From positions 20,381,501-20,445,500 of the forward strand of contig OX031063.1 in the NCBI GenBank assembly GCA_943736015.1: a stretch of DNA of 64,000 nt. Direction: 5' to 3'. Below, piece after piece: positions 1 to 64,000 of the stretch. A model generated the notes under the pieces. The model was not told the origin of the DNA. It ran no database searches and saw nothing but the letters and a program-made list of their open reading frames with translations. Each line of letters begins with the position of its first letter. Positions within the stretch are counted from its first letter, which is position 1. The translations under genes and the position numbers were made by a program. This DNA comes from Tridacna crocea. Taxonomy: Eukaryota; Mollusca; Bivalvia; Cardiida; Cardiidae.

Positions 1-2030
1 TGTAGTCGTCTCGTAAATAATCATGTCATTAGCTGCTGAAACAAAATTACAGTACTCGACTTTGAAACATATCGGTAGTGTGAAATAGAGTTCCTCGCAT
101 AAATACAAGTACAGATAAAATGCCAAACAATTTTGCTAAAGCAGATTTTTTTTATGATTTCTCCATTTACCAAAATGAACTCCTCGGCTGGTAACTTAAC
201 TTTGTTGATTTATGCAGACATCGGAGATCAAGATCAGACTGTACAGAATATCTACACTGTCCGATATGTTGAGGTCTATCATTATAGCAATTTTTTTAAA
301 GTATAAACTTTGGGCTTTTCCCTTTTCACTGGAAATGTTAGGTTTGATTTATTTAGGTGTTTATTAATAGTATAGTCTTTGGTTGAAACGAATATGACAA
401 AAAAAGGTATCAGTTCGAACACAGGAAGTGAAGACCATGTATAGAAAAAAAATCCTGTACATAGAATGACACATCTAATTCTAAAAGAAAAACAATACTG
501 TCTACACGGTTCTGCATCACGAATTGCAGATACGCGTTTATGTAAGGTAGGTAAGTCATTGTGATTTACTAAATTTTATTGAAACGAGTTATTTCCCTTA
601 TAGAGTTTTGTTGGACTTTCACTCAAGACACTGGTGTAATTCTGCTTCTGGTTAATGATCAGGCTACCCACGAAAAAAATCTTAATATTTGTGAAGCGCT
701 GATAAGTAATCTAGTTGCAATATTGAAAGAAGATGGTTGTTGTATTAGAGTCAGAGAGAGATAGAGAAATTGCATGTCCAAAAGGCAATGTTTCATTCAG
801 CAACAACGATTTCCTTGTACATGATTGGACCTCCTTGACGGGACAGTACTGTCAACCACACTGGCTGAACCATCAGGTTCCCGGCTTTCTTGAAGAATGT
901 CGATAAGTTTTTAGAGAATGGTTCCCCGTTTTCTTACCAAACAAATGCAAGTGGGGGTTCAGCCATTTTCATTTTCCACAGAGTTCTAATAAGCTCTTCA
1001 ATGAATTAATCAAGTAGATATAGTCTATCATTTATTTCGATTTCTCTAGACTGGAGACGGATAATGTGTGTTGAAAAGTTGAAAGGCCACAGAAAACAAA
1101 CAAATGCGAAAAAAAAAACAGCTTTCCTTGAAAATTGTCTCGTTCTGAAACACAAACAATTTGTTGCAAGCATAAAAAATCATGAAAATTACCCAGGATG
1201 TTTTTTAAACTCTAGGTAACACCTTCCACACAAACAGTTGAACAATGCTTTGAGAAAGCACCCTACAGTATTAATTAGAGACTTTTTTTTTTTCGAACAT
1301 ATAAAGACTCGAACACTTATAAAGCGCATCCTAACATAATTCTTTAAAAGTCCACATCGTTTTAGGAGACCAGTATGGTAGCAGACACACAATCCGAGAA
1401 AAAGCTTTCAAATAAACCTCATTTGTACGAAAATTAACTCTTATACCTTGTTCAATAACTTGAATTGAATTTTCAATTCTACATCAATAACCCAAATATT
1501 GCTATCAAAGTTATGTTTTGGGGAATGATATCTCCTTATCGGACGGTGTAGATCAAAGATCAGACTGCATATCTGTGCAGTCTGATCTAAATCTACACTG
1601 TCCACAAAAGGTGAGTGGTCGCGCTTAGCAGCCAAAGGGTTAATGATATAGATTAATATACAGCAGATATTTAAAGATATAGAAATTGGCAGGATTTTTA
1701 TGGATATTAGTAGTATAGTTTTTCGCTTAAACCTTTGTTGTTGGCACTGATCAGAATTGCCTGGGCTAGACATTGGAGCAAGTAATTCAATAAAAATGTA
1801 AACCAACCTCCAACAATCCTTGTAGCAATAAATGACCTAAGAACCTCATGTAGTCTCCGATTAGCCTTTTAGATATGTCGACCTCGTCTTTACTTGCCTC
1901 CGCTACATCTGTGATCTGTCGAATGATGGAACATCAAGAAACTACTCTGCGGTCCATGTATATATACTGGTCAGTGTTTAAACTTTATGTATTATCGAAA
2001 GATAACCAGGATCTCCAAAACGCATCCTGT
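1..2030. repeat. Left copy of a ~2-kb direct repeat
   Basis: Bases 1 to about 2030 match about 7838-9712 in the same orientation, with scattered substitutions and small indels. Both copies carry the same two Mieap-like exons on the minus strand and the same flanking non-coding DNA. The left copy is cut by the window edge, so its true left border is unknown. The match fades after the shared tract ending in AAAACGCATC. A P3 palindrome at about 1543-1605 is present in the left copy and missing from the right one, so it was inserted or lost after duplication. Confidence 0.9.
793..1915 (-). pseudogene. Mieap-like 3'-end pseudogene (last two exons)
   Basis: Two minus-strand exons are recognisable. 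Exon 1915-1808 (36 codons, acceptor cag, donor GAG|GTTGGT) is open and matches exon 9609-9499 of the neighbouring gene. Exon 1050-793 encodes the Mieap-type C-terminal segment with the W-K-M-K-M-A-E-PP start, VW near the middle and a K-x-I-V-V-A-E end. It is broken: an in-frame TAA lies at 934-936 where the intact copy has CAA (Gln), and a second in-frame TAA lies near the exon start where the intact copy has CAA. No upstream exons were found between 2.0 and 7.8 kb, so this is a 3'-end fragment copied by segmental duplication rather than a retrocopy, since its intron is kept. The window edge hides nothing needed, because the stop codon is inside the window. Confidence 0.8.
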
Positions 2031-3040
2031 GGCATTTATCCTTCTGTCAAATAGCATTAACTTGTATGTGTTGTTCCAAATAGTTCAAGGTCAGTGATAT
2101 TTTATATAATAGAGCCATATTCTTGCCAAATGAGAATAAATACATTCCAGTTGTTCATGATATCAATGAAGTTTTCACATATTTATGGACCCATGCAATC
2201 CTTTTTTTCTGACAATTTCTGGATCTTGAGTAAGGTTGGTCCTTTGACACGCAAGAAAAATGACCGATGGTAAAAAGTTTCAACTTATGTCAGCCTGAAT
2301 GGATTCTTCAGGCTTGCATTAATTGAATTTTTGAAAATGAACTAAAGGTGGGTATTCAGAATTTTCACATCACACCAAATTAAAAAATATATATATTATT
2401 GAAATTTATACGAAAAAACAATACAAATCATCAATAATTAAGAATCATAAAATTACAAAAAAAATTTTTTTTTTTGATGGTATTCCCTTAAAAGGCTATG
2501 TAGCCTCTTAAGCTATCTTTGGATTTCGCGCCAAAAATCGATAAAGCATTGTGGGAATGTCAAGTGACTAGCAAGTGACTAATAACACTTAATTTCCATT
2601 ACATAACAAACATGTAATAATTATTTTCCATAATGTCTTCTTCGGACGGATATTTGAAGCTTTGTCTTTGTTTTCCTGTTTTTAAATGAGAGAATTGATA
2701 ATCTAAAAATAGAACGTGTCTCCCGTTGGTGTCAACCTGGTCCGTAATAAATCTCTAATTTTTCGTGTTATCGGATGGTTTTTGACTGCTGGGGTTTTAT
2801 GAACGCAAATTAAAAGGCTATGAGAGTATAAGGATGATTTTTTTGCATTTTTGTAAAATTTTCGTCCCAAAATCTGAATGGCCACCTTTAAGCCCGCTTT
2901 TTCACAGAATTTGTCTCTGTAGAAGAGAGCTATGGAAAACAATGTGGGATATGAGTAAATGGTGGTAATCATTATATTCTTCATCTCTCACAATGGTTTA
3001 CGACATCGGAGATCTCCAGTACATTTGCTCCAATTTTGGA
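2031..3040. other. Gene-free stretch
   Basis: AT-rich DNA between the left direct repeat and the first dispersed repeats. I see no exon with good splice sites, no palindromic element and no codon-like pattern on either strand. Short ORFs here have no recognisable motif. Confidence 0.5.
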
Positions 3041-3400
3041 GTTTATCTGCAGATGCTTTCAATTTAGCATAGTCCAAAGTTTGTCATTTGGGAAAGGTAT
3101 AGAAGAGTTAATAGATCTATTTCAAAGTGAACACATTCAAATAAAATTAATATACGAGCCATGCTCTGACAAAAGCGGTCTTCATGCTTTTTTATTAGAA
3201 CATCTTTAATAACCAATTTAATCATGGGGTAGACTGGTCCTTGTACATACAGAAAATTGACGAAAAGTTTTGACTCGGGTTGATCCAGGTCAGCTCGCAC
3301 ATAATGAGCAGGCTGACAGGAGTGGATACTTTTCGGATATGCATTAAGCCCCCTTTTCACTAAGCATGACACATAGTATTTGAAATCCAAAACAAAAGAA
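3040..3400 (-). repeat. P4 dispersed repeat with a P1 MITE end fragment
   Basis: 3040-3095 resembles the terminal ~50 bp of the P1 MITE (TGCAGATGCTTTCAATT then a GTCATTTGGGAAAGG end). It abuts a minus-oriented P4 repeat recognisable by the GCCATGCTCTG-CAAAA start, the ATGGGGTAGACTGGTCC tract and the GGTTGATCCAGGTCAGC palindrome region. Confidence 0.55.
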
Positions 3401-4640
3401 ATTTCATCATTATTTTGTTAGCAACAGTGCATTCTTTTCATCGACAGAATATTTTGGAAATTGACGTTTAAGAAAAATAATGTCTATTTAATGTTTTACC
3501 AAGAAGTATCTCTTGCAAAGGTCTGTAGCAAAGGCATTCCATGAGTTGTGTGTACCAAAAGAATCATTATAATTATCAAATTTATCAATAGAAAGTTGGA
3601 GAAAGCACTTTCTGTGCTTTCATTTTTGCATAGACTTACAAACAGGTACTAATGATTTTTATTGGCAGACAGGTATTATTTTAACCAAAGATGTAGGTAA
3701 ATAGCCTTTTTTTTTAAGTATTGCATGTTTTAGAATTCATAGTTTCAGGCCAGAAGGGAATGTTATATCCAGTTTGATATTGATCTACACCATTCACAAA
3801 AACTATTTACTTTACATTTGGATATATCTAAATTTTTATTATAATCTAGTAGAGTTGAAATCAATTTTCCTCCCTGACAATTTTTTACTAGCATGACTGT
3901 TTTTGAAGAAAACTTTGAAATACTGTTATAGCTATGATATCTTAAGTATCATGATTGTGCAAAATGTTTGACATTTCCCAGTACCTCTGTCATTATGGAA
4001 GATGTTTATCTTGAAGTCAGGCTAGTTTCTAACTGTCAAAAGGGAAGCCATACCAATAGAGCTGGTAACCCTCAAAATACTTTTGACATAGTTATGCCCA
4101 TTTATCCATTTAAACTTAATGGCGCCAGATAAACCTAAATCAACATTTTAAGTTTCGAATTAAGACCTATATATATGCACTGTCAAGGTTGCTATAGTTT
4201 AGAGTGTGTAGATCAAAGATTAAATTGCATGTTTTGCACGGTCTGGTCTTGATGTGTACTGACCGCAAAGGCAACTAAAGCGACTAAAGCCAAGGATTTG
4301 AACTTCACCTTAGTGCTCTTTTTTTTTCCATTTTGTGATATGTTTTCTTTTTTTGTATGTCTTTCATTGTAGATTTTTGTATTTCTAAAATGTCTCTAAC
4401 AAGTTCACAATCAGATTACTGATTATTTATTCATGAGCTTCTAAATTGGATTTGCAGCAGACAATTTTGGAAAAAATCAAGGGAGATAATGGATAATTAT
4501 TTGATTAAAATGTGTAATTGTACACATTACATTTCTAAATATTGTAATGACGTGAAGAAATTGCTGATTAGAAGCAAGATTTTGATTTGAGACAATGCTT
4601 TCAAGAGCTGTCTGCTGCAAGATACAAAAGTTCATATGTA
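3401..4640. other. Gene-free stretch with one P3 palindrome
   Basis: Only one structured element is visible: an imperfect P3 palindrome at about 4203-4262, built on GTGTAGATCAAAGATTA and its inverted partner GTCTGGTCTTGATGTGTAC. The remainder is AT-rich with no supportable gene. Confidence 0.5.
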
Positions 4641-5115
4641 GGAGGTAATGAAAAAAGGCTTGTGAAAGCATTGTGGGAAACGGGGACATTTCTGTATATC
4701 AGTATTTTCTTCTTTCAGCACAATGTTTTCCACCCTCTCCTAGATAAATCTTGTCATTTGGGTCTGTAGATCCTTCATTATGGACAAGCCGTAAATTTTA
4801 TGGCCTGAGAAAAAGTTACATTTATTTTGTCTAGTCAGCCGTAGTATTTTGCATTACATGTATATAAGACATGCTCTGTGAAAAGGGCTTTTCATGCATA
4901 TGAAAAAAGTATCAACCCAGGTCAGCCAGCTCACACTGCTGGCTGACCTGGGTCTATACTTTTTGCCTTTGGTAAATTTTATGTATGTCCCAGGATCATT
5001 TACACCAGCATTCATGGCAGACAAAATGGATTTTATTGATCATTGATGACTTGCTAGGGATGATATACATGGCTGAGATGCATTAAACCCCCTTCTGACA
5101 GAGCATGGCTCATAT
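4640..5115 (+). repeat. P1 MITE fragment followed by a P4 repeat
   Basis: 4655-4770 is a decayed P1 element: the GCATTGTGGGAAA and GCACAATGTTTTCC arms remain but the central palindrome is scrambled. 4855-5115 is a P4 repeat with the palindrome GGTCAGCCAG-CTGGCTGACC at about 4920-4950 and the GATGCATTAAACCCCCTT end. Confidence 0.65.
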
Positions 5116-5406
5116 AGATATTATAGTACTATATAAATGAAATGGATAGTCTTAGTCAATGCAAAATAAGTAGGGTTTCTTTTTTTTTTTGTTGTTGTTT
5201 TTATTTTTGTGTGTATGTGTGTGGTCAAAATATTGGGCAAAATAGCATATACCTAAGATCAGATTGCATCTTCTCTACAGTTTGATCTTGATCTACTGTG
5301 TCTGCAAAGGTAATTGTATTTCAAGCTGGCATAAACCCCTTTAGTTGAGTGTTTTATCTTACCATTGCTGCCTTATGCTAAATACAGAAAGAAAAGGTAG
5401 GCCAGC

Positions 5407-5630
5407 TTAGCTCTTTACTTAATGACAACTTTATAGAGTGGTCCTAACTGAAAGTGTTTGCAGATGACAAGATAAGTGTGACTGAAAAATCAAAATTTGA
5501 TTCAAGAAGGGCAGAAAACGTTGGAAAAGGAGAAAATGCTGGTTACCAGCATTTTCTCCTTTTCCCACTATGTTTTCATAAGGCTTCTACTTCAGAGTCT
5601 TAAAAGTAGTCATTTTGTGGTAAAGGGATA
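5407..5630 (+). mobile_element. P1 palindromic MITE copy
   Basis: The element starts TTAGCTCTTTAC and ends GGTAAAGGGATAA. Its centre is a near-perfect palindrome, GGAGAAAATGCTGGTTACC followed by its inverse, with about 26-bp arms. Both TTAA ends are mutated. A small P3 palindrome lies just upstream at about 5255-5305. Confidence 0.8.
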
Positions 5631-6277
5631 AACACACATATTTTTCAATTCTGTTTATGTCAAGTTAGTATTTTTTACCAAAAAAGTAAAATTTAGTGTA
5701 CAAAGAGATAGAACGCACTGTAAAGCAATTATTATAAACATGTAGAACTCCTAACTTTGAGGTACAGGCTCTCTTTGTCAGGGAATGCTCTTTTATGGAC
5801 CACTGAAGAGCCTCTTATTGTTATAACATTCAGCTTAAAGAGTAGGGCATATTGAGGTCAAGGATTAATTATTTGCACAGGACAAAATTTTACGAATAAC
5901 AAATTACACACATGTTTTGTAAAGTTTAACCTTCTTAGGTTAAACTTAGATACAGATATTATAACTGGAGTTCAAATTATGCCATAGCACACATTCAGGC
6001 TCTCAGTACTTTCAGTACTTTGATTTTAGAACAGTATGTGAATTATTTACCAAAGAACCACTTGTTTTAATAAACTTAATAAAGAGGGCTTTTCTTTTGA
6101 AGAAATTATGAAAAACAGAGAAGAATGAAGAAACCAGTATTGTCACCTCCACGAAAATGTTTTGCTACCCGTTCAGAGGATAATCAACAATGTTAACAAC
6201 ATTTGATTTGTCTACAAATGGTTTTACTATGGACAAGACTTAAAGATACATTGTTACAGGTAGAAAGAAAAAACGAG

Positions 6278-6491
6278 TTAACTCTTTACCACACAACCCC
6301 TGAACATGAAAGCTTTTGAAAACATTGTGGGAAAAGGAGAAAATGCTGGTTACCATCATTTTCTTCTTTTCCCACAATGTTTTCAACCCTTCCAAAGTCA
6401 AATTTCAATTTTTCAGTCACGTTTATATTGTTGTCTGCAAATGCTTTCAATTTGGTCAAGTCCAAATTTTTGTCGTTTGGTTAAAAGTTAA
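6278..6491 (-). mobile_element. P1 palindromic MITE copy
   Basis: Reverse orientation, bounded by TTAACTCTTTACC on the left and GGTTAAAAGTTAA on the right. The central palindrome (GGGAAAAGGAGAAAATGC and its inverse) and the GTCTGCAAATGCTTTCAATT internal tract are intact. Confidence 0.85.
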
Positions 6492-6620
6492 AGCTTGAAA
6501 ATGTGTAGAATGGCATGGCTACATCACACTGATTATCTACCAATAGATATGTTGTAAGGGATAGAAAAACTCAAAGGATTTGTCCTTATTTAACAACAAC
6601 AAAAACAACAGTACATACTT

Positions 6621-7165
6621 CAACTCTGTACCAAACGACAAAATTTTAGACTGGACCAAATTTAAAGCATCTGCAGAAAACAGATTAAATCATGGTAAAA
6701 AGATTTTTTCTGACTTTGATAGGGTAGAACATATTGCAGGAAAAGGAGAAAATTTTCTCCTTTCCCTACAATATTTTCTAACCAATTGCAGACATAATTC
6801 CGTCATTTTAACCAAATTCAGACTGTTGTTGGCAAGTGATTTCAAATTGGAAAAGTTTAGATATTTCTCATTTTGTAAAGCGCTTCCACAGGTGTGTTTC
6901 CACAGACCTCTTTACTTACACTTTGCCATCATAGAATAAATTTTTTAACATTCTAAATTTCATAACAAATACACAACTTTAGACATTGCCAAATTGAAAG
7001 CATTTGCAGATGTATAGCTCAAATTGTGTGAATTATCCTCAAAAAACCTGAAAAACATTGTTGGAGAAAGGAGAAAATGTTAGGTAATGGGATTTTCTCC
7101 ATTTCGGACAATGTTCTCAAATATTCTTTTCGTTTAGGTCTTTAAAACATGGCATTGTTTCATGA
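6621..7165. mobile_element. Two degenerate P1 MITE copies
   Basis: 6621-6880 begins as a plus copy (ACCAAACGACAAAATTTTAG) and holds a shortened palindrome. It then appears to continue as a reverse half (CAAGTGATTTCAAATTGG), so it may be chimeric. 6965-7165 is a further decayed plus copy with the GGAGAAAATGTTAGG centre. Confidence 0.65.
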
Positions 7166-7682
7166 AGGATGAGGTTTTGATAGGGCATTTGTTGAAAACA
7201 TGATTACACAGAATTTTTTATATTTTCATTTTTAAAATTAGTGGTAAGGAGATACTGGTATTTTATCTAGATACAGAATTTAATTGTAACTCCATCATGT
7301 CAATTTGGAAAAGTAGAAATACAGAGGTTCAAGTCCACATACACAACCAAAATCACGCACACACAAAAAGATAAGTACCAAAACACGCACAAGCATCCAC
7401 AAAATGATATCCATTGTATTGGTGATCTAATTAATGTTATTTATCCATTGTTAACTAGTTATAATATACATTGTCAGGTCTCAAAGTAAACTGGTGTAAA
7501 ATATACATTGTCATGTTTCAAAATAAACAATTGTATGCAATCGTCAGTCTTCTGATTTTAATGTTACTGTATCCCTTCATATGTTAAGGAGAGAGTATTT
7601 TGTTGATTTTATACCGTAAATGCGCACATGTACTTGTATTTCATAAAATTGCATGTGCCTTGCCCTTTTACTTCACAGTTAC

Positions 7683-7837
7683 GGGTTAAAGAAATAGAGC
7701 ACATCTGAAAAAATTGAGGAAATGGAGAAAATGCTGGTTAACAGCAATTTTCTTGCAATTTTTTCAATCTTTTCTAAAGTCAAGCTCAGTCATTTCAAAC
7801 ATGTTTAATTTGTTGTCAGCAAATGAACAAGTCTTAC
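7683..7837. mobile_element. P1 MITE fragment abutting the right direct repeat
   Basis: A decayed P1 centre (GGAGAAAATGCTGGTTAACAGC) and part of the internal GTCAGCAAATG tract end exactly where homology to window position 1 begins. The equivalent flank of the left copy lies outside the window, so it is unknown whether the MITE belongs to the duplicated unit. Confidence 0.55.
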
Positions 7838-9712
7838 ATGTTGTCGTCTCGTAAAATGTTATGCCATTAGCTCCTGAAACAAAATTGCAGCACTTGACTT
7901 TAAAACATAGTGTAAATTGAGTTTCTTCTAAAAATACAATTGCACATAAAATGCCAAACAATTTTGCTAAAGCAGACTTTTTTTGTCATGTCTTCCTTTG
8001 CCAAAATGAACTCCCTGGCTGGTGACTTAACTTTGTTGACTTATGCAGACATCGGAGATCAAGACCAGACTATACAGAATATCTACACTCTCTGACATAT
8101 TGAGGTCTCTCATAATAGCAAAATTTTAAAACATAAACTTTGGGTTTTTCACTTTTCACTGGAAAAGTTAGGTTTGATTTATGTAGGTGTTTATTGAAAG
8201 TATAGTCTTCGGATGAAACGAATGTAAAAATGGTATCAGTTCTGACACAGAAACTGCTGACTATGATTGGGAAAAAAAAATTGTAAATAGAATGACACAT
8301 CCAATTCTAAAAGGAAAATGAATAATACAGTCTACACGGTTCTGCATCAGGAATTGCAGATACGTGGTCTTATGTAAGGGAGGTATTTAACTTATTTCCC
8401 TTCTAGGGTTTTGTTGGATTTTCACTCAAGACACTGGTGTAATTCTACTTCTGGTTAATGATTAGGCTACCCAAGAAAACCTTAGTACTTGTGAAAAGCA
8501 AATAAGTAATCTAGATGCAATATTGAAAGAAGAGGCCGTAGTTTTAGGGTCGGAGAGAGAAAGTGAAATCGTCCAAAAGGCGGTGTTTTCATTCAGCAAC
8601 AACAATTCCCTTGTACATGATTGGACCTCCCTGACGGGACAGCACTGTCGGCCAAACTGGCTGAACCACCAGGTTCCCGGCATTCTTGAAGAACGTCGAC
8701 AAGTTTTTAGAGAATGGTTCCCCGTTTTCTTGCCAAACAAATGCAAGTGGTGGTTCAGCCATTTTCATTTTCCACAGAGTTCTAATTAGATTTTCAATGA
8801 ATTGCTCAAGTAGATCCAGTCTTTCAATTATTTCGAATTCTGTTTTAACTGGCGACAGATAATGTGTGTTGAAAAGCTGAAAGGAGACAGAAAATAAACA
8901 TGCTAAAAATTAAAACAGCTTTCCTTAAAAATTTTCTAATTCTGAAACACAAACAATATGTTGTAAATACAAGCATAAAAAATCATGAAAATTTCCAAGG
9001 CTTTTTTTTTTTAGCGCAAGATAACACCTTCCACACAAGCAGTAGAACAATACTCTACAGTATTAATTAGAGGTATGATTTTGTTTGTTTGTTTGTTTTC
9101 GATCATGTAAAAATTTGAACACTCAGCAGATCCTAACAGAACAGAACAGAACAGAACAGAACATCGTTTATTTGACAAAAACTACATAGTTTATAGTCAT
9201 ATAATAAACAAATTTTTAAATCAAATGCATTTTAGTCACACATTTCTTTAAAATTCCACATCGTTTTAGGAGAGTAGTATAGTAGACGACACCCAATTCG
9301 AGAGGGAGCTTTCACACAAACCTCATTTGTATGAAATATAGTGATATAGATTAATATACAGCAGACAATTTAAGAGGCATAGAAAAGGCTTTTATAGATA
9401 ATAGCACTGTAATTTTTCACTTAAACCTTTATTGTACTGATCAGAATTGCCCGGGCTAGACATCAGAGTAAGTAATTCAATAAAAAACGTAAACTAACCT
9501 CCAATAATCCTGAAAGGGATAAATGACCTAAGGACCTCATATAGTCTCTTATAAGCTTTCTAGACCAGTCGACCTCTTCTTTACTCGCCTCTGCTACAAC
9601 ATCTGTGATCTGTCAAGTGATGGAACATCACGAAATTACTCTGCGGTACATGTATAAATACCAGTGTTTAAACTTTATGCATTATCGAAAGATAAATGGG
9701 ATCTCAAAACGC
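7838..9712. repeat. Right copy of the ~2-kb direct repeat
   Basis: Same-orientation match to 1-2030. It carries the last two coding exons (9609-9499 and 8848-8589, minus) of the functional-looking Mieap-like gene. Relative to the left copy it has an extra ACAGA-type short tandem repeat at 9136-9162 and lacks the P3 palindrome. Confidence 0.9.
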
Positions 9713-12700
9713 ATCATTTCGAGATAGGAATAAATGCTGTCGTAATGACTTTCATCAAACCTCGGACACATTTTCGCCGAGCAAGGGATTTCAACCACCA
9801 ACCTACTGCTTTAAAGTTTTATACGCTACTGACTGCGCATACGGTGTGGGAGTACAGAGGCAATAATAGTCGACCTTGTGCATTTGACAGAAGTACAAAT
9901 GAAACACACTTACTCATTAACTTTAACACAAACGTGAATGATTTCTCCGCCCCCCCCCCCCCCATCCAAAAAAAAAAAAGATGCGCACTACCTTTTCATT
10001 CTCCTAGACATTTATTCGAGGACTCGCCAATTCTATGATCAGTGCTACAAACAAAGAAATTTAGTGGACAATGATCAATTAGGCTGAACTCCAAATTCAT
10101 TTTCAAAATTATCACGCAGGAACGGACAGTGTAGAACCAAGATCAGACCACACATTCCATATACAATCTGAAATCGATCTTTAGTTTCTGCAAAAGCACA
10201 TTACTGATTTTTTTTAAAAAAGGGGGATTATTCCATTCCCAAATAGACAAAAAATAAAATCTGTTCAAATTTACAGCATTTGCACTCAACAATTAAGATA
10301 TGGATGAAATTGTAAGATTTGGCTTTGAAAGAGTAGAAAACATTGTAGGAAAAGGAAACAATGCTGTTTACCAGCATTTTCATTTTTTCCGACAATGTTT
10401 TCAAAAGTCTTCTCTTCAGGGGTCGTTAAAACAGTCGAGTCTTAAGTAAAAAGTTAAATGAACAAACCAAAATTCCGTCTATAGTTCCTGGTAGATGTAC
10501 TTTCAATGATTTCAGATCGTCCAGGGCCACCTGTTCGATTCTCGCCAGGTGCTGGGTCATTGCTGCAGAGCAAAGCTGATCAGCGCCCTGTTCAAAGGGA
10601 AATGAGTCAGATTCTGTGACAACAGTGTTTAACCCATTACCACACAATCCCTACTTTTGACGCCTCCGAGAGAGAAGCCTTTTGAAAACACTGTAGGAAA
10701 AGGAGAAAATGCTGGTAACCAGCATTTTCTCCTTTTCTCACAGTGTTTTCTACCCTTCCCAGATCAAATTTCAATTTTTCAGTCACCTTTATTTTGTCGT
10801 CTGCAAATGCGTTCAATTTGAATCAGTCTAAAATTTTGTCGTGTGGTAAAGAGTCAATAAACCTGCAAAAAGTGATCTGCCAGATCAGCCCGTCCAGTTT
10901 GCACAGGTTGACCTGGTTAAGATGTTGGCTTTAGGTAAATTTTCTGCTTGTCCAAGGAGCATCCTATCTCAGAATCAGCTGATTATTGAACAAAATGAAT
11001 TTCATACCTACAGATATGTAATGACTTGCTTGGTATAATTCATCATAGAGATGCATCGGACCTCCTTGTGCCCCAGCATAGCTTCATTTCGTTATTGTGA
11101 CAGTTTTGAAAGAAAACTCTTGGATTCGTCATATTCTGTCGTTGTCCGTACCCGAGTCACTGTCATCGTCATCACCGTGAAGGGAAAACTTTTAACATTT
11201 CTCATAGTTGTGTCATAACTTAGGATCACTGCAAAAATTGGCTGGCTGTTAACGATCAAGAGGGGTAACTTACAAGAAGGGCAGGTAGATTCTTGAAATA
11301 ATCCTAAAACATTTATGTTTCTTTGTGGACATCGTTTTTTCAATAAAGGCAAATGCAGTCCAGCGTGGAAAACGGCATGTGGTGCTGTTCTTTTAGACAT
11401 TCCTACCAGCATTTTCATTTGGGAGACAGTTTTTAGACACATTTTAGAAACATCTGTTTGTATGATTCGTTTTCACATTTTTTTCTTTGCTTTGTTTCAT
11501 TCTTATTGTGTTAAAACTTATTTCATCCCGCTTATCCATGCTTCACAAAAAGTTTTTAAGGTATGACCTGTGTAATGCACTTCCGGTGAACATGGGGCAA
11601 AATTCTAATTGGTTGATATATAAAGATAAATAAAGATTTAAGCCGAAATGATATTTTTGCACATTTCTAACGGATCAGAAATTCCGTTTGTATCTATCTC
11701 GAAATCATATTTTGATACTTTTGTTAGTTTTCTGAAAAAGAAGGTAATTATTATCTCTTTTTGATTTGAGAATATATTGATTTTAGATTTATAAATGATA
11801 ATTCAAAGAAGGAAAAAATGAATCGGTGAAAGTGGTTCAATAATACTCATTTTTAATTATAGCTAATTTTGCAAGATGATATTTTAGCGGAAATAGCTGT
11901 TTTCCATTACACAGGTCTTACCTTATGTGATCTGTTGCAATGGTCTTTCTAGAGTTTTATGGACTGACTTTGATAATAAAATTCGGCATTCCTTGAAACA
12001 TGAAAAATTTTACTTCGATCCTCTCTCAACCCGTTTCCATAATTACCTGTTGTCAAGATATGTATGTTGTTTTTCATGGTCAGAAATGATATTCTGACAA
12101 TAACTATAGTAAATTGGTCAGTTTGTTTAAAAATAATCAAAGAAAGGCTCATTTAATACGCAGATTTCTATGATGTCTTCGCAAGATTCAACGAACTGTA
12201 CAAAGGGAAAAGACAAAAAAAAAAAAAACTCATAGGGAAGCCAAAACAACATACTTTTACGATTCTGACAAGTATTTCAAGCACCTGGGACTCGTTCTTT
12301 TTCAATTTATTGATTGCATTAAAGGCGTTCCCATATTCATTGTCGTATAGTGAGCGAAACTGCTCGGCCAGGGTAGAAGGTCTAAAAGAGTCGTTCAGCT
12401 CCGATACTTCATCGATTCCTGTGCTTTCTTTCTCTCCTTGTTTTCTGACCATTGCATTCAGTCTGAAACGTAAACGTGTCTGCATTCAAGAGAAAAGTCA
12501 CTTTTGAATTTTAGTTATACGATTAAGGTATCGAAGAGGACAGTGCATGGCTAAAATGAAATAGAGCTGTCACTGAATGTGACTTAATATCCCCCGCCAG
12601 CGCTTTGACAGAAAAAAGTGTCAAGTTCAAGGGGAGATAATTCCTCAACCAGGAAGAGTTTAGACTGAAAAAGTGCGTCTGGCAAATCGTCAATATATGA

Positions 12701-15440
12701 TCAGTGTATGTGCAAAGTTTCAAATCAATTGAAGGAGAACTGAAGGAGGAATTCGCGACACAATATTACGAGTATTTTGTGCACAGACGGACACACGGAC
12801 GGACGGACACACGGATGGACGGACACACGGACAAACAGGCTCATTTCAATATACCCCCGAAAACATTCGTTTTGCGGTGGTATAATGATCTGAGATTACA
12901 AACTAGGCACCACAACTATTATGCTTAAAATGCAAGGTTATTACTTTTCATGGCGACATCTTGTCGACAGTAATGCAATCTGAACTTCCGGTTAGATGAA
13001 ATTGGAATAGGTAACATTCTACCAATTTAATTCTGTGTCGGTGCGACCCTTCTTCTTGTTAAACACAGTATCAATAGAAGTCTAAAGTTTCGAAATGAAT
13101 GAAATTGGTCTTTTATCTTTTACTCAAAATCAATTACAGTAAGACTCAATGAATATTTCTTTAGTATGTTTCGAGTAAAGTATGTAACAGTTTAGTTCTA
13201 TGATATATGACATGTAAATTTAATCGATACCGACTGCAAATATTACCTACTTTCACACTGCCAGCAAAAGGGTTTTAAAACGTACCTGTTTCTTGTCTCA
13301 ATCAGCTCTCGTTTTAAGATGATGTTTTCTTGCTGACATTTTTCGAACATTTTCTTGGGATTTGTTTCGTCATCTTCCTGCAACGTTACCATGGATTTTT
13401 TAAATGTTTAATGCGCTGCTTCTATTTGTAGTATTGACCAAAAAGGGAATGTATTCAGGAAAAAGGTCTTGTATTTCATTTGATCCCTCTCATACAAGCA
13501 AACGAAACTATCACTTATATTTGAGCTATACTCTTGCAGAAGGAGGTTTTGATGCATCTACGTCATACATGATACCAACCAAGCTATGGATCTATCAAGT
13601 CCTTTTTTGTGTAACAATTGACTGAACCATGCGTTACAGTGGTCCTTTGACATGAAAAAAAAAAAATAATAAATAAAAAAAAATGAGAAAGGCAAAACGT
13701 TTCGACTCAGGTCAGCCTGCGCAGGCTGACCTGAGTCGACACATTTTGCAGATGTATTTAGCCACCTTTTCACACACTATACCTCATTTTTATGGAAACT
13801 GAATGACTTGATAAATATTCATATATATATTACAGAAGTAGACGGTATTTCAATTTCAAAACTTTCAAATACAGAAAATTCTTGAAAATAGTCAAAGAAT
13901 TTCCTAAAGAATAGTTGGTGACTTCGTGCCTAGATATCGGAACTGAGTCCTACTCACTGAGTTAATCAAAACGTTCAAAACGCTGATGTGGCATTTGTCA
14001 AGGAAGTCATTAATTAATAATTTGAACGAAACATTATTCGAATAGTAATTTAAAAAACAACCTCCTTGGCATATTAATACATTTTTTTAAGGGAGAGTAC
14101 CATGCCAAAATTGCATTATTTGAGTATTGGTGGTCTCCCTTTGATCATTCAAGAGGAGTCAGAAGTAATGCCTCTTGACGGTAGGTTGGTTGGTGGGTAT
14201 AGAAAAAAAATCATGTAAATATATCCATTTAATCTAAGTTTTTTTTAACTTGAAAACTATGATTTAGAGATATCTTTGGCCGCCAGAAGATAATTCCCAA
14301 CATTACAATAAAAGTTTTCGACCTGTAAATATTCTCGTAAAATCAAATGGAGTAGCGTGCAATCATGAGAAGAAGAAGCCCGGGGATGAATTGGATTTGA
14401 CACGAACAAATCCGGAACCAAAGCAGTCAGTAAAAATTTTTTGTGTATACTAATGCACCAACAGTAGGCTATACGGGGGTATAGCTATTTTACTCAAAAG
14501 GAAATATTTCCGCGATGGATGACCTAATGCAGTTTATTTCAATACGCCGTTTCTAATTATATATCTAAGTGCTATTTAAAAACTTATTTGTCTGAGAAAA
14601 ACTGAGTTAAATTGGGTTTATTTCCTTCGATTTTACCCAAAATATGATACATGGTCTTCAAAATTCAATTGTTACACATAACTTGACGTTAGCCATTGTA
14701 TTGTAGTGAAAAGATCCTCGATTCTGCCAACAGACGGCATGCGTGGTGCCTATAAGCCTAAACAGGTTGAAAAGAGTGCTTAACTATACTGATTTTTTTG
14801 TCTTCGAAAAGAAAAAAACAAAAAGCGATTTTTCTTTGATTGAATGTTTGACAAACATTCAATCAAAGAATTCGATTTTTCAATTTTCAGTATTGAGCGA
14901 ATGGGTGTTGAATAAGCTCCTTTAAGAAGAGCAAGACAATCAAGTTCTTTTCAGAGGCAAGTTTATACACTGATCAATCCTTCTGCAAAAGTTCAGAGCA
15001 AATGAACCGTCTAATTTCTGGACAGTGACGCAAAACCAAGTTTTAGATAACGTTACAAGGAGTAACATCTTAAAGGTGGCGGTATATAGAAGTTTTTGCG
15101 AGGTGTAGCCTATTTACAACTCCTTGTCAATATCAGCATGCAAAATATCCGCGTTCAACTGTTTCGACACTAGACAAGCAGACTGTCAACATAAAAACGG
15201 TGACCAAACAAACAAACGAATCAATAAAATATCAGACAAAAACTTGAAGCAACTTATTCATACCTTACTTGAATGTAGGCCCTTGATTTCAGCCACCATT
15301 TTATTGTGATAATTCAGGGCTGCCTCGACTTTCTTACTGTCAACTTTCTTGCTGGACTTGCTTCTCTTCACGTCTTCTAACAGTTCCTTTACAGGGTCAG
15401 TGTTAGACTCAGCCATAGCTGCTATTGTATTGTTTCCCAT
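8589..15440 (-). CDS. Mieap-like protein, six exons, minus strand
   Basis: Inferred exons (minus strand, genomic order of transcription): 15440-15264, 13377-13286, 12462-12255, 10587-10501, 9609-9499 and 8848-8589. The first five have GT-AG borders with matching phases (0, 2, 0, 0). The protein is about 312 aa: a Lys/Ser-rich N-terminus from MGNNTIAAMAES (a second Met at residue 9 could also start), a coiled-coil-like charged exon, and then the block STLAEQFRSLYDNEYGNAF, which matches the F-x-x-I/L-Y-x-x-E-W/Y block of the two plus-strand genes. Next comes a 29-codon exon with A and C at positions 2 and 6, as in the paralogues. The last exon has WKMKMAEPPL, QPVWPTVLS and KGIVVAE, equivalent to the Mieap C-terminal domain. 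Human Mieap/SPATA18 acts in p53-linked mitochondrial quality control, and that role is only inferred here. Oddity: the last intron is out of phase by 2 nt unless a weaker donor 4 nt downstream (GTTA|GTTTAC) is used, so this gene may be newly broken. It lies head-to-head with the gene at 20503. Confidence 0.72.
9136..9162. repeat. Short tandem repeat (ACAGA)n
   Basis: About five head-to-tail ACAGA units. It is absent from the equivalent place in the left direct repeat, so it expanded after duplication. It lies in the last intron of the minus-strand Mieap-like gene. Confidence 0.9.
9770..9850 (-). repeat. Possible tRNA-derived SINE remnant
   Basis: On the minus strand a box-B-like tract (GGTGGTTGAAATCCC) lies about 40 bp after a weak box-A-like tract (CAGTCAGTAGCG). 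Decayed, and the SINE tail is not clear. A C13 homopolymer and an A-rich run follow at 9950-9980. Confidence 0.3.
10225..10455 (+). mobile_element. Degenerate P1 MITE copy
   Basis: The centre GTAGGAAAAGGAAACAATGC with its inverse, the CAGCATTTGCACTC tract and the TCAGGGGTCGTTAAAA tract identify the family. Both ends are eroded. It lies in the intron between Mieap-like exons 10501 and 9609. Confidence 0.65.
10629..10857 (-). mobile_element. P1 palindromic MITE copy, full length
   Basis: Reverse orientation. The left end is TTAACCCATTACCAC and the right end is GTGGTAAAGAGTCAA. The palindrome GGAGAAAATGCTGGTAACC and its inverse are perfect. It is inserted about 40 bp upstream of the acceptor of Mieap-like exon 10587-10501. 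Confidence 0.88.
11000..12254. other. Large intron with no supported feature
   Basis: Intron of the minus-strand Mieap-like gene. Overlapping ORFs at 11092-11442 (minus, with a CPSC tetrad) and 11315-11566 (plus) show no complete zinc-binding pattern. I see no palindromic element here. Confidence 0.4.
12786..12834. repeat. GGACACAC minisatellite
   Basis: Tandem GGAC/ACAC units (GGACACACGGACGGAC repeated with variation) in the intron just upstream of Mieap-like exon 12462-12255. The plus-strand ORF over it encodes low-complexity RTHGRTD-type peptide and is not a gene. Confidence 0.8.
13590..13790 (-). repeat. P4 dispersed repeat
   Basis: It contains a perfect 23-bp palindrome (GGTCAGCCTGC and its inverse) at about 13714-13736, with the flanking TCGACTCAG / CTGAGTCGA extending the stem. 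The GTGGTCCTTTGACATG tract is shared with other P4 copies. It lies in intron 1 of the minus-strand Mieap-like gene. Confidence 0.75.
14832..14870. repeat. Perfect 18-bp-stem hairpin
   Basis: TTCTTTGATTGAATGTTT, then a 3-nt loop (GAC), then its exact inverse. Not seen elsewhere in the window. It lies in intron 1 of the minus-strand Mieap-like gene; on RNA it would form a stable stem. Confidence 0.85.
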
Positions 15441-15905
15441 AAAGTATTGAAGGATGAACCCATATCCGGCGTGTCGTGACTACTGGTCTGTCTTTGCGAA
15501 AAGAGTAGATTAAGATCTGCTCTCTTCGATACCGATGAATTGTTAGAGGTTTGTTATATCAATATGATATTAATGTATAGGTATTACGCTATAACCGTTT
15601 TCATTGGCTAATTTGATTCAAAGTGATGAAGATTAAATGGTCGATTAAATGAATGGGATTTTGCGATTCTTTCAATATTTCCCAGTCATTTTCACTTATA
15701 CATGTAGCTACTGTGGCTCACTTATTTGTTTGTTGCTTTTTTCTCTAACTCTAACGAAAAAAAGGGAAACCTAACTGTTGTAAATCCAAGACCTTTTGGC
15801 CCCTTAAAGTACCGGACAGTGAAGATTTAACCTCAGACCTCAAGTTTTGACATTCTTTAGCTTGATTTATTCTGTCCGCGATTGTAAAACAGGAAAAAGA
15901 AAACT
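15441..15905. promoter_or_regulatory. Upstream region of the minus-strand Mieap-like gene
   Basis: Sequence upstream of the chosen start codon. I see no clear TATA box or initiator. It is the near side of the ~5-kb region separating two divergent Mieap-like genes. No other gene is supported here. Confidence 0.3.
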
Positions 15906-15910
15906 GTGGG

Positions 15911-16020
15911 CCTTATTCTACAGGTGAAAGTAACAGAATTTCTGATTGGCCAAACCAAACGGTTAAGCCAATCAGAAGTTCTGTTACTTTCACCATAGAA
16001 AACTTTAGAGAATAAGACTG
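15911..16020. repeat. P7 foldback element
   Basis: The arms GGTGAAAGTAACAGAA-TTCTGATTGGC and GCCAATCAGAA-TTCTGTTACTTTCACC are near-perfect inverted repeats around a ~14-bp loop. Outer tracts CTTATTCT / AGAATAAG and the end TTCTTAAAAATCGTTGCTGAATTCGG link it to related elements at 20160, 22780 and 29815. Confidence 0.8.
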
Positions 16021-16544
16021 AATGTTCTTAAAAATCGTTGCTGAATTCGGACCCTGTCTGGTGCTGTGAGTCTGAAAGGTGTCTCATTTGAGTTTGTTAA
16101 CGGTAAGCAAAACAATCAAACTGAGACAATAAATCTTTAGTCGCAGAAGCAAATAACTAATTTCAGTGTTAAATGGTGATCAATATCTAAAAATAGCTAC
16201 AATTGTATTTGTCCAGTTTAAAGTGATTCAGTGTTTTCAAAGAGAGCCTTGTAAAATATACCTAAGTCCACTAGGCCCATACACACATATCAAATTTATA
16301 TGTTTGTTAATTAAAAACATACCTCCGAAATAATAAAGAAGCCACTAAACCTGTTTTCCAATATTCGTTGACATTTTGTTTCATACACTCAACAGCTATG
16401 TATTCATCAATTAGTAAATTATTTTTTGTATTATCAATACTTTTGACAAGTGTCCAAAGTTTCAAACACAAGGTATAAAATAGGTTAGTGTAAGAAAATA
16501 GCTATCTAACAATTCACGGGAGATTGCATCCTTGGCTTGTTTCA

Positions 16545-16800
16545 AGCTACCGATGGATCCTGTGTGGTTATGTGGGAAAGGGTGGAACTCATAGCCTGGA
16601 GGCCCCTAGGTTCAAGTCACACTGGATCCACTGGTTTTTTCCCCTGGGACTGTCCTCGATTAAGACACTTCCGAGCCCCAGCTAAGTACCGGTAAAATCC
16701 GGGAAACATGAATATGTGAGCTGTTGCCGTGATATGACTGAACTAATGTAGAAAGCAGCGTAAAACACAATTCAATCAATTAATCAATCAATAGATCATG
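16545..16800 (+). mobile_element. tRNA-derived SINE with mollusc-type tail
   Basis: A box-A-like TGTGGTTATGTGG and a box-B GGTTCAAGTC are followed by a core (AAGACACTTCCGAGCCCC, then GGTAAAATCCGGGAAACATG). The 3' end is GCCGTGATATGACTG with an AATCAATCAATCAAT tail. From general knowledge this head-core-tail layout is common in mollusc genomes. Transcribed by Pol III and mobilised by a partner LINE, if active. No target duplication could be fixed by eye. Confidence 0.7.
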
Positions 16801-17029
16801 CTCCGAAGCTTTAGAGTAGATGGAGGTTCAGCGACAATTTCGGTTTTACGTACATGCTTTGAATTGAATCGATTTACGTAGTGGAACTATATATATCGCC
16901 AGCCTGAACAGATGTAGGTCTCATAAAAGGAAAAGAATTTGTATCAACGGTTTTGTTTATTCATAAACGCAAATGCATTTTTATTATTTTTGAGTATTTT
17001 CTGCAATGCAAGGAGAGGTGTCCTGAGTG

Positions 17030-17195
17030 GCTTTATGGACTCGTAACCGTGAGGACCCGAGCTCAAGCTTGTCTAGAAGAACTTGGTTCTTCGTTGCAGT
17101 GTCTTTGGGCATGAGATACCTAGTGTAGTGCTGGTGAAACCCAGGACAAACATGAATAGTATTAGTTGTACGGTCAGGTGGCAGAGGACTTGGAA
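17030..17195 (+). mobile_element. Second, truncated SINE of the same core
   Basis: Contains a weak box B (GAGCTCAAGC) and the core tracts GTGTCTTTGGGCATGAG and GGTGAAACCCAGGACAAACATGAATAGT, which parallel the SINE at 16545-16800. The tail differs or is lost. Confidence 0.55.
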
Positions 17196-17240
17196 ACTTG
17201 TCCATGGCTGTGGTTAATCATGTCACCCCGAGCTGAAGGC

Positions 17241-17461
17241 TTACCAAACGACAAAATTTTAGGCTTGTCAAAGTCGAAAGCATTTGCAGACGACAAAATG
17301 AGCGTGACTGAAAATTTGAAATTTGTTTTGTGAATTTTAGAAAACATTGTGGGAAAAGGAGAAAATGCTGTTTACCAGCATTTTCTCCTTTTCCCACAAT
17401 GTTTTATAAAGGCTTCTTTCCCAGGGTCGTCAAAAGTAGGGGTTGTGTGGTAATGGGTTAA
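17241..17461 (+). mobile_element. P1 palindromic MITE copy
   Basis: The 5' tip is lost (starts at TTACCAAACGACAAAA) and the 3' end GGTAATGGGTTAA is intact. The central palindrome GTGGGAAAAGGAGAAAATGC and its inverse are perfect. It abuts the truncated SINE. Confidence 0.88.
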
Positions 17462-17689
17462 ACCCCTTTTTATAATAGCATGGTTTACAATGTACGTTAT
17501 AATTCATTTCAATTGAATAAAACGATCCCATGGGCTACACACTGCTTCTTTATCTTACAACACCATCTTTATTCTCTATAACTAATTGTGAACATGTATT
17601 GTTTAAAAATGTTTACCTTTAGAATGCAGAATGTTTTAAAACCAGCATTTTTGTCCTTATAAAAAAAGAACAAATGAACAATCCCTGCT

Positions 17690-18210
17690 CTGGCAAAAAG
17701 GGGCATCTACGTGATGTATTGTACAAGTAATGCGCCTAATAATATAACCATTGATCCTTAAAATCCATTTGTCTGTCACCTGGCTCAACCGTGATGTAGA
17801 CTTTTCCCATGACAAGCATTTACCACAAGCAACACGGGTCAGCCTGCAGGGAATGCGTAGGCTACATGTTTCGATGTTTTTTTTTTTTTGCAGAAAAATT
17901 AAAATCCCTTTTTACATGTTATGTAAATGCATAGAAATATTTTCGAAAAAAGAAATAGCACACTGTCGACCCACCTAAGATCACACTGCATGTTGTATCG
18001 AGTATCATCTTGACCCATGAGATACACCAAATAGAACTATGTGTAGAAGAACGACAACCTAATTAATCATGACGAATCACTTCATTTCTTATCTGACAGT
18101 GTAGATCAAAGATCAGACAGCACGTTCTGTCCGCTGAAGAGCAGTGAGTCACTTTTTTTTGCGCCAACGTTTTGAGCAGTGAGTCACTTTTTTATGCGCC
18201 AACGTTTTGA
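17690..18210. repeat. P4-like repeat, P3 fragment and a 35-bp tandem duplication
   Basis: 17690-17875 is a decayed P4 copy (GCTCTGGCAAAAAGGGG start, GGTCAGCCTGCAGGG). 18092-18130 is a P3 half (GTGTAGATCAAAGATCAG). 18139-18173 and 18174-18208 are two head-to-tail copies of a 35-bp unit starting GAGCAGTGAGTCAC that differ at one base. Confidence 0.7.
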
Positions 18211-19600
18211 GCAGTTGAATGATTGAAAGGTTATGCTAAAATTTCAGTGACTTTTACCGTATCTTTGTTTTGTTGTTCAAAGCACTTTGAACCATCTTTT
18301 CAATGATTGTAGCAAAGCTCTTTTCCATTTTTACAACCATATATATATATAGCTTAACATGTTTAAAACTCGATCCAAATATTATGCTTCGATGTATAGT
18401 TCAAAATTTTCATGACAATTATGAAGTATGGTATAGAAACTCCATAATTTATCATGTATATACGGAATCCCGATGGCGCCACCCAAAATCTCGTTTGTTT
18501 GGGCATGGAAGGTTTTGCAATTTTCTCACATCCTCGCATATTCAGTCATCTTATATACGTGGGAGATTTTACAATCCTCGCGAGGTAACAGGGGAGAGAT
18601 TTTATTTCTAAACCATCGCCTGTCTTTTCTAAATCCTCGCATGTATCTAACTCGGCCCTAACTTGCAAATTGTCGCATCTAGAGACATATGAGGAATTGG
18701 GTGGTCCCATCAAGATTCCGTGTGTATACTATTATCAATATTTATCGCGTCGATCATTTAGTTCGCACTGTCTGTACCCGTAAAGCTATGAGAGATTATT
18801 TTGATATCTGAGCAAGACGGTAAACTATCGTAACCCATTATTAAAAATCCTTTATTTATTTAGTTTTGCAGTTAAGCATAGGTTATTGTCTATACTGCTG
18901 AAATGTTTCATATACGTGTGACAATAAACAAGTTTCTGTTGATTTGCAGAGTAACCGCACTGTGTTGGAATCTGCGTGATCATTGCTGTAAAAGGTACTT
19001 CTATATTAATTTTCATTACAAAATCTATCTTTTAGATTAGTTCAGCTCTGGAGTAACATGTCTGTAGGTCAGATAGATAATGCTTTTCTTAACTAATTTA
19101 ACCCTTAAGCTGTTAAATAAGTCAAAACAACCTTTCAAACCGATAGAAAAATCCCGAGTAATGCTATTTCAAACTTTTATGACAAAACCTTCTAGGTCAC
19201 TCTATCTTTTGTTTACTTTTTGCCTGTAATCAAAATTCATTTTCTACCAGCGACTATCACTTGGACCGACCCCATAGTAACACATACTTTTAAAAGGCAT
19301 GATTTCAATTTAATGCATTTTTTCACTTGCATTGATAGTTTGGCCGCTTTTCACCGGACCTGTAGTATTTGTTCAGGCAATGTTGGGACATTTGGAACTC
19401 ACTCATGGTATCGACCTTACATGTATGCATATAGATTGCACTGTATTATGATTATGGGTAGCAGGAAACGCCAACTAATATCATTAATTTATTACTTACG
19501 AGGGAGTGTTTCGATGGATTGTAGGACGTTTTGGCCAGCTAAATATACAAGGAGGACGTTTGGCCAAATGTTAATTTTATGAATTTTTGCCCATTAAGCA
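18211..19600. other. Gene-free stretch
   Basis: Plus-strand ORFs at 18303-18661 and 19220-19582 lack recognisable motifs and splice context. No palindromic element is seen. One outlying inverted copy of the 19.6-kb minisatellite unit (GGACGTTTTGGCCAG) occurs near 19527. Confidence 0.4.
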
Positions 19601-19624
19601 AAATGAAGATTTAGCTGGACAATA

Positions 19625-19709
19625 CATCCGTGGCCAGTACGTCCGTGGCCAAAATGTCCTGGCCTAAACGTCCGTGGCCAAAACGTCCGTAGCCAAAACG
19701 TCCGTCCAC
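19625..19709. repeat. 15-bp minisatellite CGTCCGTGGCCAAAA
   Basis: About six head-to-tail variants of CGTCCGTGGCCAAAA. Inverted single units occur just upstream at about 19527 and 19553, so transcripts could fold back. It is GC-richer than its surroundings. Confidence 0.85.
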
Positions 19710-19730
19710 CATTTCGATGTGGGCCAATCA

Positions 19731-19956
19731 TTAGCTCTTTACCCAACGTCACAGTTTTAGACTTGTCCATATTGGAAGCATTTGCAACCGACAAAATGAA
19801 TATTACTCAAAAATTGAAATTGGATATTCGAAGGGTTGAAAAAATTGTGGGAAAAGGAGAAAATGCTGTTGTCAGCATTTTCTCCTTTTCCCACAATGAT
19901 TTCAGAAGGCTTCTTCATCTGGTTCTTAAAAAACCAGGGTGTTTGTGAAGAGTTAG
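19731..19956 (+). mobile_element. P1 palindromic MITE copy
   Basis: Runs from TTAGCTCTTTACCC to GAAGAGTTAG, with mutated tetranucleotides at both ends. The central palindrome is perfect except that the middle has lost the GGTTACC spacer (ATGCTGTTGTCAGCAT). Confidence 0.8.
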
Positions 19957-20159
19957 CTACTACTTTAGAAGGTGATTTTTTACGTCTTGTAGAAGATCAT
20001 GTTTGGAAACCGTGCTATAATATAATAATGATATTTCCTTGTATAACATAGAGTGATACTTTCTTATAAGTGTATAATAATATGTACTTTCTGTGCCAGC
20101 CTTTTCCAAGGCAAAAATCTTGCCGGAAAAAAAAAAACTATGCATAGATTAAGACTAAA

Positions 20160-20330
20160 AGTCTGATTCTCTAGAATTTTCTAAATTTGAAAAAAAATAT
20201 ACAAATTCTTTAATTGCTAAACCTATTAATTTAGCAAGTCAGAAGCTGTTCACTTTTAAAGTTAGAAAATACTGAAGAACAAGATCAAGAATCTTCTTAA
20301 GAACGGTTTGTGAATACGGACCCAGATTTC
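20160..20330. repeat. P7-type foldback element, decayed
   Basis: The end tract TCTTCTTAAGAACGGTTTGTGAATACGGACCC matches the outer part of the elements at 15911 and 29815. Inverted TTCTAAATT / AATTTAGCAAGTCAGAAG tracts remain. It lies about 170 bp upstream of the next Mieap-like gene. Confidence 0.5.
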
Positions 20331-20502
20331 AATGTAAAGTTTGAGGCTTGTCATAATAACCTAAACGGATAAAAATCTCAGCAAATCAGAAGGCTAGCCT
20401 CTAAAATGAGAATTCGGATTTATTCTAGAGGAGTTGGCGTATACATCCCCCAAATACCTACTTTTTTTATAGGGTTCTAAGGATTGACGTTTACACACGA
20501 AT

Positions 20503-23500
20503 ATGTCGCAAGCGGACGGGCGTATCAGCTCCGTGAACCGCGTAATGCACGCGATGGAAGAGCTGGACCACAGTGAATTGACTCGTGGAAATGTGCGAGC
20601 TGCCAGTAGAGCTATCGTCAGTATGCATAATGAGCTGCAGAAAGATTTAGGTAAAAGTAACCCAAAGTTTCGTGACTTTTTTACCAAGCAAATCACACTT
20701 TTAACGGCCCTGAAGAAGAACACTGCGGGAAATAAAAAAAAAACATGCTGGCTATCAGTACTTTTCTATTTAGGACCTTACTTATCGGAAAAAATACGTG
20801 TAACTAGATGCATTTCGTCCCGTTTACGCTAGCAAATATGTGTTGCAAACACCACCTAACACCATGTTTGCAAACTAAAGTTTTCTAGTGTAGACCTGTT
20901 GGCAAACACTAGCAAACGTCACCAAACTGTGTTTGGTGACGTTTGGACATGTTCATTTTCGTTTGCTCTATTCGGTGATGCTTGGTGTTGTCTACTGTAT
21001 ACTGACCAGTCAAAAGCTGTCCTTTTATCACGTTATGGATGCATCATATGATCTTCAAAAACCACTAAAACTGTTTGTAATTGATTGCCGTGGTTTAGAC
21101 ATCCCACAGACAATGATGGACAAATCTCATAAAACAAAAGTATAGTGATGTTTGCAAACAACTGTTGCTAGTGCTGGTAGGCCTTTAGACTAATGTTAGA
21201 CTGACACACTTCACAAAGATCAACACAGGTATACTTTTGGTGTATACTTTTGTTCTCTACCAGACCCTTGCACTGTAAGGTAATAGTACTAATGAAGTGT
21301 TAAGCATGGTGTATTCAAGTTAAATGATATGAAGCTAAAATATTTCAGGGATGGATTCAGTCACTGACTCGTTTGATAAATTGTTGAATTTTGCTGAAAA
21401 GGGGAATTGGACAGAACTTAGAAATGCCAGAAATAATGGACTTATGCCTGCCGCAAGAGACGAAATCAACAACTTGTTTCTAAAAATGGATAGGTACACG
21501 GTAAGTCACGGAGAAAATTCAACTCCTAACTGTGGATAAATAGATCTTGAACTGTTTGAATCAAATCTTTATTTTGAAGTATTTTTCTGAGCTTGTGTGT
21601 TTTGAGAAAACATGCTAGCAATTAGAACTGTTGCACCAGTTTAGGATTAAAAAATTTCCTGCACATTAAGATAAAACATCAATTGTCCGGGCAAATATGT
21701 GGCGCTTGCTTTCTTCCTTTTGATACGTTTTTTGAGTTTCATATGATTATTCGACATCCTTATCCGATTATAGCATGGACTCATTTATTTGTCCAGCGCG
21801 TACTTCGCGCTATTTGCTAAACTCAACATACATTGTCAACTATTTATAAAAAAAAAAAAAATGCTTTTTTCGAAGTTCCATCGACTGTAAAAATCTCATC
21901 GCAGCAGAAAATGTACATCCAAAACCAGAAGACTGCACGTTCTGTGCAGCCTGATGTTGATCTGTACTATACATAATAATTGGAGTGCAACACGCGAAAA
22001 GGTGCATTCGGACATTTGCGTAAAGTGTCGTCTCGGATTAGCCTGCGCAGTCCGGCTAATCCGAGACGGCACTTTACGACTACATTAGATTTTGTGCTAC
22101 AGTAGACTTTCGTAAAACAGAAAATCACATAAAATCGGAAAGTGTCGTTTAGGATTAGTTTGTGCGGACTGCACACGCTGATCAGAGACGACACTTTACG
22201 CAAATGTCCGAATGACCCTTTTCGCGTGTTGCACTCCATTATATTATAACAATGCAGATAGTTATGCTTAGAAGCTAGAACAGTTAATCTGAAACTCGTA
22301 GTTTTATTCAACAGTCCCAAAGCGTTGACCCAGTGTCCCGCACAGGTAACTATAGCCAGAGAAAGGAGGCACCAATCGACCGTGGTTATCCGCCACAACA
22401 TACCGAGGCCAGCGAGAAAGCTTACTTACAGCGCAGAAGGGCAGCACAACTCGAACATCGTGACAGAAGGTCTGTGGAACCAACAACATCACCCTGGGGC
22501 GACGACTATGAGAGGCACGAACTAAGGCAAAGAGATGATCCGAAACAAGTCAGTAATACGTAAGTAAAAGAAGGTTCTCGAGTTTTATGGCTGAGCATCG
22601 TTAAAGCGTTTTGTGTTCTTTACCACCTAAAATTCCTTGTTAATTGGTGTCGTAAGTTTGGATCAGCGACGACTTCAATACAATTCGCCAATATGTACAC
22701 TGTGCAAGCGTCACATTTAAATTCATCGCTAGTGCTGTTATGCCAACGATTTTGAAAGATAAACACTTAATCAAGTTTCGTAATCACCCGTCTTCTTAAG
22801 GATATCATAAGTCTTATTATAGACTTAGAAAGTAATGCAATTTCTGATTGGGTAAACCATTTGGTTTAAACAATCATAAGTTGTGTTACTTTAAAATTTA
22901 GATAATTCTAAGTAAGACTATCGATGTTCTTTGGAATGATTGGGAATCATAGATACACAACGCCTTTTGAAGAACACATTTCTTTAATGGTAATTGGAGT
23001 TTCTGCCATGTATATGTACCATGTAATGGTATTGCAGGATAAGCAAATTAGCCGCAGATAGACTGACAGGCGGAAGACTATTGGAAGATGTGACAAGTCC
23101 TAAACACGTGGCAGAGATGTTTGTAGATATCTATAACAAGGAATGGACGGCCGCCTATGAGGAGATCAACAGAACAGTAAGAGATGGCACTGAAACCATC
23201 AGACAAATGACATCTATTATTGAGGTGCTTATTAGGGTCTTACTTTATGAAATGGTTGTAAAATCTAGCTCGATGGATGTTTTATAATTCTCTCAGATTT
23301 TGAATCAACTTTTGAAATGTACATTAACCGATATTACTGATTACTCTGCAGAGATAGAATTCGTATTAAAATCATTCAAAATTAATTCATCTATTTGTAG
23401 CATTAACACAAGCAATGATGATTTTGACATTCCTTCCGTAGCAAATCAGGCCGCTAGTCTTGTGTAATATGGATTATACAGAGGTTCAGAATTGTTGTTG

Positions 23501-26302
23501 GATCGATACAAACCTGAACCGGCTTCTTCGACAAGGCTGACCCTTTATCTTTGGCATACGTTGGTTTCTCCCTCCGAGTTTTTTTGTGGAGATACTGACT
23601 GATAGTTTATCTCAAAAGATATGAAACGTTATTTTTTCACGCACTTTTTTCAGAATGCCTATGACTACTGCAAGAAAAATGCAGAAAGACAATTGATGAA
23701 TATGTACATGCATGTAGAGAATGAGATGATTTATCCAAACGTGTCAGCGGAATCCAGGGTAAGGCAAAGGATGCTAGCCATGCTCTAGCAAAAATGGTTT
23801 TGATGCATTTCCGTGATGCATAAAGCCAAGGAAGTTATTACATAGTTATGGATCCATAAAATTCACTTTGTCTAAGAACAGGGTTAATCTTGGGGTGGAA
23901 TGGTCCTGCGGCATATGGAAAATTTACCAATAGCTAAAAATATCGACTCAGGCTGACAGATGCATTTAGTTCCTTTTGCACAGTGTGACTTGCATACTTT
24001 TTGTTTTGTTTAATGATATTTTTATGCTAAATTAAACATAATTTTAGTCAATTCGTACATGTATATTAGGCGAGAGCTACTTACCTACATGTTACTTGAG
24101 CGTAAGCTTAATATGTAATGAGACTTTTCAGTGCAATGCAGAGGACACTCCTATATAGATATATTGAACACAGAGCCTCTCGATTACACTCTTAAGGTAT
24201 TGACACAAAGGCACGATTTGGAAGACGCGAAAATATGACTATTTGAATACAGTACAGATATTTCATTTGATCAAAAGGAAACCCTGTCAAAGAAAAAGGC
24301 ACCCTCTCCGTGATGTTCACAAACAGTCATCACTGCAGTTACAACTTTGCCAAATGCAACTAGGAGCATTTTCATTATACTCTTATTTGTAAGAAACTTC
24401 AAAGGAAGTCGTAATTGTTGGACTTGTTTCCTGCCAACTGCACCAATCGTACTTATTTTAAAGACCTGCAGGTAGATTTCCATAATTTTGAAGTCTGATG
24501 ATAGTTCAGTACCTAGTTCTATATTGCAAGGAAATTTCCCGCAATCTGATTGCATAATGTACCCTGAACATCTATTCCTGTACGCTGGCAACATCCACGT
24601 AAAAGCAGCTTCCCCTTTTGGGAGACCCGTACATAATTACACTTTCAAAAATGGCGTCGTCGATGGATTCGATCCGCCCACAAGACAAATATACTGACCA
24701 GCCTGCACCATTTTATTACTGGTTTTCCTTGATGGTTGTCATTTAAGTGGAAATGGCAGATTCTTTTTGTAAATAAATGAATATAGTTACATGTTATTAC
24801 CGTTTACTGTTATTCTAAAATAAATACATTGGGTTAAACGAGCATAGGCAAATTGGTAAGTGTCAAAACTCAATCATTGTAAAATTAAAAGGATAACCCA
24901 ATGGTAGTATGAGACAACTAATGGTCATGCTCTTTGCCCAAAACTCATTAAATTAATAGCTACTTACCTTGAAGTTGTTGAACTACATGTTCAAATTATG
25001 TATACCTCGAATATTTTTCACAATTACATCACCAAGTCCATGCACCAAACTGGTTTCAGTGGTGTCATTTCTCAGTGACATCAGTTTTAATTGAATTGGG
25101 GCACTCAGAAAGAAATTCTATGGTTATTTGAAACTGTATAAGAGTGCTATTTTATATTTCAAAATCACAGGCATCGTTAGAAGCACAGAAACAGCCACAG
25201 CGCAGACTGATGAACATTGTTAGAGAAGGCGACCATTTCATACAAGATTTTCGAAAACATACAGCAATGGCGTCTTTACCATTCCTAAAGTGGGTAAGCA
25301 ATTATGACTGAACGACAGTTATTCTCATCTGCGTATGGATTGAAAGTATTTGTGGCCATATATTAAAATGTGGGTCAAATAATTGGATATGTCTGCCTTT
25401 TACTAAACTGCATACTCAAGCAGTATAAGTAAGAAGGCATCAAGTCTGAAAGCATATTTCTCTAAAATGCATAACTTTACGATTTGAGTTAATGTTTGCA
25501 CAACCTAAAGCCAGCACATCTATTTGAGTAAGGATTTTGTATTTTATGTGCATATACAATTCCAAACAAATTGCGGAAATCTACGCAGTTTAGTGAGAGG
25601 GCGGTAAAACTGCGAACACGCTTGATACAGGGTGTAAGTTCTGAAGGGCATGGTAAGGACATCCCTAACATGTCTGTTTTCGTCTTTGCCTTTAAAGCAA
25701 ATAGTAGGACAGTGTATGTAGCGTTTTACTTTGTTTCAAAACTGTAAGTGCTAAATATTCACAGTTATCTCGTCTGCATTCTTTGTGATACACTTGACTT
25801 ATTTATTATTCATTACACACCCACATGTGATTAGTTAGAGCCATACACTGGTTTAGAAAAAAATTACACTAACTTAGGTAATGATAAATATTGACATTCA
25901 GACAACATATGATTGAAAAAGATTTGAAGTGAAGCTTAGAACTGAACTTCCGTTCAATTTCTTTTCCATCGTATGTCATTATTGTTCAATATCTGAATAA
26001 AAATGTGTTTAAAAAAATTATTTCAGTACTTTTATGAAGACGTCCTAAAGTCCCTGTCGCCAAACAGACATCCGACCAGTTATCAAGCTGCCTATGTAGA
26101 CCGTTGTGTAGACCTGTGCTGGATGATGGCTATACAGAACCCACCCATGCATTTCGAATTCTGCTATAAAGGAGATCGTCCATCGTCTTTATTCCGACCA
26201 TTTACCAAAACCGGAAGCATTGTACAGAATTGTGTGTGGCCGGCCCTATTCTTGCACAAGGACGGCCCACTTATGGAAAAGGGCGTGGCACATTTAGCAT
26301 AA
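20503..26302 (+). CDS. Mieap-like protein, seven exons (about 410 aa)
   Basis: Exons inferred by splice sites and phase: 20503-20650, 21349-21500, 22315-22559, 23038-23224, 23654-23758, 25171-25293 and 26030-26302. They sum to 1233 nt with one open frame. Residues ~1-100 are helical and charged, and residues ~100-182 are Arg/Gln-rich and probably disordered. Residues ~182-244 hold the block with VAEMFVDIYNKEWTAAYEEI. The next exon begins NAYDYC, and a 41-codon exon follows. The last exon (about 90 aa) has WMMAIQNPPMHFEF, VWPALFLHKDGP and KGVA, which I recognise as the C-terminal domain of Mieap/SPATA18. In vertebrates that protein drives mitochondrial quality control; the cell location and role here are inferred. 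The first donor is uncertain: exon 1 stays open past 20650, but only the AG|GTAAAA donor there gives phase 1 to match exon 2. The donor after exon 4 (GAG|GTGCTT) is weak. Introns contain foldback elements. Divergent from the gene ending upstream at 15440. Confidence 0.82.
20820..21180. repeat. Intronic inverted repeats built on GTTTGCAAACA
   Basis: A palindrome AAACGTCACCAAA-TTTGGTGACGTTT lies at about 20917-20944. Outer inverted tracts (GTGTTGCAAACACC near 20837, GATGTTTGCAAACAACTGTTGC near 21146) suggest a ~340-bp foldback element in intron 1. Confidence 0.6.
21981..22238. mobile_element. 258-bp foldback MITE with nested hairpins
   Basis: The terminal inverted repeat TGGAGTGCAACACGCGAAAA runs inward through CATTCGGACATTTGCG and AAAGTGTCGTCTC. 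The left arm contains its own internal hairpin (CGGATTAGCC / GGCTAATCCG, 22032-22067), and the right arm has a weaker one (GTGCGGACTGCAC). It lies in intron 2, only 76 bp before exon 22315-22559. Target duplication not resolvable by eye. Confidence 0.85.
22780..22950. repeat. P7-type foldback element
   Basis: Inverted arms CTTAGAAAGTAATGCAATTTCTGATTG and CAATCATAAGTTGTGTTACTTT around a short loop, like 15911-16020. It lies in intron 3 of the plus-strand Mieap-like gene. Confidence 0.65.
23780..24000 (+). repeat. P4 dispersed repeat
   Basis: GCCATGCTCTAGCAAAA start, GATGCATTTCCGTGATGCATAAAG, TTATGGATCCATAAAATTCAC, GTGGAATGGTCC, and a truncated palindrome region (TCGACTCAGGCTGACAG). It is the clearest copy of the family's left half. 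Confidence 0.75.
24001..25170. other. Intron without a recognised element
   Basis: Overlapping ORFs at 24271-24594 (minus) and 24488-24697 (plus) have no identifiable domain. The plus one lacks a splice context, and I treat both as chance. Confidence 0.4.
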
Positions 26303-27180
26303 CATTGACATAGATTGATTTGATTGTCAACATGAATCAATTCATTTTTTCCTTAGAATTGTACACATACATTTTTAACAAATTTTGCCGCGGGCTTTGT
26401 CGCTTATACAGGAAATGTTTCGACTGTCAAAAATACCAAACCATAGAAACCAGTAAACATTATGGTTTGGCGTTTGAAAACATCAAAGGAAAAAGAGAAA
26501 AAGCGTTTAGTATTGTGCCGTCCGTTCCTGATAAACATTTCATTTGGCTGTAATACCAACTCCACACACAAGAAAACCTTTTCAATGGAGTTACAGCTGC
26601 CCTATCTGATTGAATCGCTACCAGACTACAAGATACTATTTTCTGACACATTGAAAGTCTGTGCAGACAACACATTAAATGTAAATAATAAATATTGTCA
26701 ATGGCAGGGCAATATACATTATTAGAAATGTAAAACGTGCCGGTAACCGTTTTCCAAATGTTTTCAAAAAACTTCTTTCTTAGTGGCATTAAAACTCTCG
26801 GGATTGTTTGGTAAAGAGTAGAATGAATTATTAAATGAACCTTTTGATATTGAAGAAGGTAAGACACAAAAAACAAGGCTGTGTGGACCTGAAACATTGT
26901 ACATTAACAGACATTTTGCTAACATGCCCGGCAATAAATCTAAAATTTAGACAACCCAATACTCTTGTTGTACGTCTAACATGCTAGCAAATACAGTATT
27001 TTCCCTTTATTTCAAGTTCTTCACTTTTTTGGCATGAGAGAGGGAATGAGGGGAAAGGGAACAAGAAACTACACATTGCATTTTCTCACTTCATGTGTCA
27101 GAGCATAGATTTTCCTATGTCCAGTAAGAACTGTACAAAACATCATAATGATTTCGTAGTTATGGTATATCTTGGTGCTT
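26303..27180. other. Intergenic stretch with a P1 MITE half
   Basis: 26458-26500 resembles the left arm of P1 (TTTGAAAACATCAAAGGAAAAAGAGAAAAAGC). 26740-26825 is the right part (AATGTTTTCAAAAAACTTCTTTCT, GGGATTGTTTGGTAAAGAG). The two are separated by unrelated DNA, suggesting an interrupted copy. AATAAATATTG near 26688 is a possible polyadenylation signal for the upstream gene, but it is far from the stop codon. Confidence 0.5.
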
Positions 27181-27345
27181 TCAACGCAATTGAAGTCAGG
27201 ATTTTTCTCTTATTCAAGTCACTTATAAGCTTCACAATTCATAGTCAAGCTCTGGAGTGCCTAACACCAATAGCGATGATCGAACCGCGATTTCCTGTGA
27301 ACAATCTACTGTAATGAGGACCTAAAGTCCTCGTGATGGTCGCAC
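27180..27345 (-). repeat. Possible tRNA-derived SINE remnant
   Basis: The minus strand shows GCGGTTCGATCATCG, a good box-B match, in a GC-richer patch. No clear box A or tail. Confidence 0.3.
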
Positions 27346-28394
27346 AAGTCCCAAGATGCCAAAACTTAATTGTATGAACTTTGAATTTGAGGGTTTTTTT
27401 AATCTCGAAAATCAAACCAACTTTCATCCCTTCCTTTTTCAAAATTTTAACGACCAACTTCCAGGGATGTTTGGAAAAAAAAGAAGGCAGTGCACAAATT
27501 CAAATATCTTTTTCCGTAGATTTTGGTTATCTTGATTTCTCAACCTGACATTTTGGACTGCCGTTCTCAGATAACGGAAGCTTAAACTTTCTAATTCCAT
27601 TTAGACGAAATAAACAGTTTTAGTCAGAAAGGGTGCCAAATATTACTTTTGCACACAGACATCTGCGAAAAATTTAAAAATATTTGGCCTTTGCAGATTC
27701 AAGATCAGAATGTACTTTTTAAGAAACCATATCTGGATCAATTCTGTCCGCAAGAACGCTACCATTTGGCTTCAGAAGCCAAATTATTAGCCCCATGCTG
27801 AGCGCTGAAATAGTGAGATAGAGCTTTTCAATATGGACGAACAGCCCAAATATTTCAAATTTAAGATTTTTTCCGAGAAGATGTGAATAATTAGCAGATA
27901 GAGTAGATGAAAGATCAGCCTGCACATTCTGAACAGTCTGATCTTAGCCCACACTGTCCACTAAAGCCCAGCTCAGGATTCTACAGATTGATATTACATG
28001 TATATGTAGGAACTGTATGTGACGCCAGCATGGCAGTAATACGAGTATTTTGAACTTTGCCTTTCAACTATTAGTAGTATGTAACCTATAGTATCATGTA
28101 TCAAAACAAAACAAAGAAAATGTAATACCATACGTTATTTATTGTTGTGTGAAATAACCAAAAGTAAGGAATTGACTCTTTCAGAGTCATTACCGATGTT
28201 CAAAGCTTTTGCTAATGGCGTAGATTGAGGTCAGACAGCGCGAAACGTGCAGTGTTAACTTGGCTGCACGCTAGCCGGTCCTTGCTTCTTATCTGAGTAT
28301 AAAACGTCTTCTTATTTGCTTTGAGGTGGTATATTTAGACATGAAGAAAAGCCATATAGCCTTCTTACAGGCCTGGCGTTGAAATTGTTTACCC

Positions 28395-28622
28395 TTTACA
28401 AACTAAGCTGTGTTTTGGCATCCGTGAAGAAGGAGCATTTTGAAAACACTGTGGTAAAAGCAGAAAATGCTGGTTACCAGCATTTCCTCCTTTTTCCACA
28501 CTGTTTCCCAACCTTTCAAACACAATTCCAATCACATGAACCAAATTAAAATTGTCGTCTGCAAAATGCTTCTAAGTTAGACTAGTTTTGAATTTTGTCT
28601 TGTTGTGAAAAGCGATTTAAAG
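28395..28622 (-). mobile_element. P1 palindromic MITE copy, ends eroded
   Basis: Palindrome GCAGAAAATGCTGGTTACC with its inverse, GTCGTCTGCAAAATGCTTC tract and a degraded TTTTGTCTTGTTGTGAAAAG end. Reverse orientation. A P3 palindrome fragment lies upstream at about 27885-27960. Confidence 0.7.
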
Positions 28623-28886
28623 GGAGTTATTGTTTATAAGCGATCAAGTAAAACTTCGATAATTTCTGACTAACAATTGAAGACGACATTTGCAAACATT
28701 GTGAACGAATTAAAAAATCACCCGATACAAGATTTGAGTACGACATAATATCACTCAGTTTGGAAAATTAATTTCGATAAACTATCACACTGGATTATGA
28801 AAAGAAATAGAAAAAATCCAGCAACACGACCGGCTCGAAAAGTAAGTAGGTTAATTCATTTCATTCATTCATGACTTTTTTTTTAT

Positions 28887-29190
28887 CAGTTTTATCGAAA
28901 GTGTATTATAAATACCAGAGAACACAGAGTATAATACTGTAAAGGATATCAGGGAAAAACACGGAGTTATGTCGGAAATGTCAAACATGGTATGTTTTAA
29001 TGTTAAAAAAATATAAATTTTCATAAGAAATATCATTTTTATCAAATTTATATTAAATAGCAGAGAACACGGGTTATTAAACATAAAGGATATCTGGAAA
29101 AACACGGAATTGTGTCGGAAATAAAAAAAAAAAAAAAAAAACACAGTATATTTTAATTTAAAAAAAAAAAACTATAATTTTCAAAAGAAG
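28887..29190. repeat. Two-copy tandem repeat of ~148 bp
   Basis: 28887-29030 and 29035-29190 share CAGAGAACAC, AAAGGATATC, AAAAACACGGA, GTCGGAAAT and TTTTAAT tracts in the same order. The second copy has an expanded A-run of about 19. Very AT-rich. Confidence 0.75.
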
Positions 29191-29317
29191 TAGATGAATT
29201 ATTTGAATATAAACGCAATTTGAAAAAAAAAAGTATTCAATGGCTCTGGGATATCTTATTGAAGTAAAAGAAAAAAAAAAAGATTATTAAAAAGAATGAT
29301 ATCAATTGTTAACAGTT

Positions 29318-29930
29318 AACACTTTACAAAACGACAGAATTTTGGATTCGACTAAATTAAACGCATTTGCACGCTATAAATTAAATTACTGTAGTGAAAA
29401 TGATGATTTTCATCTTTGATAAGAGAAAAGCTTTTTTTAGCTGTGAGTGAGGAAGGAATGCTGTAGCGATGAATCTTTGAGAAAGGTTTTGTCGGAGTCA
29501 AATCAACGACTCCTGGATTATATACTTTGGCTACCTCGACTCGGTCTTACTCGAAGTATTTTTAGAAAATGACACATGAGCCGTGCTCTGGAAAACGGAG
29601 GTTTATGGCATTGTCGTTATGCTTTATACCACGCATAATATTGTTCCGATTTGTCCTTTGAACCGACTGAGCCTTGAGGCGGAACAGCCTTTCGATATAA
29701 AAAAATTCACGAACAGCAAAAAGCTTCGACCCAGATTTACCTGCTACGATGCATTAAACCACATTTTCTAAGGCCCTAGTTTTTTCCCTTGAAACGAAAA
29801 CTACAAATCATAGGCCCGAATTCACCAACCATTCTTAAGAAAATTCTTTGTCTTGTTCTTTAAGATTTTCTAACTGTCAAAGGAACAGAACTTCTGATTG
29901 GCTAAACAAAATGGTTTGTGACTCTTTGAA
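29318..29930. repeat. P1 fragment, P4 copy and P7 end
   Basis: 29318-29450: P1 left end (ACGACAGAATTTTGGA, GCATTTGCACG). 29575-29770: P4 copy (GAGCCGTGCTCTGGAAAA start). 29815-29930: P7 half with GGCCCGAATTCACCAACCA and TTCTTAAGAA. This cluster of element ends lies directly upstream of the next gene. Confidence 0.6.
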
Positions 29931-30102
29931 GAGGCAATTCAATTTAACTCTCCCGAACCGAGAGCATATAAGACTAATGATTTTTTTATTTGATACAAAT
30001 GAGCAATGGATCTCTGATAGGACTGAAAACATTGCTGGAAAAGGAGAATGTTCAAAAACTGATATTCAAAACCAGAAAACGGTTCCTTTGGTATTGTTTT
30101 AG

Positions 30103-33100
30103 ATGGCAACAACAGATGAGGACCCTGACGACGTACGAGAAAGATATTCATCTCTCGGTTGGAATAGAGGAATGCCGTAAGTGCATTTTTTAACGAACTA
30201 AATCTCTTGTAATGTCTCATTATTTAATCATTGAATCGTCATGATATGCGACCATGGACTCGTTTTACTGTGGATGTAGATCAACAAGATCAGCCTTCAT
30301 ACACGAGAAGTCTGAAGTTGTTCTAGTTTTCCCGCCTCTTTTGTAGTGCTTTACTACACAAAGAAATTGTAATTCCGTCCATACTGAAAATATTTTTGAC
30401 AGTGGAAAAAAAAAATAAGAAATTAGGGTCTTCCAAATGATATTTGTTTCAGAAAGGGTAAAATGGTATGGATCAGGGTGAGAAAAGGAGAAAATGCAGG
30501 TTATCCGTCTAAATATTAAGGTCTGGTATATAGCAGAGGCTTTTTTACGTCCTTGATAATCCGAATTCATAGTTTCGTCGAACTAATTCTAACTTCCTAC
30601 CACTGCTTGTATTCAATTTTCAGCAAATGATTATCATCTTCATACAATTGGGTATTGAGTACAGTCTCATTAGTTACTATCGACGATTAATTACTATAAG
30701 ATCAACGATTTGACTCGTCAGGTGACTTTTAACATACGCACGCCAACGAATCTGTGAAAGCAGTTTCAGTGGAGCTAAGGCACTCGCAGATTATGCTTCT
30801 TAACTAAAGATTTTTATGTAGAACCCCAGCGAGAAAGAAACTCCTTTGAAGTTTTAACTTTCATTTTTTTGTTCCAGTTCTGCCTTACCAACCAAAACAC
30901 CAAGAACTGGAATGTCAAGAGTTGGCTCTGGTCAAAGTGTAGACAGGTGCGATCTTTATGTTATTCTGTATACCCTTGCGATACTTAGAACAGCTCAGAA
31001 CAGTCAGTGCACTGGAGATTAACATCATTCTGCCCTGGATCTGAAATGCACAGTCGACAGTTTGATATATATTCTAACATAAGTTATCGCCCTAAATAAC
31101 CAGAATGCCGAGTAAATTGGTCAATTGAAAGATAAAAAGAAAAACGTAAATGATTCAGCATTAAGTGGCTGAGAAATGAAAAGAACCAGTATATATGAAA
31201 GTCATAGACAATGTGTGGTCCATAGACCATGCAAGATCGTAAGAAAACAAGTCCACATTTTTTCGAAGAATCTAAATCTCATCAAGAGAGATATATATAG
31301 GCCATGCTTTGGCAAAAGAGTTTTTTTGTGTGCATCTTTGTGATGCATCATTACGAGCAAGTTGTCACATAATTATCGTCGGTGTACTTCCAAATCCTCG
31401 TAACAAGCTGTAGTTACCAGGTTTTGGAAGTACACCGACGTTATGAGTTCATAAAATCTATTTCGCAACCGGCTGAATTCTGATGTAGAATGGTCTGAAA
31501 TGCAGAAAATGATCAAGGTATCGACACACGTCATCCTAGTCATCCTACGCGGACCTCACAGGCTAACCTAGGTCAATAGTTTTTGCGAATATATCAAACC
31601 CCTTTACTCGAACTGAAGTTAAATACATGCCTTTTCGTAGAGCACGGATCATTTTTCTTATGTCTTCTTGAAACTTTTCGGTGCAACAATTCTGTTTGAA
31701 AAAGCATTGTCTGCGCATGTCATAATGTTTTGAAAAATCGACTTATCTGCTATGACGCATCACACATCCCTTATATTTGAGAAAAGTAGGTCTTATACCG
31801 AATCTATTACCCAAGCCTGTAGGGGCTGATTTAATAAATGGCCAATGCACCGGTCACGTGCTAGCCTAACATAGCTGAATGAATTGCGCCAGGTAGCGTT
31901 TTATTGCGTAAACGTTTATCTTATTTTGAAATTCAATGTAACGGTGGTAGTTTTGAAAAGTAGCCCGGTTCTGTACAAAGAGTGTCTGTATCAAGTAGAT
32001 GTGTAGAATGCCATCTAGAGGAAGATAATGGTTTGGAAATCCACCATCCAGTAACAAAAAATTCGCTTATCTAAATTGCACCATGTCCTCTTTCAGGACT
32101 TCTTTCTTACCACTCATTGCAAGTGGCTCAAAAGGTATGCTTGGGTACGTCCTTGAAAAGATGCACAAAGGTCAGCTTCTTTCACAGCACGAAGTTTCAG
32201 CGGGACTCAGGGAATACAATCAAATGAAGCTGACCATTGCAGAATTAGAGCATAAAACAAGGAATTTAAGGGTAACATCTAATCATTTGTTTGATATCTA
32301 TTGTCATTTTTAACATTATGTTGGTTATGTAACGGCGGCCATGCACAATTAAAGCCAATTTCAGTCCAGTCGAAAAGAGAAATTTTCGGCAGTGTGAGAG
32401 CAATAATTTAAATCTTACCACACGACAAGCTTTAAGTTCAGTTAGTCACGAATGTATTTAGAAGCGACAACTATTATTTGACTAAAATGGCGGGATTTGT
32501 CTTTTAAAGGGTGAGAAATAGTTTGGGAAAAGAAAAGGCTGCTTAGGTTATCCATTCAGCATGCTACTTTTTAGATCCGATGCGTGTTGCCACCGTTGCT
32601 TCTCAAGATATATAAGCCATGGTTTGGCAAAGAGGGTTTTATCGTTGTGTCGACAAATGGTTGGAAATATTCAGTATCAGTATTATGCATGCCATTTGCC
32701 TGAATATATCACGATGGCAAACAATCAACATATAAGCTTCAAAAACACAATGTCTTTATCAATTTTCTAAATTCTCTCTTCCAGCTACAAGTTACTGACG
32801 AGGAAGCTGTTGGGATTAGAGCACCACCGTCTGAGACAGGAAAGCCGACCAAAACTGTCCTTGATCCAGGCTCTGTAATCATGTCGAAAGCAGAGAAAAA
32901 CAGACTGCTGGAACAAATAGAAAGAAAACAAAGGCTTATAGATGAGCTGAAACAAAGGTTATTTTAGCAGTGTCGTATCAATGCATTCCATCTTGCAAAA
33001 GTTAGATGTTGAAGTGAACATCTAATTGCAAGAAATATAAAATGTTCTTTAAAAACCTATACTGTGCCCGTGCTAACATTTCATGAGTTGCACAAGTGAT

Positions 33101-35783
33101 AAACCCTTGGAGAAAAGAAAGAGCAGCTAATAAAACATCTGAAAAATTATGATAACTCCTTGGTACATGACATATTTTCAAAAGCTGTAAATTCAACGCA
33201 TATAAAAGAATGTAATAAGGATGTTTCTGAAAATTGTCACAGGTATAGGAGATATAGAACTATGATGCAAGTAAAAAGACACATTTCGCACTAACTTTCA
33301 ACAACAGCCACTTACATCTAAGCAAAAGACATATTTTTTTCAAGTAACGGACTACACCTTAAGGGAGACAAATCTCCTGTTCAACAACAAATTAATCTGA
33401 GAAATATCAATATGATATTCACTACAAGTATATCCAGTATTTATATATTTTCTTACCCTATAATTTTGCAGACTAAAAGCATTGGCACAATCTAAGACAA
33501 AAGTTAAACATGTCTTGGTCTCTGACGTTGCGCCGCCAGCGAAACTAGTGGACGAATTTTGTGACATATACGAGAAGGAATGGTCTCAAACATATGAGGC
33601 TCTGAAAGCATCGTGGAGGGACAAAGAGCGGGTCATCTATACGTTGTTCAGAATTGTTAGAGTAAGTGCGATTATGAAGTATTGCTATATTTTAATACCT
33701 AGCACGACTCAAGAAGTTTTGGGGGACAATGAAGATCAAGATCAGACTAGACAGAATGACCAGTTTGATCTGTGATATGGAGAGACTTTGAGTTAGTACT
33801 ATTAGGGTCTCACTATCGGATAGATAGTTTAATTTATTTATTATGTTAAGAGTTTAGGGTCTGCTATTGGCTCCAAAGTATGTTTCAGCATGTACACTAT
33901 TTGTTTTGGCCAATACAGACTATATACTTTCTGATATGCCAGCAAAACACCTAGCTTGTAACACTTCAAAAATAATAAGTGAATTTACTTTGGGCAATGT
34001 CTTTTTCTTTCTTCAAAAAAAATGATTATAACATTGTATGATATTATGCAAGTACACCTGATACTTTTTTCTGTTAAAAAGAAATAAATCAAATATCAAA
34101 CATAAGCTTTCTTTTTAATCTCTCCTTTTTCAGCATGCCTATGTGTTCTGTTTTGACATTGCTGAAACTCAGAGAAACGCAGTCGATGGTTTTACGAATC
34201 AGCTACAGGAAATCATGCTGCACCCATATTTCTACCATCCAGTGTCAAAGCTGGTAAGTTTATCTGACATAATTATTTTCAAACAAATGTGTTGCTTTTA
34301 CACACTGTTTTAATATCTATTCAATCTCTCATGAGCTTTGTAGATTTTTGACCAACAACTGATATCATTAACCCTCAAGAACCAAGTATTGAAATAAAAA
34401 GGAAGACCCAACAACAGGCAAAGTAAACAGTTAAGGTGTCAAGATTTGAACGTACTGATATTACTGTGGCGATTATAATCTGTTATTGTACGGTCGGTTC
34501 GAGTGTTAGTTGCTTGCAGGAAATTGCATTTTAAAACAAAGTGAAAAGTTGCCAAGTCGCCTTCTTTTTAGTTTACTTTTTACTCAGTTTTGAAAACGTA
34601 TTTCCCCACAATGTCTTCAAAATCCGTTTTTTACCCTGGTAGATAAAAATCTGGGAAATGTTAAGGTCGAAATATTCAGGTCAACTATGGTTTGATTGAA
34701 ATGTAAAGCATCATGGTTGTGAAAGAAGTGAATACAGCGATTTTAACAGCGCTAATAACCTTAAACTCCAGACATTTATAAACATTATTTATCTTTCAGT
34801 GTCTAATAAAAGCATAGAAAATTAAATTTGTTTTTACATAATGACAATTCTATTATTCAGAAATACAAAGCATCTGCAATGGTTGGGGCGGATACACAAA
34901 AGTACACAGAGACCGGACGCGACCTGATTGGAGAGTACAGAAATATTCTCGTTAGTCAGTCTATAACAGGTGTTCAAGAGGTAACCTAGCTTTTGTCCCT
35001 AAATCTTACACCTAACAATACTATATTTTAGCTGCCCTTACAATATTGAGAGGAAAGAAGAAATTGTTGGTGACCATTATTTTCACATTTTCCCACTTTG
35101 TCTTCTACCTTTCTTTTAGACTATCTACTTTTTAAGACAGGGAAATACACATATTTCTTCTCAGAAGCATTTTTTTCATAATTCTGATAATGCGAGTAAG
35201 CCTATTTGTTTAATTCTTTTCCTCCCCGATTTTTGTCTTTTTTTTTACTTATATGTTGGGCGGCAAAACTACGCGTTTTGGTGTTTTCTCTGTTCTTCTC
35301 CCTAACCAGACAGGCTTCAAAAGCCGCCCCCGCCTCCAGGCAGTATTTCAAACTAGGATTTTCCAATGCAAATCCAATTGAATGGGTGTGGATAAGCTGA
35401 AAGTTAAGTAGCAAAAAATGACTAAATATTTTACCTTTTAGATTGTATTTGTGTTTTGTTTTGTTCTTATCCAGTTATTCAGGAAAGTCAAGTTGCCGGA
35501 AATATTCGAAAGCGGTTTCGTGACAAAAGGAGTTCAAGACTTTGTAAACAGAGTTGTGCAGGTGATATGGTTAATGGTGGTCCAGGACCCACCAATGATG
35601 GTGTACTGGCTCGAACCTGGACGGGCCGTACTTCCAGAGTACTTTAACTACTTCGACGACAAAGCAGCACTAGTCAAATACACTGTATGGCCAGCAATCT
35701 TCTTGAAAGAACAAGGAGCAATTCTGAGTAAAGGTGTTGTCTTGGCAACAGATACGGAGGATTTTGATGATCTTGACTACTAG
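30103..35783 (+). CDS. Mieap-like protein, eight exons, 409 aa
   Basis: Exons by splice site and phase: 30103-30176, 30878-30946, 32097-32271, 32785-32957, 33472-33661, 34134-34253, 34861-34980 and 35475-35783. They sum to exactly 410 codons including the stop. The start Met follows TTGTTTTAG directly, so a spliced 5' UTR is possible. Order along the protein: short acidic start (MATTDEDPDDVRERY), Ser/Thr/Pro-rich linker (to ~47), helical segment (~48-106), charged coiled coil ending near residue 163, then the block with LVDEFCDIYEKEWSQTYEAL. A 40-codon exon opening HAYVFC comes next, then another 40-codon exon. The final 102 residues have WLMVVQDPPMMVYW, TVWPAIFLKEQG and SKGVV, and end in an acidic tail rich in Asp. 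That last exon matches the Mieap/SPATA18 C-terminal domain. Its exon layout from the Y-x-x-E-W block onward is the same as in the gene at 20503, so the two are tandem paralogues. Function in mitochondrial quality control is inferred from family. Confidence 0.85.
31290..31620 (+). repeat. P4 repeat interrupted by a perfect foldback
   Basis: Left half of P4 (GCCATGCTTTGGCAAAAG, TGATGCATCATTACGAG, GTCACATAATTA) and right half (ATTCTGATGTAGAATGGTC, GGCTAACCTAGGTCAATAG). Between them, 31377-31440 is an inverted repeat with CGTCGGTGTACTTCCAAA arms, apparently a separate small insertion. It lies in intron 2 of the Mieap-like gene. Confidence 0.65.
31740..32035 (+). repeat. ~300-bp dispersed repeat, copy 1 of 2
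   Basis: Same-orientation match to about 44850-45150, sharing TGCTATGACGCAT, TATTACCCAAGCCTGTA, GCGTTTTATT-GTAAACGTTTAT and TTTTGAAAAGTAG-CCGGTTCTGTA. No terminal repeats, coding capacity or box A/B found. This copy ends about 60 bp before a Mieap-like exon. Confidence 0.75.
34254..35150. other. Introns with P1 remnants
   Basis: 34585-34640 (TTTCCCCACAATGTCTTCAAAA) and 35040-35120 (GGAAAGAAGAAATTGTTGGTGACC, TTTTCCCACTTTGTCTTC) are eroded P1 centres either side of exon 34861-34980. Confidence 0.45.
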
Positions 35784-35851
35784 GATTTGAAACTTGAGAA
35801 CTAGAATAACGTGTTTGAATAGAAAGTTGAAGACATTAAGAACCAGGATGT

Positions 35852-36080
35852 TTAACTCATTACCAAACAACAAAATTTTACGTCTGTTCAATTTGAAAGC
35901 ATTTGCAGACGACAAAATAAAAGTGACTGAAAATTTGAAATTCGTTTTGTGAAGGATAGAAAACATAGTGGGAAAAGGAGGAAATGCTGGTTACCAGCAT
36001 TTTCTTCTTTTCCCACAATGTTTTCCAAAGGCTTCTTTCTCAGGGTCGTCAGAAGTAGGGATTGTGTGGTAATAGGTTAA
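35852..36080 (+). mobile_element. P1 palindromic MITE copy, full length
   Basis: TTAACTCATTACC to GGTAATAGGTTAA, with the palindrome GTGGGAAAAGGAGGAAATGC and its inverse. It starts 69 bp after the stop codon of the Mieap-like gene, so it may be in its 3' UTR. AATAAAACC follows near 36150. Confidence 0.9.
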
Positions 36081-36784
36081 GACACCAATTCATTGATACC
36101 GTATGATAATGTTGCATATTTGTGGAAAGCTAACTTATAATTAGGATATAAATAAAACCGATGTTACTGTTTCTCCTGGATTGTAAAACGTTATGTATAT
36201 TTAAAAAAAAAAAAGAACATTTTACTTGAAAACCCAACCGCTTCAACAATGAGACTGAAGGAGCAAAAGTAAAACAGGCATCTGTAGACTTGGGATTCCT
36301 GAAAGTAAGAAATCTGATCTCCAGGCGTGTGAATAGGTACATTTTGATTATTTACATTTATTTCTTCAATTTGAGCATTTGGAGATCGAACATTTTCTCT
36401 TTGATGGTCATATTACCTAGTATAATGCCTGCATTCGGTCTTCTATAGGTATAACAAGCTTTCGTATACAGCAGTTATCTGTACCTATATGTTTGGTCTC
36501 ATGAGATGAAGTCTATTTCATTTTCAAGTTCGAGCTTTCATAAGCTGGTAATAAACATATTTCCCTTTTCGACTGCTTTTTGTACCCTTTCGAAGACAAA
36601 TCCAACAATGGTGATATTTTTGACTTGTTGTCTTGAAAGGATTTCAGCATGAGCTAGTATAAATTTTATTACCCATTAGAGACCCTCTGATGCATCCAAC
36701 AAATTTTTAGTGCTACTCTTTCAAACCCCGTCGAGTTTCTTTTCAACCCTTCGGCTGCTGATCACGACTCACTGACCTTCTGCA

Positions 36785-36844
36785 GACAGTGTAGATCAGG
36801 ATCAGACTTCACATAAAATGCAGTCTGATCTTGGATCTACACTG
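36785..36844. repeat. P3 palindrome
   Basis: GTGTAGATCAGGATCAGACT, short spacer, then AGTCTGATCTTGGATCTACAC. It is preceded by GACTCACTGACC, as in other P3 copies. Confidence 0.8.
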
Positions 36845-36915
36845 AACGATAAGGAGATATTTTTCTTAAAAAAATACATCTTATGAGTTTCTACTATCGT
36901 CTTGAAAAGTTTCAT

Positions 36916-37142
36916 TTAACTCTTTACCAAACGACAAAATTTTAGACTGGTCTAAATTGAAAGCATTTGCAGATTACAAAATAAACTTAACTCAAATTGA
37001 AATTTGTTTCCAGCAGGGTAGAAAACATTGTGGGAGAAGGAGAAAATGCTGGTTACCATCATTTCTCTTTTTACCACAATGTTTTCAAAAGGCTTCTATC
37101 TCAGGGTCGTAAAAGCCATAGATTGTTTGGTAAAAGGTTTAA
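36916..37142 (+). mobile_element. P1 palindromic MITE copy, full length
   Basis: TTAACTCTTTACCAAACG to GGTAAAAGGTTTAA, with TTAA at both ends. Centre GTGGGAGAAGGAGAAAATGC with a slightly mutated right arm. Confidence 0.9.
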
Positions 37143-37213
37143 TTATTCAGCGGGAAAAGGTTTAACATCTTAAGCAAACAAGAAGGGGGAAGGTTAAAAG
37201 ATGAGGCAAAATG

Positions 37214-37300
37214 TTACATTAGCAATAATGAAAATATAAAACTGACACACTCGTCGTCTGCAAATGCTTTCAGTATGAACGGGTATAAATTTGGTAGACT
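37214..37300 (-). repeat. P1 end fragment
   Basis: GTCGTCTGCAAATGCTTTCAGTATGAACGGG, as in the P1 terminal tract in reverse orientation, without the palindrome. Confidence 0.5.
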
Positions 37301-37479
37301 GCATCCTAATGATTCTACCAAAATTATTCTGTTACTGTTACATACCTCGTCGAGATTCTTCTTTTGATCATAATAAACAAGTAAGAAGGGGAAAGCTTTT
37401 AGATAAGGCAATATGTTTTATTAGCGAAAATCAAATGTAAAATTAATACACTTGAGCCATGCGCTATGAAAAAGGAGGT

Positions 37480-37707
37480 TTAACTCTTTACCAAACGACA
37501 AAATTTTAGACTGGTCCAAATTGAAAGCACATGCAGACGGCAAAATAAGCATGACTCAAAAATTGAAATTTTTTCCATAGGGATAGAAAACATTGTGGGA
37601 AGAGGAGAAAATGCTGGTTACCAGCATTTTCTCCTTTTCCCACAATGTTTTCAAAAGGCTTCTATCTCAGGGTCGTAAAAAGCAGGGATTGTTTGGGAAA
37701 GGTCTAA
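37480..37707 (+). mobile_element. P1 palindromic MITE copy, full length
   Basis: TTAACTCTTTACCAAACG to GGGAAAGGTCTAA. The palindrome is near-perfect. It is inserted just after a P4 start (GAGCCATGCGCTATGAAAAA, 37450-37470). A P4 right half resumes at 37708-37910 (GTATCGACCAATGTCAGCCTGCGCAG), so the MITE may have landed inside a P4 copy. Confidence 0.88.
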
Positions 37708-38760
37708 AGCATATGCAGAAAGTATCGACCAATGTCAGCCTGCGCAGTCCGTGCAGGATGGCATGGTTCTATATTGTTTTCCTATTTGCAAATTCTTCTG
37801 AATAATGAAGAATCATTCTTCTTCATGACTCGGTCGGTTGTTATACAAAATCGGTTTCTATGGATCCATAGTCATGTGATCACATAGATGCATTATACCC
37901 TTTTTCGCCAAAGCGCCTCTCTCTTAATCAGTATATATTAATTTAATATAATGTTCATCGTACATAAAACCCATTGCATAAACAATAAACAGCCTATGTA
38001 TTGTATACTTAGAAAACCAAGTATATGTCAAAGAAAAATTAAATGCGAAGTAAAAAAAAAAAGATTTTATATTGTAAAAGTGCGAAATTCTATAAGAGTT
38101 TTTTTTTTTTTTTTAATCAATGTTAAGCGTTAAGGACTTCTAAACACACGTATAATGCTAATTAAAATGACAGCTTCGTGAATCACTATAATGTAAACAT
38201 TATGGTAATGTAAGTTTAGTTCTGCGTTTCGCTTTAGGCCTGTAGTATTGGACCTAGCCTGTAATAACGATAGAACATTGACGTATTGGCCCGTTTTGAC
38301 ACACTGGAACCTACTCATTATTTTGCCCGTCAAAAAATCGTCTTCACAATCATTCTACATGCTTTACTAAATTTGCACAGTTATGCGAAATGTCTGGAAA
38401 TTTATTAGTAGTTATTGGTTTATAAACTTCACGCTGGTAGAACTGATTAAAAAAAGTCCCGATCGCTAAAAATTCAAATAACTTCTGCACTGAAATCAAA
38501 AGGCTATACCCTTGGCATATCCACAACCAATAGTATCAAAGTATTGGATAAATAGGGCTATATGTCCCTTAAATTGTTTACCGATTGGTCAATAGCTTAG
38601 TTGATCGACAATAGCAATGCCAGAATCACTTTGTAATACAGGAGCTTTTTGTAATAAACTTTAAAATTTATTACAAAAGCCGTTTTATTACAAAAAGTCG
38701 TTTTACTCTAAAGGTTGGTAAAACTGGGTAATCCAACAGCTATGAGTATCCATTAGGTAC
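37708..38760. other. P4 right half and gene-free AT-rich stretch
   Basis: 37708-37910 is P4. The rest holds an imperfect palindrome at about 38640-38700 built on TTTTGTAATAAA and its inverse. TTTATT tracts on the plus strand (AATAAA on the minus) near 38660 and 38683 could serve as polyadenylation signals for the methyltransferase gene. Confidence 0.5.
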
Positions 38761-41700
38761 TTATGACTTCGAAACTTCTATCTTTTTTTCTTCTTTTTTC
38801 TCTTCATATATTCCCTTTTTGACACGAAATCTGAACACTAAACCCGCCCTGTTGAACGCATAGTTTGACACTTCACGCTTGTCCAGCATTTTCCACTTAT
38901 TGTCTTGTTCAAGTTTGTACATCAGTGGTTCTAAACGATCCATATATTCAGCCACATATTTAAGGTATTCTTTTCTCATTAAGATGACAACAAATCCTCC
39001 TGGAAAAAAATAATAGTAATTTTTAAAAAATGGGCCATGCTCTTGCAAAAAAGGATTCTAGTTTATTTTTTGTTTTCCGGTAGGATATCGAGAAATAGCA
39101 GTGAAAATATTTTTCTATTTTACACTGGTACCACCAGTGAAAATACCGATTTTCATGTTCTTGTTGCCTAGTTTAATTGCGCGTGCCTCACAACCAGATG
39201 GAAATATGACGTCATTTACCTTACATTTCTCGCGCTTGACCTAATATTGTAATGCGTTGCTATGTGGGAGGGGTACGCCACGGGGAATAACGGAAAAGAA
39301 CTGTACTGGATTTTGATAAAGCTCCTCTCAGAAAGGGTTAAAAGCATGAAATAAGTAAAATATTTGTTTTTTTTTTTTTCGGTAAAAGATCGGAACTTAT
39401 TTCATCTCGTGAACGCCATCGGTAATATTTTCCACGAGTGGCTGAGTCACTCGTGAAAATATTACCGATGGTGTCCACTCGATGAAAAATTTCGATCTTT
39501 CACCAAAAAAACCAAAAATCCTCTATGTATCTATAAGGCACATTATACCATGCAAGTTATCACATGTTCATGGATCTATAAAGTCGATTTTGACCAACAA
39601 CCGGCTGTATCCCAAACTAAAATACTTGTTTGACAATCAGAATATTTATTCACGGCAAAAAATCTCGACATAGGTCAGACTGCGTGGACTGCGCAGTCTG
39701 ATTTGGTTAGATATATTTTTCCCTTTTCAAAGAGCATGGAACATATAAGATTATAGGTGCAAAGTAGTTGACACTTTAACTGCCCAACGATTTCCAAATA
39801 TTGTAATATCAAATGTCTTTGCCCCGGACAGTAATGCTGTATTGCGCAGTGTAGATCATGATCAGACTCAATGTCTGTGGAGTCTGATTTTGATCGACTC
39901 TGCCTGAAAACACTCCTTCAGTCGCGTTCTACAGCCAGTAAGATCAAAGCAAACCTGCAACATTTGTGTAATGTCTCTCTACTTTTAGCCGCAAATTGGA
40001 ACTGCATTACCATCGAAAAAAAATCCGTACAGAAAAGTAGATCTATCACACAATTTGAAGATGTGATAAAGTAAAAACTCAATAACCTAATAAAATAAAA
40101 TAAACGAATAAAAAACTTTGTAAATGGCAGTCAAAAGAAAATATCCAAAATATATCAAATTCAATTCTGTATTTTACCAGAGTGTGAATCTTAAGACCAG
40201 CCACTCGCGGAGGAAACGTGACCACTTTTTTGTACATTTATTTTTCTTGACACACGTTACCATGTGATTTCTATTCATTCCTTTGAACGTATTGACTTAC
40301 TAATAATTTTCTCTTTATTTCTTTCTACAAAATTAAATGTCTATAACTAAAAGTTTTTTGACATACCTGGTTTTACAACTCTTATCATTTCATATAAACC
40401 AGCACAAGGTATGTGCCCTTCACCCATCCCACCAGATATAACTACACAATCGTACACGCCTGAAACAAAGCAATTCAAGATAAATCTTTAAGTTATCTCG
40501 TAGTTTCTACGGTTAAGGAAGTATCAACATAAAGGGAAATCAATATATGAATAGTCTACAATAAATCATAATTGTACACTATAGTTAAAGTATTGTAGAC
40601 ATCTACGTATTGAGAATAATCTCTACGGACCAATGTACTGCCCAACCAAATTCCATCAGTAAAGCACTAAACTCTTACTTTTTCAAAAAGTGGAAAAAAA
40701 TATTGACAGATTGTAACTATCAGACTTACTGTCTTCGAATGGCAGCTGTTTATCATTGCAAAAGGCTGTGATTAAATTCCGGTAAAGTTTCTTTTTGCGG
40801 CATAATTTTAACATGCCAATGGATGGGTCGACACCGTCTATTGTTTTAAAGCCAAAATGATTGAGCTGAAATCAAAAAGATAATACATCTTAAGGTCTAT
40901 CAGCAACGTTTTTGCCTTTTCCTCGACTAAAACATGAATGTCCTGGGCGGAAAGATCAGGATCACAAGGCACAGAGATAATAAAAATTAATAACCGAGAG
41001 ATGAACACAAAATAGTGAAATGGAACTGTCCCAGAAGGCGAACTAGATACGCGCATCAATTGGTTTGGAGCAGGTTACAATTGTTCAAACTCTTTCTTGG
41101 TTTGTGTTGAAATGTACACAATGTTACATGATGACGTATGGGCAAACAAACAAACAAACAAATTTCTGCACATGCTATCAGTATGAATCGGTACAAATAA
41201 TTTTTAGTTGATAAAGAGTTGATTTGTATTTCGTCAAAGTTCAAGGCCAGACACAGCTTCATGGCCAACCTACACGTGTCGCAATAGTAGGTCCTGCAAG
41301 GCAATAATTTATTGCTATCATTCTCATAAAGTTTGATTAAAATCGCAATGGGTTTATGGAAGGAGGTCGGACTACAAGGCTATAGTAAATGAAGTTGAAA
41401 TTGGCCGATCAATTAACCTACAAAGAGAGTGGTCGATTGGTTGGTGCCAGCATACCATCGAACACTTTGTTTACGTGGACAGGAATATTGACCACGAAAT
41501 CGTAAAGAAGGAGTAAAATTGTTACGATAATTAAACGGTTCTGCTCCAATTCTTAAAAATACAAGTCGTGTTTCAGTAAGATTGTCCGCAATAATCTTTT
41601 CCGAAACAAATCAAATCGTAAAAACAATTGTCGTAAAAAAGGATATTGTAATAGCATCGATTGGGGGAATTTTAATGGTTGAACAATAAAAGTACTATTA

Positions 41701-43298
41701 TTAAGTATGGCAACCGAATCTTTCGGTGCTTCTAGCTGACATTTTTTTTTTTCGAAAACTGAGTACGAGGAATGCTCAGTCTAATCTTTGACCTAAACTG
41801 TTCGATATTTTGAAGAGGAATTCAAGTATAAAGTCCCTTGAACTTGCGGTGCCAAGGTCGTCTGTTTTATTTCAGCAATGCTCTGTGAAAAAGGGAATTG
41901 ACACATTTGCAAATAATATCGATTCCGATCTGCCTGTGCAGTTTGCACAGGCTGACCTAGGTCGAGGGTGTTTCAATTTGGTAAATTTTCTTCAAGTCGA
42001 AGGACCATTCTAAACCCATCCACCCCCAAGATTAAGCCACTTGTTAAACAAAATGGATTTCATATATTCATAATTATGTGATGTGTATTTGCTTGGCAGA
42101 CTATCATAGAGATGCATAAAAACCTCTTTTGCCAGCGCATGACACCTTTGAATTAAGAAATTCACATGCATGAACATCCACTTATCGGATTACAGAAATA
42201 TATGACCTTAGTTGAAGCGACGATATGTATCCTTGTGCATCAACCAAGGATTGAAAACAAAGTATTAAATTCATTACTTACTTCTTCTCCCACAAGGCCT
42301 GTACCACATGCAATATCGAGCACTTTTACTTTCTCCCGTTTGTCGGGATAGCAATCAGCTAGTTCGTCTGCAGCTATCGAAGGACCATTATAGATACCCG
42401 GATGTAAATCCTGCAAGACAGTATAAAACGTTTTAACTATTTAGCAAACGACAAAATTTTCGACTCGTCCAAATTAAAATAATTTGCTGATGACAAAATA
42501 AATGTGATTCAAAAATTGAAACTTGATCTTAGAAGAGTAAAAAACATTGTGGGAAAAGGAAAAAATGTTTTCAGAGTGCGTCTTCCTCTCGGTAGTAAAA
42601 ACCAGGGATTGTTTGGTAAAGGGTTAATTCTTTCAAGATGTGGTAGGGAGCCTAGAAGCATAGAAAAGTTGCGATATTTTGAATAGTTTATAATTAATTA
42701 CATAGCTTTTTTTCCCACTAACTTTTTAACCCTTAGGCTACTAGGCTCGACTCATTGACATCTTGTGGACAGTGTAGATCAAGATCACAGAATATGCTGT
42801 CTGATCTTGGATCAATATTATCCGATTAGGATATATAATTCCCCAAAATATAACTTGGAAATAGCAATATCTGGGTTTACACCATCGAATCAAAAAAATT
42901 ATTAGCGGGTAACACTGAAGAAAATTTTTTGCGACTGCTACCAATACCACTAATTTAGAAAGTCACAATAGTTATGATAAAAACAATAATAACATCAGCA
43001 ATAGTATGAAGCAGTATTTCTGGTTGATACATTACACAATCAGAATCTCCATTTTTTCCCTAAAATGAATAAATAAAGTCTTCAATTATTAATGCATTTA
43101 TCAATTACTACTCACCTGTTCATATTTTTGATTGTCCGCCCATTTGGTGTAATAATTTGCCACGTCCTCCGGAGTCATACCTTTGCGATGTGCGCCATAG
43201 TTGGCCATGTATTTTGCCATGAACTCTCTCGTCTTTTTCTGTTCTAATTCATCATTTTCATCACCGGTCTTCATCCTGGTAGAAACATTAAATGGCAT
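38761..43298 (-). CDS. METTL27-like SAM-dependent methyltransferase, five exons
   Basis: Exons: 43298-43116, 42410-42282, 40865-40730, 40459-40367 and 38999-38761. All have GT-AG borders, matched phases (0, 0, 1, 1) and sum to 780 nt (259 aa). Residues ~45-60 (TPEDVANYYTKWADNQKYEQ) and LHPGIYNGPSIAADEL match the family's N-terminal signature. Motif I VLDIACGTGLVGEE (residues ~91-104) is the glycine-rich SAM site, and IDGVDPSIGML is the post-I acidic strand. YDCVVISGGMGEGHIP and VVKPGG precede the motif IV-VI strands. The C-terminus is Lys/Glu-rich. Length is close to human METTL27 (WBSCR27, from memory ~245 aa), whose substrate is not settled; a soluble methyltransferase is the safe call. The introns hold P4, P3 and foldback elements. 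A downstream in-frame acceptor at the ATG of residue 9 leaves room for alternative 5' exons (45724-45836). Confidence 0.85.
39380..39505. repeat. 126-bp foldback element
   Basis: GGTAAAAGATCGGAA...CCATCGGTAATATTTTC and its inverse around GAGTGGCTGAGTCACTC. An almost full-length palindrome in the last intron of the methyltransferase gene. Partial related tracts occur near 39060-39130. Confidence 0.8.
39780..40366. other. Intron with P3 palindrome
   Basis: 39847-39900 is a P3 palindrome (GTGTAGATCATGATCAGACT / AGTCTGATTTTGATCGAC). The remainder is AT-rich with nothing recognised. A P4 right end precedes it at about 39600-39730. Confidence 0.5.
40866..42281. other. Large intron with a P4 repeat
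   Basis: 41875-42140 is a plus-oriented P4 copy (GCTCTGTGAAAAAGGGA, CTGTGCAGTTTGCACAGGC, GGACCATTCTAAACC). The rest of the intron, including an AAAC run near 41145, shows no gene. Confidence 0.6.
42433..42627 (+). mobile_element. P1 MITE copy lacking the right palindrome arm
   Basis: TTAACTATTTAGCAAACG to GGTAAAGGGTTAA, with TTAA at both ends. It has CATTGTGGGAAAAGGAAAAAATG and then jumps directly to TTTTCAGAGTGCG: the inverted right arm is deleted, leaving ~195 bp. It lies in intron 1 of the methyltransferase gene. Confidence 0.88.
42726..42830. repeat. P3 element with TTAA-type end
   Basis: TTAACCCTTAGGCTACTAGG, then GACTCATTGACATC, then the imperfect palindrome GTGTAGATCAAGATCA / TGATCTTGGATCA. 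The CCCTTAGGCT end pairs with the AAGGGTT ends of other P3 copies. Confidence 0.7.
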
Positions 43299-43830
43299 CT
43301 TTCATTTAATCCATTTCCATCAGAGTTTTTGTTAGATAAATGAATATCCGTAATCAGTTGTCCAAGGCAAAGAAGGGGTACATTTTAGGACTAAGAAGAA
43401 CTGGATGAGATTGCTTTGTTTCAGATGCAATGTACTTTGGTCTACCTGTACATTTATAAAGATCATAATTTTCAATTGGAAAATTTGCTCTCCTGTGAAA
43501 TTTAGGAACTTTTTAGGAATTTAGATTCTGTACTCAGATATACATAAGTTTGAATTTGAAATACAGACGAAATTTGTATTTGAAATGAAATTTAATTTAG
43601 CAAATCTAGAATAGAAAATGTAAAGCGAGCCTTCGGCGAGCTCATTGCTTTTGTTTTTTGTTTTGGAAGAGTTAACTGTCATTCTGACCAAAAGCAGCGA
43701 ATGTCAGATTCTTTTTCATGTAATGTGTTAATCTAAAAAAATTATGGTTCATGATTTTTCAGCACGTTCATTTATACTGATGTTTACATGAAGCTTAATT
43801 GCTTCTTTGACAAGAGAGAGGGCACATAAC
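43299..43830. promoter_or_regulatory. Upstream region of the methyltransferase gene
   Basis: No TATA-like motif is placed with confidence. If the candidate 5' exons at 45.8 kb are real, this is intron rather than promoter. Confidence 0.25.
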
Positions 43831-44055
43831 TATTATGTGGATAGGATATACAGTAACCTGCTTTCAGAATATTCTAGAAACACGAGGAACATCATTTATT
43901 GGTTTTTCTATTAGAGTTATTTTAAGAAACAGGTTGTTAGTAAACAAGCTGTTTACCAATCCATGATGGCATCTTTCTAGAAAAGACTAATCTAGAATTT
44001 TCCAGGCTGATATCAATTGGAGAGACTTATTTGGTGATTTTGAACTTGGACATGA
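43831..44055 (+). mobile_element. Solo LTR remnant of the Ty3-type element
   Basis: TATTATGTGGATAGGATATAC through TTCAGAATATTCTAGAAACA, GGTTGTTAGTA and AGACTAATCTAGAATTT matches the LTRs at 54140 and 59909. Its right third diverges. No internal coding DNA adjoins it, so it is a solo LTR or fragment. Confidence 0.8.
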
Positions 44056-44849
44056 ACTTACACAGTCTTGGTCTATACAGTCCACAACGACAGGCAGGGT
44101 TGTCAAGAGTACCAATTTATTTCAAAGCTTTTAAAAATCAAAAGATTTTTGCCTCAGAATTCTGTGTATAATTAATCAGATGCGTAGGTTGGCTTAATTT
44201 AATTATAACGCTATCTTTACAAAGACGTCGACTGTAGCCCGTACTTAAATACGAGAAAGCAATGGTTTTTAGAACAGCTTAGATCATTAATGATATAGAC
44301 TGCACAATATATGCAATTGAACTTTGAATTTCTGACATTTTGTAAGATGCTCCGACAATGTCTTTGATTCTTAACGTAATTGATTTAGTCTTTCCGACGA
44401 AAAAGAAAGGTCAGTGTTTTAAAAGTGCTAAGGTAGAATAAATTTTCATGCTAGACACTAAACACAATAAAGCAATTATATTTATTGACTTTGCATTCTG
44501 TAAAAGAATCTCCAGACAGATGGCACAATAAATACGTCTTTATGTTTCAAAATCAATTATTGCATGTTCCTAATGTCTGTCTGCATGTCCAAGTCTACCT
44601 TCGTTACTTCTTAGGAGTGCCTTAGCCGTGTTCTGTTCGTATTGTTCGAACCCGAAGCCAGGGTATATTACCTTCAGAAAAAATGTAACGCCGATGTATA
44701 AAAGGCATGTACATCAATTGGAACATTCCGTGAAATGCTACTTTTACATATATATCTCCTAAGTTGCTTCTGCAGACAGTGTGATCGAAACGCCGGTATG
44801 AGGCTAATAGATTTTTTTATGAGACAGTCATATCAAATTCTTCGAAGAT

Positions 44850-45150
44850 TCGACCCACCTGCTATGACGCATTACTCATCCCATATACATGGGAAAAGTA
44901 GGGCTTATATCGAAGCTATTACCCAAGCCTGTACGGGGCTGTTTTTTTATAAATGGTCGGTGCATATTTCTCATGCTTGCTGATCATAGCTTAAGTAATC
45001 GCACCGGGTAACGTTTTATTAAGTAAACGTTAATTTTATTTCGAAATTCAAAGTAATGGTTGTCGTTTTGAAAAGTAGTCCGGTTCTGTAACGAAAATAC
45101 TCATATCAGATAAATGTGTATTTGTAGAATGCCATATAGCGGAAAAAACG
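44850..45150 (+). repeat. ~300-bp dispersed repeat, copy 2 of 2
   Basis: Matches 31740-32035 in the same orientation at roughly 75-80 percent by eye. No ends or coding content identified. Confidence 0.72.
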
Positions 45151-45281
45151 GGTTCTGGTCTCAGCCAGTCAGATGACTTTTTCATGGAATTTAGAATCAA
45201 AACGGTACCAATAACTGTTAGTGAATAGGAACCACGGTCCATATTCACCAACCATTCACCTCATTGTTCTAGTCCTGAGTT

Positions 45282-45512
45282 TTAACCCTTTACTCCATAT
45301 ATACTCATTTCTACGCATTGTTTGTAGAAGCCTTTTGGAAAATATTATGGCAAAAGGTGAAATTGCTCGTGACGAGCAATTTCACCTTTTGCCACAATGT
45401 TTTCTCTGCTATCAAAAGGTGTCATAATACACATAAGAAATGGCTTCATCCTTGCTATTGTTTAGGGTCAATTAGAGATACCATAGAAATGCCTTATGGG
45501 GTAAAGGGTTAA
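45282..45512 (+). mobile_element. P2 palindromic MITE copy 1
   Basis: TTAACCCTTTACTCC to GGGGTAAAGGGTTAA with TTAA at both ends. The centre is a palindrome GGTGAAATTGCTCG-TGA-CGAGCAATTTCACC, different from P1 although the ends are alike. Its sister copy at 48241-48458 is in reverse orientation. Confidence 0.9.
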
Positions 45513-45723
45513 GACAAGTTACCTGATTAGCTTGAAATGAACATCTGAGCCAGACATATGATTTGTCTAAGAATTTGAAATTTGAACAACAACATTAATA
45601 ATTGTTGTTCTTAACCAGTCTATACCGTTTCTTGCATCGAGACGCGAGGCCATTCAACCAAATGACTATTGCAATTATGAAAGAACGACTTATCAGCGCG
45701 TTAAGTATTAAACAATTTCTTAC

Positions 45724-45836
45724 CCTTTATAGTAGCAACTATTATAACAAAACCAGTGAGTCTTCTCTTTTTTCTTCGGTATATCCTTCATGTCCGCGGC
45801 CATACCACTGTACTCCGGTTTAACCATGGGGACGAA
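45724..45836 (-). CDS. Candidate exon, possible alternative 5' exon of the methyltransferase gene
   Basis: The minus-strand acceptor TATTCTACAG is followed by TTCGTCCCCATGG, a strong start-codon context, then 35 open codons beginning MVKPEYSGMAADMKDIPKKK and a donor GG|GTAAGA (phase 2). The phase fits an acceptor TTTCTACCAG|G that sits at residue 9 of the methyltransferase first exon. A transcript could therefore give a methyltransferase with a different N-terminus. Alternatively it is an exon of an unknown minus-strand gene. No domain recognised. Confidence 0.4.
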
Positions 45837-46245
45837 CTGTAGAATACAAAGTGAACATCACAATTGATACTGGTAGATATGTTTAGTCTCTCTCTGTATA
45901 AATACTACCATGTTTTATGGAGCTATTTTATCTATAGGAATCTTATTATTGTAAATGTAATAGTTCACAAAACGGTTTCACTGGGGGTAAGGCTAAAAGA
46001 ATAATATCAAATATCCATAAAGCGGCTTAATGAGTAGACTGATTTCAATTTTCTTATGAAGTTTTATATCACACCTCCTCAAGTGATGACAATTAAACAG
46101 GTTAAAAGGTATCTTATAACGTAATTTTGTTACAAGTTAGCCAAAGGAGTGAGGGAAGATACGTATCAGAAATTTTAGATGAGGCAAGAGCTAAAGCTAA
46201 TGGCAAGAAGAGGTTATCAGGGATTGAGAGGGATCAGATCAGGTA

Positions 46246-46474
46246 TTAACCCATTACCACACAATTCCTACTTTTGACACCCCTGAGAAAGAAGCCTTTT
46301 GCAAACACTGTAGGAAAAGGAGAAAATGCTGGTAACCAGCATTTTTTTCCTTTTCCCACAGTGTTTTCTATCCTTCCCAGAACAAATTTCAATTTTTCAG
46401 TCACCTTTATTTTGTCGTCTGCAAAGCTTTCAATTTGAACCAGTCTAAAATTTTGTCGTGTGGTTATGAGTTAA
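46246..46474 (-). mobile_element. P1 palindromic MITE copy, full length
   Basis: TTAACCCATTACCAC to GTGGTTATGAGTTAA, reverse orientation, palindrome GGAGAAAATGCTGGTAACC with a T-run expanded in the right arm (CATTTTTTTCC). Confidence 0.9.
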
Positions 46475-46833
46475 ACGGTAATAATCCTTTTCCTTATCAA
46501 TAGTAAAAATCAGCGAATTAACCATCATTCATGATCTATCTAATTTGGTATAGATGAATAATAAAGAGTCTTTGCATCAGTAGATGAGTGAGAAGAATGG
46601 AATAAGATCAGCATGCAAATACGTAAAAGCCGCAGGGCACGGTGTGCCCTCTTGGCAAAGGACCTCAGAGGTCGAGATTGCAAGAAAATGTTTAAATATT
46701 AATGACTATAGCGTCAGAGAGACAAGGTCAAGCTCCGGGTACCCAACGGTCGCATAGAGAAACACTTTTAGATGGTAAATGTCACCTTTTATTTCATACC
46801 TATGTTAGTTTGAAACCGCATGATCCTACGCAC

Positions 46834-46961
46834 CTGTCGAAAACTCCCTAGAATCGGATCAAGATTCATTTTACACTCAAACATCCTCTCTGTCCCATAA
46901 GTGAGAGAATGAGCGACGTATTTGTTGTCATGAATTGCTACGTAAAAAGACCTAGATTTAC
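46834..46961 (-). CDS. Weak candidate exon
   Basis: The minus-strand frame reads KSRSFYVAIHDNKYVAHS and on to DPILGSFRQ, with a good donor CAG|GTGCGT and an acceptor ACCAG. Its phase-0 end fits the phase-0 acceptor at 45836, so both could belong to one transcript. Domain unknown; it may be chance. Confidence 0.25.
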
Positions 46962-47760
46962 CTGGTAAACTCTTGATTACCCGTTTTTTTAATGAATAAT
47001 TAATTGCAGACCCGATGAACTTTGATAAACTCGCCATAGCATTTAAAATACGCAATATCTGTTTGGTTGTCCTCTGCTTTTTGCTTTGTTTTGCTCTGTC
47101 CTTTCCTTCTCAAATTGTTTTAAAATCAGACCCTGTACATATCGACGAAAACTTTGACCTTTTTTGAACAAAACAATTTTAGAGGCCAGAAATAGACCGA
47201 AATTCAACAAAGGTACAAAGTAGCTTTTGTCTAATATCTTCACATCATTATGGGCGTTGTATATCCGAAAAAACACTGCGTTTTTTACGGCTTACTGTTG
47301 ATCTACATTGACCACGAACTTGGACAACAAGTTTCAATGACTGAATTTTCTTAGCAATTTTTTGAATCCATAGTCACCAGCAATATCATTTGGTAAATCT
47401 GACCACTGGGTTTTGAAGCTCTTTTAGTCTGTCTAAGAACACCAAAATGTCACTGCTCGATCATCAGACACCGTTGCTAAAATAGCGCATTTGTGCGCCT
47501 CTTTTTCACGTATAGTAACTTAAAGTGCGCAATGAAATAGGAGAAAACTTGACACCCCTTTGAAAGAGAGTGTTTAAGCGAAAATAGCCAAAAACAACCC
47601 GGTATTCGTTCCTTAACATCCTGTAGTTTTAAACGAATTTTCAAAATCAAACATTGGTGCTGATCTCATGAGTTTGTTAGAAATATATCCGAGTCCATCT
47701 GCATCGAGGACTGTTTTGCTATCTTTTCCCGTTTTCCCTTAAATATTCTGTTTCAGATAT

Positions 47761-47899
47761 GGGTTCAAATTGTTGTTATAGGCACACCTAATAAGTCATA
47801 CAAAATATGAAGGTACGTGACCTTAGACAGGGTTCAAATTGTCGATAAAGCACCGCCTCATAAGACATACATAATATGAAGGCGTGTGACTTTAGGCAG
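47761..47899. repeat. Two-copy tandem repeat of ~69 bp
   Basis: Both units begin GGGTTCAAATTGT and share CATAATATGAAGG-type and GTGAC-TTAG-CAG tracts; about 80 percent alike. No gene here. Confidence 0.8.
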
Positions 47900-48119
47900 A
47901 GATCTTTCATGTTTTCATTGTGAAGAAGTAGCATTATACAGTATTCCAAAGAATGATCAATCGGAAATCTAGTTAAGTTCAACCATTAGCTATCATTTGT
48001 ATGGGATATATAAAACTATTGTCGCAAGTCCAAAACAGTTATCTTTCTTTGAACACTCTTTTGCTTATATTCTTCCGATCAAGAAAGTTCGCAACGAATG
48101 CCTAGATGAAATACAAACT

Positions 48120-48215
48120 GCATCTGGCGGGAATCGAACTTGTGCGAACAATATCTTTGTTTTTTTGAGGTTCAAACGTCCAACACCATAACCACTGAAC
48201 CAAAGAGATATCTCC
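48120..48215 (-). repeat. tRNA-derived SINE head
   Basis: The minus strand has box A (TGGTTCAGTGG) and box B (AGTTCGATTCCCGCC) spaced as in a tRNA. However, the T-stem 5' strand does not pair and the anticodon arm is disrupted. A SINE head or tRNA pseudogene rather than a working tRNA. Confidence 0.55.
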
Positions 48216-48240
48216 CTAACACAGTTGTTAGACATTGTAT

Positions 48241-48458
48241 TTAACCCTAAGGCATTCTATGGTATCTCTAATTGACCCTAAATAACAGCAAGGATGAAGC
48301 CATTTTTATGGTTATGTGACAATTTTTGATAGCATAGAAAACATTGTGACAAAAGGTAAAATTGCTCGTCACGAGCAATTTCACCTTTTGCCACAATGTT
48401 TTCCAAAGGCTCCAACAAGCAATGTGTAGAAACGAGTATTTGTGGAGTAAAGTGTTAA
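48241..48458 (-). mobile_element. P2 palindromic MITE copy 2
   Basis: TTAACCCTAAGGCATTC to GTAAAGTGTTAA. Palindrome GGTAAAATTGCTCGTCACGAGC with its inverse. Reverse orientation to copy 1; internal tracts CTCTAATTGACCCTAAA and AGCAAGGATGAAGCCA are shared. Confidence 0.88.
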
Positions 48459-48731
48459 ATCAGGACGAAGCCATGCATGAAGGAATGGTCTCCCGTGGCA
48501 TTACAGCAAGAATATAAAAGTTTTGTGAGAAGACGCGATATCCATGGAACCAATACGGAGCCCGTAACGTTGCAAGACCGTTAACTAAACTATGAAAAAA
48601 TAGAAACCTTAAAGGTAAGAGCATTGGCCACATCTTTTTCAAGCAAAACCATCGTAGTGGTTTTTGTTATATGACGTTATTAGTTTTTTCATTGTTCTTC
48701 TCATCGATTTGCTTTACAAAAAAACGTTTAT

Positions 48732-48963
48732 TTAAACCTTTGCCACGCCACCCAGGTGAGCCTTGGAAAGAAGTCCTTGGAAAAAATTGCGTAAAAAGGA
48801 GAAAATACCGGTAACCGACATTTTCTCCTTTTTTCTAGAAATGTAGTCTATCCTATAGCATTAAAAACAAGATCCATTATTTGATACAGGCTTGAATTTC
48901 CGTGTGCAAATGCTTTTATTTTGGACTAGTCTACTTCTATTTTTTCGCTTGGTAAAAACTTAA
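48732..48963 (-). mobile_element. P1 MITE copy, divergent
   Basis: TTAAACCTTTGCCAC to GGTAAAAACTTAA. Centre AGGAGAAAATACCGGTAACCGACATTTTCTCC with eroded outer arms. Confidence 0.78.
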
Positions 48964-49328
48964 TATGCACTAAAAGCAATAGAACATTTACATAACAGGA
49001 TTTATGGAGTGATAAGCTTATACCAAACATACAAATGAGACAAGGTTTAACGACCAAGGGACATCAATGACACGGGAGTGGATTAATGCCATAATAACAA
49101 TCTGTTATCGCTATTCGAGAATCATTTAATTACATTTAATTACAGGCATCAATTTGGTTCATTTGGTACGCTACCGGTGGTTGGTAGAAAATCGTTTTAT
49201 TCAGCCAAACATACGAGATACTCGGCATGATATAAACAAATAAACAAAAAATCTGTTCTGTCTCCTGAAACAACTGCTTGATAGATCGGATGCACGGTAA
49301 ATGAATCGATCTTCTCAATAGTACTCTC

Positions 49329-49527
49329 TTAACTCTTTAACTAATTACAAAGTTTGTTTTGAACCAGATTGAAAGCATCTTAAATGTTGCTACATTGATG
49401 TTTTCTGGCTTTGATAGAGTAGATAACAATGAGGGTAAAGGAGAAAGTGCTGGCAACCAGCATATTCTCCGTTTCCCACCTTGTTTTCAAAAGCTGTCTT
49501 CCGCAGGGTTTTGTGGTAAAGGGTTAA
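49329..49527 (+). mobile_element. P1 MITE copy, divergent
   Basis: TTAACTCTTTAACTAA to GGTAAAGGGTTAA, centre GGAGAAAGTGCTGGCAACC with a mutated inverse. A further P1 fragment lies at 49780-49945, ending where segmental-duplication unit A begins. Confidence 0.8.
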
Positions 49528-51239
49528 ACCTCTATCATATATTTCCGAGTTTTAGCGACCTTGCAGTACTTTGGATTCTTGAATTAGATTATAGGATAAA
49601 TTGAATTTGCTTTACAAAAAACAGTTCGACCGTATTTTACAAAAAAAACCTTTTCGACAGTGTTTCACAAAAGCTTTTCGAAAGCGTCTACTGCAGATCT
49701 GTTTTATTTGAAGAAGAAAAAAATATATATAAAAAAAAACACACACACACACATAAGACATAGTTTCATCTATCATGGGGAAATAGGGTTCTAAAACATT
49801 AAAGGCGCTGAAGAAAATGCTGATAGAAAAAAAACCGATATTATTCTTTTATTCCGTTATGTATTCAATCCTTTCAAAGACAAATTTAGCTGTATTTAAT
49901 TGGTCTTCTGCGAATCTGTCAAAGATTTTGTCAACTAGAAAAGAGTTGTTATGAATCCTCTCCGAATTCGATCTTTTTGAGAACTATTTCTCGATGATTT
50001 ATTGTAATGGTGCGCAGTTGTCGATCGCTCAACGTAGTGATCCTGCAAGATGTCGGTTAAGATATGCATTAGTTTAATGACCGAAATAAATGAACTCTTT
50101 CATTCTGTTTTCTTTGCGTCTTTAATTAAGTACAACATGAACAAACAAAAAAAAATGTAATATATGACGAACCAAGTAAATTGCTAGAGTTTTGGTTTGT
50201 GAAAACAAAGTGTGTTTATGAGTCCGTGGGTGTTTATGCGAGTGTGTTCTTCGTACTATAGACTGTCTCGAAATTAAGTTTTGTTTGTAGTAAAAGAAGT
50301 TGGAGGGAGATTTTACAGGCTTAAAGCTTTCATCAAAAATGTCATTTTTTAAAAATAAAATACATTAAAAACGAAGAAGTTGCTAGGCGTTCCGATGTGG
50401 AACCAAAGAAGGCGTCAGTACCCCAAAAATGAGCACATAAAGATAATTGAAAGGTTCAGGTCGGACAATTCGTACTGGCATCTAGAGCCATCGTATATTA
50501 TCCTTGTTTCTGTTTTAGAGTGGCTGTTGAACAGTGTTTGGTGCTACGTTCACATGAATATTACTGAACTAAAGATTTCGTAACGTCATGTGGTGTCAGC
50601 TTTTAGTCAATCTTTCTTAGCTTGGCAGACAACAACATTTATTTTCATGCCTTATTTTAAATGTTTGAAGCGGTTTCATACAAAAGTGTGATTAGGTTGT
50701 TTTTTTCCTTACCTCAATTAAAAAAATAAAATCCTCTTCATTCCTTATAATTTAGCATTACAGACAATATACGCTCACGGAAATAATTCAAACTGCATTC
50801 ATTTTCTTTAGTTTTAAATCAAATGTTGGAGTTTCGAAAGTCCCTTCCACCCATATTTATATAGTGTAAGAATAAAATAGGGAAGCAGATCCCTAATAAT
50901 GAAAATTAACCAATAGAATGAAAGTAAAGGAGCAAAGCAGTGTGTAGGACCCGCAAAAGTGACCTTCAGCAAAAGTATTTCCGGCACAAGGTGATTTTTT
51001 TTCATGGAGCTATGAAAAAAAAAATCAGCAATCAGAAATTAAGAGGTCTATTTCACAAAACCCGTCTGAAAGGCAGACAAATTCCAGACATCAGAATCGA
51101 ATTGCACATCTTCACCTTTAGTTAATGAAGGTCGTGATACAAGGTCAAGGTCAAAACTAAGAGAAGTCCAACACAATGATCCAGAAAAAGCACCTTTATT
51201 TAAAAAGGCTGTTAGTAAAAAGTGATCTTTCATAGCAAC

Positions 51240-52370
51240 CTGTCTGTTTTTATTTAAAAATGGAATATCAATGAGAAAGTGGCGCCCTCCTGAAGTCGCG
51301 TTTGATGATGAGTTGGCTGTCAATCATCAAGTTGTCAATCTAAGTCCTATAGATTAGAAATATTAAGCTTAGCTCATAAAATACCTATGTCAGGTCATTT
51401 AGGTATAAATAAAACTTATCACAAAATTCTGTACCATTTTTATTGGCCTAAGAGCAGATGTATTAGATTTTTGTAGGTCTTTTCATACTTGTTAAAAGAT
51501 AGGTAAACCCATCAGGTCGTACCTAAGGCTAAACTACAGCCTATCCATGCATTTAGTGAACCTGTCGATAGGATTTTAATTGATTGTGTAGGTCCATTGG
51601 CAAAGACTAAGGATGGCAATGAGCACCTCCATCTGACTATTATGTGTGTTTCCACCCGTTTTTCTGAAGCAATGCCTTTAAGAAATATAAAATCTAAAAA
51701 AATTGTCAAAGCTTTAGTGGTTTTTTTCACTTTCTAAATCCTAAATCTGTTCCATCTGATCAAGGGTCAAATTTACTGGTATTTTCCAACAAGTACTGCA
51801 CGAGTTGGGAATTATACAATTTAGGCCATCTGCATATCATCCCGAATGCAAAGGTGCCCTTGAACGGTTACACCAGACCCTAGATAATATTATAAGATCA
51901 TATTGCTCTGACACACTAAAGGATTGGGATGAAGGTATACATCTTTTACTCTTTGCAGTAAAAGAGTCTGTACAGGAATCTCTCGGCTTTAGTCCCTTTG
52001 AGCTTGTTTTTGGCCACACAGTTCGTGGATCATTAAAACTTAAAAAAAAAAAGAAAAAGATTCACTAGAAAACTGTCCTTTAGATTTTCTTCAGTGTGTA
52101 TCTGACTTTAGAAACAAGTTATTTAAAGCTTGAGAGGTGGCAAAATCAAATTTAGAGAAAAGAAAGATATGACAAGAATACTACAGAACGAAATTTTAAA
52201 CCTGGAGATAAGGTTTTAGCTCTTCTACTAGGTCCTGGTAGGCCAATACAACCAAGATATTTTAGTCCTTATTCTATTGAGAAAAAGGACAGTGACTTAA
52301 GTTATGTGATAAGAACTCCTGACAGGCGAAAGCAACAGCAAGATATGTCATATTAATATGTTAAAACAGT
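51240..52370 (+). pseudogene. Ty3-type integrase remnant, copy A
   Basis: Broken by stops and frameshifts. Seen in order: the H2C2 zinc-binding region (H-x-x-x-S-GHL, then I-K-T), the D,D-35-E core with DCVGPL, PSDQGSNL and AYHPE-GALERLHQT, and a GPY/F-like C-terminal stretch (KPGDKV, then Y-S). A 30-codon gap follows the H2C2 region. It lies upstream of the reverse transcriptase on the same strand. Confidence 0.8.
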
Positions 52371-52589
52371 ATGTTGATAGGGATAATTCAAATATTTCAC
52401 CAATAAATGTAGTTCCCTCTGTCCCTCAAAATCAAAATCACAATAATCCTGAAGACATAAATTGTGAACAAATGAACTTTGATAAGTCTAAATCTATTGG
52501 TTCAAAAGTTTAGAATTCTGACATTTTAAGAAATTTAGATAAAAATTTTTCACATTTACATAACATTCAAAAAGATGAATCGAAAAAGT

Positions 52590-53333
52590 TAATTTTTGAA
52601 AATGAGCACCTGTTCCTTGATATTCTTACGCGGACAGATACAATATACCATGATGCGGACATTGCAAATTTCAAAACCGGTGAAACAACATACATATCGA
52701 ATGAATCCAAAGAATTTGGAACATCTTAGGGAGGAAATCAAGTATCTATTGGCCAATGACTTGAACCTAGTCAAAGTGAATGGAGTTCTCCCTGTATTCT
52801 TTTACCAAAGTCAGATGGAACTTTTCACTGACTGTAGACTGTAGAGGTTAATACTGTGACCGAGATCGATTTGTTTCCAGTGCCAAGAATAAACGACTGT
52901 ATTGACAATATTGGTTATGCTAAATATGTTACTAAATTTAATCTTCTAAAAAAATTTTGGCAAATTCTTCTCGCTGAAAGAGCTAAAGAGATCTCTATCT
53001 GTATTTGTAACTCCTAATGGACTGTATCAGTACAAATTTATGCCTTTTGATAATGAAAAACTCACCAACAGCATTTCAACGCCTTATCAACATGATAATA
53101 TATGGATTGGACGACTGTAGAGCCTACATCGCTGATGTCATCATTCACAGCGATGATTGGGATGAACATCTAAAGACTATCAGAGAATTTTTCGATAGAC
53201 TTGGTAAAGCTAAATTAACAATTAATCTTGTTAAAAGTGAATTTTGTCACGCTAGTTTAACATTTTTGGGTCATGTTGTTGTACAGACAGGTAAAAACCG
53301 TAGACGCTAAAGTAAAAGCTATTTCTGATTATC

Positions 53334-53408
<75 letters not shown>

Positions 53409-54018
53409 AAAGACAACTTATGAGATTTCTTGGTATGGCTGGTCACTGCAGGAAATTCTGTGGTATTTTTTTCTGTGATTGCTGATCCACTGACAAGTCT
53501 TCTCAGCAAACGCAAAAAATTTATATGGAATGATGATTGTCAAAAAGCCTTCGATAAAGTAAAAGCCATACTAAAAAGTGAACTTGTTCTTTTAGTTCCT
53601 AATTTTTCAAATGAATTTAAGCTCGCGGTAGATGCTAGTGATACTGGTGCAGGAAGCGCAGGAATATTTTTACTTCAAGAAGATTGTAATGGTGTAGAAC
53701 ATCCAGTTTGCTATTTTTCTGAAAAGTTTAACAAACATCAGAAAAACTACTCAACAATAGAAAATAAGTATTTATCTCTCATTCTTACTCTTCAGCGTTT
53801 CGAGATATATTTGTCGTCTTCTCCTGCAGTGCACCCATCATTGTATATAGTGATCATAATCCTCTGATTTTTTATCCATTAAAATGAAACACAAGAATCA
53901 ACGTTTACTCCGGTGGAGTCTGTTTTTGCAAGAATGTAACATTGATATCAGACACATAAAAGGTAGTGATAATATTATCCCGGATGCTTTGTCTAGAGTT
54001 CAACTTGTAAATAATTAA
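52590..54018 (+). pseudogene. Ty3-type reverse transcriptase-RNase H remnant, copy A
   Basis: Fragments show YRMNPKNLEHLREEIK, the catalytic box as YIAD instead of Y-x-DD, the thumb FLGH, MRFLGMAGH, then RNase H (AVDASDTGAG, YSTIE-K-LS, DALSRV) ending in TAA. Several frameshifts, and a dinucleotide repeat at 53334-53404 interrupts the connection. It cannot be functional. Confidence 0.85.
53334..53404. repeat. Compound microsatellite (TG)n(TA)n
   Basis: About 17 GT units then about 16 AT units, exactly where unit B has the short coding tract GTATCTACATGC. Confidence 0.95.
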
Positions 54019-54129
54019 CATTTGTCCTTATGTACATGTATATTGTATTTTCATTTACAGGTAAGTGTAATGATATGTTTTATGTTCTACAAAAGAAAGT
54101 TTTGCTTTTTAAAACTTTCTTTACCTTTA

Positions 54130-54411
54130 GGAGGGGAAGTGTTATGTAGATAGGATATGCAGTGACTTGTTTTCAGAATATTCTAGAAACATGATGAACA
54201 TTTATTGTTTTTTTCCATTGTGGTTATTTTTAGAAACAGGTTGTTAGTAGACGAGCTGTTTAATACTCCATGATGTCATCTTTCTAGAACAGACTAATCT
54301 AGAATTTCCCAAGCTGACAGAAATAGGAGTGACTTACTTGGTGATTTGGATTTTGAAGTTTTGCAAGCTTGGTAACTTTTTTTTAGGTGCCCTTAAAGCC
54401 AACGAACGTCA
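54130..54411 (+). mobile_element. PPT and 3' LTR, copy A
   Basis: The purine tract AGGAGGGGAAG is followed by TGTTATGTAGATAGG (LTR start) and runs to GCCAACGAACGTCA. TG...CA ends fit an LTR. It has a ~98-bp internal deletion relative to copy B. No matching 5' LTR or gag is found in the window. Confidence 0.75.
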
Positions 54412-54454
54412 GATTGTTTTTTTCACACTATTCATCAAGAATTACAGTCAGAAC

Positions 54455-54676
54455 TTCTCCAAGCAATCCCTGGTTTTAACGGCCCCGAGATAGAATTCAC
54501 TAGAAAAATTGTGAGAAAAGGATAAAAATGCTGGTAACCAGCATTTTCTTCTTTTTTCACAATGTTTTCTACCCTGCTGGAAACAAATATCCATTTTTGA
54601 GGTACGTTTATTTTTTCGTCTGCCAGTACTTCAAATTCAGACGAGTCTAACATTTCGTCGTTTGGTAAAGTGTTAA
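54455..54676 (-). mobile_element. P1 MITE copy inside unit A
   Basis: Right end GGTAAAGTGTTAA. Left end eroded (CAATCCCTGGTTTTAACGG). Palindrome GATAAAAATGCTGGTAACC and inverse. Absent from unit B. Confidence 0.8.
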
Positions 54677-55433
54677 TGATGGCTGTGTTAAAACATAGGC
54701 CTACATGCACATGTTTAATGAAATCTATACGATAGTCTATTTCGCTTCTTTGAAAGGTGTGCACATAACTTACAAAAAATAGTTCCAAACGAATCTGTTG
54801 GCATAAACTTGTTTAGTATCGTGAAATGACATAAGTCGTAGCCTTGTGACAATCGTCAATTTTTGAAAGTTAATTTCACAGAGAAGTCTGGATTTGGCTT
54901 ATCATAGAAATAAGGCGTATTATTTCAGAACTTTGACCAAATATAGCACTACATCTGTTTATTTCAAATCTTGATCAGAAAATTTGTAATGGCTGTATTA
55001 CACTGAAAATAAGGGTACCGGTACTTTTGTGATAAAAGTTCCGTCTGACAGAAGAATGTCAAGAATTATCCAGCTCTAACAAAATATATGGTCTAACAAA
55101 AATAATCAGTTGGGGATATATAAGATAAACAACTGTATGCATGTGATTTTACAAATCTGTCATTAGAATGGGGTGTGATACGGTTAAAAAAGAAAAGAGT
55201 CTATAGGACTAGTTTTTTAATCACAACAAATTCCATTCTAGTGACAGACTTTTAATACCACACATAACCAGTTAAATAACTTATTTTTATATTCCTAGGT
55301 CACCCTTTTTATTATAATATCTATCAAGAATTGTACAATATTGTCAATCTAGGAAAAAACTAGTTCTTGCTATCATTCTATAACTATATCGTCATTAATG
55401 ATGATAGCATATTTATCTTCAAAAGTGCTGTTA

Positions 55434-55917
55434 TTAGCCGTTTCCCAAACAAGCCCTGGTTTTTACTTGTCTACAGTAAAAGTCTTTTGAAAACAACGAG
55501 AAATTTCTCCTTTTTCCCACAGTGTTTTCTACCCTTTTTGAGAAATTTCTGACATTTTCTTAAAATCTAAAATTGTCGTCTGCAAACTTTTTTGGTTTGG
55601 AAGAGTCGTAAATTCGTCATTTCGGATAGGGTTAATTGTGAAATTCCAGTAAATCAGTGAAACGAACACAATAAAAAACTGTGCTAAACCAAGTAAAAAG
55701 CAAATGAATCATGTTTCGTGAAAAGGGGGCTTAATTCATCCGCGCAGACTGATCTGAATCGATACGTCTGCTATTGGTCAATATTCTGTATACCCATGGT
55801 CCGGTCTATCTCATGGTTCAGTTGGTTATGTAGAAAAATGAATATTATAGATCCATAAATATGTGACAGTTTGCTTAGTGCAATGGATTATGGAGATACC
55901 TTAACTCATAACCAAAC
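55434..55917. repeat. Spacer between units: P1 and P4 copies
   Basis: 55434-55635: P1 copy ending GATAGGGTTAA with a shrunken palindrome. 55690-55900: P4 copy. 55902-55919: first 18 bp of another P1 (TTAACTCATAACCAAACG), cut off by the start of unit B. Confidence 0.7.
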
Positions 55918-57109
55918 GAATTCGATCTTTTTGAGAACTATTTCTCGATGATTTATTGTAATGGTGCGCAGTTGTCGATCGCTCAAGGTAGTGATTTGGC
56001 AAGATGTCGGTTAAGATATGCATCAGTTTAATGACCGAAATAAATGAACCCTTTCATTCTGTTTTCTTTACGTCCTTAATTAAGTACAACATTGACAAAA
56101 AAAGTACAATATATGACGATCCAAGTAACTTGCTAGAATTTTGGTTTGTGGAAACAAAGTGTGTTCATGAGTCCGTGCGTGTTTTCGCGAGCGTGTTCTT
56201 CATACTATTGATTGTCTCAAATTAAGTTTTGTTTGTGGTAAAAGAAGTTAAAGGGAGACTTTATAGGCTTAAAGCTTTCATAAAAAAATACAAGAAAAAC
56301 GAAGAAGTCGCTAGACGTTCCGATGTGGAACCAAAGAAGCCGTCAGTGCACCAAAATTGAGCAACACAGGACATAAAGACAATTGAAAGGTTCAGGTCGG
56401 ACAATTCGTAGTGGCATCTAGAGCCATCGTATATTATCCTTGTTTCTGTTTTAGAGTGGCTGTTGAACAGTGTCTGGCGCTACGTTCACATGAATATTAC
56501 TGAACTAAAGATTTCGTAACGTCATATGGTGTCAGCTTTTAGTCAATCTTTCTTAAGCTTGACAGACAACAACATTCATTTTCATGTCTTATTTCAAATT
56601 TTTGAAGCGGTTTCATACAAAAGTGTGATTAGGTTGTTTTTTTCATACCGCCATGAAAAAGAATAAAATTTTCTTCATTCCTTATAATTTAATATTACAC
56701 ACAACATATACTCACGGAAATAATTCAAACTGCATTCATTTTCTTTAGTATTAAATCAGATGTTGGAGTTTCTAAAGTCCCTTCCACCCATATCTATATG
56801 GTGTAAGAATAAAATAGGGAAGCAGTTTTCAGATCCCCAATAATGAAAATTAACCAATAGAATGAAAGTAAAGGAGCAAAGCAGTGTGTAGGACCCGCAA
56901 AAGTGACCTTCAGCAAAAGTCTTTCCGGCACAAGGTGATTTTTTTTCATGGAGCTATGAAAAAAATCAGCAATCAGAAATTAAGAGGTCTATTTCACAAA
57001 ATCCGTCTGAAAGGCAGACAAATTCCAGACATCAGAATCGAATTGCACACCGTCACCTTTAGTTAATGAAGGTCGTGATACAAGGTCAAGGTCAAAATTA
57101 AGTGAAGTC

Positions 57110-58310
57110 CATCACAATGATCCAGAAATAGCACCTTTATTTAAAAAGGCTGTTAGTAAAAACTGATCTTTCATAAGAACCTGTCTGTTTTTAGATAAAA
57201 AATGGAATATCAATGAGAAAGTGGGGCCCTCCTGAAGTATCTTTTGATGATGAGTTGGCTGTCAATCATCAAGTTGTCATTCCTAAGTCCTATAGATTAG
57301 AAATATTAAGCTTAGCTCATAAAATACCTATGTCAGGTCATTTAAGTATAAATAAAACCCATCACAAAATTCTCTACCATTTTTATCGGCCTGTCCTAAG
57401 AGCAGATGTATTAGATTGTATAGGTCTTTTCATACTTGTTTAATGGTAGGCAAACCCATCAGGTCATACCTAAGGCTAAACTACAGCCTATCCCTGCATT
57501 TAATGAACCTGTCGATAGGATTATAATTGATTGCGTAGGTCCATTGCCAAAGACAAAGGATGGCAAATAGCACCTTCTGACTATTATGTGTGCTTCCACT
57601 CGTTTTTCTGAAGCAATGCCTTTGAGAAATACAAAATATAAAACAATTGTCAAAGCTTTAGTGATTTTTTCACTTTTGTAGGACTTCCTAAATCTGTTCC
57701 ATCTGATCAAGGGTCAAATTTACTGGCATTTTCCAACACGAGTTGGGAATTATGCAATTTAGGCCATCTGCATATCATCCCGAAAGCCAAGGTGCCCTTG
57801 AACGGTTACACCAGACCTTAGAAAATATGACAAGATCATATTGCTTTGACACACTAAATGATTGGGATGATTACTCTTTGCAGTAAAAGAGTCTGTACAG
57901 GAATCTCTTGGCTTTAGTCCCTTTGAGCTTGTTTTTGGCCACTCAGTTCGTAGACCAATACAACATTTAAAGAAAAAATAAATCACTAGAAGACTGTCCT
58001 TTGAATTTACTTCAGTATTTATCTGACTTTAGAAACAAGTTATTTAAAGCTTGTGAGGTGGCAAAATCAAATTTAGAGAAAACTCAATGTAAAATGAAAG
58101 ATATGACAAGAATACTTAAGAAAGAAATTTTAAACCTGGAGATAAGGTTTTAGCTCTTCTTCTAGTTCCTGGTAGGCCAATACAAGCAAGATATTTTAGT
58201 CCTTATTCTGTAGAGAAAAAGGTCAGTGACTTAAGTTATGTGATAAGAACTCCTGAAAAGCGAAATCAAAAGCAATTATGTCATATTAATATGTTAAAAG
58301 AGTATGTTGA
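57110..58310 (+). pseudogene. Ty3-type integrase remnant, copy B
   Basis: Better preserved than copy A: ELAVNHQVVIPKSYRLEIL, the H2C2 region with MSGHLSINKTHHKIL, then the core (DCVGPLPKTKDGK, PSDQGSNL, AYHPESQGALERLHQTL) and a C-terminal GPY/F-like module (KPGDKV, PGRPIQARYFSPYSVEKK). It has in-frame stops at several places and a frameshift near 57213. Confidence 0.82.
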
Positions 58311-58389
58311 AAGGGATAATTCAAATATTTTCCCCTCTGTCCCTAAAAATCAAAATCACATTAATCCTGAAGACATAAATTGTGAAGAA

Positions 58390-59787
58390 TTCACATTTAG
58401 GCAATATTCAAAAAGGTGAATTGAAAAAGTTAATTTTTGAAAATGAGCACCTGTTCCTCGATATTCCAACACAGATAATTACAATATACCATGATGTGGA
58501 CATTGCAAAGTTCAAAACCAGTGAAACAACATACACATCGAACGAATCCCAAGAAATTGGAACATCCTAGGGAGGAAACAGTTATCTATTGGACAATAAC
58601 TTTATTGAACCTACTCAGAGTGAATGGATTTCTCCCTGTATTCTTTTACCAAAGTCAAACTGTTCGTATGTGTACTGACTATAGAAAAGTTAATACTGTG
58701 ACCAAGACTGATTCGTTTCCAGTGCCAAGAGTAAATGACTGCATTGGCAATATTGGTCATGCTAAATATGTTTCTAAATTTGATCTTCTAAAACAATTTT
58801 GGCACATTCTTCTCGCTGAAAGACCTAAAGAGATCTCCGTCTGTATTTGTAATTCTGATGGACTTTATCAGTACAAAGCTATGCCTTTTGAGGACGAAAA
58901 ACTCGCCAGCAACATTTCAACGCTTTATCAATATGACAATATCTCGATTGGATGACTGTAGAGCCTACATCGCTGATGGCATCATTCACAGCGATGATTG
59001 GGATGAACATCTAAAGACTATCAGAGAATTTTTCCATAGACTGAATAAAAGCCAAATTAACAATTAGTCTTGTTAAAAGTGAATTTTGTCACGCTAGTTT
59101 AATATTTTTGGGTCATATTGTTGGACAAGGACAGGTAAAAACCGTAGAAGCTAAAGTAAAAGCTGTTTCTGATTTTCCTGTATCTACATGCAAAACACAA
59201 CTTATGAGATTTCTTGGTATGGCTGGTCACTACAGGAAATTCTGTGGTAATTTTTCTATGATTGCTGAGCCACTGACAAGTCTTCTCAGCAAACGCAAAA
59301 ATTTATATGGAAAGGTGATTGTCAAAAAGCCTTCGATAAAGTGAAAGCCATAGTAAAACGTGAACCTGTTCTTTTAGCTCCTAACTTTGGAAAAGAATCT
59401 AAGCCCGCGGTAAATGCTTGTGGTACTGGTGCAGGTGTAATTTTACTTCAAAAAGATTGTAACGGTGTAAATCATCCAGTTTTCTATTTTTCTAAAAAGT
59501 TTAACAAAACATCAGAAAAATTACTCAACAATAGAAAATAAGTATATATCTCTCATTCTTGCTCTTCAGTATTTCGAGGTACATTTCCCGTCTTCTCCTA
59601 CATCCATCATTGTATATAGTGATCATAATCCTCTGATTTTTTATCCATTAAAATGAAACACAAGAATCAACGTTTACTCCGGTGGAGTCTGTTTTTACAA
59701 GAATGTAACATTGATATCAGACACATAAAAGGTAGTGATAATATTATACCGGATGCTTTGTCTAGAGTTCAACTTGTAAATAATTAA
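58390..59787 (+). pseudogene. Ty3-type reverse transcriptase-RNase H remnant, copy B
   Basis: TDYRKVNTVTKTDSFPVPRV, KFDLLKQFWHI, the catalytic box again as YIAD, LVKSEFCHASL-FLGH, MRFLGMAGHYRKFCG, RNase H (GAGVILLQKDC, DALSRV) and stop. Frameshifts near 58570, 58955, 59067 and 59330. It shares the YIAD substitution and the RNase H frameshift (after ATTTTTTATCC) with copy A. Confidence 0.87.
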
Positions 59788-59897
59788 CATTTGTCCTTAT
59801 GTATAATGTATTTTCATGTACAGTTACAGGTAAGTGTAATGATATGTTTTATGTTCTACAAAAGAAAGTTTTGCTTTTTAAAACTTTCTTTACCTTT

Positions 59898-60265
59898 AGG
59901 AGGGGAAGTGTTATGTAGATAGGATATACAGAGACCTGTTTTCAGAATATTCTAGAAACATGATGAATATTTATTGTTTTTTTCCATTGTGGTTATTTTT
60001 AGAGACAGGTTGTTAGTAGACGAGCTGTTTACTAATCCATGATGTCATCTTTCTAGAAAAGACTAATCTAGAATTTCCCAAGCTGGTATAAATAGGAGTG
60101 ACTTACTTGGTGATTTGGATTTTGAAGTTAAATTTGTGGCTTTGTGGTTACAGAACTTAGAAAAAGATAAAATCTCATTAAACGAGCCTTGGAAAAATGT
60201 TATCATGCGAATCTTTTGCAAGCTTGGTAACTTTTTTTAGGTGCCCTTAAAGCCAACGAACGCCA
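59898..60265 (+). mobile_element. PPT and 3' LTR, copy B
   Basis: AGGAGGGGAAG then TGTTATGTAGATAGG to GCCAACGAACGCCA, about 357 bp for the LTR. Probably the fullest LTR in the window. Confidence 0.78.
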
Positions 60266-60502
60266 GATTGTTTTTATCTAAAGACACATAATCAGTTTAT
60301 GATATAGAAGATAATAAACCGTATGCATGTGAGTTTACAAATCTGTCACTAGAGTGGGATGCGATGCGGTTGAAAGAAAAAGACTAGTTTTTTAACCACA
60401 ACAAATTCCATTCGAGTGACAGACTTTTAATATCACACATAACCAGTTAAATAACTTATTTATTATATTCCTAGTTCACCCTTTTTATTATAGTATCTAT
60501 CA

Positions 60503-60676
60503 AGACGACAAAATAAAAGTGACTGAAAATTTGAAATTTGTTTTGTGAAAGGTAGAAAACATAGTAGGAAAAGGAGAAAATGCTGGTTACCAGCATTTTC
60601 TGCTTTTCCCACTATGTTTTCCAAAGGCTTCTTTCTCAGGGGCGTCAAAAGTAGGGATTGTGTGGTAATGGATTAA
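60503..60676 (+). mobile_element. P1 MITE, 5'-truncated by unit B
   Basis: Starts inside the element at ACGACAAAATAAAAG and ends GGTAATGGATTAA. Palindrome intact. Its missing 5' tip is probably the piece at 55902-55919. Confidence 0.85.
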
Positions 60677-61965
60677 GCTCACTTTTGTCGGCGCATGGCT
60701 CAAATATGTATGTATAACAAAAAAAAGCAGATAAGTATCGTTCAAGCTAACCCTTGAGAGCGACCAACAGTTGAACTGTATATGTATGAGCCTTATAAAT
60801 GACTGAAATAATGTAATATGACAACCTTATCTGCTAGAATACATTTATTTAACAATGTATTTGGAAATGAGTACCAAATATCAGATATATATAATTTGTT
60901 GCAGTCTAATCCTGATCAAAAGTGCAGGCGAAAAAGAGGGAATTGACCAAAGTGCAGTTAGGAGAAACCCTTTCCTTGACAACTATTTAATTTCAACCTT
61001 TTTCACCTTCTAGAGCAGATTTTTAGAGCAATTTAATACGGCTTTGATCGAGCTTAGAATTTGTTAATGGGTGATGTAGATGCAGGATCAGACTGCATGT
61101 TCTGTGCAGTCTGATCTAGGATCTACGCCGGCCACAAAAGCTATTTCATGTCTCCATACTGCCAGTGAAAGAATTACACAGAAAACTTGAAAACATCAAA
61201 AAATACTCACAGGTCCTCGTTGTCGCCTCTAAAATGCTTCAAGATAGCAATGGAATCCCAGTTTTTATATCCCGAAACGAAATAAAACCCCGCATCTCCT
61301 TTAAAACATTTTGTCGATCAATCGAACACGCACTAAGTGTCAGTTTTGTTTATTATCAAATTTATATTCTAAGATATTGTTCCATCGATACCTGGCCCCG
61401 GGCTTTACCCTTCAACTGCTAAGTAAGTTATTAATGAATTTAAATCTTCAACCAATGATAAAAAAAAACGGAATATTTCAATATCAACGATCGTCTACCC
61501 GTTAAAACATCTCATTGTACCGGACAGTGTAGATTCAGGATCAGCCTGCACGTTCTGTGCAGTCTGATCTTGGATCTACACTTTCCACTGAAGAGGATTC
61601 TACTCGTGCCTAGCAACCCAAGGGTTGAAGCGCTTCGGATGGACATTGTCTCACGCGAACTTGCAATTAAATCTGATGGTTTCGCTAGATATTGGAATTG
61701 AAGTGTAAATAATTCAATAGGGATGTTGTCGCAGACCGGCTAAAGTGCTTCTTTTTCCCTTTAGGCTACAAAGTCGACTCACTGTCTTTTTGCAGACGGT
61801 GTAGATTAAGATCATATTGCATAAAACGTGCACTTTGATCTTGAATCTTCACTTTCCGATAACAAAATATTTTTTTTCTCAAATTTATAGGTTTGAAATA
61901 ACGTTATTCGTGTTTCTACTACTATCGGCTTGCTTGTTAAGCAGGAAAAGGGTGTTGTTGTTTTT
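60677..61965. other. Gene-free stretch with three P3 palindromes
   Basis: P3 copies at about 61073-61130, 61521-61627 (with the GCCTAGCAACCCAAGGGTTGAA end) and 61793-61856 lie within 800 bp. No gene is supported. Confidence 0.7.
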
Positions 61966-61966
61966 T

Positions 61967-62392
61967 CAACTCATGACAAAATTTTTGTCTGGTCCAGATT
62001 GAAAGCAGATGCAGAGGATGATTTTAATGTAACTAAAAGCATGATATCTGTCTTTGATAGAAGACAAAACCTTGTGGGAAAAGGAGAAAATGCTGGCGTC
62101 CAGCATTTTCTCCTTTTCCCAAAAGGTTTTCAAACTGCTTCTTTCTCACGGTGGTGTGGTATAAGGTTATTTTTTTACCACACAACTTTGTGTTATAACG
62201 ACTTTGAGAATGTTTTTGGACACCTCGTGGAAATAGGAGAAAATACTGTTGATCATTATTTCCTTTTTTTCCAACAAGGTTTTCTATCGTTTCAAAAATA
62301 AAAAGCTTTGTTTGTGCTAGCTGGGCCAGATTAGAATTGTTGTCTGCAATCGCTTTCAATTTAGTGATAACTAAAACTTTGTCGGACGTCTT
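61967..62392. mobile_element. Two adjacent P1 MITE copies in opposite orientation
   Basis: 61967-62170: plus copy with perfect palindrome (GTGGGAAAAGGAGAAAATGC). 62173-62392: reverse, decayed copy (TACCACACAACTTTG, GTCTGCAATCGCTTTCAATT, TTTGTCGGACG). They abut almost end to end. Confidence 0.78.
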
Positions 62393-64000
62393 CTTTTTCA
62401 AGCAAAACAAATCTGAAAGAAACAATGTCAAATAGTTTTCATAAAACACGCCCGAATTTTTTTTTAGATACGGTCGAAATGTTTTTGTAAAATAAATTGA
62501 ATTTATTTTGAAATCTAATTCAAGAAAATATATCAGAATGTCTTGTATATCTTGTAATAGCTAATGGAATAATCGCTCGGTTAAGATGGTTTCTTCTATT
62601 TTGCAATTTTCTTTTAAGGCCCAAATGCGGCCAATAGTAAACAAAACGGGTGTTTAAATGTATTTAGATTTTAAGCAGATTTTTATGCTGAATAAATGTT
62701 ATATTATACCATTTATAAATACTGCGATTATTCTAAAAATGGCAATCGTTTATTATGCGGTCGACTAAAGTGCTAGTCGCTGGTATAAAAACACATTTGA
62801 TATTTGCCATATCGCTCTATCTTTTGTTAACTGTTTATTTGGTTGTAAATCGTATTTTTCTGTCAGTAACTTACATCTCAGTAGAACTTACATTACCAGA
62901 TTGTCATCTTTACGATAAATTCTATACTTTTAACAGGTATGATATAAGTTCAAAGGCATTTTAATACCATTTTGTTTACTTTTGGCCGCTGTTTTGCCTT
63001 GTAACTATTCTTTTCTTTTCCAACAACAAATCTGCATCAAACGACTTCGAAAACTTTTTTTTTCATTATATATGAGTAATTGACTTGAAATTTGGCTCAA
63101 GAAAACATATGAAAACATCTTGTGGCTGAAGGAACGATTGCTCGATCAGGACAGTGTCTCATTTTTCAAGGCAGTTTAAACCCTATGTTGTGGGTACTCA
63201 TTACAATCGTCTCGAATAGGTTTTAGTGGAGAATAATAAGTTTCTTTATTTTTTAATTCAAAATCAGTCCTTCTACCTGGAGCTTTGGGTTTACGATAAG
63301 CAAGCAGAAAAAACAATGCTTGGGTAACATATTAATGTTCTTAATTGCCTACGGTAGCTTTGTACTTTGTACTTTTCCCTGACCTTGCAACACAGTGAGG
63401 AATTTCTTTTTAAAGTTGTCTCCCTTTAATCCTTGTTTTCTCGATTTGGTTAAACATAGTCATTCGCCTTGGATTGAGAAACAGGTTCTTGCAGCCAATC
63501 TTTCTCGATTCTTCTTCCTTGAAACCTCATCAGTAGTCGCCTTGGGCATACAGGCCAATGAAAAGCCTCAAAATTGGCACATGCTGCCTAGAATCGAGCT
63601 CGGGACCGTGTTGATATGAGACCAAGGCTTTATGTACACTTTTTCAATAACAGCTTTTTCCTATTTCTAACAATCCCTAGTTTTAGATATGTTTTCGTCC
63701 TTTTTCACAAAAAATAACTTTTGAGTCACACATGTATTTTGTCGTCTGCAAACGTTTTCAGTTTTGAAGTGTCTAAATTTGGTAAAGAGTAACCGCACGC
63801 CTCCATTAGACGACTCCATCCATTTTAATGCAGACTATCTATGAAAAAAATAGGCAAGAGGAGAATTTATAAGAAAAACGTATTCATATGTAATTTTTTT
63901 AAACAAGTTTTCTGTTTCTCACGGTGCCATTGTAAAAAAAAAAACAGTAATTATTTTATTACATGTTTTAATCATAAATAATTTATACAACTCTACACAC
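62393..64000. other. Gene-free end of window with a P1 fragment
   Basis: 63655-63793 is a P1 reverse fragment (GTCGTCTGCAAACG, AATTTGGTAAAGAG). A weak box-B-like tract (GAGCTCGATTC, minus) near 63590 could be a SINE remnant. Nothing else is supported. Confidence 0.5.

Follow-up and report, generated by a model that had tools for sequence, protein, structure and literature searches.

The stretch of DNA analysed here, referred to as the window, comprises 64,000 nucleotides of Tridacna crocea contig OX031063.1. It carries three genes with a C-terminal MIEAP domain and the remains of a fourth locus (Table 1). The proposed layout, with a neighbouring pair of genes on the plus strand, an inverted gene and a pseudogene, was recovered, as was its extent of 793-35783, bounded by the terminal stop of the relic (TGA, read 795-793) and the stop of gene 3 (35781-35783). 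The gene models were predicted from sequence, with uncertainty in their start positions and in two donors, and encode proteins of 323, 411 and 366 residues for genes 1, 2 and 3, respectively.

Table 1. Predicted coding exons of the three genes and features of the relic, in window coordinates.
Locus	Feature	Positions	Strand	Remarks
Relic	Segment collinear with 7839-9715	1-2026	-	Pieces 81-84% identical; 3' half of gene 1
Relic	Last exon	793-1078	-	257/285 aligned bases identical to gene 1 last exon
Relic	Insertion within the segment	~1433-1640		Inserted sequence recurs elsewhere in window
Relic	Penultimate exon	1808-1915	-	89/108 aligned bases identical to gene 1; 3 bases shorter
Gene 1	Last exon D and stop	8589-8876	-	WKM, PP, VWP, KG; profile matches
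Gene 1	Exon C	9499-9609	-	37 codons
Gene 1	Exon B	10468-10587	-	GADQLC; 40 codons; donor picked so that the length agrees with gene 3 and locus L028
Gene 1	Exon A, start of MIEAP domain	12255-12462	-	FRSLYDNEYG
Gene 1	Second coding exon	13286-13377	-	Charged
Gene 1	First coding exon found	15264-15416	-	MAESNTD...
Gene 2	First coding exon found	20503-20650	+	
Gene 2	Second coding exon	21349-21500	+	
Gene 2	Hydrophilic linker exon	22315-22559	+	Disorder read by eye, not computed
Gene 2	Exon A	23038-23224	+	FVDIYNKEWT; weak donor gtgctt, boundary uncertain
Gene 2	Exon B	23654-23758	+	NAYDYC; 35 codons
Gene 2	Exon C	25171-25293	+	41 codons
Gene 2	Last exon D and stop	26027-26302	+	WMM, PP, VWP, KG; profile matches
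Gene 3	First coding exon found	32083-32271	+	
Gene 3	Second coding exon	32785-32957	+	Holds most of the heptad-like stretch
Gene 3	Exon A	33472-33661	+	FCDIYEKEWS
Gene 3	Exon B	34134-34253	+	HAYVFC; 40 codons
Gene 3	Exon C	34861-34980	+	40 codons
Gene 3	Last exon D and stop	35475-35783	+	WLM, PP, VWP, KG; profile matches

The original prediction described these loci as Mieap-like and proposed a profile search of the spliced translations as a check. We searched them against the Pfam MIEAP profile (PF16026), and genes 1, 2 and 3 scored 62.2, 51.5 and 70.7 bits, all above the curated threshold of 27 bits. The matches ran end to end (profile positions 1-194, 2-193 and 2-194 of 195). The E-values of the spliced translations were 8.8e-17, 1.7e-13 and 2.2e-19, and the best single exon of each gene gave a weaker value (4.8e-13, 4.5e-9 and 1.1e-13, respectively). 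Exons A to D are entered in phases 2, 0, 0 and 0 in all three genes. Exon A contains the motif F-x-x-L/I-Y-x-x-E-Y/W, exon B opens with x-A-x-x-x-C, and exon C has a similar length throughout. GT-AG dinucleotides are present at every junction of the three models; since such sites were deliberately sought, this agreement is on its own modest evidence. Judged by their predicted proteins, genes 1, 2 and 3 are MIEAP-domain paralogues.

The last exons of the three genes share W-x-M, PP, VWP and KG. In a six-frame search of the window, a strict pattern of these motifs hit exactly three places, corresponding to genes 1, 2 and 3, and it hit none in 30 shuffles of the window in two-base blocks. In 21 aligned paralogues there is no variation at the W of W-x-M, at WP or at the G of KG; the M and K occur in at least 90% and the PP pair in more than 90%. 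The residues W-x-M, WP and KG, which served as a test of family membership, are present in all three window genes. The relic, the long branches in the tree described below and donor sites of genes 1 and 2 that are weak or uncertain could be taken to mean that the three genes are decaying leftovers of a birth-and-death family, unexpressed or dying and without function. However, each model retains an open frame across six to seven exons together with the invariant last-exon residues. These have been kept even though the last exon of each gene is at most 50% identical to other intact copies among the matches listed, and neutral decay should have broken them. We therefore consider decay an improbable explanation for the three genes.

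All four loci had been expected to share the same late exons. This is correct for genes 1, 2 and 3, which have all four exons, but the fourth locus has the last two only. Two in-frame TAA triplets, 1008-1006 and 936-934, interrupt its last exon, and exons A and B of gene 1 found no match when used as queries against the first 8 kb of the window. A full gene at this position was rejected on account of the two exons and two in-frame stops. Together with the collinear segment around it, the sequence of the fourth locus identifies it as a truncated duplicate of gene 1.

The N-terminal parts are divergent, as had been predicted. When the first coding exons were compared with 20 other loci, that of gene 1 gave a single weak match (E 0.0019, locus L028) and those of genes 2 and 3 gave none. 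In a separate all-against-all comparison of exon candidates, interspersed repeats dominated the results. The N-terminal part is more hydrophilic than the domain in gene 1 (GRAVY -1.08 versus -0.10), gene 2 (-1.02 versus -0.51) and gene 3 (-0.45 versus -0.15), the bias in gene 3 being within chance (P 0.19). A simple heptad test against 500 shuffles singled out gene 3, whose value was reached by 9 shuffles; the values of genes 1 and 2 were reached by 96 and 144, respectively, and were not above the shuffled background. No credible Pfam match to another domain was obtained for the N-terminal parts at E <=1, and the prokaryote-centred NCBIfam collection returned no domain for gene 1 or for the N-terminal part of gene 2. 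Comparison with solved structures gave no credible match (best E 0.75 and 0.28), and a structure prediction of the last exon from a three-row alignment was discarded (mean pLDDT 40.4).

Human Mieap is described, in the accessible part of a published account, as a p53-induced protein with two coiled coils and a C-terminal disordered tail (PMC10845071). The window proteins resemble it as described there in having an end-to-end C-terminal MIEAP domain preceded by a more hydrophilic part. A heptad pattern for coiled coils stands out in one of the three. The window proteins differ from the human protein in ending within about a dozen residues of the domain, too close for a disordered tail to follow it, and their N-terminal parts have no detectable kinship to one another.

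The T. crocea genome contains at least 53 MIEAP-domain loci, counted as the union of 46 genome profile matches and the matches of four protein queries, and including the relic, a canonical-like gene and partial matches. Chromosome C8 makes up 5.8% of the genome, yet it holds 46 of the 53 loci. The gene closest to the family profile is none of the window genes but the canonical-like gene at C8:20,309,272-20,312,965, 69 kb upstream of the relic, which scored 216.3 bits over positions 1-195 of 195; loci other than this gene and the window genes were scored exon by exon. Its exons A and B are entered in phases 2 and 0, as in the window genes, and it lacks the PP pair, reading AHSL at about that place. 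It is probably the true Mieap orthologue. In the literature that we searched, we saw no earlier report that the family is concentrated on the canonical gene's chromosome.

The expansion attributed to this lineage is real but not new. In the accessible text of an earlier study, 15 bivalves have 53.1 genes per species and 17 other species have 0.6 in orthogroup OG24, annotated as mitochondria-eating protein, and these counts are accompanied by a stress reading (PMC8382680). The chromosome maps in that text cover OG10 and OG1241, not OG24. The likeness between about 53 genes per bivalve in that text and 53 loci here may be a matter of chance, since our number extends to the relic, to the canonical-like gene and to partial matches. 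At least 150 C1q matches, with 150 of 179 candidates scored, point together with the number of Mieap loci to a bivalve genome. The window genes are probably a small part of this large bivalve Mieap expansion.

The original prediction also read the cluster as a local expansion. A recent tandem array, with the three genes derived from each other and diversified at this site, would fit with their adjacency, with genes 2 and 3 facing the same way and with the relic as a local duplicate of gene 1. We examined the kinship of the genes in a tree of 45 copies, which leaves out the canonical-like gene, the relic, five partial loci (L051-L055) and C8:44,379,310; in a tree rooted on the canonical-like gene, the bootstrap had not converged. 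Placing genes 1, 2 and 3 together in one clade was rejected (p-AU 0.00478), which counts against a recent tandem array of all three together, although the pairs of genes 2 and 3 (p-AU 0.0747) and of genes 1 and 3 (p-AU 0.154) withstood the test. Gene 1 grouped with C8:27.65 Mb (support 100/97), and genes 1 and 3 fell with C10:49.30, C8:32.45 and C8:27.65, with gene 2 outside (99/98). The relic aside, the nearest relatives of the window genes lie on C10 or, at megabase distances, on C8. The last exons of the window genes are 22-29% identical to one another, compared with 87-96% in six young pairs elsewhere in the genome. Local origin of the three genes is thus unlikely. Among nine related pairs elsewhere, last-exon dN/dS was 0.21-0.45 in five; the two with the smallest dS gave 0.77 and 1.04, based on eight and five changes, and in the other two dS was saturated.

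On balance, we favour the view that the window holds three probably functional Mieap/SPATA18-like paralogues and a truncated relic, belonging to a large family that was probably duplicated repeatedly from the canonical Mieap gene upstream. The C-terminal part of human Mieap takes the protein to mitochondrial condensates, and binding to cardiolipin has been proposed, as far as the accessible account goes (PMC10845071). By analogy, the MIEAP domain of the window proteins, if expressed, may bind a phospholipid of mitochondria, either cardiolipin or one of its precursors, and this would place them there. The divergent N-terminal part could then select partners or drive condensation, and paralogues with different N-termini would bring different clients to one shared membrane target or act there in answer to different stresses.

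The window genes, at 51-71 bits, fall to between one quarter and one third of the canonical-like score, and their function may accordingly have drifted. Such drift could have taken Mieap-domain proteins out of mitochondrial quality control altogether, for example to gill ciliated cells or to immune or stress signalling, and the gill-enriched genes of one mussel contain the domain more often than expected (PMC5549309). Yet the accessible part of that same report explains the enrichment by mitochondrial function, and the searches of the N-terminal parts described above (Pfam for genes 1-3, NCBIfam for gene 1 and the N-terminal part of gene 2) revealed no partner domain; a departure of this kind is rather doubtful. 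Within our preferred reading of a family duplicated from canonical Mieap, a more specific and tentative possibility is that the canonical gene seeded a chromosome-wide birth-and-death family which kept the phospholipid-binding module and repeatedly replaced the N-terminal part, yielding a kit of scaffolds for mitochondrial condensates that differ in their clients.

Many bivalves can live through prolonged lack of oxygen. A Mieap family of about fifty genes is plausibly part of how they keep their mitochondria usable. Should the N-terminal parts truly differ beside a retained membrane-binding domain, the family could be used to test which part of Mieap chooses clients. Its bias towards the canonical gene's chromosome should allow its history to be traced by synteny across species.

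Three gene models in the window, reconstructed from translation, homology and splice sites, each encode a MIEAP domain (PF16026). Their spliced proteins spanned PF16026 end to end (8.8e-17, 1.7e-13 and 2.2e-19 for genes 1, 2 and 3), and the last exons alone also matched it (4.8e-13, 4.5e-9 and 1.1e-13), confirming the Mieap family name given in the original prediction. A Pfam search of the spliced proteins returned no other credible family, and a solved-structure search found nothing near. The last four coding exons, A to D, are entered in phases 2, 0, 0 and 0 in all three genes. Exon A contains an F-x-x-L/I-Y-x-x-E-Y/W block, exon B begins x-A-x-x-x-C, exon C has 37, 41 and 40 codons in genes 1, 2 and 3, and exon D contains W-x-M, PP, VWP and KG. 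Every late-exon motif claimed to be shared was thus found in the three genes. The strict last-exon motif occurred at three places in the window compared to none in 30 shuffles. GT-AG was present at all junctions, but these sites were deliberately sought; the models are least certain at their starts and at two donors, those of gene 1 exon B and gene 2 exon A.

Coordinates of genes and repeats (window positions unless a chromosome is named)
Feature	Position	Strand	Description
Gene 1	15416 to 8589	minus	6 exons, 323 residues, open frame
Gene 2	20503 to 26302	plus	7 exons, 411 residues, open frame
Gene 3	32083 to 35783	plus	6 exons, 366 residues, open frame
Relic	1808-1915, 793-1078	minus	counterparts of gene 1's last two exons
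Canonical-like gene	C8:20,309,272-20,312,965	plus	216.3 bits, whole profile
Retrotransposon copies	49963-54360, 55917-60129		head to tail
~210-base piece	43833-44043, 54142-54350, 59911-60119		
Palindromic elements	21973-22247, 39367-39518		self-reverse-complement (78%, 81%)
Short interspersed repeat	~5407, 6300, 10630, 17241, 19731, 35850, 36915, 37479, 46246, 54464, 60503, 61975	both	

A fourth locus, the relic, had been called a pseudogene, and this holds: it retains two exons only, the last with two in-frame TAA codons. Positions 1-2026 align collinearly, piece by piece and at 81-84% identity, with 7839-9715, interrupted by an inserted repeat at ~1433-1640; gene 1 exons A and B, used as queries, had no match within the window's first 8 kb. 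The relic's last exon is 90% identical to that of gene 1 (257/285), compared to 82% for exon C (89/108) and 83-86% for the intron and 3' flank. Together with a last-exon dN/dS of 0.46 (stop codons excluded), this means that the relic's last exon is just slightly better kept than its surroundings.

To count the family in the 1.05 Gb assembly, a Pfam profile search (at least 46 matching stretches) was combined with four last-exon queries (at least 51, 23, 41 and 48 matches), and one gene hit at four exons was counted as a single locus; all counts are lower bounds. This gave at least 53 loci, including the relic and the canonical-like gene, which scores far above the window genes. Chromosome C8, which holds the window and carries 5.8% of bases, has 46 of the 53 loci found (binomial 1e-49, a rough figure, as tandem copies are not independent). 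At some loci the match is confined to the last ~40 residues of the domain; five such loci on C8 (44.32-44.38, 45.68 and 56.39 Mb), with open frames of 196-256 residues, are perhaps a subfamily with a different exon layout. L024, a locus at C9:57.22 Mb, differs from the window genes in that its last-exon frame carries on as a long stretch rich in serine, arginine and proline. C1q matches in the genome numbered at least 150 (150 of 179 candidates scored); together with the size of the MIEAP family, they suggest that the genome is a bivalve's.

The canonical-like gene lies 69 kb upstream of the relic, with no further match between them among those listed from the profile and last-exon searches. 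Its exon layout differs from that of genes 1-3, and the stops in one of its profile-matched stretches fall outside the exon as read. Judged against the family profile alone, this gene is most likely the genuine orthologue of Mieap/SPATA18. When 45 last-exon sequences were placed in a tree, gene 1 grouped with C8:27.65 Mb (100/97), and genes 1 and 3 fell in a five-member clade with C8:27.65, C8:32.45 and C10:49.30 (99/98). Gene 2 fell outside this clade, at a place without strong support. A clade of all three window genes was rejected (p-AU 0.00478); genes 2 and 3 together (0.0747) and genes 1 and 3 together (0.154) were not. The tree does not support the proposed local expansion. Young pairs occur elsewhere, for example at C8:5.70/5.75, 45.18/45.24 and 5.32/5.34 Mb, and as two C2 genes ~20 Mb apart. 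A short alignment (97 columns) and numerous long branches leave the deep branching order uncertain. L009 (C9:46.57 Mb), whose last exon alone scored 89 bits and was the top single stretch of the genome-wide profile search, paired near the base with C8:3.38 Mb (96/56) when the canonical-like gene served as outgroup.

The wider claim of expansion in the lineage is sound and already known for bivalves. The available part of PMC8382680 reports a Mieap orthogroup of 807 genes, with 53.1 per species in 15 bivalves versus 0.6 in 17 others, dates three duplications to the ancestor of bivalves, and interprets this as early importance of intracellular damage control. In the accessible text of other studies, gill-enriched genes of a mussel over-represent the domain (PMC5549309), and a SPATA18-like protein is reported to change under cadmium in two dreissenid mussels, with directions inconsistent between sections (PMC11036304). 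In the text available from searches of open-licence PMC papers (preprints apart), neither the concentration on one chromosome nor its closeness to the canonical gene was described; the concentration may well already be in other papers or supplements.

The N-terminal half of human Mieap, as described in the available part of PMC10845071, is hydrophilic and includes disordered stretches and two coiled coils; the C-terminal half is hydrophobic and brings the protein to mitochondrial condensates, with cardiolipin or its precursors as proposed ligand. In the window proteins the domain is kept, and so, less strongly, is the hydropathy contrast between N-terminal part and domain (against shuffles, P 0.0025 for gene 1 and 0.0375 for gene 2; not beyond shuffles for gene 3, P 0.19). 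Among the three, a heptad stretch stands out in gene 3 only. On these grounds the most likely mechanism would be Mieap-like attachment to mitochondrial phospholipid, in which the N-terminal parts of the paralogues have different partners, although we infer all its functional steps.

The window also carries mobile elements. The pieces of its two retrotransposon copies are 87-92% identical, and both have integrase zinc-binding, reverse transcriptase and RNase H matches in broken frames. The integrase zinc-binding match precedes the reverse transcriptase, the order known from Gmr1-like Gypsy elements. The ~210-base piece occurs in both copies and ~10 kb upstream, and the first palindromic element lies inside a gene 2 intron. 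The short interspersed repeat (~180-240 bases) has more than ten copies, some over 90% alike; translations of repeats like this one overwhelm comparisons between proteins of the genome.
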